Source: Hemicentrotus pulcherrimus (taxonomy: Eukaryota; Echinodermata; Echinoidea; Camarodonta; Strongylocentrotidae). Taken from it: a stretch of 64,000 nt of DNA. The translations under genes were made by a program, and so were the position numbers. The stretch lies in assembly GCA_003118195.1 (NCBI GenBank), contig BEXV01000030.1:120019-184018 (forward strand), given 5' to 3'. Below the pieces are notes generated by a model that did no database searches, was not told the DNA's origin, and was given only the letters and a program-made list of their open reading frames with translations. Positions 1 through 64,000 of the stretch are shown here, piece after piece; position 1 is the stretch's first letter, and each line of letters begins with the position of its first letter.

Positions 1-1183
1 TTGAAGAACCTCAAGAAGAGATGCATTCCAATGTTGGTGTGTCTCCAGTTATCCATCCTAATTTTTTCTCCATTTCAATCTTTCTTCATTTCAAGTGTAG
101 GACGTCTGCTCTCCGGTGTGACATTGTCATCATTACTCTACCCATAAGATTTTGTGTGTTGAGAGCCAGTGTTAGGTGATACAAGTTAACGCCCTTCTGG
201 CTTTGAGCAGACTGCATGATTCGACTTTAACGTCCTTTGAATTTCTCAAGCTGTTGCCTTCCCCTGATGTGCTGTGGTGTATAGCTAGTGATCAGCAGAT
301 TGCTGACTTTAATTATTCACTGATATGTTAAACCGGTGAAGGAAATAGAGGGGGCTGGATGGTGACACATTTCTCTATAAATGTTGAACATTAATCTTCT
401 TGGTGTCACTCTGTTTCAGTTTCCCAATCATAGGTTCTAGTCATTTGTTATGGAACAGAAGCTCAGTAGAGAAACCTGAGGGTGGATTATAATTTTATTG
501 TAATTAGCAGTATAATGATGGTGCAATTTCAAACCAAGCAAAATGAAATGAAAGTAAGTCATACATTTTCAAATTGCCAAATCTAGTCAAGCATGGATTA
601 TGTAGGAGAGGGGCTTTCACTCAAACTGTCAGTTGTGGATTTGTTATACTTAAAGAATGAAAGTCAAAACATCTCCATCATCTAGCATAAAATGCAAACA
701 TGAATCTTGCTTGTTAGTTCCGATTCGATTTGCATGGAAATGATGAAATGATTATAAAAAAAAAGAGTGTTTAAAGGCATTTTTTTAAAATATCTTTTTT
801 AAAAATATCATTTTTTTTAAAAGCTGGTCATGCCATGTCATGAATGTCTGTTGAACTTTGTCACAACCTTTTTTTTTAAAAAATATGATGACATCACTAA
901 ACCAACCTAATTATGGGGTATAAGCCTTAAATAGCCCTCATGCTTTTTAGACTTTCTGGGTCAGGATGAATCACGGTTCCTATCTACTCAATTATTTACT
1001 AATCTTTTCCTCTCTCTTATAGAGCAATTTTTGTCTTCCATTGGAGCTCTTTCAAATGCGTGATTGATAGGTGAGGTGATGTCCAGGAAAGAGACCCCCA
1101 CTCCCCTAGACTCACCTACGACTACCCTGGAGCATTTACACCTGCCAGAAAATTATATGAATCAGAAGATGATGTCAGTTTCT
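1..1183. other. Non-coding AT-rich block
   Basis: No convincing coding frame is seen on either strand. The block holds palindromic element copy A (160-210, listed separately). From about 755 to 890 it alternates short poly-T and poly-A runs that could pair locally. The rest looks like unique intergenic or intronic sequence. Confidence 0.6.
160..210. repeat. Palindromic element, copy A
   Basis: The right arm, GTTAACGCCCTTCTGGCTTT (186-205) followed by GAGCAG, is a nearly consensus arm of the dispersed hairpin family. The left arm GAGAGCCAG (161-169) is its inverted partner but has lost the AAGGGC block, so only the outer stem pairs. The two arms are about 16 bases apart. I infer a degenerate copy. 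I know of no named repeat with this sequence. Confidence 0.6.
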
Positions 1184-1258
1184 TCTGCTTAGCGCCAGAA
1201 GGGTATTGAATTTGTGCATGATGACATATGAGATAATGCCCTTATGGTTCTTAGCAGA
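1184..1258. repeat. Palindromic element, copy B
   Basis: The left arm begins TCTGCTTAGCGCCAGAAGGG (1184-1203). The right arm, about 1232-1258, reads ATAATGCCCTTATGGTTCTT and then AGCAGA. The reverse complement of the right end, TCTGCTAAGAACCATAAGGG, aligns with the left end, so pairing extends out to the TCTGCT/AGCAGA tips. This copy helps define the outer boundary of the family at TCTGCT. Confidence 0.7.
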
Positions 1259-2633
1259 CAATTTTGTCATGTTATAGATTATAACATCAAAGTGATGAGT
1301 AAGCTAAAGAATATCCTTTGATTCCCAATGACATGCAGAACCCCACTCCACCTTCCCCCCTCCCCATCTCAGCGGCTCCTTGGTAGCACCTGTATTGCAA
1401 TTACATTATTCATAATCTTAATTCATTTACGTCTCACCTGTAATGATACGAATCTCACACTCGTCACCGGTAGAAGGAACCTGAGGCTGGTATGAGGATC
1501 TCATTAGTGTCAATGGCTCTCTCTATGTTCCATGTGATATTCCTCAGGGGTGGGGGATTTTTTTGTTCAAAACTTGTAATGCATATTGTATATAACGCAA
1601 GGGCAAGGATGTTCTGTCTGGTCATGAAACTATTTGCAGGAGAAATTGTTGTCTTGAGTGTAGGAGACTAATTAATTGTAAGATATAACGTTGTCAAATA
1701 TTTTTGTACCAACAAAGGGAGGCTATATGAATATATTACTAGCAAGCTTTTAAGGGTCTGCTTAACCTAGCTCTAGCTAACCTTTTCTCTTGTTATTATT
1801 TCTTGCCTTTCTTCTTTCATTCCTATAATCCTTCATTTCATTTCCTCTTCATTTCTGTATTGTTTAGACCATCCCACCCTTCTCCTTATTTTCTCTTTAC
1901 ATCTTGCTTTATTCATCTCTTTGATTCTACACTCACATTCTTTCTGACATACTCTCACCCTCTTTCTCCCACAGGAAATCTTGTCTTGCCAGGATTTAAA
2001 AAACTATTTTAGCCTCCTGTTTTTCTTTTTGTACATCCATACCTTTCTCTTAAAACATATGCTTGACACATGTAAGCTTACATATTTCCACCACACTACA
2101 ACCTTGACTTCCTTCTCTCACAGGCAGCGATATTTCCAGAGTCATTGAAACAAACAAGGCATAAGACGATTTCATTTAGACCGTGGTATCTCCGCAACAA
2201 TTTAGAAATACCATGTCGGTGTATCGGTAATATTTTTCTTGAAGAGAGATAGGGTAATGAGTGCAATAACAGAATTTCAACAAGCGACCATTATGAAAGC
2301 CTTGGGGCACAAGACGTCATCATGTCCGCTTAATTTTTGTCTTCCAGCTGCCTTTCATCTTCTGCCGCCATTGTGCTATAGTCTTTGCATCCAAGACTCT
2401 CTAAAGCACACTAGACTTGATGCTGTGACAGGGTCTATGATATTCCGGTTACATCATTTAGTTCAGTGTACAGTTTTCAGGTTGTGTGTAGTTTATATTT
2501 CGATATGCTAATATTCGGAGCTGATGGAGGAATCATAAACTTAAGCTAATAAACATACAACTAGTGGTTGGAATAATCACATAATTATAAAAAAAGAAGA
2601 TTGACTTTAATAGTTAATAACATCTTGGGAAAA
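1259..2633. other. Non-coding block, partly pyrimidine-rich
   Basis: No gene is recognised. About 1795-2110 is rich in C and T on the plus strand. That composition alone explains the hydrophobic Phe/Leu/Ser frame at 1803-2012. The open frame at 2239-2511 has no motif I know. Confidence 0.55.
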
Positions 2634-2837
2634 ATGGTATTAAGTTGATGCCCTTCTGGCTCCAAATAGAAATAATATGGATTGATCTTGCAGAATATAT
2701 ATCTTTACCAAACGCTGTTTAGTGACGTGAAGCAAATGGTAATAAGTTGATGCCCTTCTGGCTCCAAATAGAAATAATATGGATTGATCTTGCAGAATAT
2801 ATATCTTTACCAAACGCTGTTTAGTGAAGTGAAGCAT
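2634..2837. repeat. Tandem duplication, 2 x 102 bp
   Basis: Copy 1 (2634-2735) and copy 2 (2736-about 2837) run head to tail with a 102-base period and only two or three differences seen. Each begins with a single arm of the palindromic family (GATGCCCTTCTGGCTCC), at about 2648 and 2750. No inverted partner arm is evident in either unit. The near identity points to a recent duplication or, less likely, an assembly duplication. Confidence 0.9.
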
Positions 2838-5800
2838 CATGTATACCGTTTATTTATCAAGATGACTTATTTGCCAGTCTAGTAATTAAACCATTTGATA
2901 TGGGTTGAGATGTTATTTCAGATACTCTACTTCTCTATCTACTGTAGATACTAGTTATAATGTAAGGCCTGCATTCCGTTTACCCATGGGTGAAAAAGTA
3001 AGTTGTAAGAATTGCTTCTGTTACAGAGAATTCTCCCTTTTTTTGGGGGGGGGGATGCATAGCATATTGATAAAGATTTATGGTAATTATTTGTCTAAGC
3101 CAATATGCATTGGTGAGATCCCACGCAGTTTCCTGGATATTAATTATAATGGATAATAATTCATATGAGGAGTGGTAGGAGATATAAAGAAATGAGCCTT
3201 ACATGTAATTTATTGAAGAGGTGTATCTTCTTGACAATATTTTTTTTTAGAGATCTGGAACACATGATTATTTTACTTCTACATATTTGGGAGAAAAATG
3301 GATTAAGGATATCTGTTCAACTGATTATCTCATTCATTTTACACCCACTGTAGGCCAGGAATAGCTTTACATGTAAGTCCTTGCTGTAACCATGCAGTTC
3401 TTTCCTCTTGCTTTTTTTTCCTTCATATTTTTTTCTACTCCCCCTTTCTTCTGATATGCATGTCTTGCACTGTCTCTTACCCCCCTCTCTCTCTCTCTCT
3501 CTCCCTCTTTCTTTCTCTCTCCACACTCTCACTCTGTCTCTCTTTCTTTCTCTCTCCACACTCTCACTCTGTCTCTTTCTCTCTCTGGTTTCCACGTCTC
3601 TGTCTTCTCCCCTCTATCACACACAATATTTTTGTGGCCAATACCAATTAAAACATCTGAAAATTGCAATAAATCACTTCACAGCACCTTTATATATACA
3701 AAGAGAACTAGAACGTCTCTGAAATGTTGAATTCCATGTAAACTGAGGACAGTAGTATGGCGCTCTGATGGCAGAACGGGCCGTTTATTCAAGAGATGTA
3801 ACCCGCTTTAGAGACAATCACCTGAACACACAGTAATCGTTGCCAATTTGCTATCCCACTCAGCTGATCAAATGCTGTATGATCACGGCCTATGCAACTT
3901 GATCCTGGCAATTCAGGTATGCTCGAGTGCAGCATCTTGGCTTCTAGTGGACGATGGACAGAAATTAAACTTTCTTTGGAGAAAGAAAACGAGTTAAGTA
4001 AGCTGATGAGTAAGAGAAGGAATGAACGAGCGTGGGAGTGCTTTGATTTTGATGATTAAAAAGGTATCATCCGCTTCGAATTAGTAGGATGTTAACTCAT
4101 ATAATTTAAGACAGAGTTAATTTAGTTCTGCCTCTTAGCAGATGATATTTAAGAAGAGAAAAGCACTGCAGGGAATCGTTAGTGTTACAGGGAGAGATCA
4201 TAAAGCAAGCCATTTAGCTGCTCTACAACTATCATTTACCCCTTCAGGAAGCAAATATTGTGTTTTATTAGCACTACTAACCTAGTTTGAGGGGCCATTT
4301 TGATAGAGTTTTAATGGTTTGGGGTGATAGCTATTTTATATTTCATACAGTTTAGAAGTCACCAGTTTGATTTTCAATAGATAATAATGGCCAGTTTAAT
4401 GAGATTTGAGTTTTGAGTGAAACTTGGTGAAATATTCATACAAAAACAGTCAACAAAACATCCTGAACTTTCTGATTGAAATAATAGATTGTAAATTTGT
4501 TGAGTTCTCACTTATAATTTCAAGGCCTTTTTGATATGAGCTAAAACTGAAAGTTTCTCCATTCCAATTCACACATATTCAACATGATATGCAGTTGAAT
4601 GTACATGTAATTTTCCTTTTCAAAATTTCCTTTAGGTGAATACGAGGACCGTGGAAAAAAAAACATATTGCACTTTGCCAGAGCTCAAGAAAATATTGTC
4701 ATGTGATGTCATGGGTATTATGTTCATCTTATATTTTGAAGACAACGACATCGCATTTGTATTCCAGACCGTAAATTGTTTCAATTGAGGATGGTCTTGG
4801 GACGAAGTCTTAAAATTGAATTAGCTTAGTATTGGAGGGTTTCGGCGAGTGAATCATCGATCAGAACAATTATGGAAACATCTTCGTGTTATGTTTCATT
4901 CATACAATATTTCTTGCCGGGGCATACAGGACTTCTTGGAGAGAAAAATGTATTTTGTCGGCAACATGTTGTAGATGCAAATGAATGCTAATTTGGGAGA
5001 GACTGTTTGTCCTGGGGAGATGTGTGTGCATGTATGGAGACAAAATTAATTTCACTTTTTTGGAGGGGGTCGTAGACCGAGCATTGAATAAAACAACTTG
5101 GGATATTTCATTTTGGGGTATTTGTATTCATGCAAAGGCTGTGGGATGTATCATAAATGAAAGAGAGAGGAAGGAATTCTGTTAGCCCTGGAGCAAAAGT
5201 TGGTGAATGAATGCACTTTTTGAGTCAAGAAGAGGTGAAAGGGAATTGGAAGAGGCAAAAGAGTGATAAACCATCTCAAATGTCAATTGATTTTACTCTC
5301 TCTGAAAGTGTCTTGAAATAGATGCACTCTTCCATTTCATTGATTTCTTTATCTTTCTTTTGACCCGGAATTGGCCAAAATTAGTACAGGCCAGCTATTC
5401 AAAGGATCCTAAGGGTTGACCAGGTCATTGTTGGCCCTAATTGCTGCTTTTAAGTTCTAGAAAAGTAGAGCTTAATCAAGTCTTGGATGGACACTTCAAA
5501 CCCTTGGCCTCCAGAGCTTAACAGTGATAATAAAAGATGCAGAGAACTGCCATGTCATATGCGGTATTTGGTTCACAGTAATCAGTGGTTTGGTGGAGGG
5601 GGTGGCTGCTTGTAAAGAGTCTGGCGCCAGGTCCACTAGATTACAATTGATCTCATCTTAATTTGCTCCACTTTTCACCGCTATCTGTTCAAGAGTGAAG
5701 CTTTATCCACTGCATACCTTTGCACTCGGAGGAGCTTCCGATGCAAATACTTCTTAATCTTTGACAGATATTATTGTGAAGGTAGAGAAGAATTGGACAA

Positions 5801-6043
5801 ATGGTAATTTTCTTATATAAATGTTAAAATAGTTACAGGTTGTCAGATGTAAGATTGTGTTTAGCTATATTTGATTAATGATGGAAATTGAGATACAGAA
5901 ATAAAAAGAGGGAATGGATAAGGGAGGAAATGGGAGAGATGTAAAGGATGCAGATGATGGAAACAGATAAAAGAACAGACTAATGTAATTGATACATAGA
6001 CAGACTAACATAGATATTTAGTAAGAAGAGGTGTAATTCATAA
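2838..6043. other. Non-coding block
   Basis: No gene is recognised. The block holds a T-run followed by a G-run at 3045-3054 and the CT-rich array at 3481-3600 (listed separately). Otherwise it appears to be unique AT-rich sequence. Open frames here are short and without known motifs. Confidence 0.55.
3481..3600. repeat. CT-rich microsatellite with internal 35-bp tandem unit
   Basis: The plus strand is almost pure pyrimidine. Within it a 35-base unit (3507-3541) containing CTCCACACTCTCACTCTGTC is repeated immediately at 3542-3576. Frames reading Ser-Leu or Arg-Glu through this tract on either strand are products of the repeat. Confidence 0.9.
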
Positions 6044-6090
6044 AGAGAGAGAGAGAGAGAAAGAAAGAGAGACAGAGAAGACAGAGACGT
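6044..6090. repeat. GA microsatellite
   Basis: A purine dinucleotide run of GA units is followed by interrupted AAAGAGAGACAGAGA units. Confidence 0.9.
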
Positions 6091-6167
6091 GACAGGAAGA
6101 AATACAGATGGGTATACAGATGGAGATCATGCATGAGGGGGAAATGATGATAACAATTATGAATATA

Positions 6168-6190
6168 ATGATGATGATGATGATGATGAT
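6168..6190. repeat. ATG/GAT trinucleotide repeat
   Basis: Seven or so perfect ATG units lie on the plus strand. They encode the His run in the antisense frame at 6018-6212, which is not regarded as a gene. Confidence 0.9.
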
Positions 6191-6936
6191 TAAAAGGATC
6201 ATGATGACACAAAGAATGACATCAAGATGTGGAGGGGAGGAAGGGAGATAGGAGGAGGAAGATGATTACAAACCCAACTTTGATGAGTAATTTTGAGATA
6301 CTATGAAATAAATAGCTTTGTAATCTTGATCATAACCAGTGAGTTTACAATTTAAAGACACACATGTATATGCATGCATTTGGTATTCATCTTCAGTAGA
6401 TAGAAATGTATTAATAGCACAGTTACACATTTAGGCAATTAACTCTTCAAAAGGGAAGGGACTTGGGAATGAATTTGTTTCTTCTTCCATTGTGCGAACC
6501 AAACACCTTTGGCGCAACCAGGTCATAACTACATTTGGTAAATGCCTAACGAGCGCTCGCACCAATTTTCAAACAATGGCCCTGCTAGCATTTGCATCTT
6601 TCTTGCTCTCACGTTGCATTAAAAAAAAAAATGAATATGTCATCTCGTCATGAAACTTAATTGATATTACTCATCAATTACGTTGTGGCAGGAAGTATGT
6701 AGCTGAGCTACTCTTCTCTATGTTGCAAGACAATAGCCTTATTACCTTTCTAGTAATCAATTTTTGAGTGAGTCCCTTTTCCCGTATGTGTATACCACAC
6801 GGTTGAAAGTGGTTGGACTGAAACAATACGATGCCGAAGCGGTTGGGTGTGCATGACTGTGAGGTGTACCGGTCCATTATTGTAATTGAATGCAAGTTTA
6901 ATGTTAAGTGCAGCTTAAAAAGGATGTGAGGGATTA

Positions 6937-6972
<36 letters not shown>

Positions 6973-7665
6973 ATTATGTCTGTATTGATACTTTTTGTTT
7001 TATGGGTAATCATAGGAGAAGCGGCATGAGGACAAAACAAAAGCATAATGATGATTAAGTTGCGGTTTTAAAAAAAGGGAAGAAACATAACATTTCCATG
7101 AATTTTAATGTAGTGACAGAAAGTAGTAACCTTTAATTTTCTATAAACTGTAGAGGCGTATCAAAGAAACTAGCTTTTACTGCATCACTCTTCAGTTTTG
7201 TGAAGGGTTCAATTTTGTGTGTGCATGAGTGCATTTGATAGACTGCGTTTGATCATGTGAAAGTTTCTGTCAAGTAATATTCTTCAAGTGCCAAATTTTG
7301 AGACACTTGACCTCAAATTTCCCTTACTGGGCACTTTTCATCCTCTTTATTAGATTTTAGAGCAATATGGGAGACTTTTCTGGGGCGGAGTAGAGATCTT
7401 AGCTCCCAAAGGCTTTTGTATGTTATATATTTTCCCTTTATAATGGATACTGACTAATGTCAGTAAGTAGATATGTATTATTGTGCATTAGAATGGTATT
7501 AGTGAGGATAACTGTGGAGGAGTAGAAGGTCATTATCCGATGATCATGTGGATGAATTTTGTATGATTTTCATGCAATTTTTCCTTTCCTCTCTATATCT
7601 GACACCTTGTAGGGTCCTTACAGCACACTGAAATTGCATTTAGAATGCACTTTTGCTTTTATAAA
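6191..7665. other. Non-coding block with GT microsatellite
   Basis: No gene is recognised. The block includes a perfect GT dinucleotide array at 6939-6970. The remainder is unique AT-rich sequence bordering the DNA transposon at 7666. Confidence 0.55.
6939..6970. repeat. GT microsatellite
   Basis: About 16 uninterrupted TG units end in a short GCGC. Alternating purine-pyrimidine runs like this can adopt Z-DNA, but no function is implied here. Confidence 0.95.
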
Positions 7666-8110
7666 AGCCTTTTCACACACAGCTAAAATTCATCGTATCT
7701 AGTGATGATTAGAATCATCGTAAAAATTTAGTCATGATTATAGACAAAATTTCCCCGTGTGAACATCGGTTATAAGATGTTGGGATAGATACGAAGTCGC
7801 GATCTATACGCCCCTAAAAGCAGGCTACAGATACGAAGTTCGTATCTAGAGAGCTTGACATTTTGTGTGTGAAAGGAAATTCGTGTTTAAACATAATTAA
7901 ACTGGATGGAGCGTGCGCTTTGATTGACGTGACATGACCTTCAATGCGCAATGGCACTACTGCGCATTTTACGAGCAGTAGTTAATCACGAAACGATTAA
8001 AGATCGCACCGAAATTTCTGTGTGTGAAATGCTCGTGATTAGTTTAAACACGTTCGAAACACGTTTATACTAGTCATGTTTATAGAATTTTAGCTGTGTG
8101 TGAAAAGGCT
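7666..8110. mobile_element. Non-autonomous DNA transposon (MITE), 445 bp
   Basis: The left end begins AGCCTTTTCACACACAGCTA (7666-7685) and continues to 7691. The right end, 8085-8110, is its exact reverse complement, giving perfect 26-bp terminal inverted repeats. There is no open frame for a transposase inside, so the element would depend on an enzyme encoded elsewhere. The interior holds further copies of the end word GTGTGTGAAA (around 7865 and 8021) and a short palindrome, AGATACGAAGTTCGTATCT (about 7830-7849). A TAA triplet may lie on each side, which could be a 3-bp target duplication as in PIF/Harbinger elements, but a TA or other boundary is also possible. I therefore assign no superfamily. 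The perfect ends suggest recent activity. Minus-strand frames at 8080-8316 are incidental. Confidence 0.85.
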
Positions 8111-8425
8111 GTAAGTATCTTAATTTCAGGTAACATGTGAAATACGATATTAATGACATAATCATCCGCTTTCTCAATAACTCTCAAGGTCAATGGGGCT
8201 TTCACATTGCCAAGGACATGAGATGACAATGCTGCATCAAAAGATGTATGGACTTTGGTCCCTGTGCCATGGGGATGAGTATGTATATATGATGAGATGT
8301 CCATGAAATGTGCCAACCCACAAATATTTGATGGTTATGGTGAGGCCCCTTCGCCAAAACAGTTTGTAAAATGAATGACCCTTTGTAACGCATGTACATT
8401 ACAGTCCTTGAACTAACATGCTGTT

Positions 8426-8493
8426 TGCTGAAAACCAGAGGGGCATTAGTCGTGTACTTAAACACAATGGTTATGCCTTTCTGGCTCTCAAAA
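8426..8493. repeat. Palindromic element, copy D
   Basis: The left arm, about 8426-8455, reads TGCTGAAAACCAGAGGGGCA and then TTAG. The right arm, about 8470-8493, reads GGTTATGCCTTTCTGGCTCT and then CAAAAG. The arms are inverted relative to each other with about 20 bases between the cores. The inner flanks GTGTAC and ACAC may extend the pairing. Confidence 0.7.
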
Positions 8494-11400
8494 GATAACT
8501 GTACATATGCAGGGATACATGTATGACTTTCTCATGATGAAGTATGAAGCTGATATTTCCATGTAGATAATGTAGAGACTGTAAGTGAAATGCTCGTCTT
8601 CATAGTGGTTTAGAATAGGCTATTAAAAATGGCTAGTGTGATATGAATTATTTTTACAATTTATTTTTTGCATTGGTTATGATAATGATAATGATGATGA
8701 TGCTGATGAAAATAAAAGCCATACCGTCCATGTGTATACAGACTGCTTTTGGTGAAGAACTTTATTCCAAATCATATGAAGTGAAAGAAATGATATTTTG
8801 TTCATTCACAACTCCACCCTTTAGATGAGGCAAAGAGATATTTCTATTTAATCAAAAAGAAATATAATATCTGAGAGAATGAGGGAAAAAGCCTGAAAGG
8901 GGAATGACTGCTGGTTCATGATGTGATATTAGGAACATTAATGATGTTTGAAATTCAATTCCATCAGATTATTTTCAAACATCACAGTAGGATTACTCTC
9001 TATCCACACAGTGACGCATATAATCAGAGAAAGATAATTGAGAATATGATTGTGATCTTGCCGTCGTCGTCGATGAAAGGTAGTGATAGAGTATCTTGAC
9101 TTGCATGAATGTTTATGAATTGGAGCTTTCAAAATGTGGATTTTAGACATAACTATGAAAGGACAGGAAAATTGATAAGATTTTGGCTTGAGGGTTGAAA
9201 CATGAGTGTTGCAATGAATGAGTAGGCAAGGTGCATGTTGGTGGAAAAAATTCTCTATCTGCTTCATATTCTGTTACACACAATTAGGCTGAAATATGTG
9301 TATTGTTGTTCCTGTCATGTACCCATATGTTAGTACTCATGATGTATCATATGAATTGATGAATTTTACTTAACTCTTGATATGGGTAACTGGAGGTATT
9401 GTAGATGTTATATTGTATATTAAGGGGTAAATTAATGTGTGCATTATTTACCATCAATAATGGCTCATTTATTACATGAGCCCCAGATTAAACACAGCCT
9501 CATTGATGTAAACAAAAGGTTATCCATAATTTCCCATTCAACATGAACAACTGAGCAGAGTACTAAAAATTGTCCTTGCAAAATGAAACTGCTAGGCAGA
9601 CTTTCACGGTATTCCAGGTAAATATAATTGAAACATTGGTATTTACTTGACTCAGTCATGGACCTATGCTCGAATCCACATATTTGCTCTCATGCCGTGC
9701 CCATCCACCCATCAGCTGAGATAACGAGGCCTATGTACTTTCTACTGCATGGATGCCCCATGGAACTCACCATTACAATGTTTCTGTTTTGTGTTGTTAC
9801 TGGTGCAATCAAGGGACCGATTATTGGGGAAACTAAATGCCCCCTCGTAGGGGCACTGATTGCCCCCGCTGTGTGCATAATGTGGAGAAATTGGCTCGAG
9901 TCACTCCTGAATATTTCATGCGGGTGTTTTGAGGCAAGATAAAGGTTAGGGGAAAGTTGGTGAACTAATATTGTTGTAACAACAATACGCAATCGTGCAT
10001 GTCTGTACCAGAATATCCTCAGAGTCAGGATTTTGTCAAATTATGACTTTGAGGTAGATTCATTTTTCACATGCCTGGAGAAAAAACAGTGTATCTGCCA
10101 CATGTCCTCGATAAATTTAATGTTATGTGAATAGCTTATCTCATTATCTTATCCACCTTTGATCAGTCTGGTGCCTTTGAATATCTCCCATTTCATCAGG
10201 ATATCATAATATCGGTTGCCAGGTGAACTCGAATACACATTAATTTTATGAACCGCAGAGCAAAGTTAAAGCTCCTCTTTTTAATTGTAGAAATGTATAA
10301 GAGAGAAACGATCTAATACTTTAAAAGAAAAGTCTCCTTGACAACCTATACCTCGAGGCAAACGATCCCTGGTTGAAAGGAAGGGAAAACACAAGCTTCC
10401 CCTAGATACCTAATTAATTCATCATCCGTGAATTTTTCATTCTGTATTTCTTAACAACTTTTGTGACCTTGGAGCCAGCGCGTAGACAAACTGTTTATAT
10501 TGCGAATCTCAAATTGATACATGCTGGCGTATCAATGAAGTCTGCTTTTAATTCCGTAGTGATAGATTGACTAGGCCGTGTTTTCTTTTGGATCGTGCTA
10601 TCGTGAGCTAGAACCAGCGGCTTTGCTGCACATGTTACCGAGATCTCAAATACTTTGTATGAGCTTTTAGATATTGTCTTTAATCATTACAGTTAACGAG
10701 AGAAAAATTTGCTCACATTTGGATATTGACCACCACATATGTCGACAGTGATTGTAAACAGAAACCGAACAAATTGTTATGCTTATAATTGACATAAAAT
10801 ATTTTTCCATATTTGATGTTCGAGAAATATCACAGTGCTTGAATATTACTTTGTTTGAAAACCAGCAAGAATCTGAATCATGTGTTCTTGAAAAGGCAGG
10901 TTGCATGGGCTTCTTCAGTTCAAGTGAGGTAGAGCATGTGGAGATTGTATTTGTATAGAGTTCTTCTTTTCTAGGGCACTGTGTCATCTCGGCTACCTGT
11001 ACTACCAAATTGGTGTAAATGGGCTAGGATCCACTGCAAAGAAGAAAGCCAAATATTTCCTTTTCACCCGTAATTCATGTATTTACTCATCTGTTTCCCC
11101 TTCTCCTTCGACCCATCCAGTAACTGCATAAACAGCACACTCTGTCTCTCCGGCTTTCTATTGACGTGAATAACAAAAGAGGAACGCAGAAAGGATTGGG
11201 GAAGAAGAGGAGGGAAGGGGTCGGTCTTCAGGTAAATTGGTCGGTGAATTGTCTTTGAAGACGCAAACCTTTTGTCTTGCTACACAGACAAGATATGAGG
11301 TTGGAGGGGGGTTGTATTGGGGTAAATGGGAGCAATGTTTATTTCCCGGGGCAGGCAAAGTGGTTTGGACACAATCACAAGTGGTATTCGGCAATGTTTG

Positions 11401-11632
11401 GAATCCCTTCTGCACACTGCAATTCAAATACCATCTACATTGAAGAGATGAAAATCTGATTAAGATGTCCTTGAAGACTGTAAAGATGCAGTTTGGTAGA
11501 GAACAGTTCCTGAGGCGGAGGCATTTTTACCATTTGAATTTCTAAAAGTTAGTATTTGCTTCTGAGGATTAAGAATTTTCTCAGGTATGTGTGACACAGC
11601 AGTGGCAAATACCTGTTCACAGATTGCCTGTT
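8494..11632. other. Non-coding block
   Basis: No gene is recognised. It contains an interrupted GATGAT stretch at about 8678-8706. A GC-richer island at about 9690-9900 has overlapping open frames on both strands (9628-9942 plus, 9690-9992 minus) but no identifiable protein. A short hairpin, TGCCCC...GGGGCA, lies inside that island at 9838-9855. A weak palindrome, CCTCAGAGTCA...TGACTTTGAGG, lies at about 10018-10054. Confidence 0.5.
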
Positions 11633-11737
11633 AATTCGTCGCTGTTTTCACGAAGTGACGGTAGTGAAAAAAAATTGCATTCACTTTGCATTACGATTTT
11701 CCTCACTACCGTCACTTCGTGAAAACAAGGACGAATT
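11633..11737. repeat. Nearly perfect inverted repeat, 35-bp arms
   Basis: The left arm 11633-11667 and right arm 11703-11737 are reverse complements apart from two adjacent positions (GTCGCTG against GTCCTTG). The core of the arm is TTTTCACGAAGTGACGGTAG. The arms are separated by 35 bases, which themselves have a run of A at one side and T at the other. The size and shape fit a small foldback transposon or a hairpin RNA precursor. The arm does not match any microRNA I know, and no target duplication is clear. Confidence 0.9.
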
Positions 11738-14046
11738 GTTATGAGGATGTGTTAGAAAAATATATTCTCCTGCTAATTTGTCAAATGGGTCCCTTTTCTA
11801 TATTTATTACATCAAAACTAAGTTTCTCAATATGATTTGATTAAATTAATGAATGCTGAACATTGAAATCTATGAATGAATAAGGACTTCTTGATGCCAA
11901 AATTTAAGAAGTGACCTTGGCATTACCATGTTTCATCATAGATAACACTGAATATTATGATAAATGGATTTTGATTTTGGTTTCTCAAAGAGAGTTCTGT
12001 TCTGCTCAAGTTCTGCAATGCTGGTAATATTACACTACATGAGTTTAACCGATTCATGGACATCAAAGTTAAAGGTTCAGAGGAGAAAATGCAAGGAGTT
12101 AAGAGGTAGGAGAATAAGGGATGGGAAACAGGCAAAAAGAGCAGAAATCAAAATGACAAGAAAGTGAGAGAAAACAAAAAGTGAGGGAATGTCACAGAAG
12201 GATAGAGAGAGGGAGGGAGAGAAAGAAAGAGAGAGCGAGAGAGAGGAGAGAAGAGGTGGGAGGATTGTTTGCAGTCGAGAAGCATATGGTCAATGCAACC
12301 TGCTACAGTGTTGAAGAGTAAACACATTACATTCAATCAAATCATTCTTCGACGCGGCTGTCTGTCATAATTTGCGGTCCATTTTCTAGTTTGTCGTAAA
12401 AGTAAATATCCTCCTGTTCCGACCAGAGAGAAAACATAGGAATATGATCTAATTGTCGGGGTAAACATTGTTCGGTTACTTGGCCATGGTTGTCACACAT
12501 TGCCGGTTGATATGTAAGTCGGTCGTAAACAGTAGTTGAATGTGACTCATTTGATGTAACTCTTTCTCTCTGGGTTGAATCGAAGGATGAAAACTTTAGC
12601 CAGTCCCGCCGGGGGTTAAAGATTCGGGAACTTGAGAATCTGACAATGTTTTCAGTTTGGTAGAAGTGAAATGTATCTAGGCACCGCTTCATGGTGTGAA
12701 GTGAATTGATTTTTAAAGGTGTAGTATGACAAATGATGGGGAAAACAGAAAAAAACATTATTTTTAGAACTATATAATAAAAAAGGCAAGGTGAATGACT
12801 GTATGGGAATATAAAAGGGTATCAGGAAAAGTTTTCTTGATATGCTAAATACAGTGACATTATTATTTCAAAGTGTCTCATCAAGATAAAAGTGAATGAA
12901 TAAATAGTTCAAAATCTATCCACGGAAGAAAATGATTCTCCCCTCTGTATATCCAAGATGAGTAATATGTATACAACAAAAAGATATGAGGGGGATGGAA
13001 ATTCACATTAAAAATTAGAAATTAGAGCATGAAGTAGTTGCTTTTTCTCCATAGTAGGCCAACTTCTAATATCTTTTAATGTCTAAAATATGAAAATCTG
13101 ATAGTACTCTGAACTGATTGTCCCACTCACGGAATGAGGACATGACTGGTACTATAGATTTTCCTTCCAAAGACGGACATCATAACGGTCATGTGACTCT
13201 TGTCGTCGACCAAGGAATGAGGTAAATGGAGCAGTGTGCTAGTTAGAGTGACATACCTCGCTCTGTAACTGTCATCTTACTCCGGTTCTTGGTTCCACCT
13301 CACTTCAGAGGGGTCATTAGAAACCCCCAAATGCCCTTTAATGATACTCTATAGACAGATTATCCCCACCCCCATCTCCGCCCAACCAATTTTCCAAATG
13401 GGCGTTTCTATTCTAGCCAACATTCAAAGGCATTCCTTTGCTTTATAACGAGCCTTAGCATGATGAACCCTCCATGTGAAGAAACAGGAAAGCAGAGGTC
13501 AGTTGAAGCGCAAGAATTCAGTTATTTGAGTCACATGATGTGACGAACCAATAAGTGGGCTTGATTATGATGGATGGGTGTTCAGAATCAATTCTTAGAT
13601 GAGTTGAAGAAAATGTCATCTTTAAGTACCTGGTTCACAATTAAACAGCCCCGTGACTGAATGAATCATTTCAGCTTGAGAGCTAACATGACTGGTTAAT
13701 GTTGTTGTTCTTTTTGTCTTGAGGAGGGCAGAAGAGTTCATCCTCTTTCGTCTCTCTATGTTTTTTTCTAAATGGATGCCTCTTCCTCCTATTTCTGAGT
13801 GATATATTTCATCTCTTTGTGCCAGTGGCCTGAGCTGACTTCTTCTGTTTACTTAGAAAGCACATTAATGGAGGTACATCCCATGCAAATTCTAGGTGAG
13901 AGCAAAGAGGGCGATAGATGTTAAGACTCTTCATTTTCAAAGATTTTATCCATTTTTTATCAGTGTGCTCAATACAAATTTCAAAAAAGGATTTTAGTTT
14001 TGATGTATGGATAATTAATATGAGAAAGTGATGAAAGATGTAATGT
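11738..14046. other. Non-coding block
   Basis: No gene is recognised. A purine-rich GA tract lies at about 12180-12260. The 138-codon open frame on the minus strand at 12342-12758 shows no signal peptide, domain or motif I can name and is probably chance. About 13130-13330 is somewhat GC-richer and may be regulatory, but nothing specific supports that. Confidence 0.5.
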
Positions 14047-14115
14047 CAGCTGACAGTTGGAAGGGCGTTAACAAATAGCATTTATATAGAAGTGATGTCC
14101 TTTTGACTCTCAGCA
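14047..14115. repeat. Palindromic element, copy E
   Basis: The left arm reads CAGCTGACAGTTGGAAGGGC and then GTTAAC (14047-14072). The right arm is GTGATGTCCTTTTGACTCTC followed by AGCA (about 14092-14115). It is a diverged copy in which both arms keep the GGAAGGGCGTTAAC-like core in opposite orientations. Confidence 0.65.
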
Positions 14116-15685
14116 AAAGATTTTTTTCCTCCAAAAAGGTCCTAGATGCATTCAAACACGGAAATGTGAAATAGTGCTGGACAAGAAATAAATTTACATA
14201 TTTTTTCAGGAGGTAGTTCCAGAAGAATTAGATGAGGTTGCCGTTTACCACACCCTTAACATTTTAATTATGAAAGATGACAAGGTCATTCTATGGTATA
14301 GTGAAGATGGATGTGTCATTTTAAAACCAAGCAGATAGATAAGCATGCTGTTAACACCATTCAAACCTAGACCACATTATAACAGCTTAACCTTGTGGAA
14401 AATAGACATATGATTAGAGGTTAGGAGCTGCCCCAGTAGCGATAAACTTTTTTTTTTTAAAAGAAGATGAGGTGTTTGAATAGAACCCTTCAAGGCTTCT
14501 GCTACTCAGGCTTGAATACTGTTCACCTTGAAGTAATTTTAACCACAGTGCCAACCAAAATGGTGTAAAAGTGTCCAAAAATCACCCATGGAAAAGGTCC
14601 TATTAAGCATGAAGTGCTACATTAAACCACATTGCTTCGCTCATGGATAGAGACTTTTACCTCATTCAACCGTGAGGATTGGAACAGACACAGCTAAAAT
14701 TGATGAGATAATTAAGAGCTTTCTCACATTGACAGGTCCCGCACATCTTGTTGGGTAATTAGTCTGAGATTTCTTCACTCATGGAGGCGCTAATGTGAAC
14801 AGCGCTCGAAAGGGAGGTGTCGCATAGGTTCGACCGATCTCGTAATATCTGGCGCCCTCATTGCACCTTGCCACACCTGGTTTGGATTGCTTTGATTGAC
14901 GAGCTGTCATGATCTTGACAGGCAATGTCAATGGTGAATGTTAGTTTCTGCTTTTGTTTTTCACTTTCTAAGGTAGATATGAAGTAATGGTAATACTCTC
15001 CCAGATCATCCTTACAGTGTGTCAAATCTATTGAATACCAATTAAGTATTCATGTCTTTGTTATGCTCATCTATAGGCTATACTTCTGTGATAACGTTCT
15101 TTGGGAACTGCTAAATGACACAACTGCATCTTCTCTTCTTGGTGAATGTCATCATTCTCTGCATTTTTATTTGATTTGATTTGCTTTGCTTTGCATTTAT
15201 GTCCATTTTGTCCATATCATTTTGTTTGGTCATATAGAATTGTATATAGAGGAGATGGCTGTTGTCATAAGCTCATATTGAATCCATGAAAGCTCAATTA
15301 TCTTCACAGAATGTTTTTTCAAAACTTTTCTAAAAAGGCAAACTACAAAGTTGGACAGACATACTGGGAATCATAAGAAGTGGGTTAAAGAAAGAGAGAG
15401 GAAAAGGTCACAGAGGATGTGACTGTGGAAAAGGAAAAATATCACAGAGAAAATGAAAGAAATGGCATTCTTTTTCCATACCTCTTCATCATAATGATTG
15501 TATTGTATGCTTTCGTGCTTTACATGGTCATTTCCTGTCTCATATTCTTGTTATTTGACAGCCTTGGTATCTGGTGTAGGCTAATAAGACCAAGAACATG
15601 GGAATATAGGTTGATAAATGAGGAAATGAAGCAGGTGCATGCAATCAATGCTCCATTCACACCGGTGTAGGGAAATATATGAGAG
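14116..15685. other. Non-coding block with GC-richer island
   Basis: No gene is recognised. Most is unique AT-rich sequence. The stretch around 14700-14950 is denser in recognisable transcription-factor-like words and is listed separately as a candidate regulatory module. Confidence 0.5.
14700..14950. promoter_or_regulatory. Candidate cis-regulatory module (PBX/MEIS-like sites)
   Basis: The sequence shows three TGACAG-type MEIS/TGIF words: TTGACAGG at 14729-14736, CTGTCA at 14904-14909 and TTGACAGG near 14915-14922. It also shows a PBX-like TGATTGAC at 14893-14900 only a few bases from the second of these, a CACCTG E-box just upstream and a GCGCCCTC word at 14852-14859. Spacing of a PBX word next to a MEIS word is typical of TALE-homeodomain sites. 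That this is an enhancer is inference from motif clustering alone. Confidence 0.25.
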
Positions 15686-15712
15686 GCTCAGAGCCAGAAC
15701 GGCGTTGACTCG
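15686..15712. repeat. Palindromic element, single arm (copy F)
   Basis: One arm, CTCAGAGCCAGAACGGCGTT followed by GACTC, matches the family consensus with one core change. Where the opposite arm would be expected there is instead a GA microsatellite (from 15720). The second arm may have been lost to repeat expansion. Confidence 0.6.
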
Positions 15713-15719
15713 TTATTAT

Positions 15720-15749
15720 ACAGAGAGAAAGAGAGAGATACAGAGATAC

Positions 15750-15793
<44 letters not shown>
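15720..15793. repeat. GA microsatellite, interrupted
   Basis: CAGAGA and GAAAGAGA units precede a run of GA dinucleotides. The Leu-Ser run in the antisense frame at 15657-15890 comes from this tract. Confidence 0.9.
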
Positions 15794-15796
<3 letters not shown>

Positions 15797-15882
15797 TTAA
15801 GAATATAGAAAGATAAAGAAATATTTGCAAAAGGGAATAAGATGATAAATGTAAATTGAGAAATGAATTTCCACTTTTCAAA

Positions 15883-15954
15883 TACATCATCTGCAGACAG
15901 CCAGAAGGCTATTAAGTCACATCCCCCAACCCCTGGCTCTCATTAGATGATGTA
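15883..15954. repeat. Palindromic element, copy G
   Basis: The ends TACATCATCT (15883-15892) and AGATGATGTA (15945-15954) are exact inverses and sit outside the family arms GACAGCCAGAAGG and CCCTGGCTCTC. The stem therefore spans about 22 bases per side with a few mismatches and a short spacer. It lies 170 bases from copy F and between two GA arrays. Confidence 0.7.
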
Positions 15955-16001
15955 CGTGTATATGTAGGTGGGGAAGGGAGAGATAGGTAAATAGAACGAT
16001 A

Positions 16002-16004
<3 letters not shown>

Positions 16005-16038
<34 letters not shown>
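16005..16038. repeat. AG microsatellite
   Basis: This is a perfect AG dinucleotide run of about 17 units. Confidence 0.95.
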
Positions 16039-16040
<2 letters not shown>

Positions 16041-19000
16041 AAAGGGAATAAAATATTGTGTAAGTTTCAACCAAATACCAGATTGAAGAGGCAGATGAAA
16101 AGGAGGAATGATTGGATTACAGATTTAGAAACACTCAGGTGAGAAGAAGTAAATAGTGAAAGCAAATAAGAACAGCAGAAGTATGAACTTTGAAAGTATG
16201 CAAGGGAAAATGATGTTCAATGATTTGCTGGATTTGAGGGTGCTTAATTTATTTGAATAGAGGTATTTTATTGATTTTAATCTGCTCTTCAAATGGTCTA
16301 CCATATTTTCTTGATAGTTTTATCTTATTTCTCTGTTAGTAAATGGTGAACTCCCACCCTGCACTTCAGTGTGGGTTTATTTTAAACAATGACATGGTAT
16401 TCTTGCGGTTATGCTTCCAGTCTTTCTCTCTCCACCTCTCCCCTTCTCCACCTCTCCCATCACTCTTTCTCTTCCCTATCATTTCTCACCATGTGTCTCC
16501 ATGGAAACAAGGTAACATGTATAAACCATCACACATAGTAGCACCTGCATTTCTTAGTAAAAAGTCTTGAGGTTTGACATTTTTGTTGTTATCATCTCTA
16601 GTTTTCTCCTGTTCTAATCAATATTTCATGCAAACATAATCAAATCTGGATTGATAAGAGAAGCATTGATCATACACGGATTTCCAGACACTACATTTTT
16701 ACATCTATTTATCCATCAAACATACATTTCTTGACTCGAGATGTTTGTAACAGTTATTTACAGGTTGGTTAAGGTCATAAAAAAATGATATTTTTTGAAT
16801 TATAGAGATAGATAGATAAAAATGTTTTTGAAAACTTCAAATAATGGGTGTAGAATATACCGCCCAAATTTTAACATGTCTTTTTTATCTTCTTAAAACT
16901 GAGAATAAACTTAAATCAACCAATATGATCATCATATTGTGCAACAGAGTAAACCATTACAGTACAACAAGTTCACCCTTCTCTCTTTCTTTCTCAAAAT
17001 CTTTCTATTCTAATGTTCAAGTAAATAATCTTGATTTACTCAAAATAGTATATTCCAAGATAATTATCTTTTTCAGAGGTCATTTCTTGCATAATGTTGC
17101 ATAATGTTTTCTTCTAAGCCTCTACGGCTTCATTTGCAATATGAAATATCATTAGTCATCTTCAAAAATCTGTAATGACTTTATACTTCTTGACAAGAAC
17201 ACCAAGCTGCCAGAAAACCTACAAGGACAATGCCCCAGGAGTAATCTTCCTCATATTTCTAATCTTCTTCTTCTTCAAAAACTCTGGAGAAAAATAATTG
17301 TTTTGATGCAGACAGATATCTGTGTGCTGTTGCATAACCTTACGTCATGCTTCCTGCTTCAGGCAAGGTTATTGTTAAAATAATGACGCATATTGTCTGA
17401 TTTCCATGGCAATTATTGTTTGTGGGTGTCATTATCTCACCAGAGAAAGTAATTATGGAGGGGATTATGAGATTTTCATCCTTCATGCTTCATTCATGAT
17501 TACAATGTTTTCTTGTGAGAACATCAGTATACACATCAGTTTAAAGGTTGTATTTCTGAAATTAACCGAATGAAAGTAAATTTATAAAAATCATGAGCAA
17601 TGCATGTGTCTTCAGAAGAAAGTTGTACCAAAAATATAGGTCCCTGTATTATAAACTAACAGAGCAATGGCAAATTTTTAAAACTATACTCCATGTTTTG
17701 TTGATTTGCTTAAAAGCTTGAATCTCGTCAGCTACTTGAAATAAAGCAGTGTGTGGAATAGGAAGAAACCAACCATAATACAGAAATAGTGATGACTGTG
17801 TATAATTATCAAGGATTGTAAATAGGGAAGACACTTCAATAAATTACAAGACTTTCACCAGAGACTTAAATATAGAGTGTTCAGTGCTCAGGGATCGTTC
17901 TTGGAAGCCAGGCTCCATCAGGCAATCTCCAAAACTTCTTCATCAGCGTCAAATAAAATGGATGCAGATTTGATATTTAGTCAAGATAGTAGATATGTGT
18001 CTTTCTAGTGAAGAGAAGATTAAAGAATGGGGGGAAAAGATGGTCAAACAAGAAATGAAGAAAATCAACACGCTGTGATGGTCATGAAGTATGTACAGAG
18101 TACAGATATAATCTGACTTGTCATTTGATACAAGTACCATTCCATTTGCATCAACTGCGTAAAATTGAGATGTCAAATGAAACACAAAAAAGCAAAAAGA
18201 AGGGAGAAAATTTGTTTGGGGGTAGTATTTGTCACATACTTAAATTAATGAATTTAATTACAAAAAGGATGAAAAGATCATCGCAAGCCAAGGCTACTGC
18301 CTAAATACACAGAGCAGTACAAGGTGGAAAATAATACACACACACACACATTTACAAGATGAATAGAATAGAGTATTTGTTTAAAAAAATAGAATGAGGA
18401 TCCTTGAACCTTGATTAAAAGGGCAAAATAGAGGATCAAAGAAAAGATATAGAAAGAGGTTAAATAGGGAGTAAACCAATTAGATACAGATTGGTCATGG
18501 AAGAAGAGAGAGATACGAGATGGGGGAAGTAAAGGAAATGAGTATAAGAGCAATGTTTTGTCGAGAGACACATATTCGATGAGAAATGTAATAACGAGGA
18601 GAGAAAAGAAAGGTGTAGATTGCATTGATAATGCTAGGGGTGGCTGTAATTGGTGCCACGTGTCGTCGTCGTTGTGAGGCTTCCGGAAGCCGAGGATGGC
18701 GAACAATAGGCAACGATGGGGAAGGGTCTCACAGAGAGTGTGACAGTGCATTGGCTCTACTGCTCTGATAGACCGAAATCAATCGCCCGATTACATTTGG
18801 GTATCGTCTTATCTGGTAAGCCTCGGACACTGCATGCGTATGTGCGTGAGGTCTGGCAGCATCCTTGACAACTTTTTGTTTGGCGCTTTCATGCCTCTTG
18901 TAACAGGGTTAGTCTGCATTTCAGCCATTATTATATGATGTACACCTTCCTGTTTCCCTTATTTTGCTGTAATTTAGAGCCCTTTTCCTTGCTATTATTT

Positions 19001-20860
19001 GGTTGCATATGCGTTTACTTGGATCCTGTTTTGTTTCATGTATAACAATATGTGGTTTTTGCTAATTAAATTATATGTATTTGGTCTTTCTCATGGAAAA
19101 TGAGGATATTGATATAGATACCGGAATGTATAAAAGGTTGATTGTAAGGAGGAATATGGAGAGGAAGGGGTAAAGAAAGAAGAGAGAGAGAGTATTGACA
19201 GATTTAGAGGAATACAACAAAATTGTAGGCTTTTTAAAGCCACATATTGAATTGAAAATAAACATACATTTCTTTCTCTCATACTTCTTTTCTTATAGTT
19301 CTTTAAAGAAGTTTATACTTACAAATTTGTCTCGGTCAGTTCTATGAGGTACCCCATTTCGGTACCCCATTTCTCCCTTTCTCCAAAAAAAAAAAACCCG
19401 TACAATATCCCTTCTGAAAATCATCCATTCCTAATAATTGGGTCTTTGATTTGAAGACTACACACCCTCTGTCCCCCTCCAAGCCAGGAAGCAGGTTGAC
19501 CATGGGTGCTTAACCCAATCATTACATCAAAGATGACAACAACAAAAGTTCTTTGTCTCTCCCTAAAAAACAATGACTCACAATTGTAGAAACTGAAAGC
19601 TCTTGATAGAATGTGCAAATATTGCATTTCGTCATTCATACTCAAAGTGCACATTGTCACCCGACTCGGTTCGGCCTCTGATGAATAACTACGTAATTCA
19701 GAAAGAGGGTGCTTCTACACGCATTCCGCTACTAGTGAGGCCATTTTGAATTGATGAAAAAGTACATCTGTTGCCTAATCATGAGTAACCAAAAATCATG
19801 TCTTCAATCATGCTGTTGTGTATGTGTTCGTCTGATTATAATCTATTTTTTTTTTCTTTTTCTCTTTTACATGTGCTGAATCTCCTGTGCAATCAATAAT
19901 AGGTAAGAGTTATTGCAATATTTTACACATAAAGTTTCATTTTTCTTTCATCTCAAAACAAACTGCAGTAAGGTCAGATTGTAAGATGGTGGCGGGGGAT
20001 AATAGGCTGCTTGATAGATAGCTCTGATTATTGGTTTATACACTAATATAATTTTTACCATCCAACAATCTTTTTGATAATTTTGTATGAATCAAATTAA
20101 TCAATGAATCAATCAGTCAAAACACCAAATATTTGCAAGCTCTAAAAATTATCAAATCATTAGTACCATAGTTTTTCTGTACATTGCCATCGTATTTGTT
20201 GATGATATGTTCATATCTTACTAAGATAAGGGTTTTTGTGTGTAGAATAGCTTGACATAAAGTGTAAAAAAATCCACATTTTAAAAACATTTGCATACAG
20301 TTAAGAATGCAGTAATGACCTTAAAAAAAGAAAAACTTTGAATATGATTTAAAATGTCAAGGATCAACATTCAACTTTTGACATGATGATAAACACATTA
20401 CGAAGAAGCATTATGATAGACTTATGATAACGCTCATCATGGGAATGCATCTCATGATTTTCAGTTCTTTTGCAAAGCAATAAAGTGTAAGATGAAAGAA
20501 GTAGGAGCTAATCGGATCACTCTTAGGAACATTACTGAGAAAGAAGGAATTTTATTTGTCATCCAGCATTAGGAGGTGATAAAATTGCAAGTAATTTTCA
20601 GATGGGAATAAAAGATGATGCAGACAGCACGCTCGTTACAATTAATCACCAACACAGAGCAATACCTTGCTAACTGTCTGTATGAATGAACGCATGAATG
20701 GAATTAGTAATGAAATTAGTATGATTAAGTATCGTTAGCGAAGATTAAGGGTGGCAGCACTTTTCCTGGCCCCTGAATTTTCACTTTTCAATAGAGTATA
20801 TGTGATGGAATAAAAGAAAGTGTTTTTGTATTCGAAGAGAGAAAGGTTGATATTGAATAA
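16039..20860. other. Non-coding block
   Basis: No gene is recognised. Pyrimidine-rich tracts occur at about 16420-16490 and a short CA run at 18333-18350. A 14-base direct repeat of GGTACCCCATTTC lies at about 19348-19373. The 157-codon minus-strand frame at 18278-18751 is the longest gap-free frame of the window. It reads as hydrophobic Phe/Leu/Ser sequence from purine-rich plus-strand DNA, with no recognisable domain. Confidence 0.5.
16495..16508. promoter_or_regulatory. RFX X-box-like site
   Basis: GTCTCCATGGAAAC fits the palindromic RFX-factor X-box, GTNNCCATRGNAAC, at every fixed position I know for it. X-boxes are best known upstream of ciliary genes. No promoter or gene is visible beside this one, so function is inferred only from the word. 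Confidence 0.35.
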
Positions 20861-20866
20861 GGGAGA

Positions 20867-20881
20867 GAGAGAGAGAGAGAC
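20867..20881. repeat. Short GA microsatellite
   Basis: Seven or so GA units. Confidence 0.85.
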
Positions 20882-22226
20882 CATTGAAAAATTTGGAGAA
20901 TAAAACTTGTGTATCTTTTTTTGTGATTCTTTGTTGTTTCCTTGAAATAACGGCTACCTGATTACCTGCATGAGTGGCTGGTTGCTAGGTTACCATATGG
21001 TTGCCATGGTTACCTCACAAACAGAAATAGACGTTAGAGTTGGCTTTCTATGCCCAGGAAGTCTGATGAATTCCCAGGATATTTGATACCTCTCTTGTTT
21101 TTCTTCTTAGCATCACGGAGTGGTTCTTAGGGGGTCATTCTCTGTTGGTAGACAGCAAAAGTGCAAATACATCTTTTGAGGCGAGATGGCATTTCAGGGT
21201 TTTTGCTTTCTTACGTTTTTTTCTTTTTCATTTGTTCCCCCTCTCGTTTCTTATTTCCAAAATGACAATGTGAAGATCATGAATTGATAAGGTATTTGTG
21301 GAAGCCAAATAAAGGATAAGGGCTTTTACTGATGGGAAAGAGGGATTTAGTCTAAATGTCAGCAGGGTTGATACCCTACTTGGAGGTATTTTGAGAAATT
21401 GATTTCATGTTTCTATCATGTAAAAATGTCTATCCATTCTGTTATGTGAAGAAGTAGTAACTCTGAAGTTTGTGTGTTTTATAAAAAGTTTGTCCCCATT
21501 CATAAAAGAACATTTTACTTTTTGTTATTCTTAATCACATTAAGTTTTTTGAACATCAGCATTGTCAAGGTGACCTTCAGTTAAGAATTACAATTTATAA
21601 TATTAACTGTGTTAGCTGTATTGTCAAAATTTTAATGGGTTTTTCTTTCTTTTACCAAGTCCAAGGCTGCATGGCCGAAATGCGAAATGAGCCATAAGAT
21701 AAATTGCTTTTGTTTATCAACCATCAGGCTTTTGTGTTTAATTCCAGCTTGGCTGTGTGGCAGGGTTATTGTAAGAGCTGTGTCAAGGGTGTGGAGAGAA
21801 TGGAGTGAGAGAAGCAAGGAGAAATCAGAGACGAGAAGAGGAGAGAGAAAGAGGGTCAGAGAGTGTAAGAGAGGGAGGGAGAGAGAGAGAGAGTTGAAAA
21901 AAAAAAAGAGTTATGTTGAAATATATGCATGTGCATTGGACTGTATGTTTTGTGGCATTGGTAATATCCTGCTGTAGATGGTACTACAGGACGATTTAAA
22001 GTGAACCTGTAATACAAGTAAGATATCTTGCGGAATACAGTCAGTCGTGTGAAATGGGAATCATTGTACCCAAAGGAATGCATCCAGCAAGCTGATGTAG
22101 ACTGAGCTTGATACCACGCACTTGCAGTGGTCGAGAAAACTTTATTGTATAATAAAGAAAAAAAAGCACCTCTGAGATATCAATCCTCTACTTTCTTCGA
22201 GACAAGTGCAAGCTAACTTCTCACCT

Positions 22227-22228
<2 letters not shown>
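20882..22228. other. Non-coding block
   Basis: No gene is recognised apart from the X-box-like cluster listed separately. A purine-rich GA-type tract occupies about 21795-21905 and explains the Arg/Glu-rich frame at 21687-21977. Confidence 0.5.
20981..21014. promoter_or_regulatory. Cluster of X-box-like half-sites
   Basis: GTTGCTAGGTTACC (20981-20994) is followed at once by an ATATGG linker and GTTGCCATGGTTAC (21000-21013). Overlapping these is GTTACCATATGGTTGCC. Each resembles an RFX-type X-box, a GTTGCC/GGTAAC palindrome. Two or three such words within 35 bases in AT-rich DNA are unlikely by chance. This is a candidate RFX-bound regulatory site. Confidence 0.35.

Positions 22229-22283
<55 letters not shown>
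22229..22283. repeat. AG microsatellite at left edge of gap
   Basis: An uninterrupted AG array of 55 bases runs into the unsequenced gap. Confidence 0.95.
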
Positions 22284-23181
22284 NNNNNNNNNNNNNNNNN
22301 NNNNNNNNNNNNNNNNNNNNNNNNNNNNNNNNNNNNNNNNNNNNNNNNNNNNNNNNNNNNNNNNNNNNNNNNNNNNNNNNNNNNNNNNNNNNNNNNNNNN
22401 NNNNNNNNNNNNNNNNNNNNNNNNNNNNNNNNNNNNNNNNNNNNNNNNNNNNNNNNNNNNNNNNNNNNNNNNNNNNNNNNNNNNNNNNNNNNNNNNNNNN
22501 NNNNNNNNNNNNNNNNNNNNNNNNNNNNNNNNNNNNNNNNNNNNNNNNNNNNNNNNNNNNNNNNNNNNNNNNNNNNNNNNNNNNNNNNNNNNNNNNNNNN
22601 NNNNNNNNNNNNNNNNNNNNNNNNNNNNNNNNNNNNNNNNNNNNNNNNNNNNNNNNNNNNNNNNNNNNNNNNNNNNNNNNNNNNNNNNNNNNNNNNNNNN
22701 NNNNNNNNNNNNNNNNNNNNNNNNNNNNNNNNNNNNNNNNNNNNNNNNNNNNNNNNNNNNNNNNNNNNNNNNNNNNNNNNNNNNNNNNNNNNNNNNNNNN
22801 NNNNNNNNNNNNNNNNNNNNNNNNNNNNNNNNNNNNNNNNNNNNNNNNNNNNNNNNNNNNNNNNNNNNNNNNNNNNNNNNNNNNNNNNNNNNNNNNNNNN
22901 NNNNNNNNNNNNNNNNNNNNNNNNNNNNNNNNNNNNNNNNNNNNNNNNNNNNNNNNNNNNNNNNNNNNNNNNNNNNNNNNNNNNNNNNNNNNNNNNNNNN
23001 NNNNNNNNNNNNNNNNNNNNNNNNNNNNNNNNNNNNNNNNNNNNNNNNNNNNNNNNNNNNNNNNNNNNNNNNNNNNNNNNNNNNNNNNNNNNNNNNNNNN
23101 NNNNNNNNNNNNNNNNNNNNNNNNNNNNNNNNNNNNNNNNNNNNNNNNNNNNNNNNNNNNNNNNNNNNNNNNNNNNNNNNN
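22284..23181. other. Assembly gap, 898 N
   Basis: An unsequenced stretch is flanked by AG on the left and CT on the right. Open frames that cross it (22142-23296 minus, 22206-23327 plus) are artefacts of translating N. Confidence 0.99.
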
Positions 23182-23201
23182 CCCTCTCTCTCTCTCTCTC
23201 T
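23182..23201. repeat. CT microsatellite at right edge of gap
   Basis: The first sequenced bases after the gap are CCCTCTCT and continue as CT units. This is the opposite strand composition to the AG array on the left edge. Confidence 0.95.
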
Positions 23202-25303
23202 AATCCCTCACTCTTCTCATGTCCTCTTCTTCCTGGTTTGGATAACATCCTTGTAACTCCATCAGTCCGTCCCCAACTCAGGATCCATGGCAACATGCTC
23301 TATTTACCGGTATTTGCCTACCAATGATGCACTCCTCTCCATCGTTCTAGCTGGGCAACTCTCAAGCTTGGTTGCACTATTCTTTTTGCGCAAGTCAAGA
23401 CTTTCCAATTCATTTGATGATGATAGCGTGAAAAGAGTTCCTCCTTGCCTCATGGTACAATAGATATGCCTCAATGCAAGACCAGTGATCATCTGTGGAA
23501 AGAGGGGGGGGGGTAGTAGGTTGCTGTTTGAAAGGTGAAATTCTCCACTATTACAATTATCATGTAATAGTGTCAAGTATCAGCTCCCCGGAGGACTTTT
23601 CTTCTTCCAATTCTGTAATTTGCAGAGCCCGAGGGCAGATTGTTCCAATTCTTTCCTATCTGATTGTAGGCAAGCATTGGTATCTAACCTGTAGGATGCT
23701 AGGCACAATTCATCTCTATTTTGCTTTTTTCTCTCTCTCACTCTTTCTCACTCTTTCTATCTCTTCCTCTCTCACTCTCTTTCTCTCTCTCACTCTCTCT
23801 CTCTCTCTCTCTCTCCCCGTCTCTCCCCGTCTCTCCCTCTCCCTCTCCTTCTCTCTGTATTACACCCCTTTGACTGTCAGTATTTTTCTGTCCACATTTA
23901 GAAATGTTGAAATGGAAGTGAGATATGGAAAAAACAAAGACTGACCTGTTAGGCCATCTTGATGAGTCAATAAAGCTATTCCCCTCCCCCCCTGTTTTTT
24001 TCCTTCCTCAAAATTTCAGAACATTTAAAGTTTTGTGAGAAAAGGATTGATGTTCAGATTAAAGATTCTATTTTCTTTGATTGGCATTAGAACTCTTTAC
24101 AATAAGATTTGATCAAAATCAAACAGCAGATGTTAGCTTGTTTGTCTATAGAATTATGATGAATTTCTGCATTAAACCATGGATATCATTTATTTGCACT
24201 TGACATCTTTTACGACAACAATGTCATATCTGTCCATCGGCATCGTCGTTCATTTCACTGCTGGCAGTAACCCTCCTCATCCTTTCATGGCCACTATCGA
24301 TCATCAATTTATTGAGCTATAGTGAGGAAGAAAGAGTGAAGAAGTCACTCTTCTTACGTTTTAATGGGTCTTCCCTGGACTGGAGATTTTTAACGCGAGA
24401 TACTAACGAGGGCTTTATGATGGGAGAATTGGTGATGATTCACGGCTCGTGTTATGACTCTCTTCCGGGATGAGTTACACAGGAGATGTTACCGGTAGGG
24501 GGGTTGTAGGGAGAGGAGCGGTACGTACCCCACTGGTATCCATACGACCCCCTCTATCTTGTCTTCATCTACTTCACCACTGTAAATGATTACCTCAGAC
24601 CTGACTTGTAGTACCTCTTAATTTCTCTTGTCTCGAGACTCGTTTGTACCCATGTTTGATTTTGGCAGACAATAGACCATTGAGATGCGAAACGCATGCT
24701 CCTGCTTCACCTCCTTGTATTATTAAGTCCATCAATCTCTCTTCAAAGAGTGATAGCCAGGCTGGTTTCAAAATCATCCACTCTTTTATATTATGGGTTC
24801 GTCATTCCTCTCAATGAGAAGACTGTTAAAAAAAAAAAGAATGAAGACTGATATTCACATTTGTCAAAGAATTTGCCAAGTCTAGAGGTTTTATTTTGAT
24901 ATATTTGTACTTATTGTAGGGCCTATATGCAGAAAAAAAGTGAGTAGATGTAGAGAAGCAATGGATTGTAATAGAAAAGAGTGCCCTTAAATGGTATTGA
25001 AAATATCTTGGAAAATGATTAGCATTTCAAAAGGTATTATTTACATCAGGATTAAATCTTTGTTTAACAGCAAACACTTTAGAATAGATATCCTTGCCGT
25101 CTGATGCATAATCATCTCTTTCACTACCCGGTATTCATTTGGATATTAGCTCTGTGAACATATGAACCAAAATTGAAACAGTATCCTTTGTCAACATGAA
25201 TACACATTCAGTCGGCTTAATGCTCTCAATTCATTAGCCTTCAACCACCATTTCATTCAACTGTGCCACCTCACTCAGTAAATCACCCCAGCATGCTTGC
25301 TTG
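23202..25303. other. Non-coding block
   Basis: No gene is recognised. It holds a G-run at 23504-23513 and the CT-rich tract at 23729-23855. About 24230-24560 is GC-richer unique sequence that could be regulatory, without a specific motif that I can defend. Confidence 0.5.
23729..23855. repeat. CT-rich microsatellite
   Basis: Imperfect CT, CTTT and CTCCCCGT units. The Ser-Leu run in the plus frame 23495-23944 comes from this tract. Confidence 0.9.
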
Positions 25304-25347
25304 CCTCTTTTCATCCTCACCATACCTCTTTTCATCCTCACCATACC
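25304..25347. repeat. Direct repeat, 2 x 21 bp
   Basis: The unit CCTCTTTTCATCCTCACCAT plus A occurs twice in tandem (25304-25324 and 25325-25345) with no difference seen. Confidence 0.9.
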
Positions 25348-25509
25348 AGCCCAAAGGAACAGTACTGTTACCAATCATTTTTCCTTATTCATCTGGCCTG
25401 CTGATTAGCAAAGCTGATTAAAAGACGCATCATTGCCGATATCTGACATTATTGATCTCGTGAACATGCGCATCTTTTAATTATCGTATTAAGAGATAAA
25501 GATACATGC

Positions 25510-25617
25510 AGTTTCATTTAGGGTGAACCAGGGAAAGTGACTGCTAGTTTCATTTAGGGTTAACCAGGGAAAGTGACTGCTAGTTTCATTTAGGGTGAAC
25601 CAGGGAAAGTGACTGCT
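25510..25617. repeat. Minisatellite, 3 x 36 bp
   Basis: Three head-to-tail 36-base units (25510-25545, 25546-25581, 25582-25617) begin AGTTTCATTTAGGGTGAACC. The middle unit differs by one base (GTTAACC for GTGAACC). There are no spacers, so this is not a CRISPR-like array. Near identity implies recent expansion, and copy number is likely to vary between individuals. Confidence 0.95.
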
Positions 25618-26475
25618 GCATTTGCACTTCTTTCATTTGGACTAATTGGTGATTACGGCATGATGACACAGTTGACATTTGCATGGCCAAGGAATCGCCT
25701 AAATAGCATAATTGATAGTAAACTAGAATCACCAAACTTAGTATGCACAGTAATGATTTGAATTATTGTGTAGTTTGTAGCATCATATGTCTGTGTTGTT
25801 CAGGTTTATTTAGTAAGGCCAATTGATTAAAATGTATCAAAATGCATTTGTAATCTTTCGCTACTTATGTAACTAAGGCTATTTTTGTATTGTATTTGAA
25901 AAAAAGCAATACATATTACAAATTGACTTGTATGTGGCTGATTCTGACAATCATATCAATTTTTGGATTTATCGTTGCTCTTTTCCATTTATTTTGTCGA
26001 CTTAGAGTGGGGTTCTCATAATGGCAGATGAATTATTCAATGTATGGTTTGCAATGTGCATCAGTTACATACCGATTCCCAGTACACAAAGTGCAGACCA
26101 AATCCTAGTGTTATAAAGAGACAAGCATTTGAAACCCAACCTCAGATAAATGGATTTATTGTAAAAGCAGGATGAACGATAAATGCAGTTGCATTAGCCT
26201 CTGCCTTTATTGTTAAGAAAAAGACTGAAGCTCTATACAGCTTATCTTGAGTTCTGGCAATAGAATTATATTTCAAGAGAATGTGGGTATATTGCATATT
26301 ATTTATATCAATTATCATGGCTAATATGGCTCTTAAAGATCATCATAAAAGGTGTTTTAATAGAGTAACCTTTAACAAATTGTATTTGTGTATGAGAATA
26401 ACTTGATAAATGGGGAGAACAGTTTTTATTCTCTGTCATAAATACACCACTGTAACAATGAACATATGAATAAGT

Positions 26476-26545
26476 TGTGTGTTTGGAGCCAGATGGACGT
26501 TAACTGTGTTAGTATATGAGTTGGTGTACTTCTTGCTCCCAACTG
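26476..26545. repeat. Palindromic element, copy H (diverged)
   Basis: The left arm TTTGGAGCCAGATGGACGTT (about 26482-26501) continues AAC. The right arm, GTTGGTGTACTTCTTGCTCC followed by CAA (about 26520-26542), is roughly its inverse. Both cores have drifted, but the arm order and spacing match the family. Confidence 0.5.
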
Positions 26546-29500
26546 ACAATGTTTTTGTGAAGCACATAGGATAGGCTCTACCACAGAATATGAAGAGGCG
26601 TGAAACAAGTAAACAGAGCATTCGAACAGGAAGAAGATCCTTAATGCTGAATGAGTATTAGTTGTGGTAGCCAGATATTTATCAAAGGACATGCACAAAA
26701 AGAAAAAAAAAATGGATGAAGCAAGTGATTATTCTTGTCAGCCAAGAATAGTAAAATCAGTTTTATCATGTGAGAAGAGGAAGCCCTCTGTGGTTTAGAA
26801 GAGGAAAGGAGAAAGAGATTAATTTAGTTGCCAGTCTTTAAATGTCTTTTTTTTCAAGGTGGCTTTAAAATGTGGAGATGGGAAAGGATAGGGAAGGGGA
26901 TCCATTCGAGGTTGAACAAGTGAATAATTAAAAAGGAGTGTGAGGTTTTATTGGTTTGCCAACAGCAGAGGCAGACAGCTAAGAGTCATTGACAATTGAT
27001 CAATAAAAGCAATGCTAATATGTCCGACTCCTGCAATGCAGGTTTTCTCTGTTTTCATGCATCATCCCTGGCATGGTTCAGATGGTTGTTTGAAGTCATC
27101 TTTGGGAGTCGATCCAAACCAAATGATGAGTGCAGGAAAAGTGATGGGTTTAATTTACCTAATGCTGTTGTCTGTTGATGATTAGCAGTCGGATCATCCG
27201 TATACCACCTGTCATTTTCTGTCAGAGATTTAGGAATATAAAGATATCCTTTACTTTGTATGGTCACTTCAAATGATGAAGGAGTCTTAATATTGCAACA
27301 CTTACTGAACAAATATTTAAACTAAATTCTATCCCTGTAACTTTCATCTCCCTTATAAAGCGAGCATGATATGGAATGGCCGGGGAAGAGGATTGACCAA
27401 TTGATTGACGTTGCCTAGAATAGGTCATGAATAATACATTCTATTGAGCCATGTCATCCGTTAGCCAAGACTGTCTACATTCATGAAGTGTGACTTTAGT
27501 TAAGGTCAAGACCATTAGCTACTTCAAGTGGTCAGGAGAAGTGCGGAGAGGCTATGAGTAAGCCTGATGACACAATAACCCACTGTGATCTCATGATGGC
27601 TACTGTAGACTAGTACTGCCTCTAAAAAATACAGTCGAGGTCTGATGAAAGGTGAACAAATAACTTGTGAGCTTTCTCGTTCTCTTTATGCCAGTTTGAA
27701 AAATATCATAGTAAAAAAATCGCCTTAAAAGTATTGCTCCTCGAATGCCCTAATATTAAAAATGTTATGAGAAATAGCTGAAGTGTTTGGACCTAACATT
27801 TATGCCTCTTTTACATGTCGCCCCATGTATCCATTTATATGTGCTGTCCTTTTGCTTTTCAGTTAGACCGAGTCAATTTCTGATCATTTTTTTCATTCCA
27901 AAAGCTCGAAATAGACACCAGTTTTTATGGGCTACATATTGAACATCTCTAGATTTGTTTGGAGATGGTTTCTTTAACTACGTAATGGCATGACCAGTAC
28001 TCAACTTTATCTTCAACAATTTCAATTCTGCGTCACTGGTTAAAATAGGCTATGAGGCAGTCACTGGTAATATGAGGAATGACTGGGTGGAGGTGTTCTG
28101 GAGGTGGTTGGTGGGTGCTTTTCTCTTGAGTCCATGAAGAAGAATTTAATTGAGCCAAATTAGCATTTGTAGCTTCTGCTCTGTTTGTAGGCAAACCTCA
28201 CGTAGGAGGCTTTGTTGATCGTGGAGTATTTCATTTCATGGGATTATGCATGACAGGTGGGCTTAGTGAAGGGAGGAACCAATTTGACTCCTCTCCATGA
28301 GAAAATGATGTAAGTGACTGACAACCTCAGGTTCTTAAAAACAATTCCTAATATGACCTCATATTGTAGCGCCCTCGTTTAAGTTTAGTTACCAAGTCAA
28401 CTGTCAATGTTATTAGAAGTTGGAAGAACAAAAACACCCTTAACATCCTTTTTATTTTCATTCTCCGAGGAAAAAAGAGGGCATCAAATTGAATTTGCTC
28501 CATTGACATCCATCAATGAAGGGTTTCCTTCGGTCGGAGGTGTTTTCATAGAGCAGTCGACCATTCTTGTGCCTGTCACATAGAAATAGAAACCGTCTTT
28601 CACAACGTGGTTAGTTATACCGGAAGTGGGTCAATGTACACAGGGGTGAGTAAGAAAGTAAACACTCGCCATTTTACTCCACACTTTGTTTTACAGGTGG
28701 GTATTCAGAATGAGGAGTAGCTTTGGTTAGGGCTGGGAAGTGTCTCCTTGCCCTGTCTGTGCAGCCCCACCCCCCCACCTCTCACCAACATCCTTTCACC
28801 TCACTTTTATCACTAAAACATTCCCAAACAACGCAACGAAGAAAAGTCTTTTTTAAGTCTAGAATTTGTCCTGAAAATCTAGTTGTGGAAAGATTGACAG
28901 AGGAAAATATCATTTCTGAAAATCAGTTTTTGGTTTTTAATGCAGGAAGGCCATTAGGGTTAAATGATTTTTTATGCACCAAGAGTTAAGCTTCATTTGA
29001 AGTTCTTTTTAAGTTAGAGTAGTATTTTCAAATTGCTGGAGTCACTTCACTTTTCTTCAATATAATCAAGCATGGGATAAAATACTGTTAATGCTATCTG
29101 ATGAAGATATGGACATACTCTGTCTGGAATATTTAGGGAGAGGAAGCTTAAAAATGGGATAGAAACATGCCAAGAATACATGATGATGGCTAAGACAGGC
29201 TATAAACAAAGAACATGAAAAAAGGAAAATAGTAAGAAATGAGTATCCAAACGGCAACCATTGCTTGAGGCTGATCACCCAACAAATGACTTGAATGAAG
29301 CTTTTGTTGGTTGCAAATTGATTGCGATTACTCATCCATTTGACATCTTGGGGTTGGTGGTGACGAGCCAGCTCACCCAACTCCTCAAGACACAATTGCT
29401 TTCATGGTTACATTGTCTTCAGTCCCCGAGACAAGACGAATCATGACCAAGAGACATTTACTGAGATAATTTGATAAGCCAATTAAAAGCATTTATACCA

Positions 29501-30580
29501 TGTCTCCGATACATGACCAGACATAGATGAAGCAAGCATAGAAGGATGTTGACACAAATACTAACTATCCAAACATTAAAAAGGGCTATCCCAACCTCCG
29601 GAGGGGCGCAGCCATCCACCCCAATTGTTTGGAGACCAATGATAGCAGTCAATTGCTTTTGTCAACTTGAGACATTTGCTTTGCCATCAAAAGCCGCTTG
29701 GAAGATTCTTTGGGGAGCCGCGACCGACGAACACATGGATTGAGAACACAGTCTGCTTTGTAAATCCTATGAGCAGTACGTGAGGTTGTCGTGCGTTTGG
29801 TCTATTGACGCTGACCCGGCCTGGCGCCTGCCCCTGTCATGGCCCTCAACGGACATTGTTGTCCTAACATTTTGGAAGAAATTCCCTGTTCAAGCAGAAA
29901 GCTTTCATCTCTTTAACCGGCCTCAAGTAGTATGACTCCTTTGAGTCATCCAATATTTGGGGACAGAAATTGCTCTGTCACTTTGTGAGGGAGATGATAT
30001 GCTTGTTTAAGGCAAGGAATACTGCAAGTGATTGTTTGACTTAGTTACACATCCTTTGTACTTGTACACTGCAAAAGATCCCCTTTAGGTGAAAATAGCT
30101 GTCAGTTGGCATAGATGATATATCTTTGGTGCCTCAGTAATATACTATCCTGTAGTTTAGATTTGTGTAGTGGTCTATGGATATGGGTAATAAATATTGA
30201 TTGTTGGATTTTGTGTTTTTGCCTGAGGATTCAAAGAGATGAATCTGAGGTGATTTTTTTTTTTACTCGCCAAGTTCTTGGCACATAAATATTCAATATA
30301 AACTCTTTTGAAAATAATGCTGCTACAGTACAGTCAGTCTTCTTGTTCAACAGGGTGTGTATTAATGTGATAGGCCCCTTTGGCATTTTTTAAAGAAAAA
30401 GGAATAATCACTGATCGATTTGAAGTCAAGTTTGAAGAGGTATGGTCCACTGAATATTAGGGCATTACAGAATATATGAAGAGAGAAAGAGATTTCAGGA
30501 CATGACATGGTAAACACACTGTCTGCACATTTTTGTTTTCTATCAAAACATCGCAAATTCAATATTCAGACTTGTTGGTG

Positions 30581-30714
30581 CGATACAGAGAGTTACGAGG
30601 GAAAGAGGGACAGGATGCGATGGCAAGGGGTCCCCTCGTCGAAGTTCGCTTTGTCAAACCGCGTCAGGACTCGCCGATGCCCCTCGCGCATCGAGCATCG
30701 ATTCGTGAACATCG
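30581..30714. other. CpG-dense island of unknown function
   Basis: About 16 CpG dinucleotides fall in 134 bases, against very few in the flanking AT-rich DNA. Two plus-strand frames stay open across it (30507-30791 and 30533-30724), and one minus-strand frame is also open. None encodes a motif I recognise. It could be an exon of an unknown gene, a regulatory island or a transposon remnant. Confidence 0.3.
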
Positions 30715-31264
30715 CCAATACTGATTACATAAACATTTATGGCTCACACACTCCAAATGCTGGAAGAAGGGGCGAATTTGAAATCATGTGATGCTGCTCG
30801 ATGCCAACCAAGGTGACAGCAGTCCATGCACTTCTACCTCGATGAACTCACAGTCTATGTCAACAAGTATACATTCTCCCTTTTCTCATCTAAAATCATA
30901 CGCCAGGCAGTTTTTTTGACCCATGGTCGCAATCAAATACCTTATATTGATCTTTATCAGCTAATGCTTTTCCAATTGATATGTGAATAAATTAATGTCT
31001 ACTTGGAAACACATGCACATGCTTGAAGACTTCAGATCCGGGCAAGTACATGCCCGGGCACATGAATATACATGAGTTACAAACACTCCTTCCATTCATG
31101 TTTAACTTGTCTCAAATATCGCTGTAATTGAATTTTTTTACTGATTTGGCGAAGAAAAGATGGAGGATGCTGCAGTGCTTATATGGATGGCACAATTAAA
31201 CCTTTAGTGGTTGAAATGAAAGTCTCTGTAATATTCTTGGGAGCATCTTCAGCCTTACAAAGCA

Positions 31265-31336
31265 TCTGCTGAGAGCCAGAAGGGCATTAACTCTATTATG
31301 ATGTATATGAGTTAACATCCTTTTAGCTCTCACCAG
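31265..31336. repeat. Palindromic element, copy I (best preserved)
   Basis: The left arm, GAGAGCCAGAAGGGCATTAA followed by CTC, begins at 31271. The right arm begins at about 31308, GAGTTAACATCCTTTTAGCT followed by CTC. Over 23 paired positions I count 18 Watson-Crick pairs, two G-T wobbles and three mismatches, around a loop of about 14 bases. Outer CTGCT and ACCAG may add to the stem. This copy best defines the family. Confidence 0.8.
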
Positions 31337-34300
31337 GCAATAAACTTCGGATATTCAGGCCCATGAAACTCAAAACATTTCTGCGTATAACATGTAGTAG
31401 TATAGAAATATCTGGGAAAAAATCGTGAAGAAAAGTGTTGGCTATATTACAAGCACCTTTGATTTTTATGTGACAAAACAAGCTTACCTTTTCACCTTGT
31501 CAAAATGCAGACTATTTAGAAAAGTGTTTTACCATGGTGTACCTTAGTCAATTTAAAAGACCTTGCTCTTAAATCTGTAAATTGTTTTACATTGATAGTT
31601 CTGCTTTTTTTTAAATCTAGGGAAAATGGGACATGCTGAATAACAAGATAAAAGTATGAGTCATAACTGTGTCATGATACCAGTTCCAATTCTACATCCT
31701 ATACCATCCAGTCATAATACCCCCATCAATACCTCAGCATGGCACCATATAGATGGACCGTGCTTTATTGTACTAATTGCTATCGATTGGACGGCCCATT
31801 TACTTTACCGGTGTTCCCTTAATAGATTTAATGTTTCATATCATGCATTATTTAGGACATCGCTTATAATCCTCCATGTAAGCATGAGAAAATATTGATT
31901 TTTTTCCCTCCCCTCACACACTTTATTCAGCACCCCTGTTAACAATATAAGATGGCAACATAGTAATGAATGGGGAATAAGGGGAAATTCTCCAGCGAAG
32001 CATAAATTTACTTATGGAAGACGCGCTCGTGTCTGCCAGGGTATAACGTAAAAGATGCCATTATTGTCGCCGTGTCTCACTAAAATAATAAATAACCTTG
32101 TGACACGCTTCTCCCTCTGGTGTTCCTGTATCCAGTGTGCATCCTTGCATCGTGTAGATGCCTGTATTAAAAGACCCAGATGGTACCTGGTTTATGCTAC
32201 AGAGAATGGAGAAATAAACACATCATACTGATGTAGTATTTGTAAATATTTCAAGATATGTTCTCCCTTCGCTCCAAAGGCATTTTCTCTCTCACTCTCT
32301 TTATTAGGTCATATGAATCTAAAGATTCTTTGATATGTTCTGCTTCATCTAGTGCATTTTGTAAAGGGTATGGACGTGGAAAAAAGTTGATGCAAGTATA
32401 AAACGATTTTTTTTGTTAAAGCATGCCATGCCCCATATATTGCTTCCTGCAGAGTATTGATTTCCTGAGCAGTTCATTGATTCATTCACAATAATCACTT
32501 CCTCTTCAGTGAATTGAAGCATCCTTTCTGCTGACATGCATCATGGATTGATTGATTAAATATTGCTTGTATTATTATATTTCTGTAGGCCTATACTGAT
32601 AAAGAAATTTCCCAAGCCCCAACTTGATTTATACTTATTAACAAAGACCACCTGTAGACAGATATAATCAGCAAATAAACCCTGACGAGCAAATGGGATG
32701 ATCATTATACTTTAACCATATTTACAATTTTTGAAAGTATAAACATTTATAATGGAGAGAGAGATTATAGGATAACGTAAGAGTAGTATTGTTTTCAGCT
32801 TTATTCATTTGCAATATCATAACCAATTTCACTTTTTAGGTCCACAGTTTTTTCTCCTGAAAGTCAAGTTGCCAATTTCTAATGTGGAATTTTTATTGGT
32901 GAAAAATTTGCTGATCACAAGTAAAGATGAATCCAAAGATTCTAGTGAAAAGAAAACAAAAAAGCTAGATTTCATTCTTCCACATCTTTACATATGCATT
33001 TCTTTAAATATTTACCCCAAATTTTGAGTTCCTTATGCAATTGCATGATTGGCTAATCAAATTCTACTAATTTGTATGTAATTTGATAAGCATTCCACTT
33101 AATGAAATCATATCTGCCTTCCAACAGTTTTTATCTCAGAAATTGAGGTGCAGAATGAAATTGAATTTTCAATTCAGTCTAATCACGACAAAAAATGAGG
33201 AGTGTTGATAAGACAGGCTGTGAAGATGATGGGCGTATGGCTACCGTTTGGTAGTTCTTATCAATTTGAAAACCTGTTTGAAATAGTTCCTGTGGTATTT
33301 TCTAATGCTTGCTTATCATATTTTCTACAAATTCAATCATTGAAACAGATTCATATGTTTATATATTTCTGAGACATATTTACCGTTAATCATTCCTCTA
33401 TAGAAGATTTGACTGAAACATTAGTAAGATTTCAATTTCATTACTTTGATTCAATCTTTGAAAAGAACCTTTTTTAGGGGAACCAGATAAGGATTTGTAA
33501 ATTTAAGGTACATGATGACTGATTTCATTTTGAATGTGCAGTATGGTATTTATCACCTAACAGCTAGTACTTGCTGCATCTGTTGAAGTATATATTTGTG
33601 CTTTCAGCTTGCAGCACTATTTGACCCAGAAGCCAAGATTTATCCACCTGGTTACTCTTTACTCTGTAAGCAATGTAGCAACCTAGCTATCCACACACAT
33701 CTCACTCTGACAAGACAAGAAGGGTATAGGTTACATTACTGCGGGCACAAAAAGTACAACATTTTGTGAAAAGGGAAATGAAGACGAGTTGGTTTAAATC
33801 GCTGTGACAGTATGTGATGCGCCTGGTAGGGAATGTGGTAATATCATTCGGTGGGAAGGGGGTACTACTGACTGTGTTTGCAGTCATGGGAGTTGGGGTT
33901 GAGGGTGAAATAGGAGAAGCTATTAACATATTGATGAGTTTTTGAGGTGTGCTTACATCAGAGAAGTCCTTCATGGGGGATACCAATCAATTTGTCTGAT
34001 TTCCACCTGAAAATGTATCCCCCTCCGTTTCCTACGCAGATCATGTGTGATGAATCATTCATGTTAGCAACTTTTCTCTCTTTTCCTTGGGCGATGTCCT
34101 TTCTGGAAATTGTTGGCACTCTTTTGGGGGTTGATAAATCAGTTGGCTTAGAGACGTTGTGCTCTAGATGATTCATTAAACTCTGAAATATACCTATGGG
34201 GTATGATGATCTATATTCATTCAAGTAATCATTTATGTATGTACTTAGGACAGATTTATTTTACTCAGAGTGAAGCCCTCTGCACACTGAGAAAAATGTC

Positions 34301-36471
34301 ACCAAGGAACACCCCTTATTTCACAGTTGATCATTCCAAAAGTGAGGTTACACCTCATTGGTCCATTGTAACTCACTACTTTTCTGATGCATATTCATGA
34401 GCTGGTGCTCTAGCAGCAGTGCTTTGATGCAAGAGAGTGCACATGTGTACTAAGGTACGCAGAGTGTGTGGACGTCAGTGATACTCGGGAACGATTCGTT
34501 ATTGCTTGCAGCGAATGAGCTGCACATGAAATTTTGTGTGCAGTGTTGAGGGCACACCAGGGAAGGAGTAGATCGAGAGCTCTGACGTTGGTTCAATATC
34601 TCTCTTCACAGAAGCAGTTTTTTGCTAACACACAGGTGGTAGGATTTACAGCAGCAATTTGTTTTGCGTCTTAGATAGAGGAACAGAAGAAAACGGAACC
34701 ATCAATAAGAGGACAGTTTTATTCCAGTTACTTTTTTTCCATACACCAACGATTCAACTAGGCATCATCAGCGATATTATTCCATTCCTTTCATTTTAAA
34801 GTGTCCATATCAGATATTTGGAAACTTTCTTGAGAAATCAGATGAGGTTCTTTCAAAGTATTTGTTTTCTTGTTTCTTGAAGTGCATGAAGACATAGCCA
34901 CAAGTTTGAGATTGTGACGCTGGAACTTTGAAGAGATAGTGATGTGATATATAGACCCTACATTTATGATTGATCAACTGTCACAGACATATTATTTTCT
35001 AAAACGGATTGTGCAACTTCAAGAGAAGATCGTTTGTGGAGGTTTCTACCTCGTATTTATTGATAGCCCGTCTTCAATGTGCATTTCTCATCTGTCTGTT
35101 ACGTGAACATTTAACCCTGGATTGACCACTTTGGATCACTTTGCATCTCACCGCGCCGGGACGCCTTGCGCCCTCTATCAAGGTGGCGGATCTAATTCTT
35201 AGGTGATACTCTTATATCGGAAAATATTGAGTCTGACGACGCAGAGGGAATCCCTCTCTCCTTCATCCTGCAATGGATTTCATTATACTCAATGTAGGTC
35301 ACAAATCTCTTTCATATTGTATTCAGAAATTATTTAATTGTTCTATTCAATTATGCCATTGAATTGGTATGTCTTTAACTTATTTTGCCCAAATGCAAGA
35401 AGTGTAAGCTGAATAAAAAGAGATAGTGGGAGAAAGAGAAAGAAGGTAAAACAGCAACAAAAATATATATGAGCTAGATGATAGATATGAGCTGGATGAT
35501 AGATTTAAACAAGCAGTATGAAAGCTGGAATTATTTCATTTGAACATGGAAAAACAAAACTCATGAAAGTCGCTCAAATAGAAATTGTTTGTGAATGTGA
35601 GAGCTTCAGAGTTCTAGAGAGAGAGAAAGAGAGAGAGATGTGGAAAACTCATAAAGTATGTGGATAAAACACTGGCAGGTGAGCTCTATGTGCACCCAAT
35701 GGGAGGAGGATAGCTAGCTTGCTCCTCAAAGTACATCGCCCTTTCTACCCGTATCTGCTCATTGATTGCGTATCATTTGTTGCTCTCAGAATATCATTGG
35801 TGGATCGTGGATCTCATCTTTCTCTCTCCCTGACTCCCTTATGACTCCTTCAATCCTTATTTCTCCTGCCACTTTCACGTCTCTCGTCTTTCCATCTCTC
35901 CTGCTATAGCGATGTGTAATGCGATCCCCTGAAAGGCACTTTATGCGGATTCCCAATTTCCTTCTTTGGGCTTGCTTTTTCTACTTTTTTTTACCTTGTC
36001 GTGCTACAAGGAAAGTACAAGTTGTCTGCTGGTGCATGTACAGGTGATTGTGACTATGATTGTTTGCAAACACCATAAAACTGTCAGATCGATATGCAAT
36101 TGAGCTATCAGACCCCTGTTCATTTCCTCTCGTAAGACACCAATTTAAAACTTCAATCTCTTTTGCATTGAATAACAACTTGAAAATGCCAATTTGCAAA
36201 TATAAATGTCATTTCTCTTCAAGTAAAATACAATCACTCATGGAACAAATGGATACTAATGCATTGAGAAATATATAATCACCGTTTTATAGCTCAGCGA
36301 AGGTCAAGTTTGTTTGCAAACTACTGTTCAGAACCATTTACAGTGAACGTAATTCTAATACAATGAAATATGATTTTCATTTGATGGTCATTTCTACCTC
36401 TAAGAGATATTTATTCCCTTTATGTAGTCATATTACTTCCTTTGTAAATACTTGGTAACGATGTTAACACA
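31337..36471. other. Non-coding block
   Basis: No gene is recognised. About 33690-34230 has overlapping open frames on both strands without identifiable protein. GCGCCCTC occurs at 35168-35175 inside a short GC-richer stretch. An 18-base tandem duplication (ATGAGCTAGATGATAGAT-like) lies at about 35469-35504. A short GA tract lies at about 35619-35638. Confidence 0.5.
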
Positions 36472-36492
36472 GGGGGGGGGGGGGNNNGGGGG
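36472..36492. other. Poly-G run broken by a 3-base gap
   Basis: Thirteen G (36472-36484), NNN, then five G. The gap lies wholly inside the homopolymer, so it probably reflects a sequencing failure and not missing unique DNA. Confidence 0.95.
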
Positions 36493-36914
36493 ATGTATAT
36501 TACATGTATTTTATTATTTGTTGTATATCCCTTTATTCAGGGATGTGGTTGGAAAATGCACATTCAGTATTCTGTACCGTAATTTATTAAATCAAGCTTT
36601 TCACTACAGCACTTTCTTACTTATCTTCTTATGAAAATAATTTGAAGAAATAAAAACCTTATCCGGTACAACCCTTAATGAAAAATGGGGGTACTGAAAA
36701 GCAAGGTAGATACAGGTGTAAAGAATAAACAGGACAAAAGTGCTTAGAAAGAGCCACTGGCCATATTTTGTATACTTGCACAGTAGATATCATTATCAGT
36801 AGGTCAGTTATTGGTTAGTTTAATGAGCAAATAGAAGCAAGCTCGATATAATAGCACAGAGTTTTATGTATGACCAATTCAAATCATTTCATACTTTGAT
36901 ATGTCTGTCAAGAC

Positions 36915-36947
<33 letters not shown>

Positions 36948-37063
36948 AGTCTGTCTCTGTCTCTTTCTCTTTCTGTCTGTCCGTCTCTTTGCCTCTAGAT
37001 CTGTCTCTCTCTCCCTTTCTATCTGTCTCTGTCGCTATCTCTCTCTCACTCTCTCTCCCTCAC

Positions 37064-37108
<45 letters not shown>

Positions 37109-37112
37109 GTCA
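36915..37112. repeat. CT-rich microsatellite, about 200 bp
   Basis: CT units are interrupted by GT, CCGT and TTTCT steps, with a perfect CT run near the right end. The repetitive Ser-Leu frames on the plus strand at 36866-37225 and 36901-37119 are products of this array. Confidence 0.95.
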
Positions 37113-39539
37113 CTATTGAACTAGTGGAGGTCATAGAGAATGATAAGGAGACTATCATCCAGGCTGTCATTATCTCATTGGAGTATCTCATTGGAGTATC
37201 TGAATGTCAATATCACCAAGGTTGAGAGCTCCCTTTGAATACTGAATTTTCATTTATCGACCAGATCAGATCAGATATAAGAAGGAAACTATGCACAAAT
37301 ATTGAGAATGGAGAGGATTTCATTGTCATTAAGAAATATTGCAGTTTGCTTTTAAAATATTTGTACCTGGTAATAATATCAAAGGATCTTCAATGGTTTA
37401 ATGATGCATAGATTTTACTCTAACATCTAGCTAAAGAAATACATATGTGAACTCACATGGAGAATGATCTGTGTTAACTTGATATATTTATTTACATTAT
37501 AGAAACAATATTTTGTTGCTCTTTTACCTAATTTGTTGAAGGCACATTAAAAATAATTTACCCTGGTCTCTCCTTATCCACATATACCATGAATAACAAA
37601 CCCAGTCATTTTGTTGTTGGAACTACTGCAATTTAGAGATAAGATTATATTGCTCTATGTTTCATAACTTGCTCATCTGATTTTGATGAAGAGCTGATTT
37701 GTTGATGAAAAGAATTCTTTTCAACCTTCTTCATTGACAGACATCCTGTTAAACTGACTAGATCAAAAGTGCAACCACACAACTCAGAAGGATATTGAGT
37801 AGTTACTCATTGTGTACAAAAGTAAATAAAGCCATTGACAAAAAAACAACATATAACTGTTTCCCCCTTTTCCCCTTGTTTTTTTTCTACAGGCCATGGA
37901 TTCACGCATGGCGTAAAATCTTGACCGCAGACTTATTTCAAAAGCAGTTGTGTGAAAAACACCATAAAATCTCTCCCCTTTTCACAGCCACAACTTAACC
38001 ATCGCTTCATTTGCCCTGAAGGCACAAGTGTGAATCCATTTGACGATCTTATAAATCCCTGTTCTTAAAAAGAATACCAATTATTTGTTTACTATTGTGG
38101 TAAATAAACTAGAGCAACCCTTTGATGATAAGAAGGTATTGTCGTATTTACCACCAATATTTGTGGGCGGTGGTAATCACTGATCTTACAGATAAGGAAT
38201 ATTGAGGTGGATTAAATTATTTCATAATACATTTAGGCCTATTATGATGTTTTGTCTGCATCGTAAACATATGTGTAAAGAGATGAGCTCTCTGTATGTA
38301 TTGGTTTGTGTTGTCTATAGGTTAGGCAGTTGAACAGGAAAATTTCTAGGGAAAGACACAATTTTAATTTTAATAATTTTGTACTAAATTTGAAGTGTTT
38401 TTCCTCAGATAATCGCAGTATGATCCAAATTGGTGAATATGCAAGTATCCTATTTAAAAACGGTATTTTATACTGATTATGATTAAGTTCTGGAAAATCA
38501 ATTGAACATTTATTCATTTTGTGTTCACTCAGTAAGAGGAATGATGCTGGAATAAATGAAATGAGAGATTTTTTAACATATCGCCCTCGATCCTGGAGCG
38601 GTTCAAAACAGAATAAGAAATCATATCCCATCTCATTAAACTCAAAATGACCGGAAGATTTGATGCACATTTCATTGATTGCTTCCCACAGTTTTCTTCA
38701 AGTGTCACTTTGTCAAATGAAGAATGGAATGAGGAGGGAAATACAGGAATTTGACCCCTTGGTGATGATCAATACTCATCCAAGTTAATAGACTGGGCCA
38801 AACCAGGAAGAAAAAATTGGGGCATTTTCCAATTATATGCTCATCAGAATCCAGTCCCTCTGCCTGAAAAATTGAAAGACTCCATCGGTGTCTTTCTCTA
38901 CTGTCGTCACCCATTCTCTCTTCTCTATCCTCCTTTCAAATGTCAATAGTGAAGTTAATAAAAGTCAGCACTTGGGCCAAAATAAATAGACCCAATATTC
39001 CAATTATCATCTCATTTCTACTCTCCGGTTTTCCGTAGTGCACTATTTATCAAAACTGGGTGGAATTCTGTCGTCGCACTGCATTAGTATTGCCTCTGGT
39101 TGCATGGCTTGGCTGCTTGAAGGGGCTGGTGTACTTCTATTTGTCCATGTTTCTCGTATCTCTGAACATATTTACCTAGGCGACACAAAGAAAAGGTTTC
39201 AGTTTGCTACGAAATTGAGTTAGTTCAATATTTTGTGAGCCAGTTCTGAAAGTAGCTGCTCAAAGAATTCCACCTGCTCATGGCACTTCTAGATTTCATT
39301 GAAGTTCATTTTGTGAACTAGGTCTCTCCTACGTACAGGTAATGAGTGTTGAACTTGCACTACACTCGCAAGAATCTTTTGCAGTAAAGAGACTTGTCTA
39401 GTTTTCAGTATCAAATTTCCTCTTAAAGAGATGAATATACCAATGTAATGTCTCGTAGAACCGAACCATTGACATTCACGTTCATGTGAAACAAAACAAG
39501 AAATTAATCTAAATTCGAAAGTTCTTGCATTTTAGGGGT

Positions 39540-39880
39540 GGGGAGTGGATTGGGATTGAGATGGTTGCCCACACACATTTCTTGGACTTTGACAATCCAG
39601 TTCAAGACGAAATGTGTCGCTGACCCGAATATTTGTATTGACCGGAATACATAAACGATAAACGAGGATGACTAAGGTGAGAGGTAAAGGGAAACAATTG
39701 AGCGCCCTCGTCACTAATCGCGCCCAGCCACCAATCACCTGCCCCTTGTGTCGCAAGCACCTGGCTTTTGGAATTGGCGTATAACCAAGCGTGGATCGTT
39801 GACATGGTTCATTCCTGATGGTCCCGCGGGAGCTCTCTGGCCCCGTTTTTAGCCGGGCATGGGGGTCAGACGAGATCATT
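39540..39880. promoter_or_regulatory. GC-richer island, candidate regulatory
   Basis: This island is clearly richer in G, C and CpG than its flanks. It contains GCGCCCTC at 39702-39709. A 115-codon minus-strand frame (39532-39879) and a second overlapping frame are open but unrecognised. Regulatory function is inferred from composition and the shared GCGCCCTC word only. An unknown exon is the alternative. Confidence 0.2.
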
Positions 39881-42195
39881 CTCTACCTTCATCTTTGTAT
39901 TGATGCATGCATGCTCTCTTTACAGCGCATTTGAACCACAAAAGCCAAATGTACAGAGCAATTTAATTTATTTGCTGAGAATGTATTTATTAAAAAGGTC
40001 TACAATGCAATTTACATTGAGTAGCAAGGATGCCTTTATGCTATTGCCTACCTCATTTCATCTCATCCAACCCATTTCTAAATGTACACAAGTGTGTCAA
40101 TTAATCTGTTTTTAAAAATCCACTCAATCTAGTGAAAGTCAGGAAAGTTGGGAGCAAAATATCCAGACTGTTATAGGGCTTATTCAAATTGTTTAGCCTC
40201 CTCCAATGCCTTCAATCATCTAAGCTAAATCATCTTCCTCCGCATCCAATGAATGTCAAGATAGCATGGTGTCCCATAGTTAAATTAGGATGAGTGATAA
40301 GATGCTGCTCCCACTAGACAATCTTCATGCCATAAACGGGTTTTTCCTTTAACACGTCTTTGGGAATTTCCGCTTGGGAACGCTTTCACACTACACTATT
40401 GATCTAAATCTCAAGTCTAGATCCATCACTCATGTTTTCCAGCTTTTCAGGTTGCTTAGATGCTGTGTTTGTCACTTGCGAATTAATAATTGAGCTCTGT
40501 TTTCCGATGAAAAGAATAAGGAGTTATATCAGGACACCAATGACATCAATTTGAAGTACGTGGAAAAGTTAACTGTAAGAGTTTTGAATTAAGATGTTTG
40601 TAATGTTGAGTTTGAAGTTACGCAGACATAAAATAAGCCTGTTGTATGTATACACATGCTTGAATTCATTAAGAACATTGTTGTTCCCTTGGTTTGGGAG
40701 TAGTTCCTTTGGGAAACCCAGAATGACTTGACACGTACCATCCAATTTGTAGCATGAATGATGGTTTCATAAAATTTGCATAGATGTAATACTACCAGAG
40801 ACCCCTCTCGCCTCGTAATCGCTGTCAAACGATTAAAAGCTTTCAGGATAATGGCACAAGGAAACGAGGGCCCCAAGTGGTTGGAGAATACTGTAGATTA
40901 TGCCGATCTATACCCATGCATAAAATGTTTTGGACCTTCTTCCTGTCTTGCTTTTAGTATTTGCTTGCGGTTGTCAAGAAGCAAAGCAACATAATCTGCA
41001 AGTATGACTGTTGGAGTCTGGAATCTATGACTCGATATCATCTCCATTTCTCCCCTCTTGTTGACATGGTGAAATGTGATAGCTACACCAATTTATTGTC
41101 ATCCTTTCACATTTTATTGATATGTGATATCTTTTTCAGTCTGTGCTCATTATTTTGTCTCGTTATTAACAGTTATTGATTTGGGATTTTTAATGGATGA
41201 GATTTTAGCCTCAGTTGTGTGAATTTTTTCACGAATTTTTCTTAAATTCTCACTAACACTGTCAATTTGTCAATATTTTATGTCCTACATTAAACTTAGG
41301 TAGAAATCCTATCTAAATCATTTTGTGGAAAATAATCCCCTTAGGAATCAACTGAAAAGGGATGCGCGTACTCTTTGAAAACAATTACTGCAAAGGTTAA
41401 AAAGTTAATTGAAATGTAAATTAATAGTTACGTGCAGCCAGTTTCATTAAGTTTCTATATGTGTTATATTAATAGTGGCACCACCAGTTTCCAATTATGA
41501 TATTACCAGCTTTGATCATTGGTATGCTAATCATCTGACCAATGATATCTAAATGATGCTAACACGACCCAGATAACCAGAGCCATCTTCCATTATGCAG
41601 TAGCCTAGATTGATTGCCTCATGAAGTCATCCTGTATTCTGATTTTTGTTTCAGCCAGTGGCTTGTAATTACTCCTAATTCAATATTCTATGAAAGTGTG
41701 AGACACGAAAATGGAGTTGATAAAGCAGCAGCTTCAGGATTTGAGGCAGCTTTGTACCAGTTTGAGAATCGCCTTGATCGAGAAGGATAGTCAGAATATA
41801 AGAAAAGAATGATCTGTCATTAAGCGTCTCTATGTTTTTACATTATTACAGTTATCATGGAGATGAATAGGTGTTAATGGAATGATGATGGCCCATTTTT
41901 CACAGCCTTAGGATTTTTGCATAGCTGAAGAGAGATGTAAGAATCACTGAAAGCTTGTAAATGCATCAATGCCAAAGGAGACTATGAAAAGAGTTGACAA
42001 AAATAACAGGTTTTAGTTCATGAATGTAGAAACACATGTTTACGTTACAGGGAAAAAAACCTCTTATCACTTTCTGTATGTCTTCTTCCAGATTTCTAAT
42101 GCGGCCTCTTTGCCATATAGGTGCATGAACTATAAATGGGGGTGTTGTAAGATGCAAATATAATGTGATATGCACGAGCCATTGCTTGGGTGAGT

Positions 42196-42240
42196 GGGAG
42201 AGAGAGAGAGAGAGAGAAAGATGGAGAGATGGAGAGGAAG
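42196..42240. repeat. GA microsatellite
   Basis: A run of GA units is followed by GATGGAGA steps. Confidence 0.9.
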
Positions 42241-42313
42241 ACCAGTTTCTCTATCGATGCCCTTTCCCATCATCTTGCTCCTCCACTACCATTCTTATGA
42301 CCAATGTCAACAG

Positions 42314-42478
42314 TCATGCAGCTCCTAATGCATCCACCTGTTTAGCGATGATGCTCACCATAGTAACCGCATCCTCAGGCCACCAAATGTCCGTCTGTGT
42401 TCCTCCAATTATCGTATCCCTCCAGCATTCAAGGAGGGAGAGGCAAAGACCTTGTGCGGTGGCGTCAAGCAACTCCAT
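42314..42478 (-). CDS. Small open frame, possible exon of unknown gene
   Basis: Read on the minus strand from the ATG at 42478 to the TGA at 42314-42316, this frame encodes 54 residues beginning MELLDATAQGLCLSLLECWR and containing TDIWWPEDAV. It is open upstream to the stop at 42512-42514. Composition is balanced (Trp, Cys, acidic and aliphatic residues) and not repeat-like, unlike most frames here. A possible acceptor, TTCAG, precedes AATTGTGACATG, and a possible donor, CAG/GTGGAT, lies near the 3' end. I know no family for it. Chance is quite possible. Confidence 0.12.
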   Translation of the reverse strand: MELLDATAQGLCLSLLECWRDTIIGGTQTDIWWPEDAVTMVSIIAKQVDALGAA

Positions 42479-42992
42479 GTCACAATTCTGAACTTCAACT
42501 GGTAGATCCTTTCAGGTCTAGATCAAACTGTTCTGGTGAATTTAATAGACCATTTAAAATGGCTATGCATGTTAACAGTATACAGTGTGTCATAAACATG
42601 CTGTGTTAGAACTGAGTGGGATTAAACATATAACCATTGGTTTGGTTTCTGTGGAATCTAGAGAGGCAGAAATATCTTATATTATAAAATGGTTCAGAGG
42701 AATGTCAAATGCGATTATTCAGACGTTTGTATTTCTGATGATAATGATAAAGGAATACAAAATTATATTTTATTATAAAGGACTACTCTTTCCATATTGA
42801 ACAGGTCTTAATAGTATGCATGATTAAATTTAAATTACAATTGTTATGTTTACTATGAAGTAGTACTACTATGAAGAATCATATTTTACAGTTTTAGAGA
42901 TGTTACAGGAACAGCTTAACATCTTCATAAGATTTTAAGAGGAGAGTTGATAATAGCTTTCAATCGCAAATTCATCATGGCCAAGTTGAGAG

Positions 42993-43022
42993 ATAGATAG
43001 ATAGAGAGAGAGTGTGTGTGTT
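42993..43022. repeat. Compound GATA/GA/GT microsatellite
   Basis: Short runs of GATA, GA and GT units follow each other directly. Confidence 0.85.
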
Positions 43023-43527
43023 TTGGGTAAATGGTAGTAGAAGTAGGAGAGAAGAGATAATTGTGGCCAAGTGGATCAGACATGGCAGATGGTTCAGCTT
43101 TAACAGCTCGTAATGACACCTCTGGAAATTTATGCAGCTCCACACCATCTCACTGCTTAAAAGCATAGATGAATGGAAAGTGTACATAGTCTTATGCTAA
43201 TTTAATCAGATCAAAAGCATACCAAGGCCTTATTCATTAACTCCCTAATCATCAACAGCACTTTCGTCGCAATCTACATCCCAGCTATTGTCTGTAAAAT
43301 CAATTAAGCACGTATGAAACCTTACAAGATTTTATGCACTTATACCACCTTCTGTATGGGTCAAAGTATACTTTTTTTCTCTCCTTTCATATTATTTCTC
43401 TTTTTTGCCTTCTTGTAACTGTTTTGTATCATTCTCAATCATTTATTTTTGCATTTCAAGACTTCTTTGTGTTATTTCACACATCCACTTTCCCATTAGA
43501 ATTCTTTCTTTCTTTCTGTAAGTCATT

Positions 43528-43588
43528 TGTTTGGAGCTAGAAAGGCGTTAACTTTAATCCAGACTTCGGACCTTTCTGGCTCTGAAGA
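43528..43588. repeat. Palindromic element, copy J
   Basis: The left arm is TTTGGAGCTAGAAAGGCGTT followed by AAC (from 43529). The right arm, CCTTTCTGGCTCTGAAGA, starts at 43571. GAGCTAGAAAGG pairs with CCTTTCTGGCTC over 12 of 12 positions, one of them a wobble. Both arms carry AGAAAGG in place of the family AGAAGGG, so the same change occurred in both halves. Confidence 0.75.
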
Positions 43589-46228
43589 CTGAACAGACAA
43601 TATAAAGCTTAAACATGATCTACACCTTTTGGCGTATATGATAACAATAAACCCCCAAACCTTGCTTCCATGTTGATGAAAGTGCGCTAATTAGCCCATA
43701 TCACACATCACGGTAATCCAGGCATGGACATACCTCCCTCGCCTTCTGCTATGATGCGTTGGGATGTCCTTGCAATGTACTAATGGACGAAGGCGGCGAC
43801 ACCTGATTGATTAGACCAATCATAGGCTGGACGATTGGTCCCTTTGTTCTTGTTAATTGCCCTCTACTGTCCCATGGTCATGGAGTCAGCAAGTCTGGCG
43901 ACAAGTTCAGGTTTGATTTAAATCTTTGTTTATTTTCTTTTTTGATCTACCTGCCCATCATTAATTCTTGTACATCCCCCATCATGTGCATCATTCCTAT
44001 TTTTCTTTTTTCAACTACTGTGCTAAATTGGAACCAAATGGGCACAAATACTGCCAAACCATTTCTGAACTGATCAATAACTTGGCAATTTTTGGGAAAT
44101 GTAATGTTTAATTTAGTCTGGTGTCGATCTTGTGTTCATCTCAGTAGTATGACTGCATGTATTTCAGCTCATAAACACCCCACTCCATGATATTGCCTTT
44201 CTTGCAACATAGCACCTATGAGTAAAGATATCGCATGTGCAGATGTGGAAAGAAAGCACTTCCAAGCCTGGTACGGTCATATAGACACGTGGGGTATGTT
44301 CGTTTATAGTTCTTGTACTGGTATGACTCATCGCACATTCAATTAACATCCCGTGTTAATTAGCCGTCAGTCAATCTGCCAATCACAAGCCTCGATCAAT
44401 AGTTGGCCTTGGTCACGCCATTTCATGTAGGAAAACATTGTATGACGGATCACTAAATCCTTCATCAAACAATCGATTTGCTGGAAGTTTTGTTTTGTCT
44501 TTACCTAGTCTTCCAAAACAACTGTCCCATATACTTTATCCCTATTTCACATCACCCATTAGTTTCAGAAATTAAGCTTTAAATCAGATATGACATGTTT
44601 GTCATCTTGGTAATGTGGTTTACTCAACTACGTTGAAAATAGGATTTGTTGTATTTTGATATTGATCTTCTAAAAACAGAAATAGACTGGGATTCCTGAT
44701 GCCATTACAAGTCACAAGCTTTAACAAAAGACATTAAGAATAGTTTTACATCAATGATTTTGTAGATTGGATGTGCAGTAGTGAGTGTAATTTCATGAAT
44801 GGGATGATTTCTTTGTCCATGTGTCACACATCATAAAAGTCAATGTACTTTTCCCATACATTAGAAACTATAACGACAAGTTTATCATTGAGGTACAAAA
44901 TAATACATCTTTCTACATATGAATCATCACAGAATTATTCCTTGTATTGTTGTTAGTTTTTTGATGCCAGGAGTTGAATATATGATTTGATATTTTCCGC
45001 CGATTATAAAAGCAATCGTCCCGATTTAAGGGATAGGGCAGCCAGAAAGCAATTTTCTTTTGGGATGGTAATGTGCTATGAATAATAGATCCCTCACCAA
45101 TTCATTATGGATTGATACATTTTCCAATTGATCCATTATTGTCCGAGCAGGACTGATCAAAAAGGAGTAATTTTTGTTGCAAGTGTTTTATTTGCTTAGA
45201 TGTGGACCTGACTCGATTATGAGTCATATTTTTTAATCTGTCGCAATGCTACTGTTTCCATCCTACCCCACTCACCACACTGGGGTCTCTCTATGGTTCG
45301 CCTCATCGTTATGGAACAGTGCATGTGGATGGAGGAAAATATAACCCTCATATATATACTCCGGTGAATGCACTTTCACTGCGTGCGTGCCTGCCTGGCC
45401 GGCGTTTTATCAATATATAATGCCAGAGAAAAGAAGACGATCAAAAGTCGATCTGGATATGGGGGGCCTGCGATGGCCATGGTGTATCCATAGCTATCAT
45501 TTCTAATTAGGGGAAGGGGATTTGAAGGGGAGGGTAAGTGAACTGTGAAGGGGTTGATTGCTGGAGAGGGGTTGGTGTAGGGATTGTATGATTGAGATGA
45601 TTTATGGACGTATGACAGGAAGGATTAGTAACTTCAGAAAGTGGTTGACACTTTAATTTTCAAAAGATTCATTATTGTATGATTTTTTTTTTTTATAGGT
45701 AGAGACATGAAAAAGGTTTCTTAAATGACTTTTGGAGGGAAGAATGAGAGCTGCGAAACAGAAGGGTTACAAAGGAAGTAAACTGAATGGATACCAAGAT
45801 GAATGATAGAAAATGTAGAAATAAAATTGATTGACATATATAGAGAAATACATGTACATATCTAAAAGTGTTGTAGAAGAAAAGAAAGATATACGGCATA
45901 GAAAGAGAGAGATTAAGGAAAAAATGAAGACATGAGATGGAATGGGAGGAGATATGAATGAGTGGAGATAGTCTTTACTGGCATTGTTCAATGATGCATG
46001 CATTATCCTAATGTAGATGGGGTAGAAAAGATGGGTATTCGTGGATGTAATGGGGGATGGACAGTAGACTGGCTTTTGACAGCTGAGTTTGTACCTCTTT
46101 GTACTATCAATGCAGTATCCACATTTGTGTTTGTCATTCAAGTCTGTCATCATTACAATTATTTTTAAGGGAGAACTGGGGTGGGGGTGAGAAATATATA
46201 ATTATTTAGTTTGTCAGATAATGCTGTG

Positions 46229-46276
<48 letters not shown>

Positions 46277-49200
46277 GATAATATTGTGGATGGTTCATCA
46301 CCTACTTAAAACCCCATTTATCATAGGTTTCCCATGGATCTACATGCATCAGTGCTGATTAATATCTCAAGGTTCTCTTTGTTCATCGTCATTACATTTA
46401 AAAAAAGAAAAGAGAAGAAAAAAAGATGAATTAAAACAGTGGGGATTCAGCTAAATAGCTGTAGATTTTTTTGTAGTCCTATTGATGAAAGAAGAACGAA
46501 GCTTGATGAACGTGTGTTCATTTATGAACAGGTTTCTTAAAGTAGGCCCCTTATCTCTTAGTGATGATAGTCCCTCCTAGTAAAGACATAAAATGCCAAG
46601 AAGATTCCCACAACTGTTTTTCTCATCCAAACAAATTTGATTTGCTTGGCCAATAAGGACCCTCTCCCGGCTCTCCCCATGCCTTGCAATGCATTCTGCA
46701 GGGGCCGGGGATAGAGGCTCGTAAATTGGGAGAGTGGCGATCCCTAAATAGGCCACTTAATCCCACATCAACTCGTCAAGAAATTAATGCTGCTGCAAAT
46801 TACAGGGATAAATGGGAAGATGCATGTATGTAGATGTGTTTTATGTATTTGTTATGCGAGTAATAGCTTTCTCCCAGGTTCTCTTCAGAGGGTATCGTGT
46901 CATTGCACTATCAGCCTCATCGCTGTACATCACCATATCGGACTCGGGCAGGGGATCTGTTTTTCTTTCACATCCTATCCATAAAGCTCTGTTATACTGC
47001 ATCTGAGAGTTCCCTTTCCTTGAAGAATTCACGTTTCTTGATAGAAGGAATTAAAGACAACCTCAGTTTCAATGTCTCCAGCATTTCTCCCAGGATATTT
47101 AGATTTTAAAATTAGATTTTTAAGAGGATTTATTCTAAGGTATATGACACTGAAATCACTTATAAGCTCTTTTTCTTAACATGACCCTTTCCTAAAAATA
47201 AGTTACTTTAGGCTTTGGATTCATAGATATTTAATTCAGAAATGCATGTCTGATGAATTTTACTCTTAGACACTCAACATTTTATTTGACAGGTTTTCAA
47301 TACTATTTATTAAGCTCAGAGTCCTTTCTAATCTTCATGTTCTCTAATTCTATTGTATGGTGATGCATAGCACTGTGGGCTCTCCAAGGCTGCTCGCCTA
47401 ATAACAGATAACTCATTCAATTTTTCATTTGTTTGGGATGACAATATTTTACGTTTCCCACATATCCACAATGGCGTAATGGGTAATTGCATTGACATCA
47501 TTCATTGAACATGGATCATATACTGCACATTTCTATACAGTGCATAATGAGAAATACTTATTGTATGTTACCAGCATACGTAATTGCTGTTCATATGATA
47601 TAAGTAATATATATCTGCCCCTCTTTTTATTTTATGCTAATACCTAGGTAATGGAAAATGAAGATTCATTTTAACTCTGCAAATTCTGGTGTATAGTAGA
47701 TATTTCTAATTCTTCACATACAAGTGTAGGATATAAATGGTGATGATGATATTCCTGTAGCTTTTTTAAACAGTATCTAACTTGCTTTATGAATATGAAT
47801 ATTCTATTTCTAATCTCATATCTCTCTTCAACATGACATGACAGGATGTCAAACACTACTTCATACCCACTCCATTTCTCATTGGCAAGTAGAACGTGAC
47901 ATGAAAATCATAGAGCAAATAGACATTGAGATCTCAAGTCGTGATATGTCAAACACTTTCCAGACCGACCTGCCTGCGCATGTCATCTGTAGGGTTTTAA
48001 TGGGTGAGGCAAAGTTCACAAGTGAAGTGGTAAATCAACGGCTCTATTTAAACATTTGACATGCATTATCCTGCCTGCATCATTCATTCATTCATTCAAC
48101 CCCAGGCCTTTCAATTGCATATAAAGATGGATTATGATTTCCTGCGATGAAAGAAAAGATAACCTTGATCTTCTGTGATGAAGTCATCCAGGGAGCATTC
48201 CTCTCTCTCTCTCTCTCTTGGCAGCAAGATCCCAACGAAAGATTCAATGATGGCAAAACCAACGAGAACAATTAACAAAAGCCGAAGCCCTTAATGAAGA
48301 AAACAGAACAGAGTGATCTAGCCTTAAGAGCACAGTGCGGCTGCACTTTCTTCAGGCTTTCAATCACATTTGTTTTTTTTTTGTCTTTCTCAAATCCATT
48401 TCCTCCTTACTCTTTCTTGTCTTGGAAGCGATATGAAAGCATCATGTTAGACCTGCAGAAGACTCAATAGTTGATTACGTTCTATTGAGTTGAATAAAGG
48501 TCAAGAGATTTTCCTTGATTTCACCGAAATACAGAGTGCAGTGCACCGGCATCCATGTTTACAAATTTTGAATAAATTCTTCCATTACTAGTCGGGGGTA
48601 AGTGAACCTAGCTATGTGCTGTGTGGAGTATGACCAAGAGGCAAGAGCGCGTTAGCTGGCGCACAAGGAACGTACTGTTCTCTGGCTAACAAGCATGGAA
48701 GAAGATAGTCTAAACAAGTGTTGACAAATAATACAATTGCCCCGCTCAATTGGGGTGGTTTCAATTAGATTATTTCCCCTGCAGCTGCCCTGCAGTACCT
48801 GGGGCAGGAGAGGTGTGAGTGAGAGGTAGGGCAGCTGAATGAAACAGAACGGAGAGGAAAATGGGGTGGGAGAAGGGATGATGGAGGGAGATAGAGAAAG
48901 AGAGTAACAGACAGAGAAACAGAGAGTGGTGAGGAAGACGACAGAAACCCTTCAAATTTTGAGAGAGATAAAAACCTTATATATAAAGAAAGATATATTA
49001 TCAGTATTTCAAACACCTCTAAAAAATAATTTATTTTAGGAAGATGTGAAAAAGAGAAATATTGGATTAAAATAGTCCATTTGTTGAAGATCTTTTGAAA
49101 ACCACCACCACTCCTTGAGGCTGTGGTTTCCATGTCTTTTCTTCCATCTCTGTGTCCTCCATTAGATGGTGGCAAATTCCTAGGAGTGTCAAACCCACAA

Positions 49201-49628
49201 GACCAGAGAAGGTTAGGTCACGCGGGATGACACATCCAGACAATGGTGTGTCGGCACATCACAAGGCACGGACTACCGTGTCAATATTCCTGGCAGAGAA
49301 GGAAAAAAATTGGTTTGGTAGCGGCAAAATTATGTCACGTTTGGTTGTAGTTTGCACATGTAGGCGAAGCTCCTTGTACCGTGTGAAACGGTATGTGTGC
49401 ATGGAATTTTCAACGACTTAACTATTCAGGACACGTGGACTCAAAATATGTTGGCCCAGATTAGAATTTAACGATATTTGATTCATATGTATTAGTTATG
49501 TGGCCATGTGTGCCGCATACTTCATCGCTGTACGATGCAATGATTATCTATATAAATTTACATTCTAGTTAATATTTAATACAAATTTTGTCCAATTGTC
49601 CATGTTCAAAATCTTCTTGGAAAGAATG
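43589..49628. other. Non-coding block
   Basis: No gene is recognised. Islands at about 43680-43870, 44330-44480 (two TTAAT/TAATTAG homeodomain-like words) and 45370-45510 are richer in motif-like words but unproven. It also contains a CT array (46230-46274), a short CATT run at 48086-48102, a CT run at 48203-48220 and purine-rich DNA at 48800-48930. Confidence 0.5.
46230..46274. repeat. CT microsatellite
   Basis: A perfect CT run of about 22 units is flanked by similar short words, CAGATAATGCTGTG before and CTGATAATATTGTG after. Confidence 0.95.
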
Positions 49629-50134
49629 ATCAGAACATCCCAGGTAATTCTATTGTATTTCAACAACAATAAATGTAATATTTTGTACATGAATCTTTCT
49701 CTGTCTACATCTAAATTTATAGTACAAATATTTGGAGGCAGTTCACGCATAGTTCACGATGTTCTACCAAACATCATGACAAACCACCGATAGGAATGTC
49801 TGGTTTTTATTGCCCATCAAGATCGACCTAATACATCCGAAGAAAGCCATAGCGATCAAAGTACTTTGAAGATTTCATGGAAAACACTTGNATCAGAACA
49901 TCCCATGTGATTCTATTGTAATTCAGCAACAAAAAATGTAATATTTTGTATATGAATCTTTCTCTGTCTGCATCTAAATTGTTAATACAAATATGGTTCA
50001 TGATGTTCTACCAAACATCATGACAAACCACCAGTAGGAATGTCTGGTTTTTATTGCCCATCAAGATCGACCTAATACATCCGAAGAAAGCCATAGCGAT
50101 CAAAGTACTTTGAAGATTTCATGGAAAACACTTG
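49629..50134. repeat. Tandem near-duplicate split by one N
   Basis: 49629-49890 (262 bases) and 49892-50134 (243 bases) begin with ATCAGAACATCCCA and end with the same GAAAACACTTG. The N at 49891 is exactly at their junction. They differ by scattered substitutions in the first half and one deletion of about 19 bases, and are almost identical in the second half. This pattern is what an unmerged overlap of two contigs from different haplotypes looks like, although a real tandem duplication cannot be excluded. Confidence 0.95.
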
Positions 50135-51956
50135 TCCTTGAACCTCAAGAAAAGTTCTATTCCCTACCCTAGGCAAATTGGCGGTATATTCCATCCGAAA
50201 TATAAACCTAGAAATCTGACTTGTATATATAACCATGATAACTGCAGGTCGTGATGAGCCAAGTATGGGGACGTCATCATCTGACCTTTCTCAATTTAGG
50301 TCGGCAGAGTGTAGATTCGTTTGAAGTGCATGTCCCAATCTGAGTTGGTTCTGAAACAATTGATCACCCTCATCAGTGCACCCTTATTGCTCTCAAACCA
50401 AACCCTCACCGTACTTTTGCCGCCTACCAATTCATCTTGCGCCAATTATGGGGCTCCGCATCCATTACAGTTCTACCCTTTAAACCATCATGGAGCTTTT
50501 TGGATACATTTCTCCTCATGTGGATCATCTATTTCTTCCCTCTTATTTCAACTACTTTGATTTGTAGACTCTAGTGTACACTTTGTATGTAACATAGCTG
50601 CATGAAACTGCCACACCATGCATGCATGCCCAACGTATTGCACAACAATCATTGTTTTTTTGTTCTTATCGTATTTGTTTCACTGATTCTCGCTTTCTTG
50701 CTAGGAACTTTTAATTTCTAATGGAAACTCGTTAAAAAACAAAGTAGCAAGCCTCTTTGTCCATAGGTTTTTGCTGAACAAATATTTTTGTATCGTTTTC
50801 CGCAACCCTATCCTTTTGATTTCTGTCATTTCATCTTGAGTCACCTCCTATCTTTAGCATCAGATGATTGTGCCATTATTTCTTCGTATCAACCCAATAT
50901 ATCTCTCACAACTTATGCTGCGCCATGATTAGCTGTAGTTCAGAGACCTAGCAAGTCTTATCGTTGGTCCATATCTCTGTAATGATTTTGGTTTGGGCAT
51001 CTGGTTGCTGTCAGAATGGTGTAAGATATCAAAGAAACTCCTCGCTCTTCTCAATTTGTCCTTTCACTCCTACAAACACACAAACTGTTCCCTCATGCTC
51101 AGTTTCTCACGTGATACATTGGCAGCTCCTTAAATTTGCTTTTCTGAGAAAGGTTTATAGAAAGAACCTTTAGAGTTTGTCAGAACAGAAATGTATCGGA
51201 CCATACTGATTTCTATATTTAATTATGACTGGTTTTGTAAAAAGAAAATTAATGAGAGTGAAGTGACGCAGGTAGGAGGGAATGCAATTATAAACCCACA
51301 CAACCACTTATGAACAGTTTGTGATATAGAACTGACTTGTGAAGAAATAATACATTTCGTCTAATTGAATCATTTACACATTTTTGTCATTGAATCAAGT
51401 TTAACAAGCTGTCAGACGAACATAGAAAAATCTACTTATTGTTGTTCTTGTTGATTCGGGGATGTTGGATTCTGTAATTAAAGGAGGGGGCGGGGTGCAC
51501 AATGATGAAAATGTCTTGGAATAAAAAAGATTTTATGAAGGGAAAAAGGGCCAGGTTTTATTTGAGGCGTGGGCTGATTGTGCGCCTAGGAAGTCTGCTA
51601 CGAGTGATTATTGAAAGAAATATAGAAAGTAGAGAATGACCTGGAAAGGAAAATTGGGTATTTTGGAATGGAGATATTGTAGAGTGACATCATTCCTTGT
51701 GACTGGTCGGTCACCCACTGTCCTCCCTCATGCTGGGATGAAGCGGCAACAGTAGCGCAATCACTAACTAGCATAACAACCCACCAATTAGGGTATGTCA
51801 GTGGGTGAGAGAGAGAGAAAGAACAGCAGAAAGGACTATAGGGTTTAGATTTTAAGCTCTAGTAAGGAAAGTCATGATTAGGAAGAATAGGAAAAGGAGA
51901 GGGAGAGAAGCCAAATAAATGGAGGATCCGCTGGGTCAGTCTAAGGACAAGCAAAG

Positions 51957-51960
51957 AGAT

Positions 51961-51993
<33 letters not shown>

Positions 51994-52045
51994 GAGACAA
52001 AGAGAGAGAAAGATACAGATACAAAAAGAGATACAGACAGAGACA
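51957..52045. repeat. GACA microsatellite
   Basis: A run of GACA units is followed by imperfect GAGACAGA and GATACAGA units. The Arg/Asp/Thr and Ser/Val/Cys/Leu repeats in frames on both strands (51919-52107 and 51859-52146) derive from it. Confidence 0.95.
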
Positions 52046-53149
52046 GAGAGACAGAGAGTAAATATCAAGGCTTCCAGTGTGGAAATAACTACAGGAATGT
52101 TCTCTAAGAATTGATGAATAGCTGAAGTAAGAGAGATTTTACCCATACCACATTACAAACAGAATATTATCACAAAAAGGGGGAAAAAAGCAAGAACTTT
52201 GATCAAATGTGCTGGTTTTACAGTTGTACTTTTCCTGTTGACAGTTCGGTAATGATACCATGTCCACATCTTCAGTGGATCATTCCTCAATGAATGTTAG
52301 AGTTTATTTTTAGCTTTGACCCCCTCCTTAGAGAGTTGAAACAGGTATGAAGGAGATACCATAGTGTCCTCCAATTCCATGTAGTCCCACATATTCACTT
52401 GTATTGAGGTGTGAAAAAAGTGGGAGCTCCTGGCTGATAAAAAATGCTAGTGGAATACATACGGGCTCATTATATTTCAGCATGCTGATATGTCATGGTC
52501 CCTTAGGAATGAAATTAAGCATGTCTATAGCACAGAGGAAGAAACTGTTTAGATATTGCCCTTTGCGGTAAAAAAAAATCATGACCAGAATGATTTGAAT
52601 TTCAAATTGTATGCACGTCCACTATGATAGATGAATGTTAGATTGCCCTCTGACAGTACATTATATGCCCCTGTGCACGTAGCATTTTATTCAAGTCAAA
52701 TTGGATGTCGGTTTGGGAATTAGATACCTGGGAATTGATGAAGAAGCAGTATGGTCAGTAATTAAATACAAAAGGTCAATGTTAAAATTATTGGTTTTAT
52801 TTTTATTCATCCAAAAATATGGGATATAATTGGACCAACTTGATTTATGTGCTTATATTGACTTGCAAAATCTCAACTGCCATTGCAAAGAAGGGAGCTG
52901 TAAAACCTTTGAAGATGGTTGAGAAATGCAAAATGACTTTAGAAATTGTGATTTGTTTTTTTGTCCTATTAAGCCTGTTATAGAATCACATCAAGTCATA
53001 TTAGTAAATTATCAAAAGGTAGTAATGCTTTCTCATCAATTTTTTTGTGAAGTAAAGGCTTTAGTGTCTTCCTTTTCAACAAGATAAATTGCATGCAGTT
53101 TGATTGATAACCGGCAGACATTATTCAATTGTCCAGTAGCAAGCCTTTG

Positions 53150-53520
53150 TTAGCTAAATAATATGATTTGATTGAAATAACAACCTGCGCCAACGTACTA
53201 CATAATTGACGACAACCTGTATTATTTGCTAATTAGTTCCATTCTTCCAGGCTCTCTGATGGATGAGAGCAAATTTACTTTGGGTATGAAGGAGAACGAG
53301 AGAAAGCTTTTAACACATTACACCTTGGTGCTAATGAATCACGGCACTCGCGTATCTTGATGATACCCCCAGCAGAGTCCAGCGACAGATGATCGTGCAA
53401 TTAACACTTCTCTAGAGATCCGACGCATTGAAATTAAACTCAAATCAGTCCTGAAATTTTAATTGAGTCTAATGACTGTAAATGACATGTAATATATACC
53501 TGAGGTCCCTTCGTCTAGTC
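53150..53520. promoter_or_regulatory. Candidate homeodomain-rich regulatory region
   Basis: The words TAATTGAC, CTAATTAG, GCTAATGAATC, CAATTAAC and TTTTAATTGAG occur within 300 bases, together with a GC-richer core (CACGGCACTCGCG...). TAAT cores are frequent in any AT-rich DNA, so the density is suggestive only. Confidence 0.18.
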
Positions 53521-54120
53521 ACTTTGTTGACTAGCTAGCTGATTTTGTCCGCGTGGTCGGAATGCGCTGTCACAGCGGATGTTATTGCAGCGAGAGCTAT
53601 GATGGAGTATGAATGTTTGCGCAAAAGATTACAATTTATGATCAAATGAACCAGTGGAATGTTCACATTGAAATGCTTTATATAGGTAAGCTGGATATTA
53701 GATTCAGGAAATGCAAGTCGTGGGAGGGCATAAGAGAAAGAATTTTCTAATGAAATGAAATGAAATCTTACCATACTTTGTGGGCAGGAGAGTTTTATGT
53801 AGGGTAAATAAATGTTGGCTTTGATAATGGTGTATGGGCTGAACATGGTAGAAAATATTACACACCCTAGGATCAATACTCACTCTCTGTAAAAGGGATG
53901 GAGAGGCCAAGATTCTTTCCATTTCTTTTATTCATTTGTCCTTAAGTGGACGTGACCATTTTGTCTCCAAATTCATTCATGGTGGTATAGCCCTAGAGCT
54001 TACTCGAGGTGTTCAGTGTGTACTGTTCCTTTTGTCTTGACCCTCGACATCATTCAATTGATTGATAATGCTACTGTAGTTCTTGTCCCAGTGAGAATTT
54101 TGTTGGTTTTGGATGCTTAA

Positions 54121-54168
54121 TTGACAGGTGAATATTTTGCAACAATAAGCCTTATTCACCTGTCTATC
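54121..54168. repeat. Short inverted repeat with paired E-boxes
   Basis: GACAGGTGAATA (54123-54134) and TATTCACCTGTC (54153-54164) are exact inverses 18 bases apart, with TTGA/TCAA just outside. Each arm contains a CAGGTG/CACCTG E-box (the Snail/Zeb type) overlapped by TGACAG, a MEIS/TGIF word. It could be a symmetric protein-binding site or a small hairpin. Confidence 0.6.
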
Positions 54169-54707
54169 AATCGGAAATGGAAACCTTTATTTTGAAGGGA
54201 AGATGTTGATTGCATGGATTCAGGAAATGTTTGAATATTAATTTATATGCTTTCAGGTCCCTAATTCCAAGTAAGAAAATTGATTATATTAAAATCATAA
54301 GAAAGAATAGTAACAGAAATGAGTTCTTTTGTCCGTAATATTATGGCCTAAGCTCTAATAGGTCAGATGACACCTTATTTCCCATCTTCTGAAGATAACA
54401 GGACATACCCCGCTAGCTTCCTTAACAAGCTAAGCCCTGCTGGTCATCCTTTCTTATCGTCCAGACCGGGGTTCTTTCTTTCATCGGGCTTCCTCCCCAT
54501 CCCCTATGTAAATCCAGTGTTTAGGGCAGTTTGTGAGCAGTGAATTCAATCAGTCTACGATGATAAGATAGGGCCTAATTGGGTCATTTTCCTTCTGCTG
54601 ACAGGTGATTAGTCCATCAGGGAGACCGGTCACAGACAAAATGGAGTCAGGATTACAAGTGGGATGAAATGAAAAATGACAAAATGGATATGTGGAAGGG
54701 AGGGAGA

Positions 54708-54747
54708 GGGGGGGGGGGGGGGNNNNNNNNNGGGGGGGGGGGGGGGG
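54708..54747. other. Poly-G run broken by a 9-base gap
   Basis: Fifteen G, nine N (54723-54731), then sixteen G. As at 36472, the gap is internal to a homopolymer. Proline-rich frames crossing it on the minus strand are artefacts. Confidence 0.95.
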
Positions 54748-57711
54748 TAGGGTATGGAATAGGTCATCAAGATTTGATTGCAGTATACCTTGGGGACAGG
54801 ACCTTCTGTCATCCTGGCTACTGAATAGAAAGAAATATGGTGTGTATTTGTTGCTGATGGTGTCATATTTATTGTTCTTCGCTTGTAATTGCAAATGAAT
54901 ATTGTTAATGAAGTGTCAATGGCAGATTTAAGATGGATTAAAAATGTGTCAGCAGCATGATTCAAACCAGCAAAGTATGTAAAAAGAAAATTGTGATTTT
55001 TGTTCTCACTTCAAGTGGAGGGGGTAACTTCTTGGTAAGGACTTTCTGCAAGCAGAGGCATGCATATATTGACATCTTTGCCTTTCTTTATACATTTGAT
55101 CAGAGCTGTATTCATATGAGCTCCTGTCATTATGTTACTTATACAAGTTGCTTTGCTTGAATGTATCTGTCCACTTCACATCAGTTAGTACCTATTGTCC
55201 AGAATAATTTATGAACATTGACAAGCCTTTCAACCTTTGTCAATGAACATTGGTTTTCCTTCAAACCTTTCATATCTTATGGAATGAAGTTGGATGAACC
55301 CAACATGTCAATTGTTTCTGCCTCACGATCAACAGTTTACAAATTTCTTTTATAAGATTTACATATAAAGAAGATAGTTCCCACTGCTCCCTTCTGCTTG
55401 GTGCAAGAATACATTTTTTCAGTGATCAAATCAAAATACATATAATTTTTTTTTAAAACCATAGCTCTTTTTCAATTTACCAGAGCACTTTTGGAGCATT
55501 TGAGAGCTAAATGGCTCGCCTGTCCCATGCATTCTTTTCTGCTGTTTGGTATGAATAAACTTTCGACAGTGGAAACGATCCTTGAATGTGAAAATTTGCA
55601 AAGCAACCAAGTGGATGTTTTGCTCAATCGTGCTGTGGTTTGTGACACCTTAGCAGAAAAGACATGCACTTTCCGCAGAGGGCACATTTTCTTTGCGCTT
55701 CAGCTGTAAGAAACATGAAGTAGTGGGGCGTGAAAAACGCGGGGAACCTTGCCACAACGATTGATTGTGAGCTCATGTGAACACTATGTAGAATTCATGA
55801 CGGACGGTTCTTTCCTTTCTACCCCAGCACCCAAAAGGCAAATTGCTCATACGTCTTTTCCCTCTCTGATTCCTCTTTTTTTTGTGAGGTGGTAATATTT
55901 CTATGAATTTATGCAATTGACATACATTAAACTAAAAAAAATTGTTCTCACTTCGCAACGTATTGGGAAAGTAGCAATGTATTTTCACCAAAATAATGAC
56001 ATCATGAAAATGAAATGAATATGAAAATTAAGTGATTTATTAGAAGCAATATGTTGAATAGCTGACAGATTAATAGAATTATTACAAATCAATGAAGGTA
56101 TTATTGCTATTATTACTTAAATGCCACAGAAATCAAATTAAATCACACATACTTATGAGCAATATGCAACAAAAGTAAACGTACGACTGCCTGCATGTAC
56201 ATTCCAGCTGTAAACTCATTATGGCAAACATTGCTACCTATATTTTGTGGCGTTATAGAGAGGCAGATGTGGCATAATTTTTTCCGAAGGTCAATTCCTT
56301 TCTTCATGTGATCAGGAAATGGCAGCTAACTTATCCTTGGGGGATGTACAATAGCATTCTCATACACACTCTATTTAGTGGCATTGTGCTTCGTTAACAG
56401 GGTGAAAATGGGCAAGTTAGCCATTGGAAGATGAGATATTGACAAAAAAATGAAAAATAACTGTAGATATTGAGAAGGGAGTGAATGGCATGTTGTTTTG
56501 TGAAATTCCTAGTATTCATTTTGATGAATATAGACTGACACCACATAAATCATGTCGGTATACAAAATCTCAACTGTAAGTCCTGAAAATATACACCCTA
56601 AAGAAACGCTTGTGTTAGAATGAAAATGGATTGCTAGAGGTTTAATTCATCTGCTTGTCAGCTATTTATCAAAGCTTTTAAAAGTGATTATTAAAAGCAG
56701 GAACGAGATAGAAATATTTATTTAAAAAAATGTATTCTTTGCTGTAAGATATGGCACTTAGATATTTCCAGAATTTGGTTAAAGTCTTGTCCTTTCTAGA
56801 AAAAAAAAACATTGTGTAAAGATCATGCCCACAAATTACAATAAACATTTCTCTGAATAGGTGTTTGTACATGTGGTTTTCACTTTATCTTTAATAATCT
56901 GAAGAGCATCATTCTCTTTTCAAGAATAACATGAGTCATACAGTTGAATTGTATAGCTGTTATGAAATGCCATTTAAAGTGCTCAACTAAAAAAAGAATT
57001 CTTAAAAAAAAAGATTATTCACATTCTTCACTTTATCATTCTATTTCTATAGCTAGAGCCGCTTATGTTCCTTTTCAGCTTTGCAATTTGTAAGCTGTCA
57101 ACCCAACATGATCAACAGCATCATCATGTAATGAAGTTCTCCTAATCCTCAGCTCAGACTAAATTGTGTTTTTCTTTGGCTTGTGGGGGAGACATTTATG
57201 AAAATGATACTAACCCCCTGACCCGAAAAGTGCTACAGTCTCTGGTCTAGCTTAATGAAGGGATGTTTGCCTTTTACCTTGATACAATGGTCACCATTCT
57301 TCCATTTCTGGTCAACTGCACTTACATTTCCGCATGTACAATCAACCCCCAGATCAATATTTCATTTTTTGTATGTCTTTTGAATATTTGTTGTGTATTA
57401 CATTGAAGTTTTTTTCATTCATTTTGATTAAATATGCTGTTAAGTGCCAGCCATTTATTTTCCATGTCTTTTTTCCTTCTTCATCTGTTATCATTTGATT
57501 TTTGACAAGTATTTTAGGTTACAAAAGGCGGCATTGGTATACTAGCAATAACCGTCACATCTCGTTTGTGTTTGTCGTGTTGATTAATGTATGAAGCTGG
57601 ATGGTAATTTGCTAGAAGATATAATTTGTTGAAAATGTAAATATTGAATACAAGGTAATCAACAACTTAGATAACATTTTGAATAGCTACTGGTTGGTGA
57701 CATATCTTCCC

Positions 57712-57716
<5 letters not shown>

Positions 57717-57768
<52 letters not shown>
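57717..57768. repeat. CT microsatellite
   Basis: About 26 uninterrupted CT units. The Arg-Glu run in the antisense frame 57667-57891 is its translation. Confidence 0.95.
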
Positions 57769-57772
<4 letters not shown>

Positions 57773-60480
57773 CCCCTCTTTCTTTCCGGCCCTCTGTGAT
57801 GTTTACTTCCATTCATTTTCTCAGTTCGTAAAGAGCTGTCACCCTCATTGTCAGTTATCATTTGTAACCAATTGTAAAGGTTTAGATTCAAAAGAATATA
57901 GAATCAAATGGAAAATCATGTCAGGTGTACAAACACTCAACAAATGGCTATTTGAGGGGGTGGAATGACTTTTAAAATCAAATAAGATATCAAAATGCAT
58001 TTGAGATGGTGATATATCTGACAATATATCCCATTTTCTTGTTGCTTGTATCATATGATCTAGTACACCCTACTTCATATACTTAATGCTTATAGGATGC
58101 ATTTCATATGGGGGAAAAAAAGAGTGGATTTGGCAGGGAAACAATCTGCATAATTTTGAAGCTGTCAGTCATAGGGATACTCAAGTAGTTTGCCCATTTC
58201 TCCTTCCTATTTCAACGTACTCTACTCCTCTGGGGACCTGCGGCATCATGGCGGAAAATGAGTTATGTTCACACAATCACAAAACATTAAAGGAATAATA
58301 TTTTATTGAGCTTTTTTGATTCAGACACCAGGGTCTAGTCGTATGGGTGTGTTTCTCATTTAAATAACAAATCAATTTGTACTTCATTATTGAAAAATCT
58401 AATAATTCATTAATGAAATATCTAGTATCTCATTATTTTCTTTTTTGATGTGAAATCAAGAAAAGTCAGATTTATGACCCGATTATTAACATGGTTCTGA
58501 TTTATAGGTCTCCATACAGAACATTGACGGTTCTAGTCAAAATATGGAGATAAAGAAAATAGTCCATGTCAGTGCCATTTGCACCACATCATCAGCAATA
58601 TTGAAGAATGATTTAAGAATATTCTAAAACCCTTAAATCATATTTTATTCCATATAGAGGGATTTGATGTCGATCATATCCTTATAATCTATTAATCTGA
58701 CCAAAGGAAAGTGAACAGAAGACCATTCTGATATTGGATTATTGAGTAGAGACAGATGTCTGGTGACTAGAGCATCCATGATGTGTGTAAACACTCTAAT
58801 AAATCTTGAAGATTCAGGGTGCTTCATCTCCTAGAGGATTCATTGATGCACCATCATGATCATGGAATTTAAGAGGAGATGAACGGAGATTAGGCCTGAA
58901 ATCAGTTATTACAAATTATTCAGAGCACCAGCACATTCTGCAGATATCAGTCAATGAATGGCAAGAATCCGTTTAGTGTTAGTATTATTTTTGGAAACTG
59001 TATTTTAATCCTCTTTAAAGATGAATTTTACATCATAAGTGCTCATATTTATTTTTTGAAATTGAAAAGGCCCACTGCAGGTTATGATATATCTCTTATT
59101 TATGTTCTAGAGGAATACTGTATATATAGATATCCCTTTAATGAAGATAACACTTAATGTATAGACTACCGTAGTTGTTATTGCTATTCAAATTATTTCA
59201 ATTCTCTCTCTTTTACACAAACACACCAGCTGAACACACACTAGAATAAAAGAGAAAAAAGAGTTTAAATGTGAAATACAAATATTGAGGTTAAAAAGAA
59301 AAATTCAGCACATCCACACATCCATCCTGTGAACAAAACATGTGTTCATGCATGTAGTAGAAACACATATTTACTTATTCACAATCATTTTCATATTACA
59401 CTGCTTGCCTAGCTTCCCTCCCATGTACACATCAGCGATTATTCACCTGCGCGCAAAATTTGATTTGTATCCACTAACTCGGGAGCTCTCAGAGCATCGC
59501 ACACAGGGGGGTTCCTGGGATACGAAGTGCTGTATCGATGGAATTACAGCTTGATTGTGTTATCATTGCTGTATGATATGACATTTAATCAAATAAGCGC
59601 AACCTTTATTCTCTCTTTTCTATTGTTGTGCTAAGAGTAGTAACTGAGAGGGCAGAATGCAAGGGGAAGAAGCTTCTTTTATCATGACTATAATGTGATA
59701 CCCCCGCTGTGCTAAAATTGTTAATTCTACGGAAGCCATATTTGTGTGTCGTGTCATACCTTCCAGATAGCCGCATTGCAGTGTCATAGAATGATTTGAG
59801 TTTATTCATACCTTTTAAGTCAACATATCACTTATCAAAGAAATTTTAATGCACTTGAAAAGAGTTTTCACACCCAATCACCCTGAAGTCATGTGGCAAA
59901 AAGTTACGCATTTATTTACGCTGGTGCACAATTCTTCAGTCCTATAGACTTTGCATTTTAGTTGGCTGTTCGAGCAGATTCATATATTTGATCATGAATA
60001 CTTTGGACGGGATTTCAATCATAAAACCCTTAAGCAGCAGTGCCACTGGGCCTATGAAGAGTATAATGAAACTGATTGTGTATAGGCTACATGATGAAAT
60101 ATATGGCATCAAAGCTGCTTCTGTGTTTTGTAGAGTTTACAAAGATGGTGATGATTTTGATGTGGGTGTTGATGATAGGGGTAATAATGGTGATGATTAT
60201 AACGATCTTGAGGATTCCAGATGAATGAAAACTTCTTTGATAATTAGTTTGATGATTGAAGTGTAATGAGCGCTATAAACTTCGCCCATTCTCTTTCCAA
60301 TAAGGCCCCTGATTGGACGAAGATGTCAGGTGACGAAAGAAGGTTGTGATCCGTAACAGACAACTCTCCTTGACTTTCTGTCTCTCATGATGGGGCATCC
60401 ATTACTATATTAGTCATCATCTACCCATTTTGTTCTATCATCAATCACCCTCATCCGGACCATCAGGAGGACAAGCCTAA

Positions 60481-60820
60481 GACAAATTTACAGAGCAAGA
60501 TGGTTGTATGCTGGTGTGTTAGTGAGACCAGGAGGAGGAGGATGGAAGATGAGATGATGAAGAGATGAGAATGAGAGAAGGATGAGGAGGAGATAGACCA
60601 AGGAAAGAGGTTATGGGAGAAACCAGCAGAGGGTGTAGAGTACAACAGAGACACATTTATAGAGCAAGATAGTTTTAAGCTGGTATGTTATTGGGATGTA
60701 GAAAAGGGGAAGGAGGATAAGCTATAGAAGAATGATGAGAGGAGATAAGAAGAGAGACCATGAGAGGATGAAGAGTGCAAACTCAAGGCAAGGAGAGAAA
60801 CGAATACAATGATGGAAAGA
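60481..60820. repeat. Old diverged tandem duplication, about 170 bp period
   Basis: The words at 60481 (GACAAATTTACAGAGCAAGA then TGGTTG..GCTGGT) recur at about 60650 (GACACATTTATAGAGCAAGA then TAGTTT..GCTGGT). In both copies a purine-rich GAGGA/GATGA tract follows. Numerous substitutions separate the copies. Confidence 0.75.
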
Positions 60821-60918
60821 ATCAGAAAAGTAGTGTAGACAGACATTCTAGAGAGTTAAATGTCGAAAAATGAATGACTGCAATGATGGACCCGCTTAAA
60901 AAATTCATAGAATTGTTT

Positions 60919-60970
60919 GTGCTAATAGCCATAAGAGCATGAGCAGGACATGCCCTTCTGGTAATCATGT
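60919..60970. repeat. Palindromic element, copy K (short)
   Basis: The left arm TGCTAATAGCCATAAGAGCA and the right arm ATGCCCTTCTGGTAATCATG (about 60950-60969) are inverted relative to each other with a spacer of only about 10 bases. One arm core is degenerate (CCATAAGAGCAT). Confidence 0.55.
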
Positions 60971-62813
60971 GATGTGCAAGAGGTATAGGTGATAATAGGA
61001 AGAGAAGGTTTTGTGGATGAAAGAACCAAAGAGAATGAATCATTTTATAAGTACTTATATTTGAATCATGACCATTACTGCCCAGACAGATATCTGAATC
61101 CTCTCTACATGTTTTCATTCATGAGAACACGGGGCTCATTTGTGAATAAAGCCTGCTACATACTTGAGTTGTCATGTCGATACATCATCTATTGTGTGTC
61201 ATTATTGACCTAGTGACAACACCCTGCTCTTCAGCTGTGCATGTTCTATGGCAATTAGGTGATGCGATCCATTTGGCCTTCTGCTCCTAATTGCCCCCTT
61301 TTTCTCCTTTTTTATTCTCCCCCTCTCCCCTTGTTTCATTTCTTTGTTATCCTTTTACATTACATTACAATCTTTTCCCTGTCTTATTTATTAATTCATA
61401 ATTTAGCTGTTTTAACTTTGTGTGTCTTTATTCATCTCCATCTTTCTCCATTCCATTTTCATCTTTTCCTCCATCTCTCTCTGTCTTTCTCTCTTCACAT
61501 TGTTCTTGTAATGATTGTATGATCTCCTTATCTTTAATCCTATCATGCTATCACTTTCTCCCTTACTCTCTATCACAATCTTCCTCTGTTTTGCCCATTC
61601 CCATGTTCATTCTCCATGACATCCAATTCAATCTGGGCGGTTCTCTGAAGCAAGAAATCAAGGATAGTTCCAGTCTGTCATTACAACTAGATTGATCGCT
61701 GTACTTATCCGGCTTTTTGTGGTGATATTACGATTCGCAGTGTTTACAGAGTAAATTCCAGGGAAGTCCCTTGGTTGGCAGAGATGAGCGTTTGTAGTTT
61801 GCGCTTGCTTTGCATCAAGCTTATTTTTTTATTTACTCGATGTCATTGACATGCACTGCTTGTGCCTAGTGCACTGTTAAGAATTATGTAAATTAGTTGG
61901 TCTGCTTTCCATTTTGAAAAGGCTTCATTAATAGCATTCATTCATGTTTGTTTAGTAAAATGATGTGAATATGAAAGCTTATCAACCAAACAATTTATGC
62001 TACTGTTGTTCAAGTTATTTGTAAGACTTGGGCATGAAATTGCTATTTGTTAACTAGATCTCAGACAATAATTTCTGCTCCGTCTAGACAACTTATTGTC
62101 TCATAGGGAACTGTACTTGTTTGGATGATAAATAAAGCTATCATAAGAAGAAATCCATTACTGAAAAATGGGCTATTTTCTGGAAAGATTAACAAAAAAT
62201 AGTCTGCTGTTATTAAAATATGAACTTTCACAGGCATTTCCTTTTTTGGGGTGAGGGGAGGAGCTCCAGTAAACATTTTATTTCTTATCAGGCTCGTTTC
62301 ATTTTCAGTTGTCTCTGTTTTTAAGTTTGTGTCTTCTGTATAGGTCGTTCGGGTATAAAACAAGTTATTTCCTTTGTAGAAATAATAGTTTCTTCATAGA
62401 TTTGCTTTAGGATGTTCAAAAGAATCTGCGGGATTCACGGTTTTACAATTTCAGAGAAGGAACCATAAAACTTCCGCTCCTTATATGGGGGTTATACTGA
62501 GGGTACAAAAACAAAAAGTTTGTGGCTCAGTCCACATCATTATTCAGGTGGGACATGTTTCTCTCTGCACCTCGGTAATTTCAGAGGAAATATTTTGGAG
62601 TGTTCATTGCTAAGAAAACAAAGGTGTTAAATCACTGTTGATTCTACCAAGTCTCCCAGAACCAAACTTTCTCCTTTTTTTTCTCCAAAGTCCACCATCC
62701 CCCTCAAAACGAATTTACCAGGTTCAAGCAACATCCCGGCATTGTCTATACGAGGTCAAGAACAAAGGGGGCCACACGTATTGCCGCCTCTTTATGCCCA
62801 TCAATGCCCGCTC

Positions 62814-62844
<31 letters not shown>

Positions 62845-64000
62845 AAGATGATCTTATGTCGGTCGTCGGCATCTCTGCATTTATGATAACCCTGGTCGTA
62901 CTCCCATTCCTCTCAATAGAAAACTGGGTCGATACCGGATGAAGATATTGATGCAGGGTCTCTAGCGTGGATCCCAATCGGCTACCACTCTTCCCTCTCT
63001 TCACCGTTGCTCCCTTTAGTCCTGTATTCCGTTTGATGGCCAAACAGTAACTCAACCCCTGTGAATACACAGACCGGCATGGAAGTCTGGCGGGGGTAGT
63101 CGCAGAGCTCATACTGCAAATATGTATTTTTTGGAAGTTCCCTGTGTTCTACTATCCATCATAATGGTGGCTATCATAATGTTGTTTTAATAGCTTTGTA
63201 TTTGAGTTTGTTCCGTTAACAATGCCTCAACAGAAAAAATTTAGGGAACTTTTCATGAGATTTTTTCAGGTGTATATAGTAATTAGCAGTATCCTTAATT
63301 ATTGTATTATGATATTTTAATATTATCTTTACAAATATACTAGTTTCCCTCCAATTCACATTCCTTGTGTATGTTGTAAAGTGGTATTAAAGAAATATTG
63401 CAAGAATATAAAATTCTTGAATCACGCAGGTAACAATTTTTAATGCAGATGATGCAGCAAGGTGAGATCAATAGTCTTTGACGTGTCTGATTGATGAGAC
63501 TAAGGGGACCAGTGGACACCTCTACCAAAAAGTCAGGGGTACAAAGCCACTTGTAACCATGCATTATTCAGACTGAGTGACCCCGGACACTCGCCCAGTA
63601 GTTCCCCACTCCCGGAATCAGGGGGTCCCTAATGGCCAATTGATACTCCCCACGCTTTCTGGACTAAGTGGCCGTGTCCACTGCGTGCTGGAGTGGCGTG
63701 GCCACCGATGATGCTAGCCGCAAACTGGATGGAGGACGCTTCTCCATCTCCTAAATTCCATCATCATCTCCTTCCCGCTTGCTTGGTCTGGTATCGCTCT
63801 TACTCACACTTATTCACACACCTCTACCGGGATGGCCTAAATATGATACCTTCTCGCATTCTTTTCTCTTCACCTTAATATGCATCTCATTAGAATTCTT
63901 TAGCCCTTTCTTATTCTCTTCCTGTTGCGTTGGTCATTGGGGTGATGGTCCGAGGGTCTCCAGTTTCATTCAAATTCTGGTGCTTTGGTGGAAAGAGGCC
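60971..64000. other. Non-coding block
   Basis: No gene is recognised. Pyrimidine-rich DNA occupies about 61290-61600. A GA run lies at 62814-62840. About 62900-63110 and 63570-63790 are GC-richer and contain short open frames with no recognisable product. The window ends without entering a gene. Confidence 0.5.
62814..62840. repeat. GA microsatellite
   Basis: About 13 GA units. They account for the Arg-Glu and Ser-Leu runs in the frames that cross them. Confidence 0.9.

Follow-up and report, generated by a model that had tools for sequence, protein, structure and literature searches.

Dispersed hairpins in the Hemicentrotus pulcherrimus genome as decayed copies of one short palindrome, probably a MITE family

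The hairpins scattered along a 64,000-nt stretch of the genome of the sea urchin Hemicentrotus pulcherrimus (hereafter the window; assembly GCA_003118195.1, contig BEXV01000030.1, positions 120,019 to 184,018) are decayed copies of one imperfect palindrome of ~85 bp. They very probably form one family of palindromic MITEs (short, non-autonomous DNA transposons), whose insertion at TA we infer, and they are best read as an old palindromic transposon, now inactive and drifting. The original prediction had offered either a foldback/MITE family or a family of structured RNAs or hairpin regulatory sites. Its MITE half is supported by the palindromic unit, the recurrent ends, the non-coding length, the very large and dispersed copy number and the independent decay of the arms, while its RNA and hairpin-site half found no support in compensatory change between the arms. 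The unit is short, dispersed and of high copy number, with recurrent ends and terminal inverted repeats, as is typical of MITEs.

Within the window, 12 matches to the arm GAGAGCCAGAAGGGCRTTAAC were found at 17/21 positions or better, whereas 10 shuffles that preserved dinucleotides gave none. When the window was scanned for a loop flanked by two 35-nt arms, 12 places reached a score of at least 38; the reversed window had none at that level and a single place at score 36. A score sum of 38 can be reached by one strong arm and a chance partner, and three of the 12 places are strong lone arms of this type (2579, 2694 and 15677), whilst seven copies carry two good ungapped arms (1178, 4064, 8418, 14040, 26472, 31259 and 43520). 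A covariance model trained on 32 copies (its alignment comprising 32 of 33 listed references) recovered nine window loci at E < 0.01, namely these seven together with 145 and 15880; six of the nine belonged to the training set, so that only those at 145, 15880 and 43516 are independent detections (Table 1).

Table 1. Copies and lone arms of the family in the window, with covariance-model E values and RNA fold z-scores against shuffled sequence.
Positions	Strand	Description	Model E	In training set	Fold z
145..221	.	one arm partly lost; without ungapped partner arm	2.4e-5	no	-0.1
1178..1264	+	two-armed, 17-nt loop	3.6e-15	yes	-4.3
2611..2680	-	arm at 2644-2664 without a partner, in the first unit of a tandem duplication	0.12
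2746..2766	-	lone arm, the same as 2644-2664, in the second duplication unit
4064..4148	-	two-armed, ends ATATCATCTG...GGATGATAC; folds well, yet structure branched	1e-18	yes	-5.0
8418..8501	-	two-armed, 14-nt loop	5.5e-15	yes	-5.6
14040..14123	-	two-armed, stem decayed	1.2e-13	yes	-0.7
15677..15716	+	single arm (18/21 at 15689-15709) merging into an AG microsatellite, with no second arm; two-armed scan score 39.0	no match up to E 1
15880..15957	.	two-armed with gaps, outer bases still pairing; without ungapped partner arm	6.7e-6	no	-4.9
26472..26552	+	two-armed, 11-nt loop	8.1e-17	yes	-3.1
31259..31343	+	best-preserved copy; 5' arm 29/29 core positions, 15-nt loop, second arm	1.1e-20	yes	-5.3
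43520..43596	.	two-armed, short 7-nt loop	2.2e-5	no	-3.2
60908..60982	.	doubtful weak copy; both arms 15/21	0.21		-0.4

Eleven sites had originally been listed as sharing the arm, and at eight of these (160, 1184, 8426, 14047, 15883, 26476, 31265 and 43528) the covariance model bears out a second arm in inverted orientation. The arm is also present at 15686 and 2634 but stands alone at both, the latter lying within a tandem duplication (2632-2836, 102-bp unit) and hence occurring twice, and the weak site at 60919 was not proved. The clear copy at 4064-4148 was absent from that list. The proposed density of one copy per 6 kb is better given as about one per 5 kb, lone arms counted.

The ancestral unit, ~85 bp including its ATAT ends, comprises ATATCGTCTGTTGAGAGCCAGAAGGGCGTTAACTC, a 15-nt loop TGTGTTAAAGTATAT and an inverted arm ending in CGATAT; in the consensus the arms are 35 bp long and without internal tandem repeats. 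Column counts over 35 copies showed conservation falling near to background just outside ATAT at both ends, which places the true edge six bases outside TCTG rather than near TCTGCT/AGCAGA, as had been supposed. Agreement over 66 ends was 62-68% at positions 1-3 and 77-82% at positions 4, 7 and 8, and a scattering of random fragments was rejected because the ends recur across copies. The loop, described earlier as 5-30 bases, does differ in length but is homologous across copies and most commonly 15 nt long (25 of 74 copies). Among these 25, each base of TGTGTTAAAGTATAT agrees in 14-22 copies, an agreement somewhat inflated by our having oriented the copies by loop sequence; the loop is nonetheless shared, and therefore whole copies are homologous, not the stems alone. 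Such a unit, short and palindromic, lacks coding capacity, as first proposed.

Strong arms numbered 143, compared with two in reversed sequence. Of the 141 with a readable 3' side, 113 had an inverted partner that aligned without gaps and scored above the 95% point expected by chance, a level drawn from the same sample and thus including some real copies, and the palindrome itself is therefore the usual repeat unit. Among the 28 arms without such a partner, some are gapped or cut copies, and some may belong to longer elements; a comparison of the interiors behind four unpaired arms revealed no common interior.

In the assembly, which has 4,189 contigs and a total length of 414,278,638 bases, matches to GAGAGCCAGAAGGGC with one mismatch or none numbered 911 + 845 (6 + 2 when the pattern was reversed), and both arms were exact at 11 places. 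The genome-wide excess by which the family was originally to be judged is thus evident, at 1,756 near-exact 15-base arm matches to eight for the control. At a score of at least 38, the 321,729 bp sampled (the window and 39 further loci) contained 89 places, some of them lone arms, and the same sequence reversed contained none. Twenty 10-kb loci contained 55 such places, or 35 once one bait was subtracted for each (0.175 per kb), and the window 12 (0.19 per kb), lone arms being included in both figures. Places with two good ungapped arms numbered 44 in the same twenty loci (24 minus baits) and seven in the window, giving 0.11-0.12 per kb. Extrapolated from this small and partly selected sample, the genome would contain ~45,000 copies with two arms, a figure that rises to at most 78,000 when lone arms are counted as well; if the extrapolation holds, a family of such copies, each ~85 bp long, makes up ~1-1.5% of the genome. 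The exact 21-base arm was not found in viral or prokaryote contigs. As a separate observation on the assembly, its COX1, translated with the echinoderm mitochondrial code, was 95.4% identical to a sequence named Prionocidaris baculosa and 94.8% to two more clusters with sea-urchin names (Echinocrepis, Cidaridae), against 92% for a sea-cucumber sequence and about 90-91% for those of sea stars, among the 120 matches listed of 7,999 scored proteins; this places the host with the echinoderms, closest to sea urchins. The mitochondrial contig (C4061) carries the large-subunit rRNA directly upstream of cox1 with tRNA-Arg downstream, an order that we take to fit the sea-urchin/sea-cucumber arrangement rather than the sea-star one.

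The arms show how these copies have aged. The dinucleotide at arm positions 5-6 was CA in 20, TG in 18, CG in 6 and TA in 6 of the left arms, and TG in 20, CA in 18, TA in 9 and CG in 7 of the right arms (n = 74 in each case, one of the 75 copies at a score of at least 40 having been dropped for a missing flank or N). A CpG at these positions has thus turned into CA and TG about equally often, on either arm, and the surrounding sequence has a CpG observed/expected ratio of 0.44. Divergence outside CpG averaged 0.27 (median 0.23), values that understate the true divergence, just as conservation of the arm core is inflated, because most sampled loci were picked for holding the arm word. Arm identity was 0.575 within copies and 0.567 between copies (P 0.15, n = 74), and the two were again indistinguishable among the 39 copies outside the four array-bearing loci (P 0.68) and, at each of three cut-offs, among the copies whose arms were both good (P 0.41, n = 42; P 0.11, n = 52; P 0.25, n = 61). 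Paired cells amounted to 69.8%, compared with 70.5% when partners were shuffled among copies (428 of 500 shuffles as high), and other measures of covariation also fell at or below the shuffled mean.

These results bear directly on the proposal that the hairpins are structured RNAs, pre-microRNA-like hairpins or DNA hairpin regulatory sites maintained by selection on base pairing. Seven of the 12 window copies do fold better than shuffled sequence (z < -3, a level that the other five do not attain), and the unit is similar in size to MADE1, the origin of human mir-548 (PMC1784062). Yet complementarity is no greater within a copy than between arms taken from different copies, even where both arms are good, which together with the CpG decay argues against a selected RNA or hairpin site. 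Six of the 74 copies form a subfamily in which CA on either arm faces TG (Fisher P 0.0004, in a test picked after seeing the table), a mismatch that selection for pairing would not keep, and an Rfam search of the window at gathering scores gave no match. A structured RNA was accordingly rejected for want of covariation between the arms, and we consider selection on pairing extremely improbable as the explanation of the family.

On the favoured reading as a palindromic MITE, the inverted ends would have been recognized by a cut-and-paste transposase, and insertion would have taken place at TA within AT-rich sites, with the TA inside the ATAT ends presumably the only duplication left; some units would have become joined through one common TA. 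The family is, on this reading, now inactive, in keeping with the independent decay of its arms and the loss of CpGs. A target duplication cannot be read directly from the ends, as ATAT is palindromic and positions 1-3 agree less well than positions 4, 7 and 8. The absence of a clear duplication, as first reported, held up in a scan of 49 copies over 14 x 14 offsets and lengths 2-10, where nothing was visible beyond 2 bp and the top signal was AT versus AT (15 exact matches versus 7.6 expected, z 3.4, as one of many tests). At the third base outside ATAT there is a weak mirror-image A/T preference (A in 39 of 74 copies on the left, T in 33 of 74 on the right), which fits a palindromic AT-rich target. 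A search of the sampled sequence for empty sites, using joined flanks, returned only neighbouring hairpins or single-flank matches, the sole apparently spanning match being itself a hairpin match.

Junctions between adjacent copies were sought with a pattern for the end of one copy followed by the start of the next. This pattern, CAGAYRAT-N(0-14)-ATYRTCTG, occurred at 41 places genome-wide (control 14), and 10 of these had N = 0, that is a single shared ATAT, against an average of ~2.2 for each other length (Poisson P ~1e-4). Insertion at TA beside an existing copy would give a single shared ATAT, which a symmetric AT duplication would not, and the shared-ATAT dimers are consistent with TA-targeted insertion; a 4-bp ATAT duplication would look identical. 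On reading the 10 CG-ATAT-CG junctions, seven proved to be dimers with good arms on both sides and three did not (L044, L045 and L050). All seven were called head-to-tail from their loops (binomial P 0.016 if every call is right), a result softer than it appears, given the small orientation margins of two of the 14 elements (32 versus 37 for the left element of L046, 15 versus 19 for that of L049). Members of a dimer were on average no more alike than random copies (0.668 versus 0.677, P 0.73; the most alike, in L047, at 0.80), and the dimers therefore appear to have arisen while the family was spreading.

Such arrangements could be taken to mean that the family is a satellite-like tandem repeat, with head-to-tail arrays as the source form and monomers scattered, for example, via extrachromosomal circles. 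The seven head-to-tail dimers would suit this, as would L047, where two whole units have part-units on either side, and the arrays or close clusters at L014, L015, L016 and L020; the looser of these clusters look partly like local duplications, judging by eye from the spacer words that they share. Of the 51 neighbouring pairs sampled, however, no more than 12 are separated by 100 bp or less, the ATAT at which array units end also bounds single copies, and the members of a dimer show no greater likeness than random copies, which makes a satellite origin very unlikely. Head-to-tail units sharing a single TA, in a near-perfect palindrome of 83-85 bp with tens of thousands of copies, might also point to circular or rolling-circle amplification rather than to plain cut-and-paste at random orientation, a route that we think improbable. 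The one-sided orientation of the dimers is nevertheless a small, testable puzzle on the movement of very short palindromic elements.

A further question, which is nested within the palindromic-MITE reading and whose likelihood overlaps with it, is whether the family belongs to a superfamily other than the TA-inserting Tc1/mariner type, such as an AT-inserting ATon-like or a Helentron-like rolling-circle group. ATons are described as inserting at AT (PMC3422177), AT versus AT headed the duplication scan, ATATAT instead of ATAT lies between two adjacent copies in L015, and head-to-tail dimers would suit a circular intermediate. A symmetric AT duplication, on the other hand, predicts CG-ATATAT-CG, which was found at one of the 41 places compared with 10 for CG-ATAT-CG, and we regard another superfamily as possible but doubtful. 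Elements of the hAT, MULE and P types were rejected, with no 8-9-bp duplications in 49 copies, since duplications of that length should still stand out at ~27% divergence. A long foldback element was likewise rejected, the arms being short (35 bp) and without internal tandem repeats.

Membership of Tc1/mariner is putative, the unit being MADE1-like by its anatomy. Searches for a transposase returned no match to the mariner-type domain PF01359 in the assembly, an uninformative result as control genomes likewise gave none, and six matches in the genome to the Tc1-type domain PF13358 (DDE_3); a stretch of 701 bases read on the 3' side of the top match contained no arm. The corresponding transposase may have died out, may belong to another type, or may have escaped these searches.

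Among described elements, palindromic MITEs are the nearest kind, with MADE1 as the clearest example. MADE1 is described as a near-perfect palindrome of ~80 bp, with two 37-bp inverted repeats, a 6-nt spacer and derivation from Hsmar1, with 7,850 annotated human copies, and as the source of mir-548 (PMC1784062). From that description, the two families are alike in their length of about 80 bp, in a palindromic build with a short spacer between the inverted repeats, in being non-autonomous and in having thousands of dispersed copies, and differ in host, in loop length (15 nt here versus 6) and in copy number, our extrapolation being several times greater than 7,850; no autonomous relative was found for the present family. 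The ATons of Aedes aegypti, as reported, are similarly short and non-autonomous with inverted ends and a two-base A/T target, but insert at AT where the junction counts here favour TA (PMC3422177). Tetris, a foldback element of Drosophila virilis, resembles the present family in being an inverted-repeat, apparently non-autonomous element linked to tandem repeats, and differs in its reported internal tandem repeats of ~220 bp, of which the 35-bp arms carry none (PMC4079207). The MITEs at inversion breakpoints of Atlantic cod share the tandem arrangement, yet are described as hAT-derived with several internal inverted repeats (PMC12368964). In our literature searches a 12-base arm word occurred only in three papers under unrelated titles and six longer arm words were absent, and a search on sea-urchin MITEs returned no title on the present family.

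Overall, the hairpins look like a new family within a well-known class of elements, not like a new class. It falls within a group in which most repeats lack classification, with 78.5% of the repeats of Strongylocentrotus purpuratus reported as 'unknown' (PMC8615465). If it is as abundant as extrapolated, its copies would call for caution in hairpin-based RNA prediction in echinoderms, and could readily supply hairpins for transcription, much as MADE1 gave rise to human mir-548.

Copies of the hairpin family, an imperfect palindrome of ~85 bp, form local arrays in three loci sampled elsewhere in the assembly (L016, L020 and L047), in which either the spacers between neighbouring copies are related or the units abut directly; the array in L047 comprises two whole hairpin units with a partial unit on each side. 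Within the window, a tandem pair of a 102-bp unit (98% matches) includes one hairpin-family arm in the unit, and a further two tandem segments, 88% identical and separated by a single N, possibly represent an assembly join or uncollapsed haplotypes. Dispersed repeat families, each of ~400 bp, were found across five sampled loci, with pairwise identities of 78-96%, some pairs being alike over a ~200-bp portion only.

Positions of repeat features in the window and sampled loci
Feature	Sequence	Positions
Tandem 102-bp units	window	2632-2836
26-bp inverted repeat and flanked segment	window	7666-8110
41-nt inverted repeat	window	11633-11737
Tandem segments	window	49629-50134
Hairpin-family array	L016	4438-5121
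Hairpin-family array	L020	4424-4783
Hairpin-family array	L047	
~400-bp dispersed repeat	L009	6874-7268
~400-bp dispersed repeat	L010	2961-3362
~400-bp dispersed repeat	L013	6517-6937
~400-bp dispersed repeat	L014	2177-2551
~400-bp dispersed repeat	L018	6654-7031

The window and loci combined (321,729 bp) contain 165 occurrences of TACATGTA, a palindromic octamer, ~15x the base-composition expectation by hand calculation. The window also holds an inverted repeat (41 nt, arms 90% complementary, loop of 23 nt) that differs in sequence from the hairpin family, and a perfect 26-bp inverted repeat, AGCCTTTTCACACACAGCTAAAATTC, flanking ~445 bp, which looks like a further non-autonomous DNA transposon besides the hairpin family.
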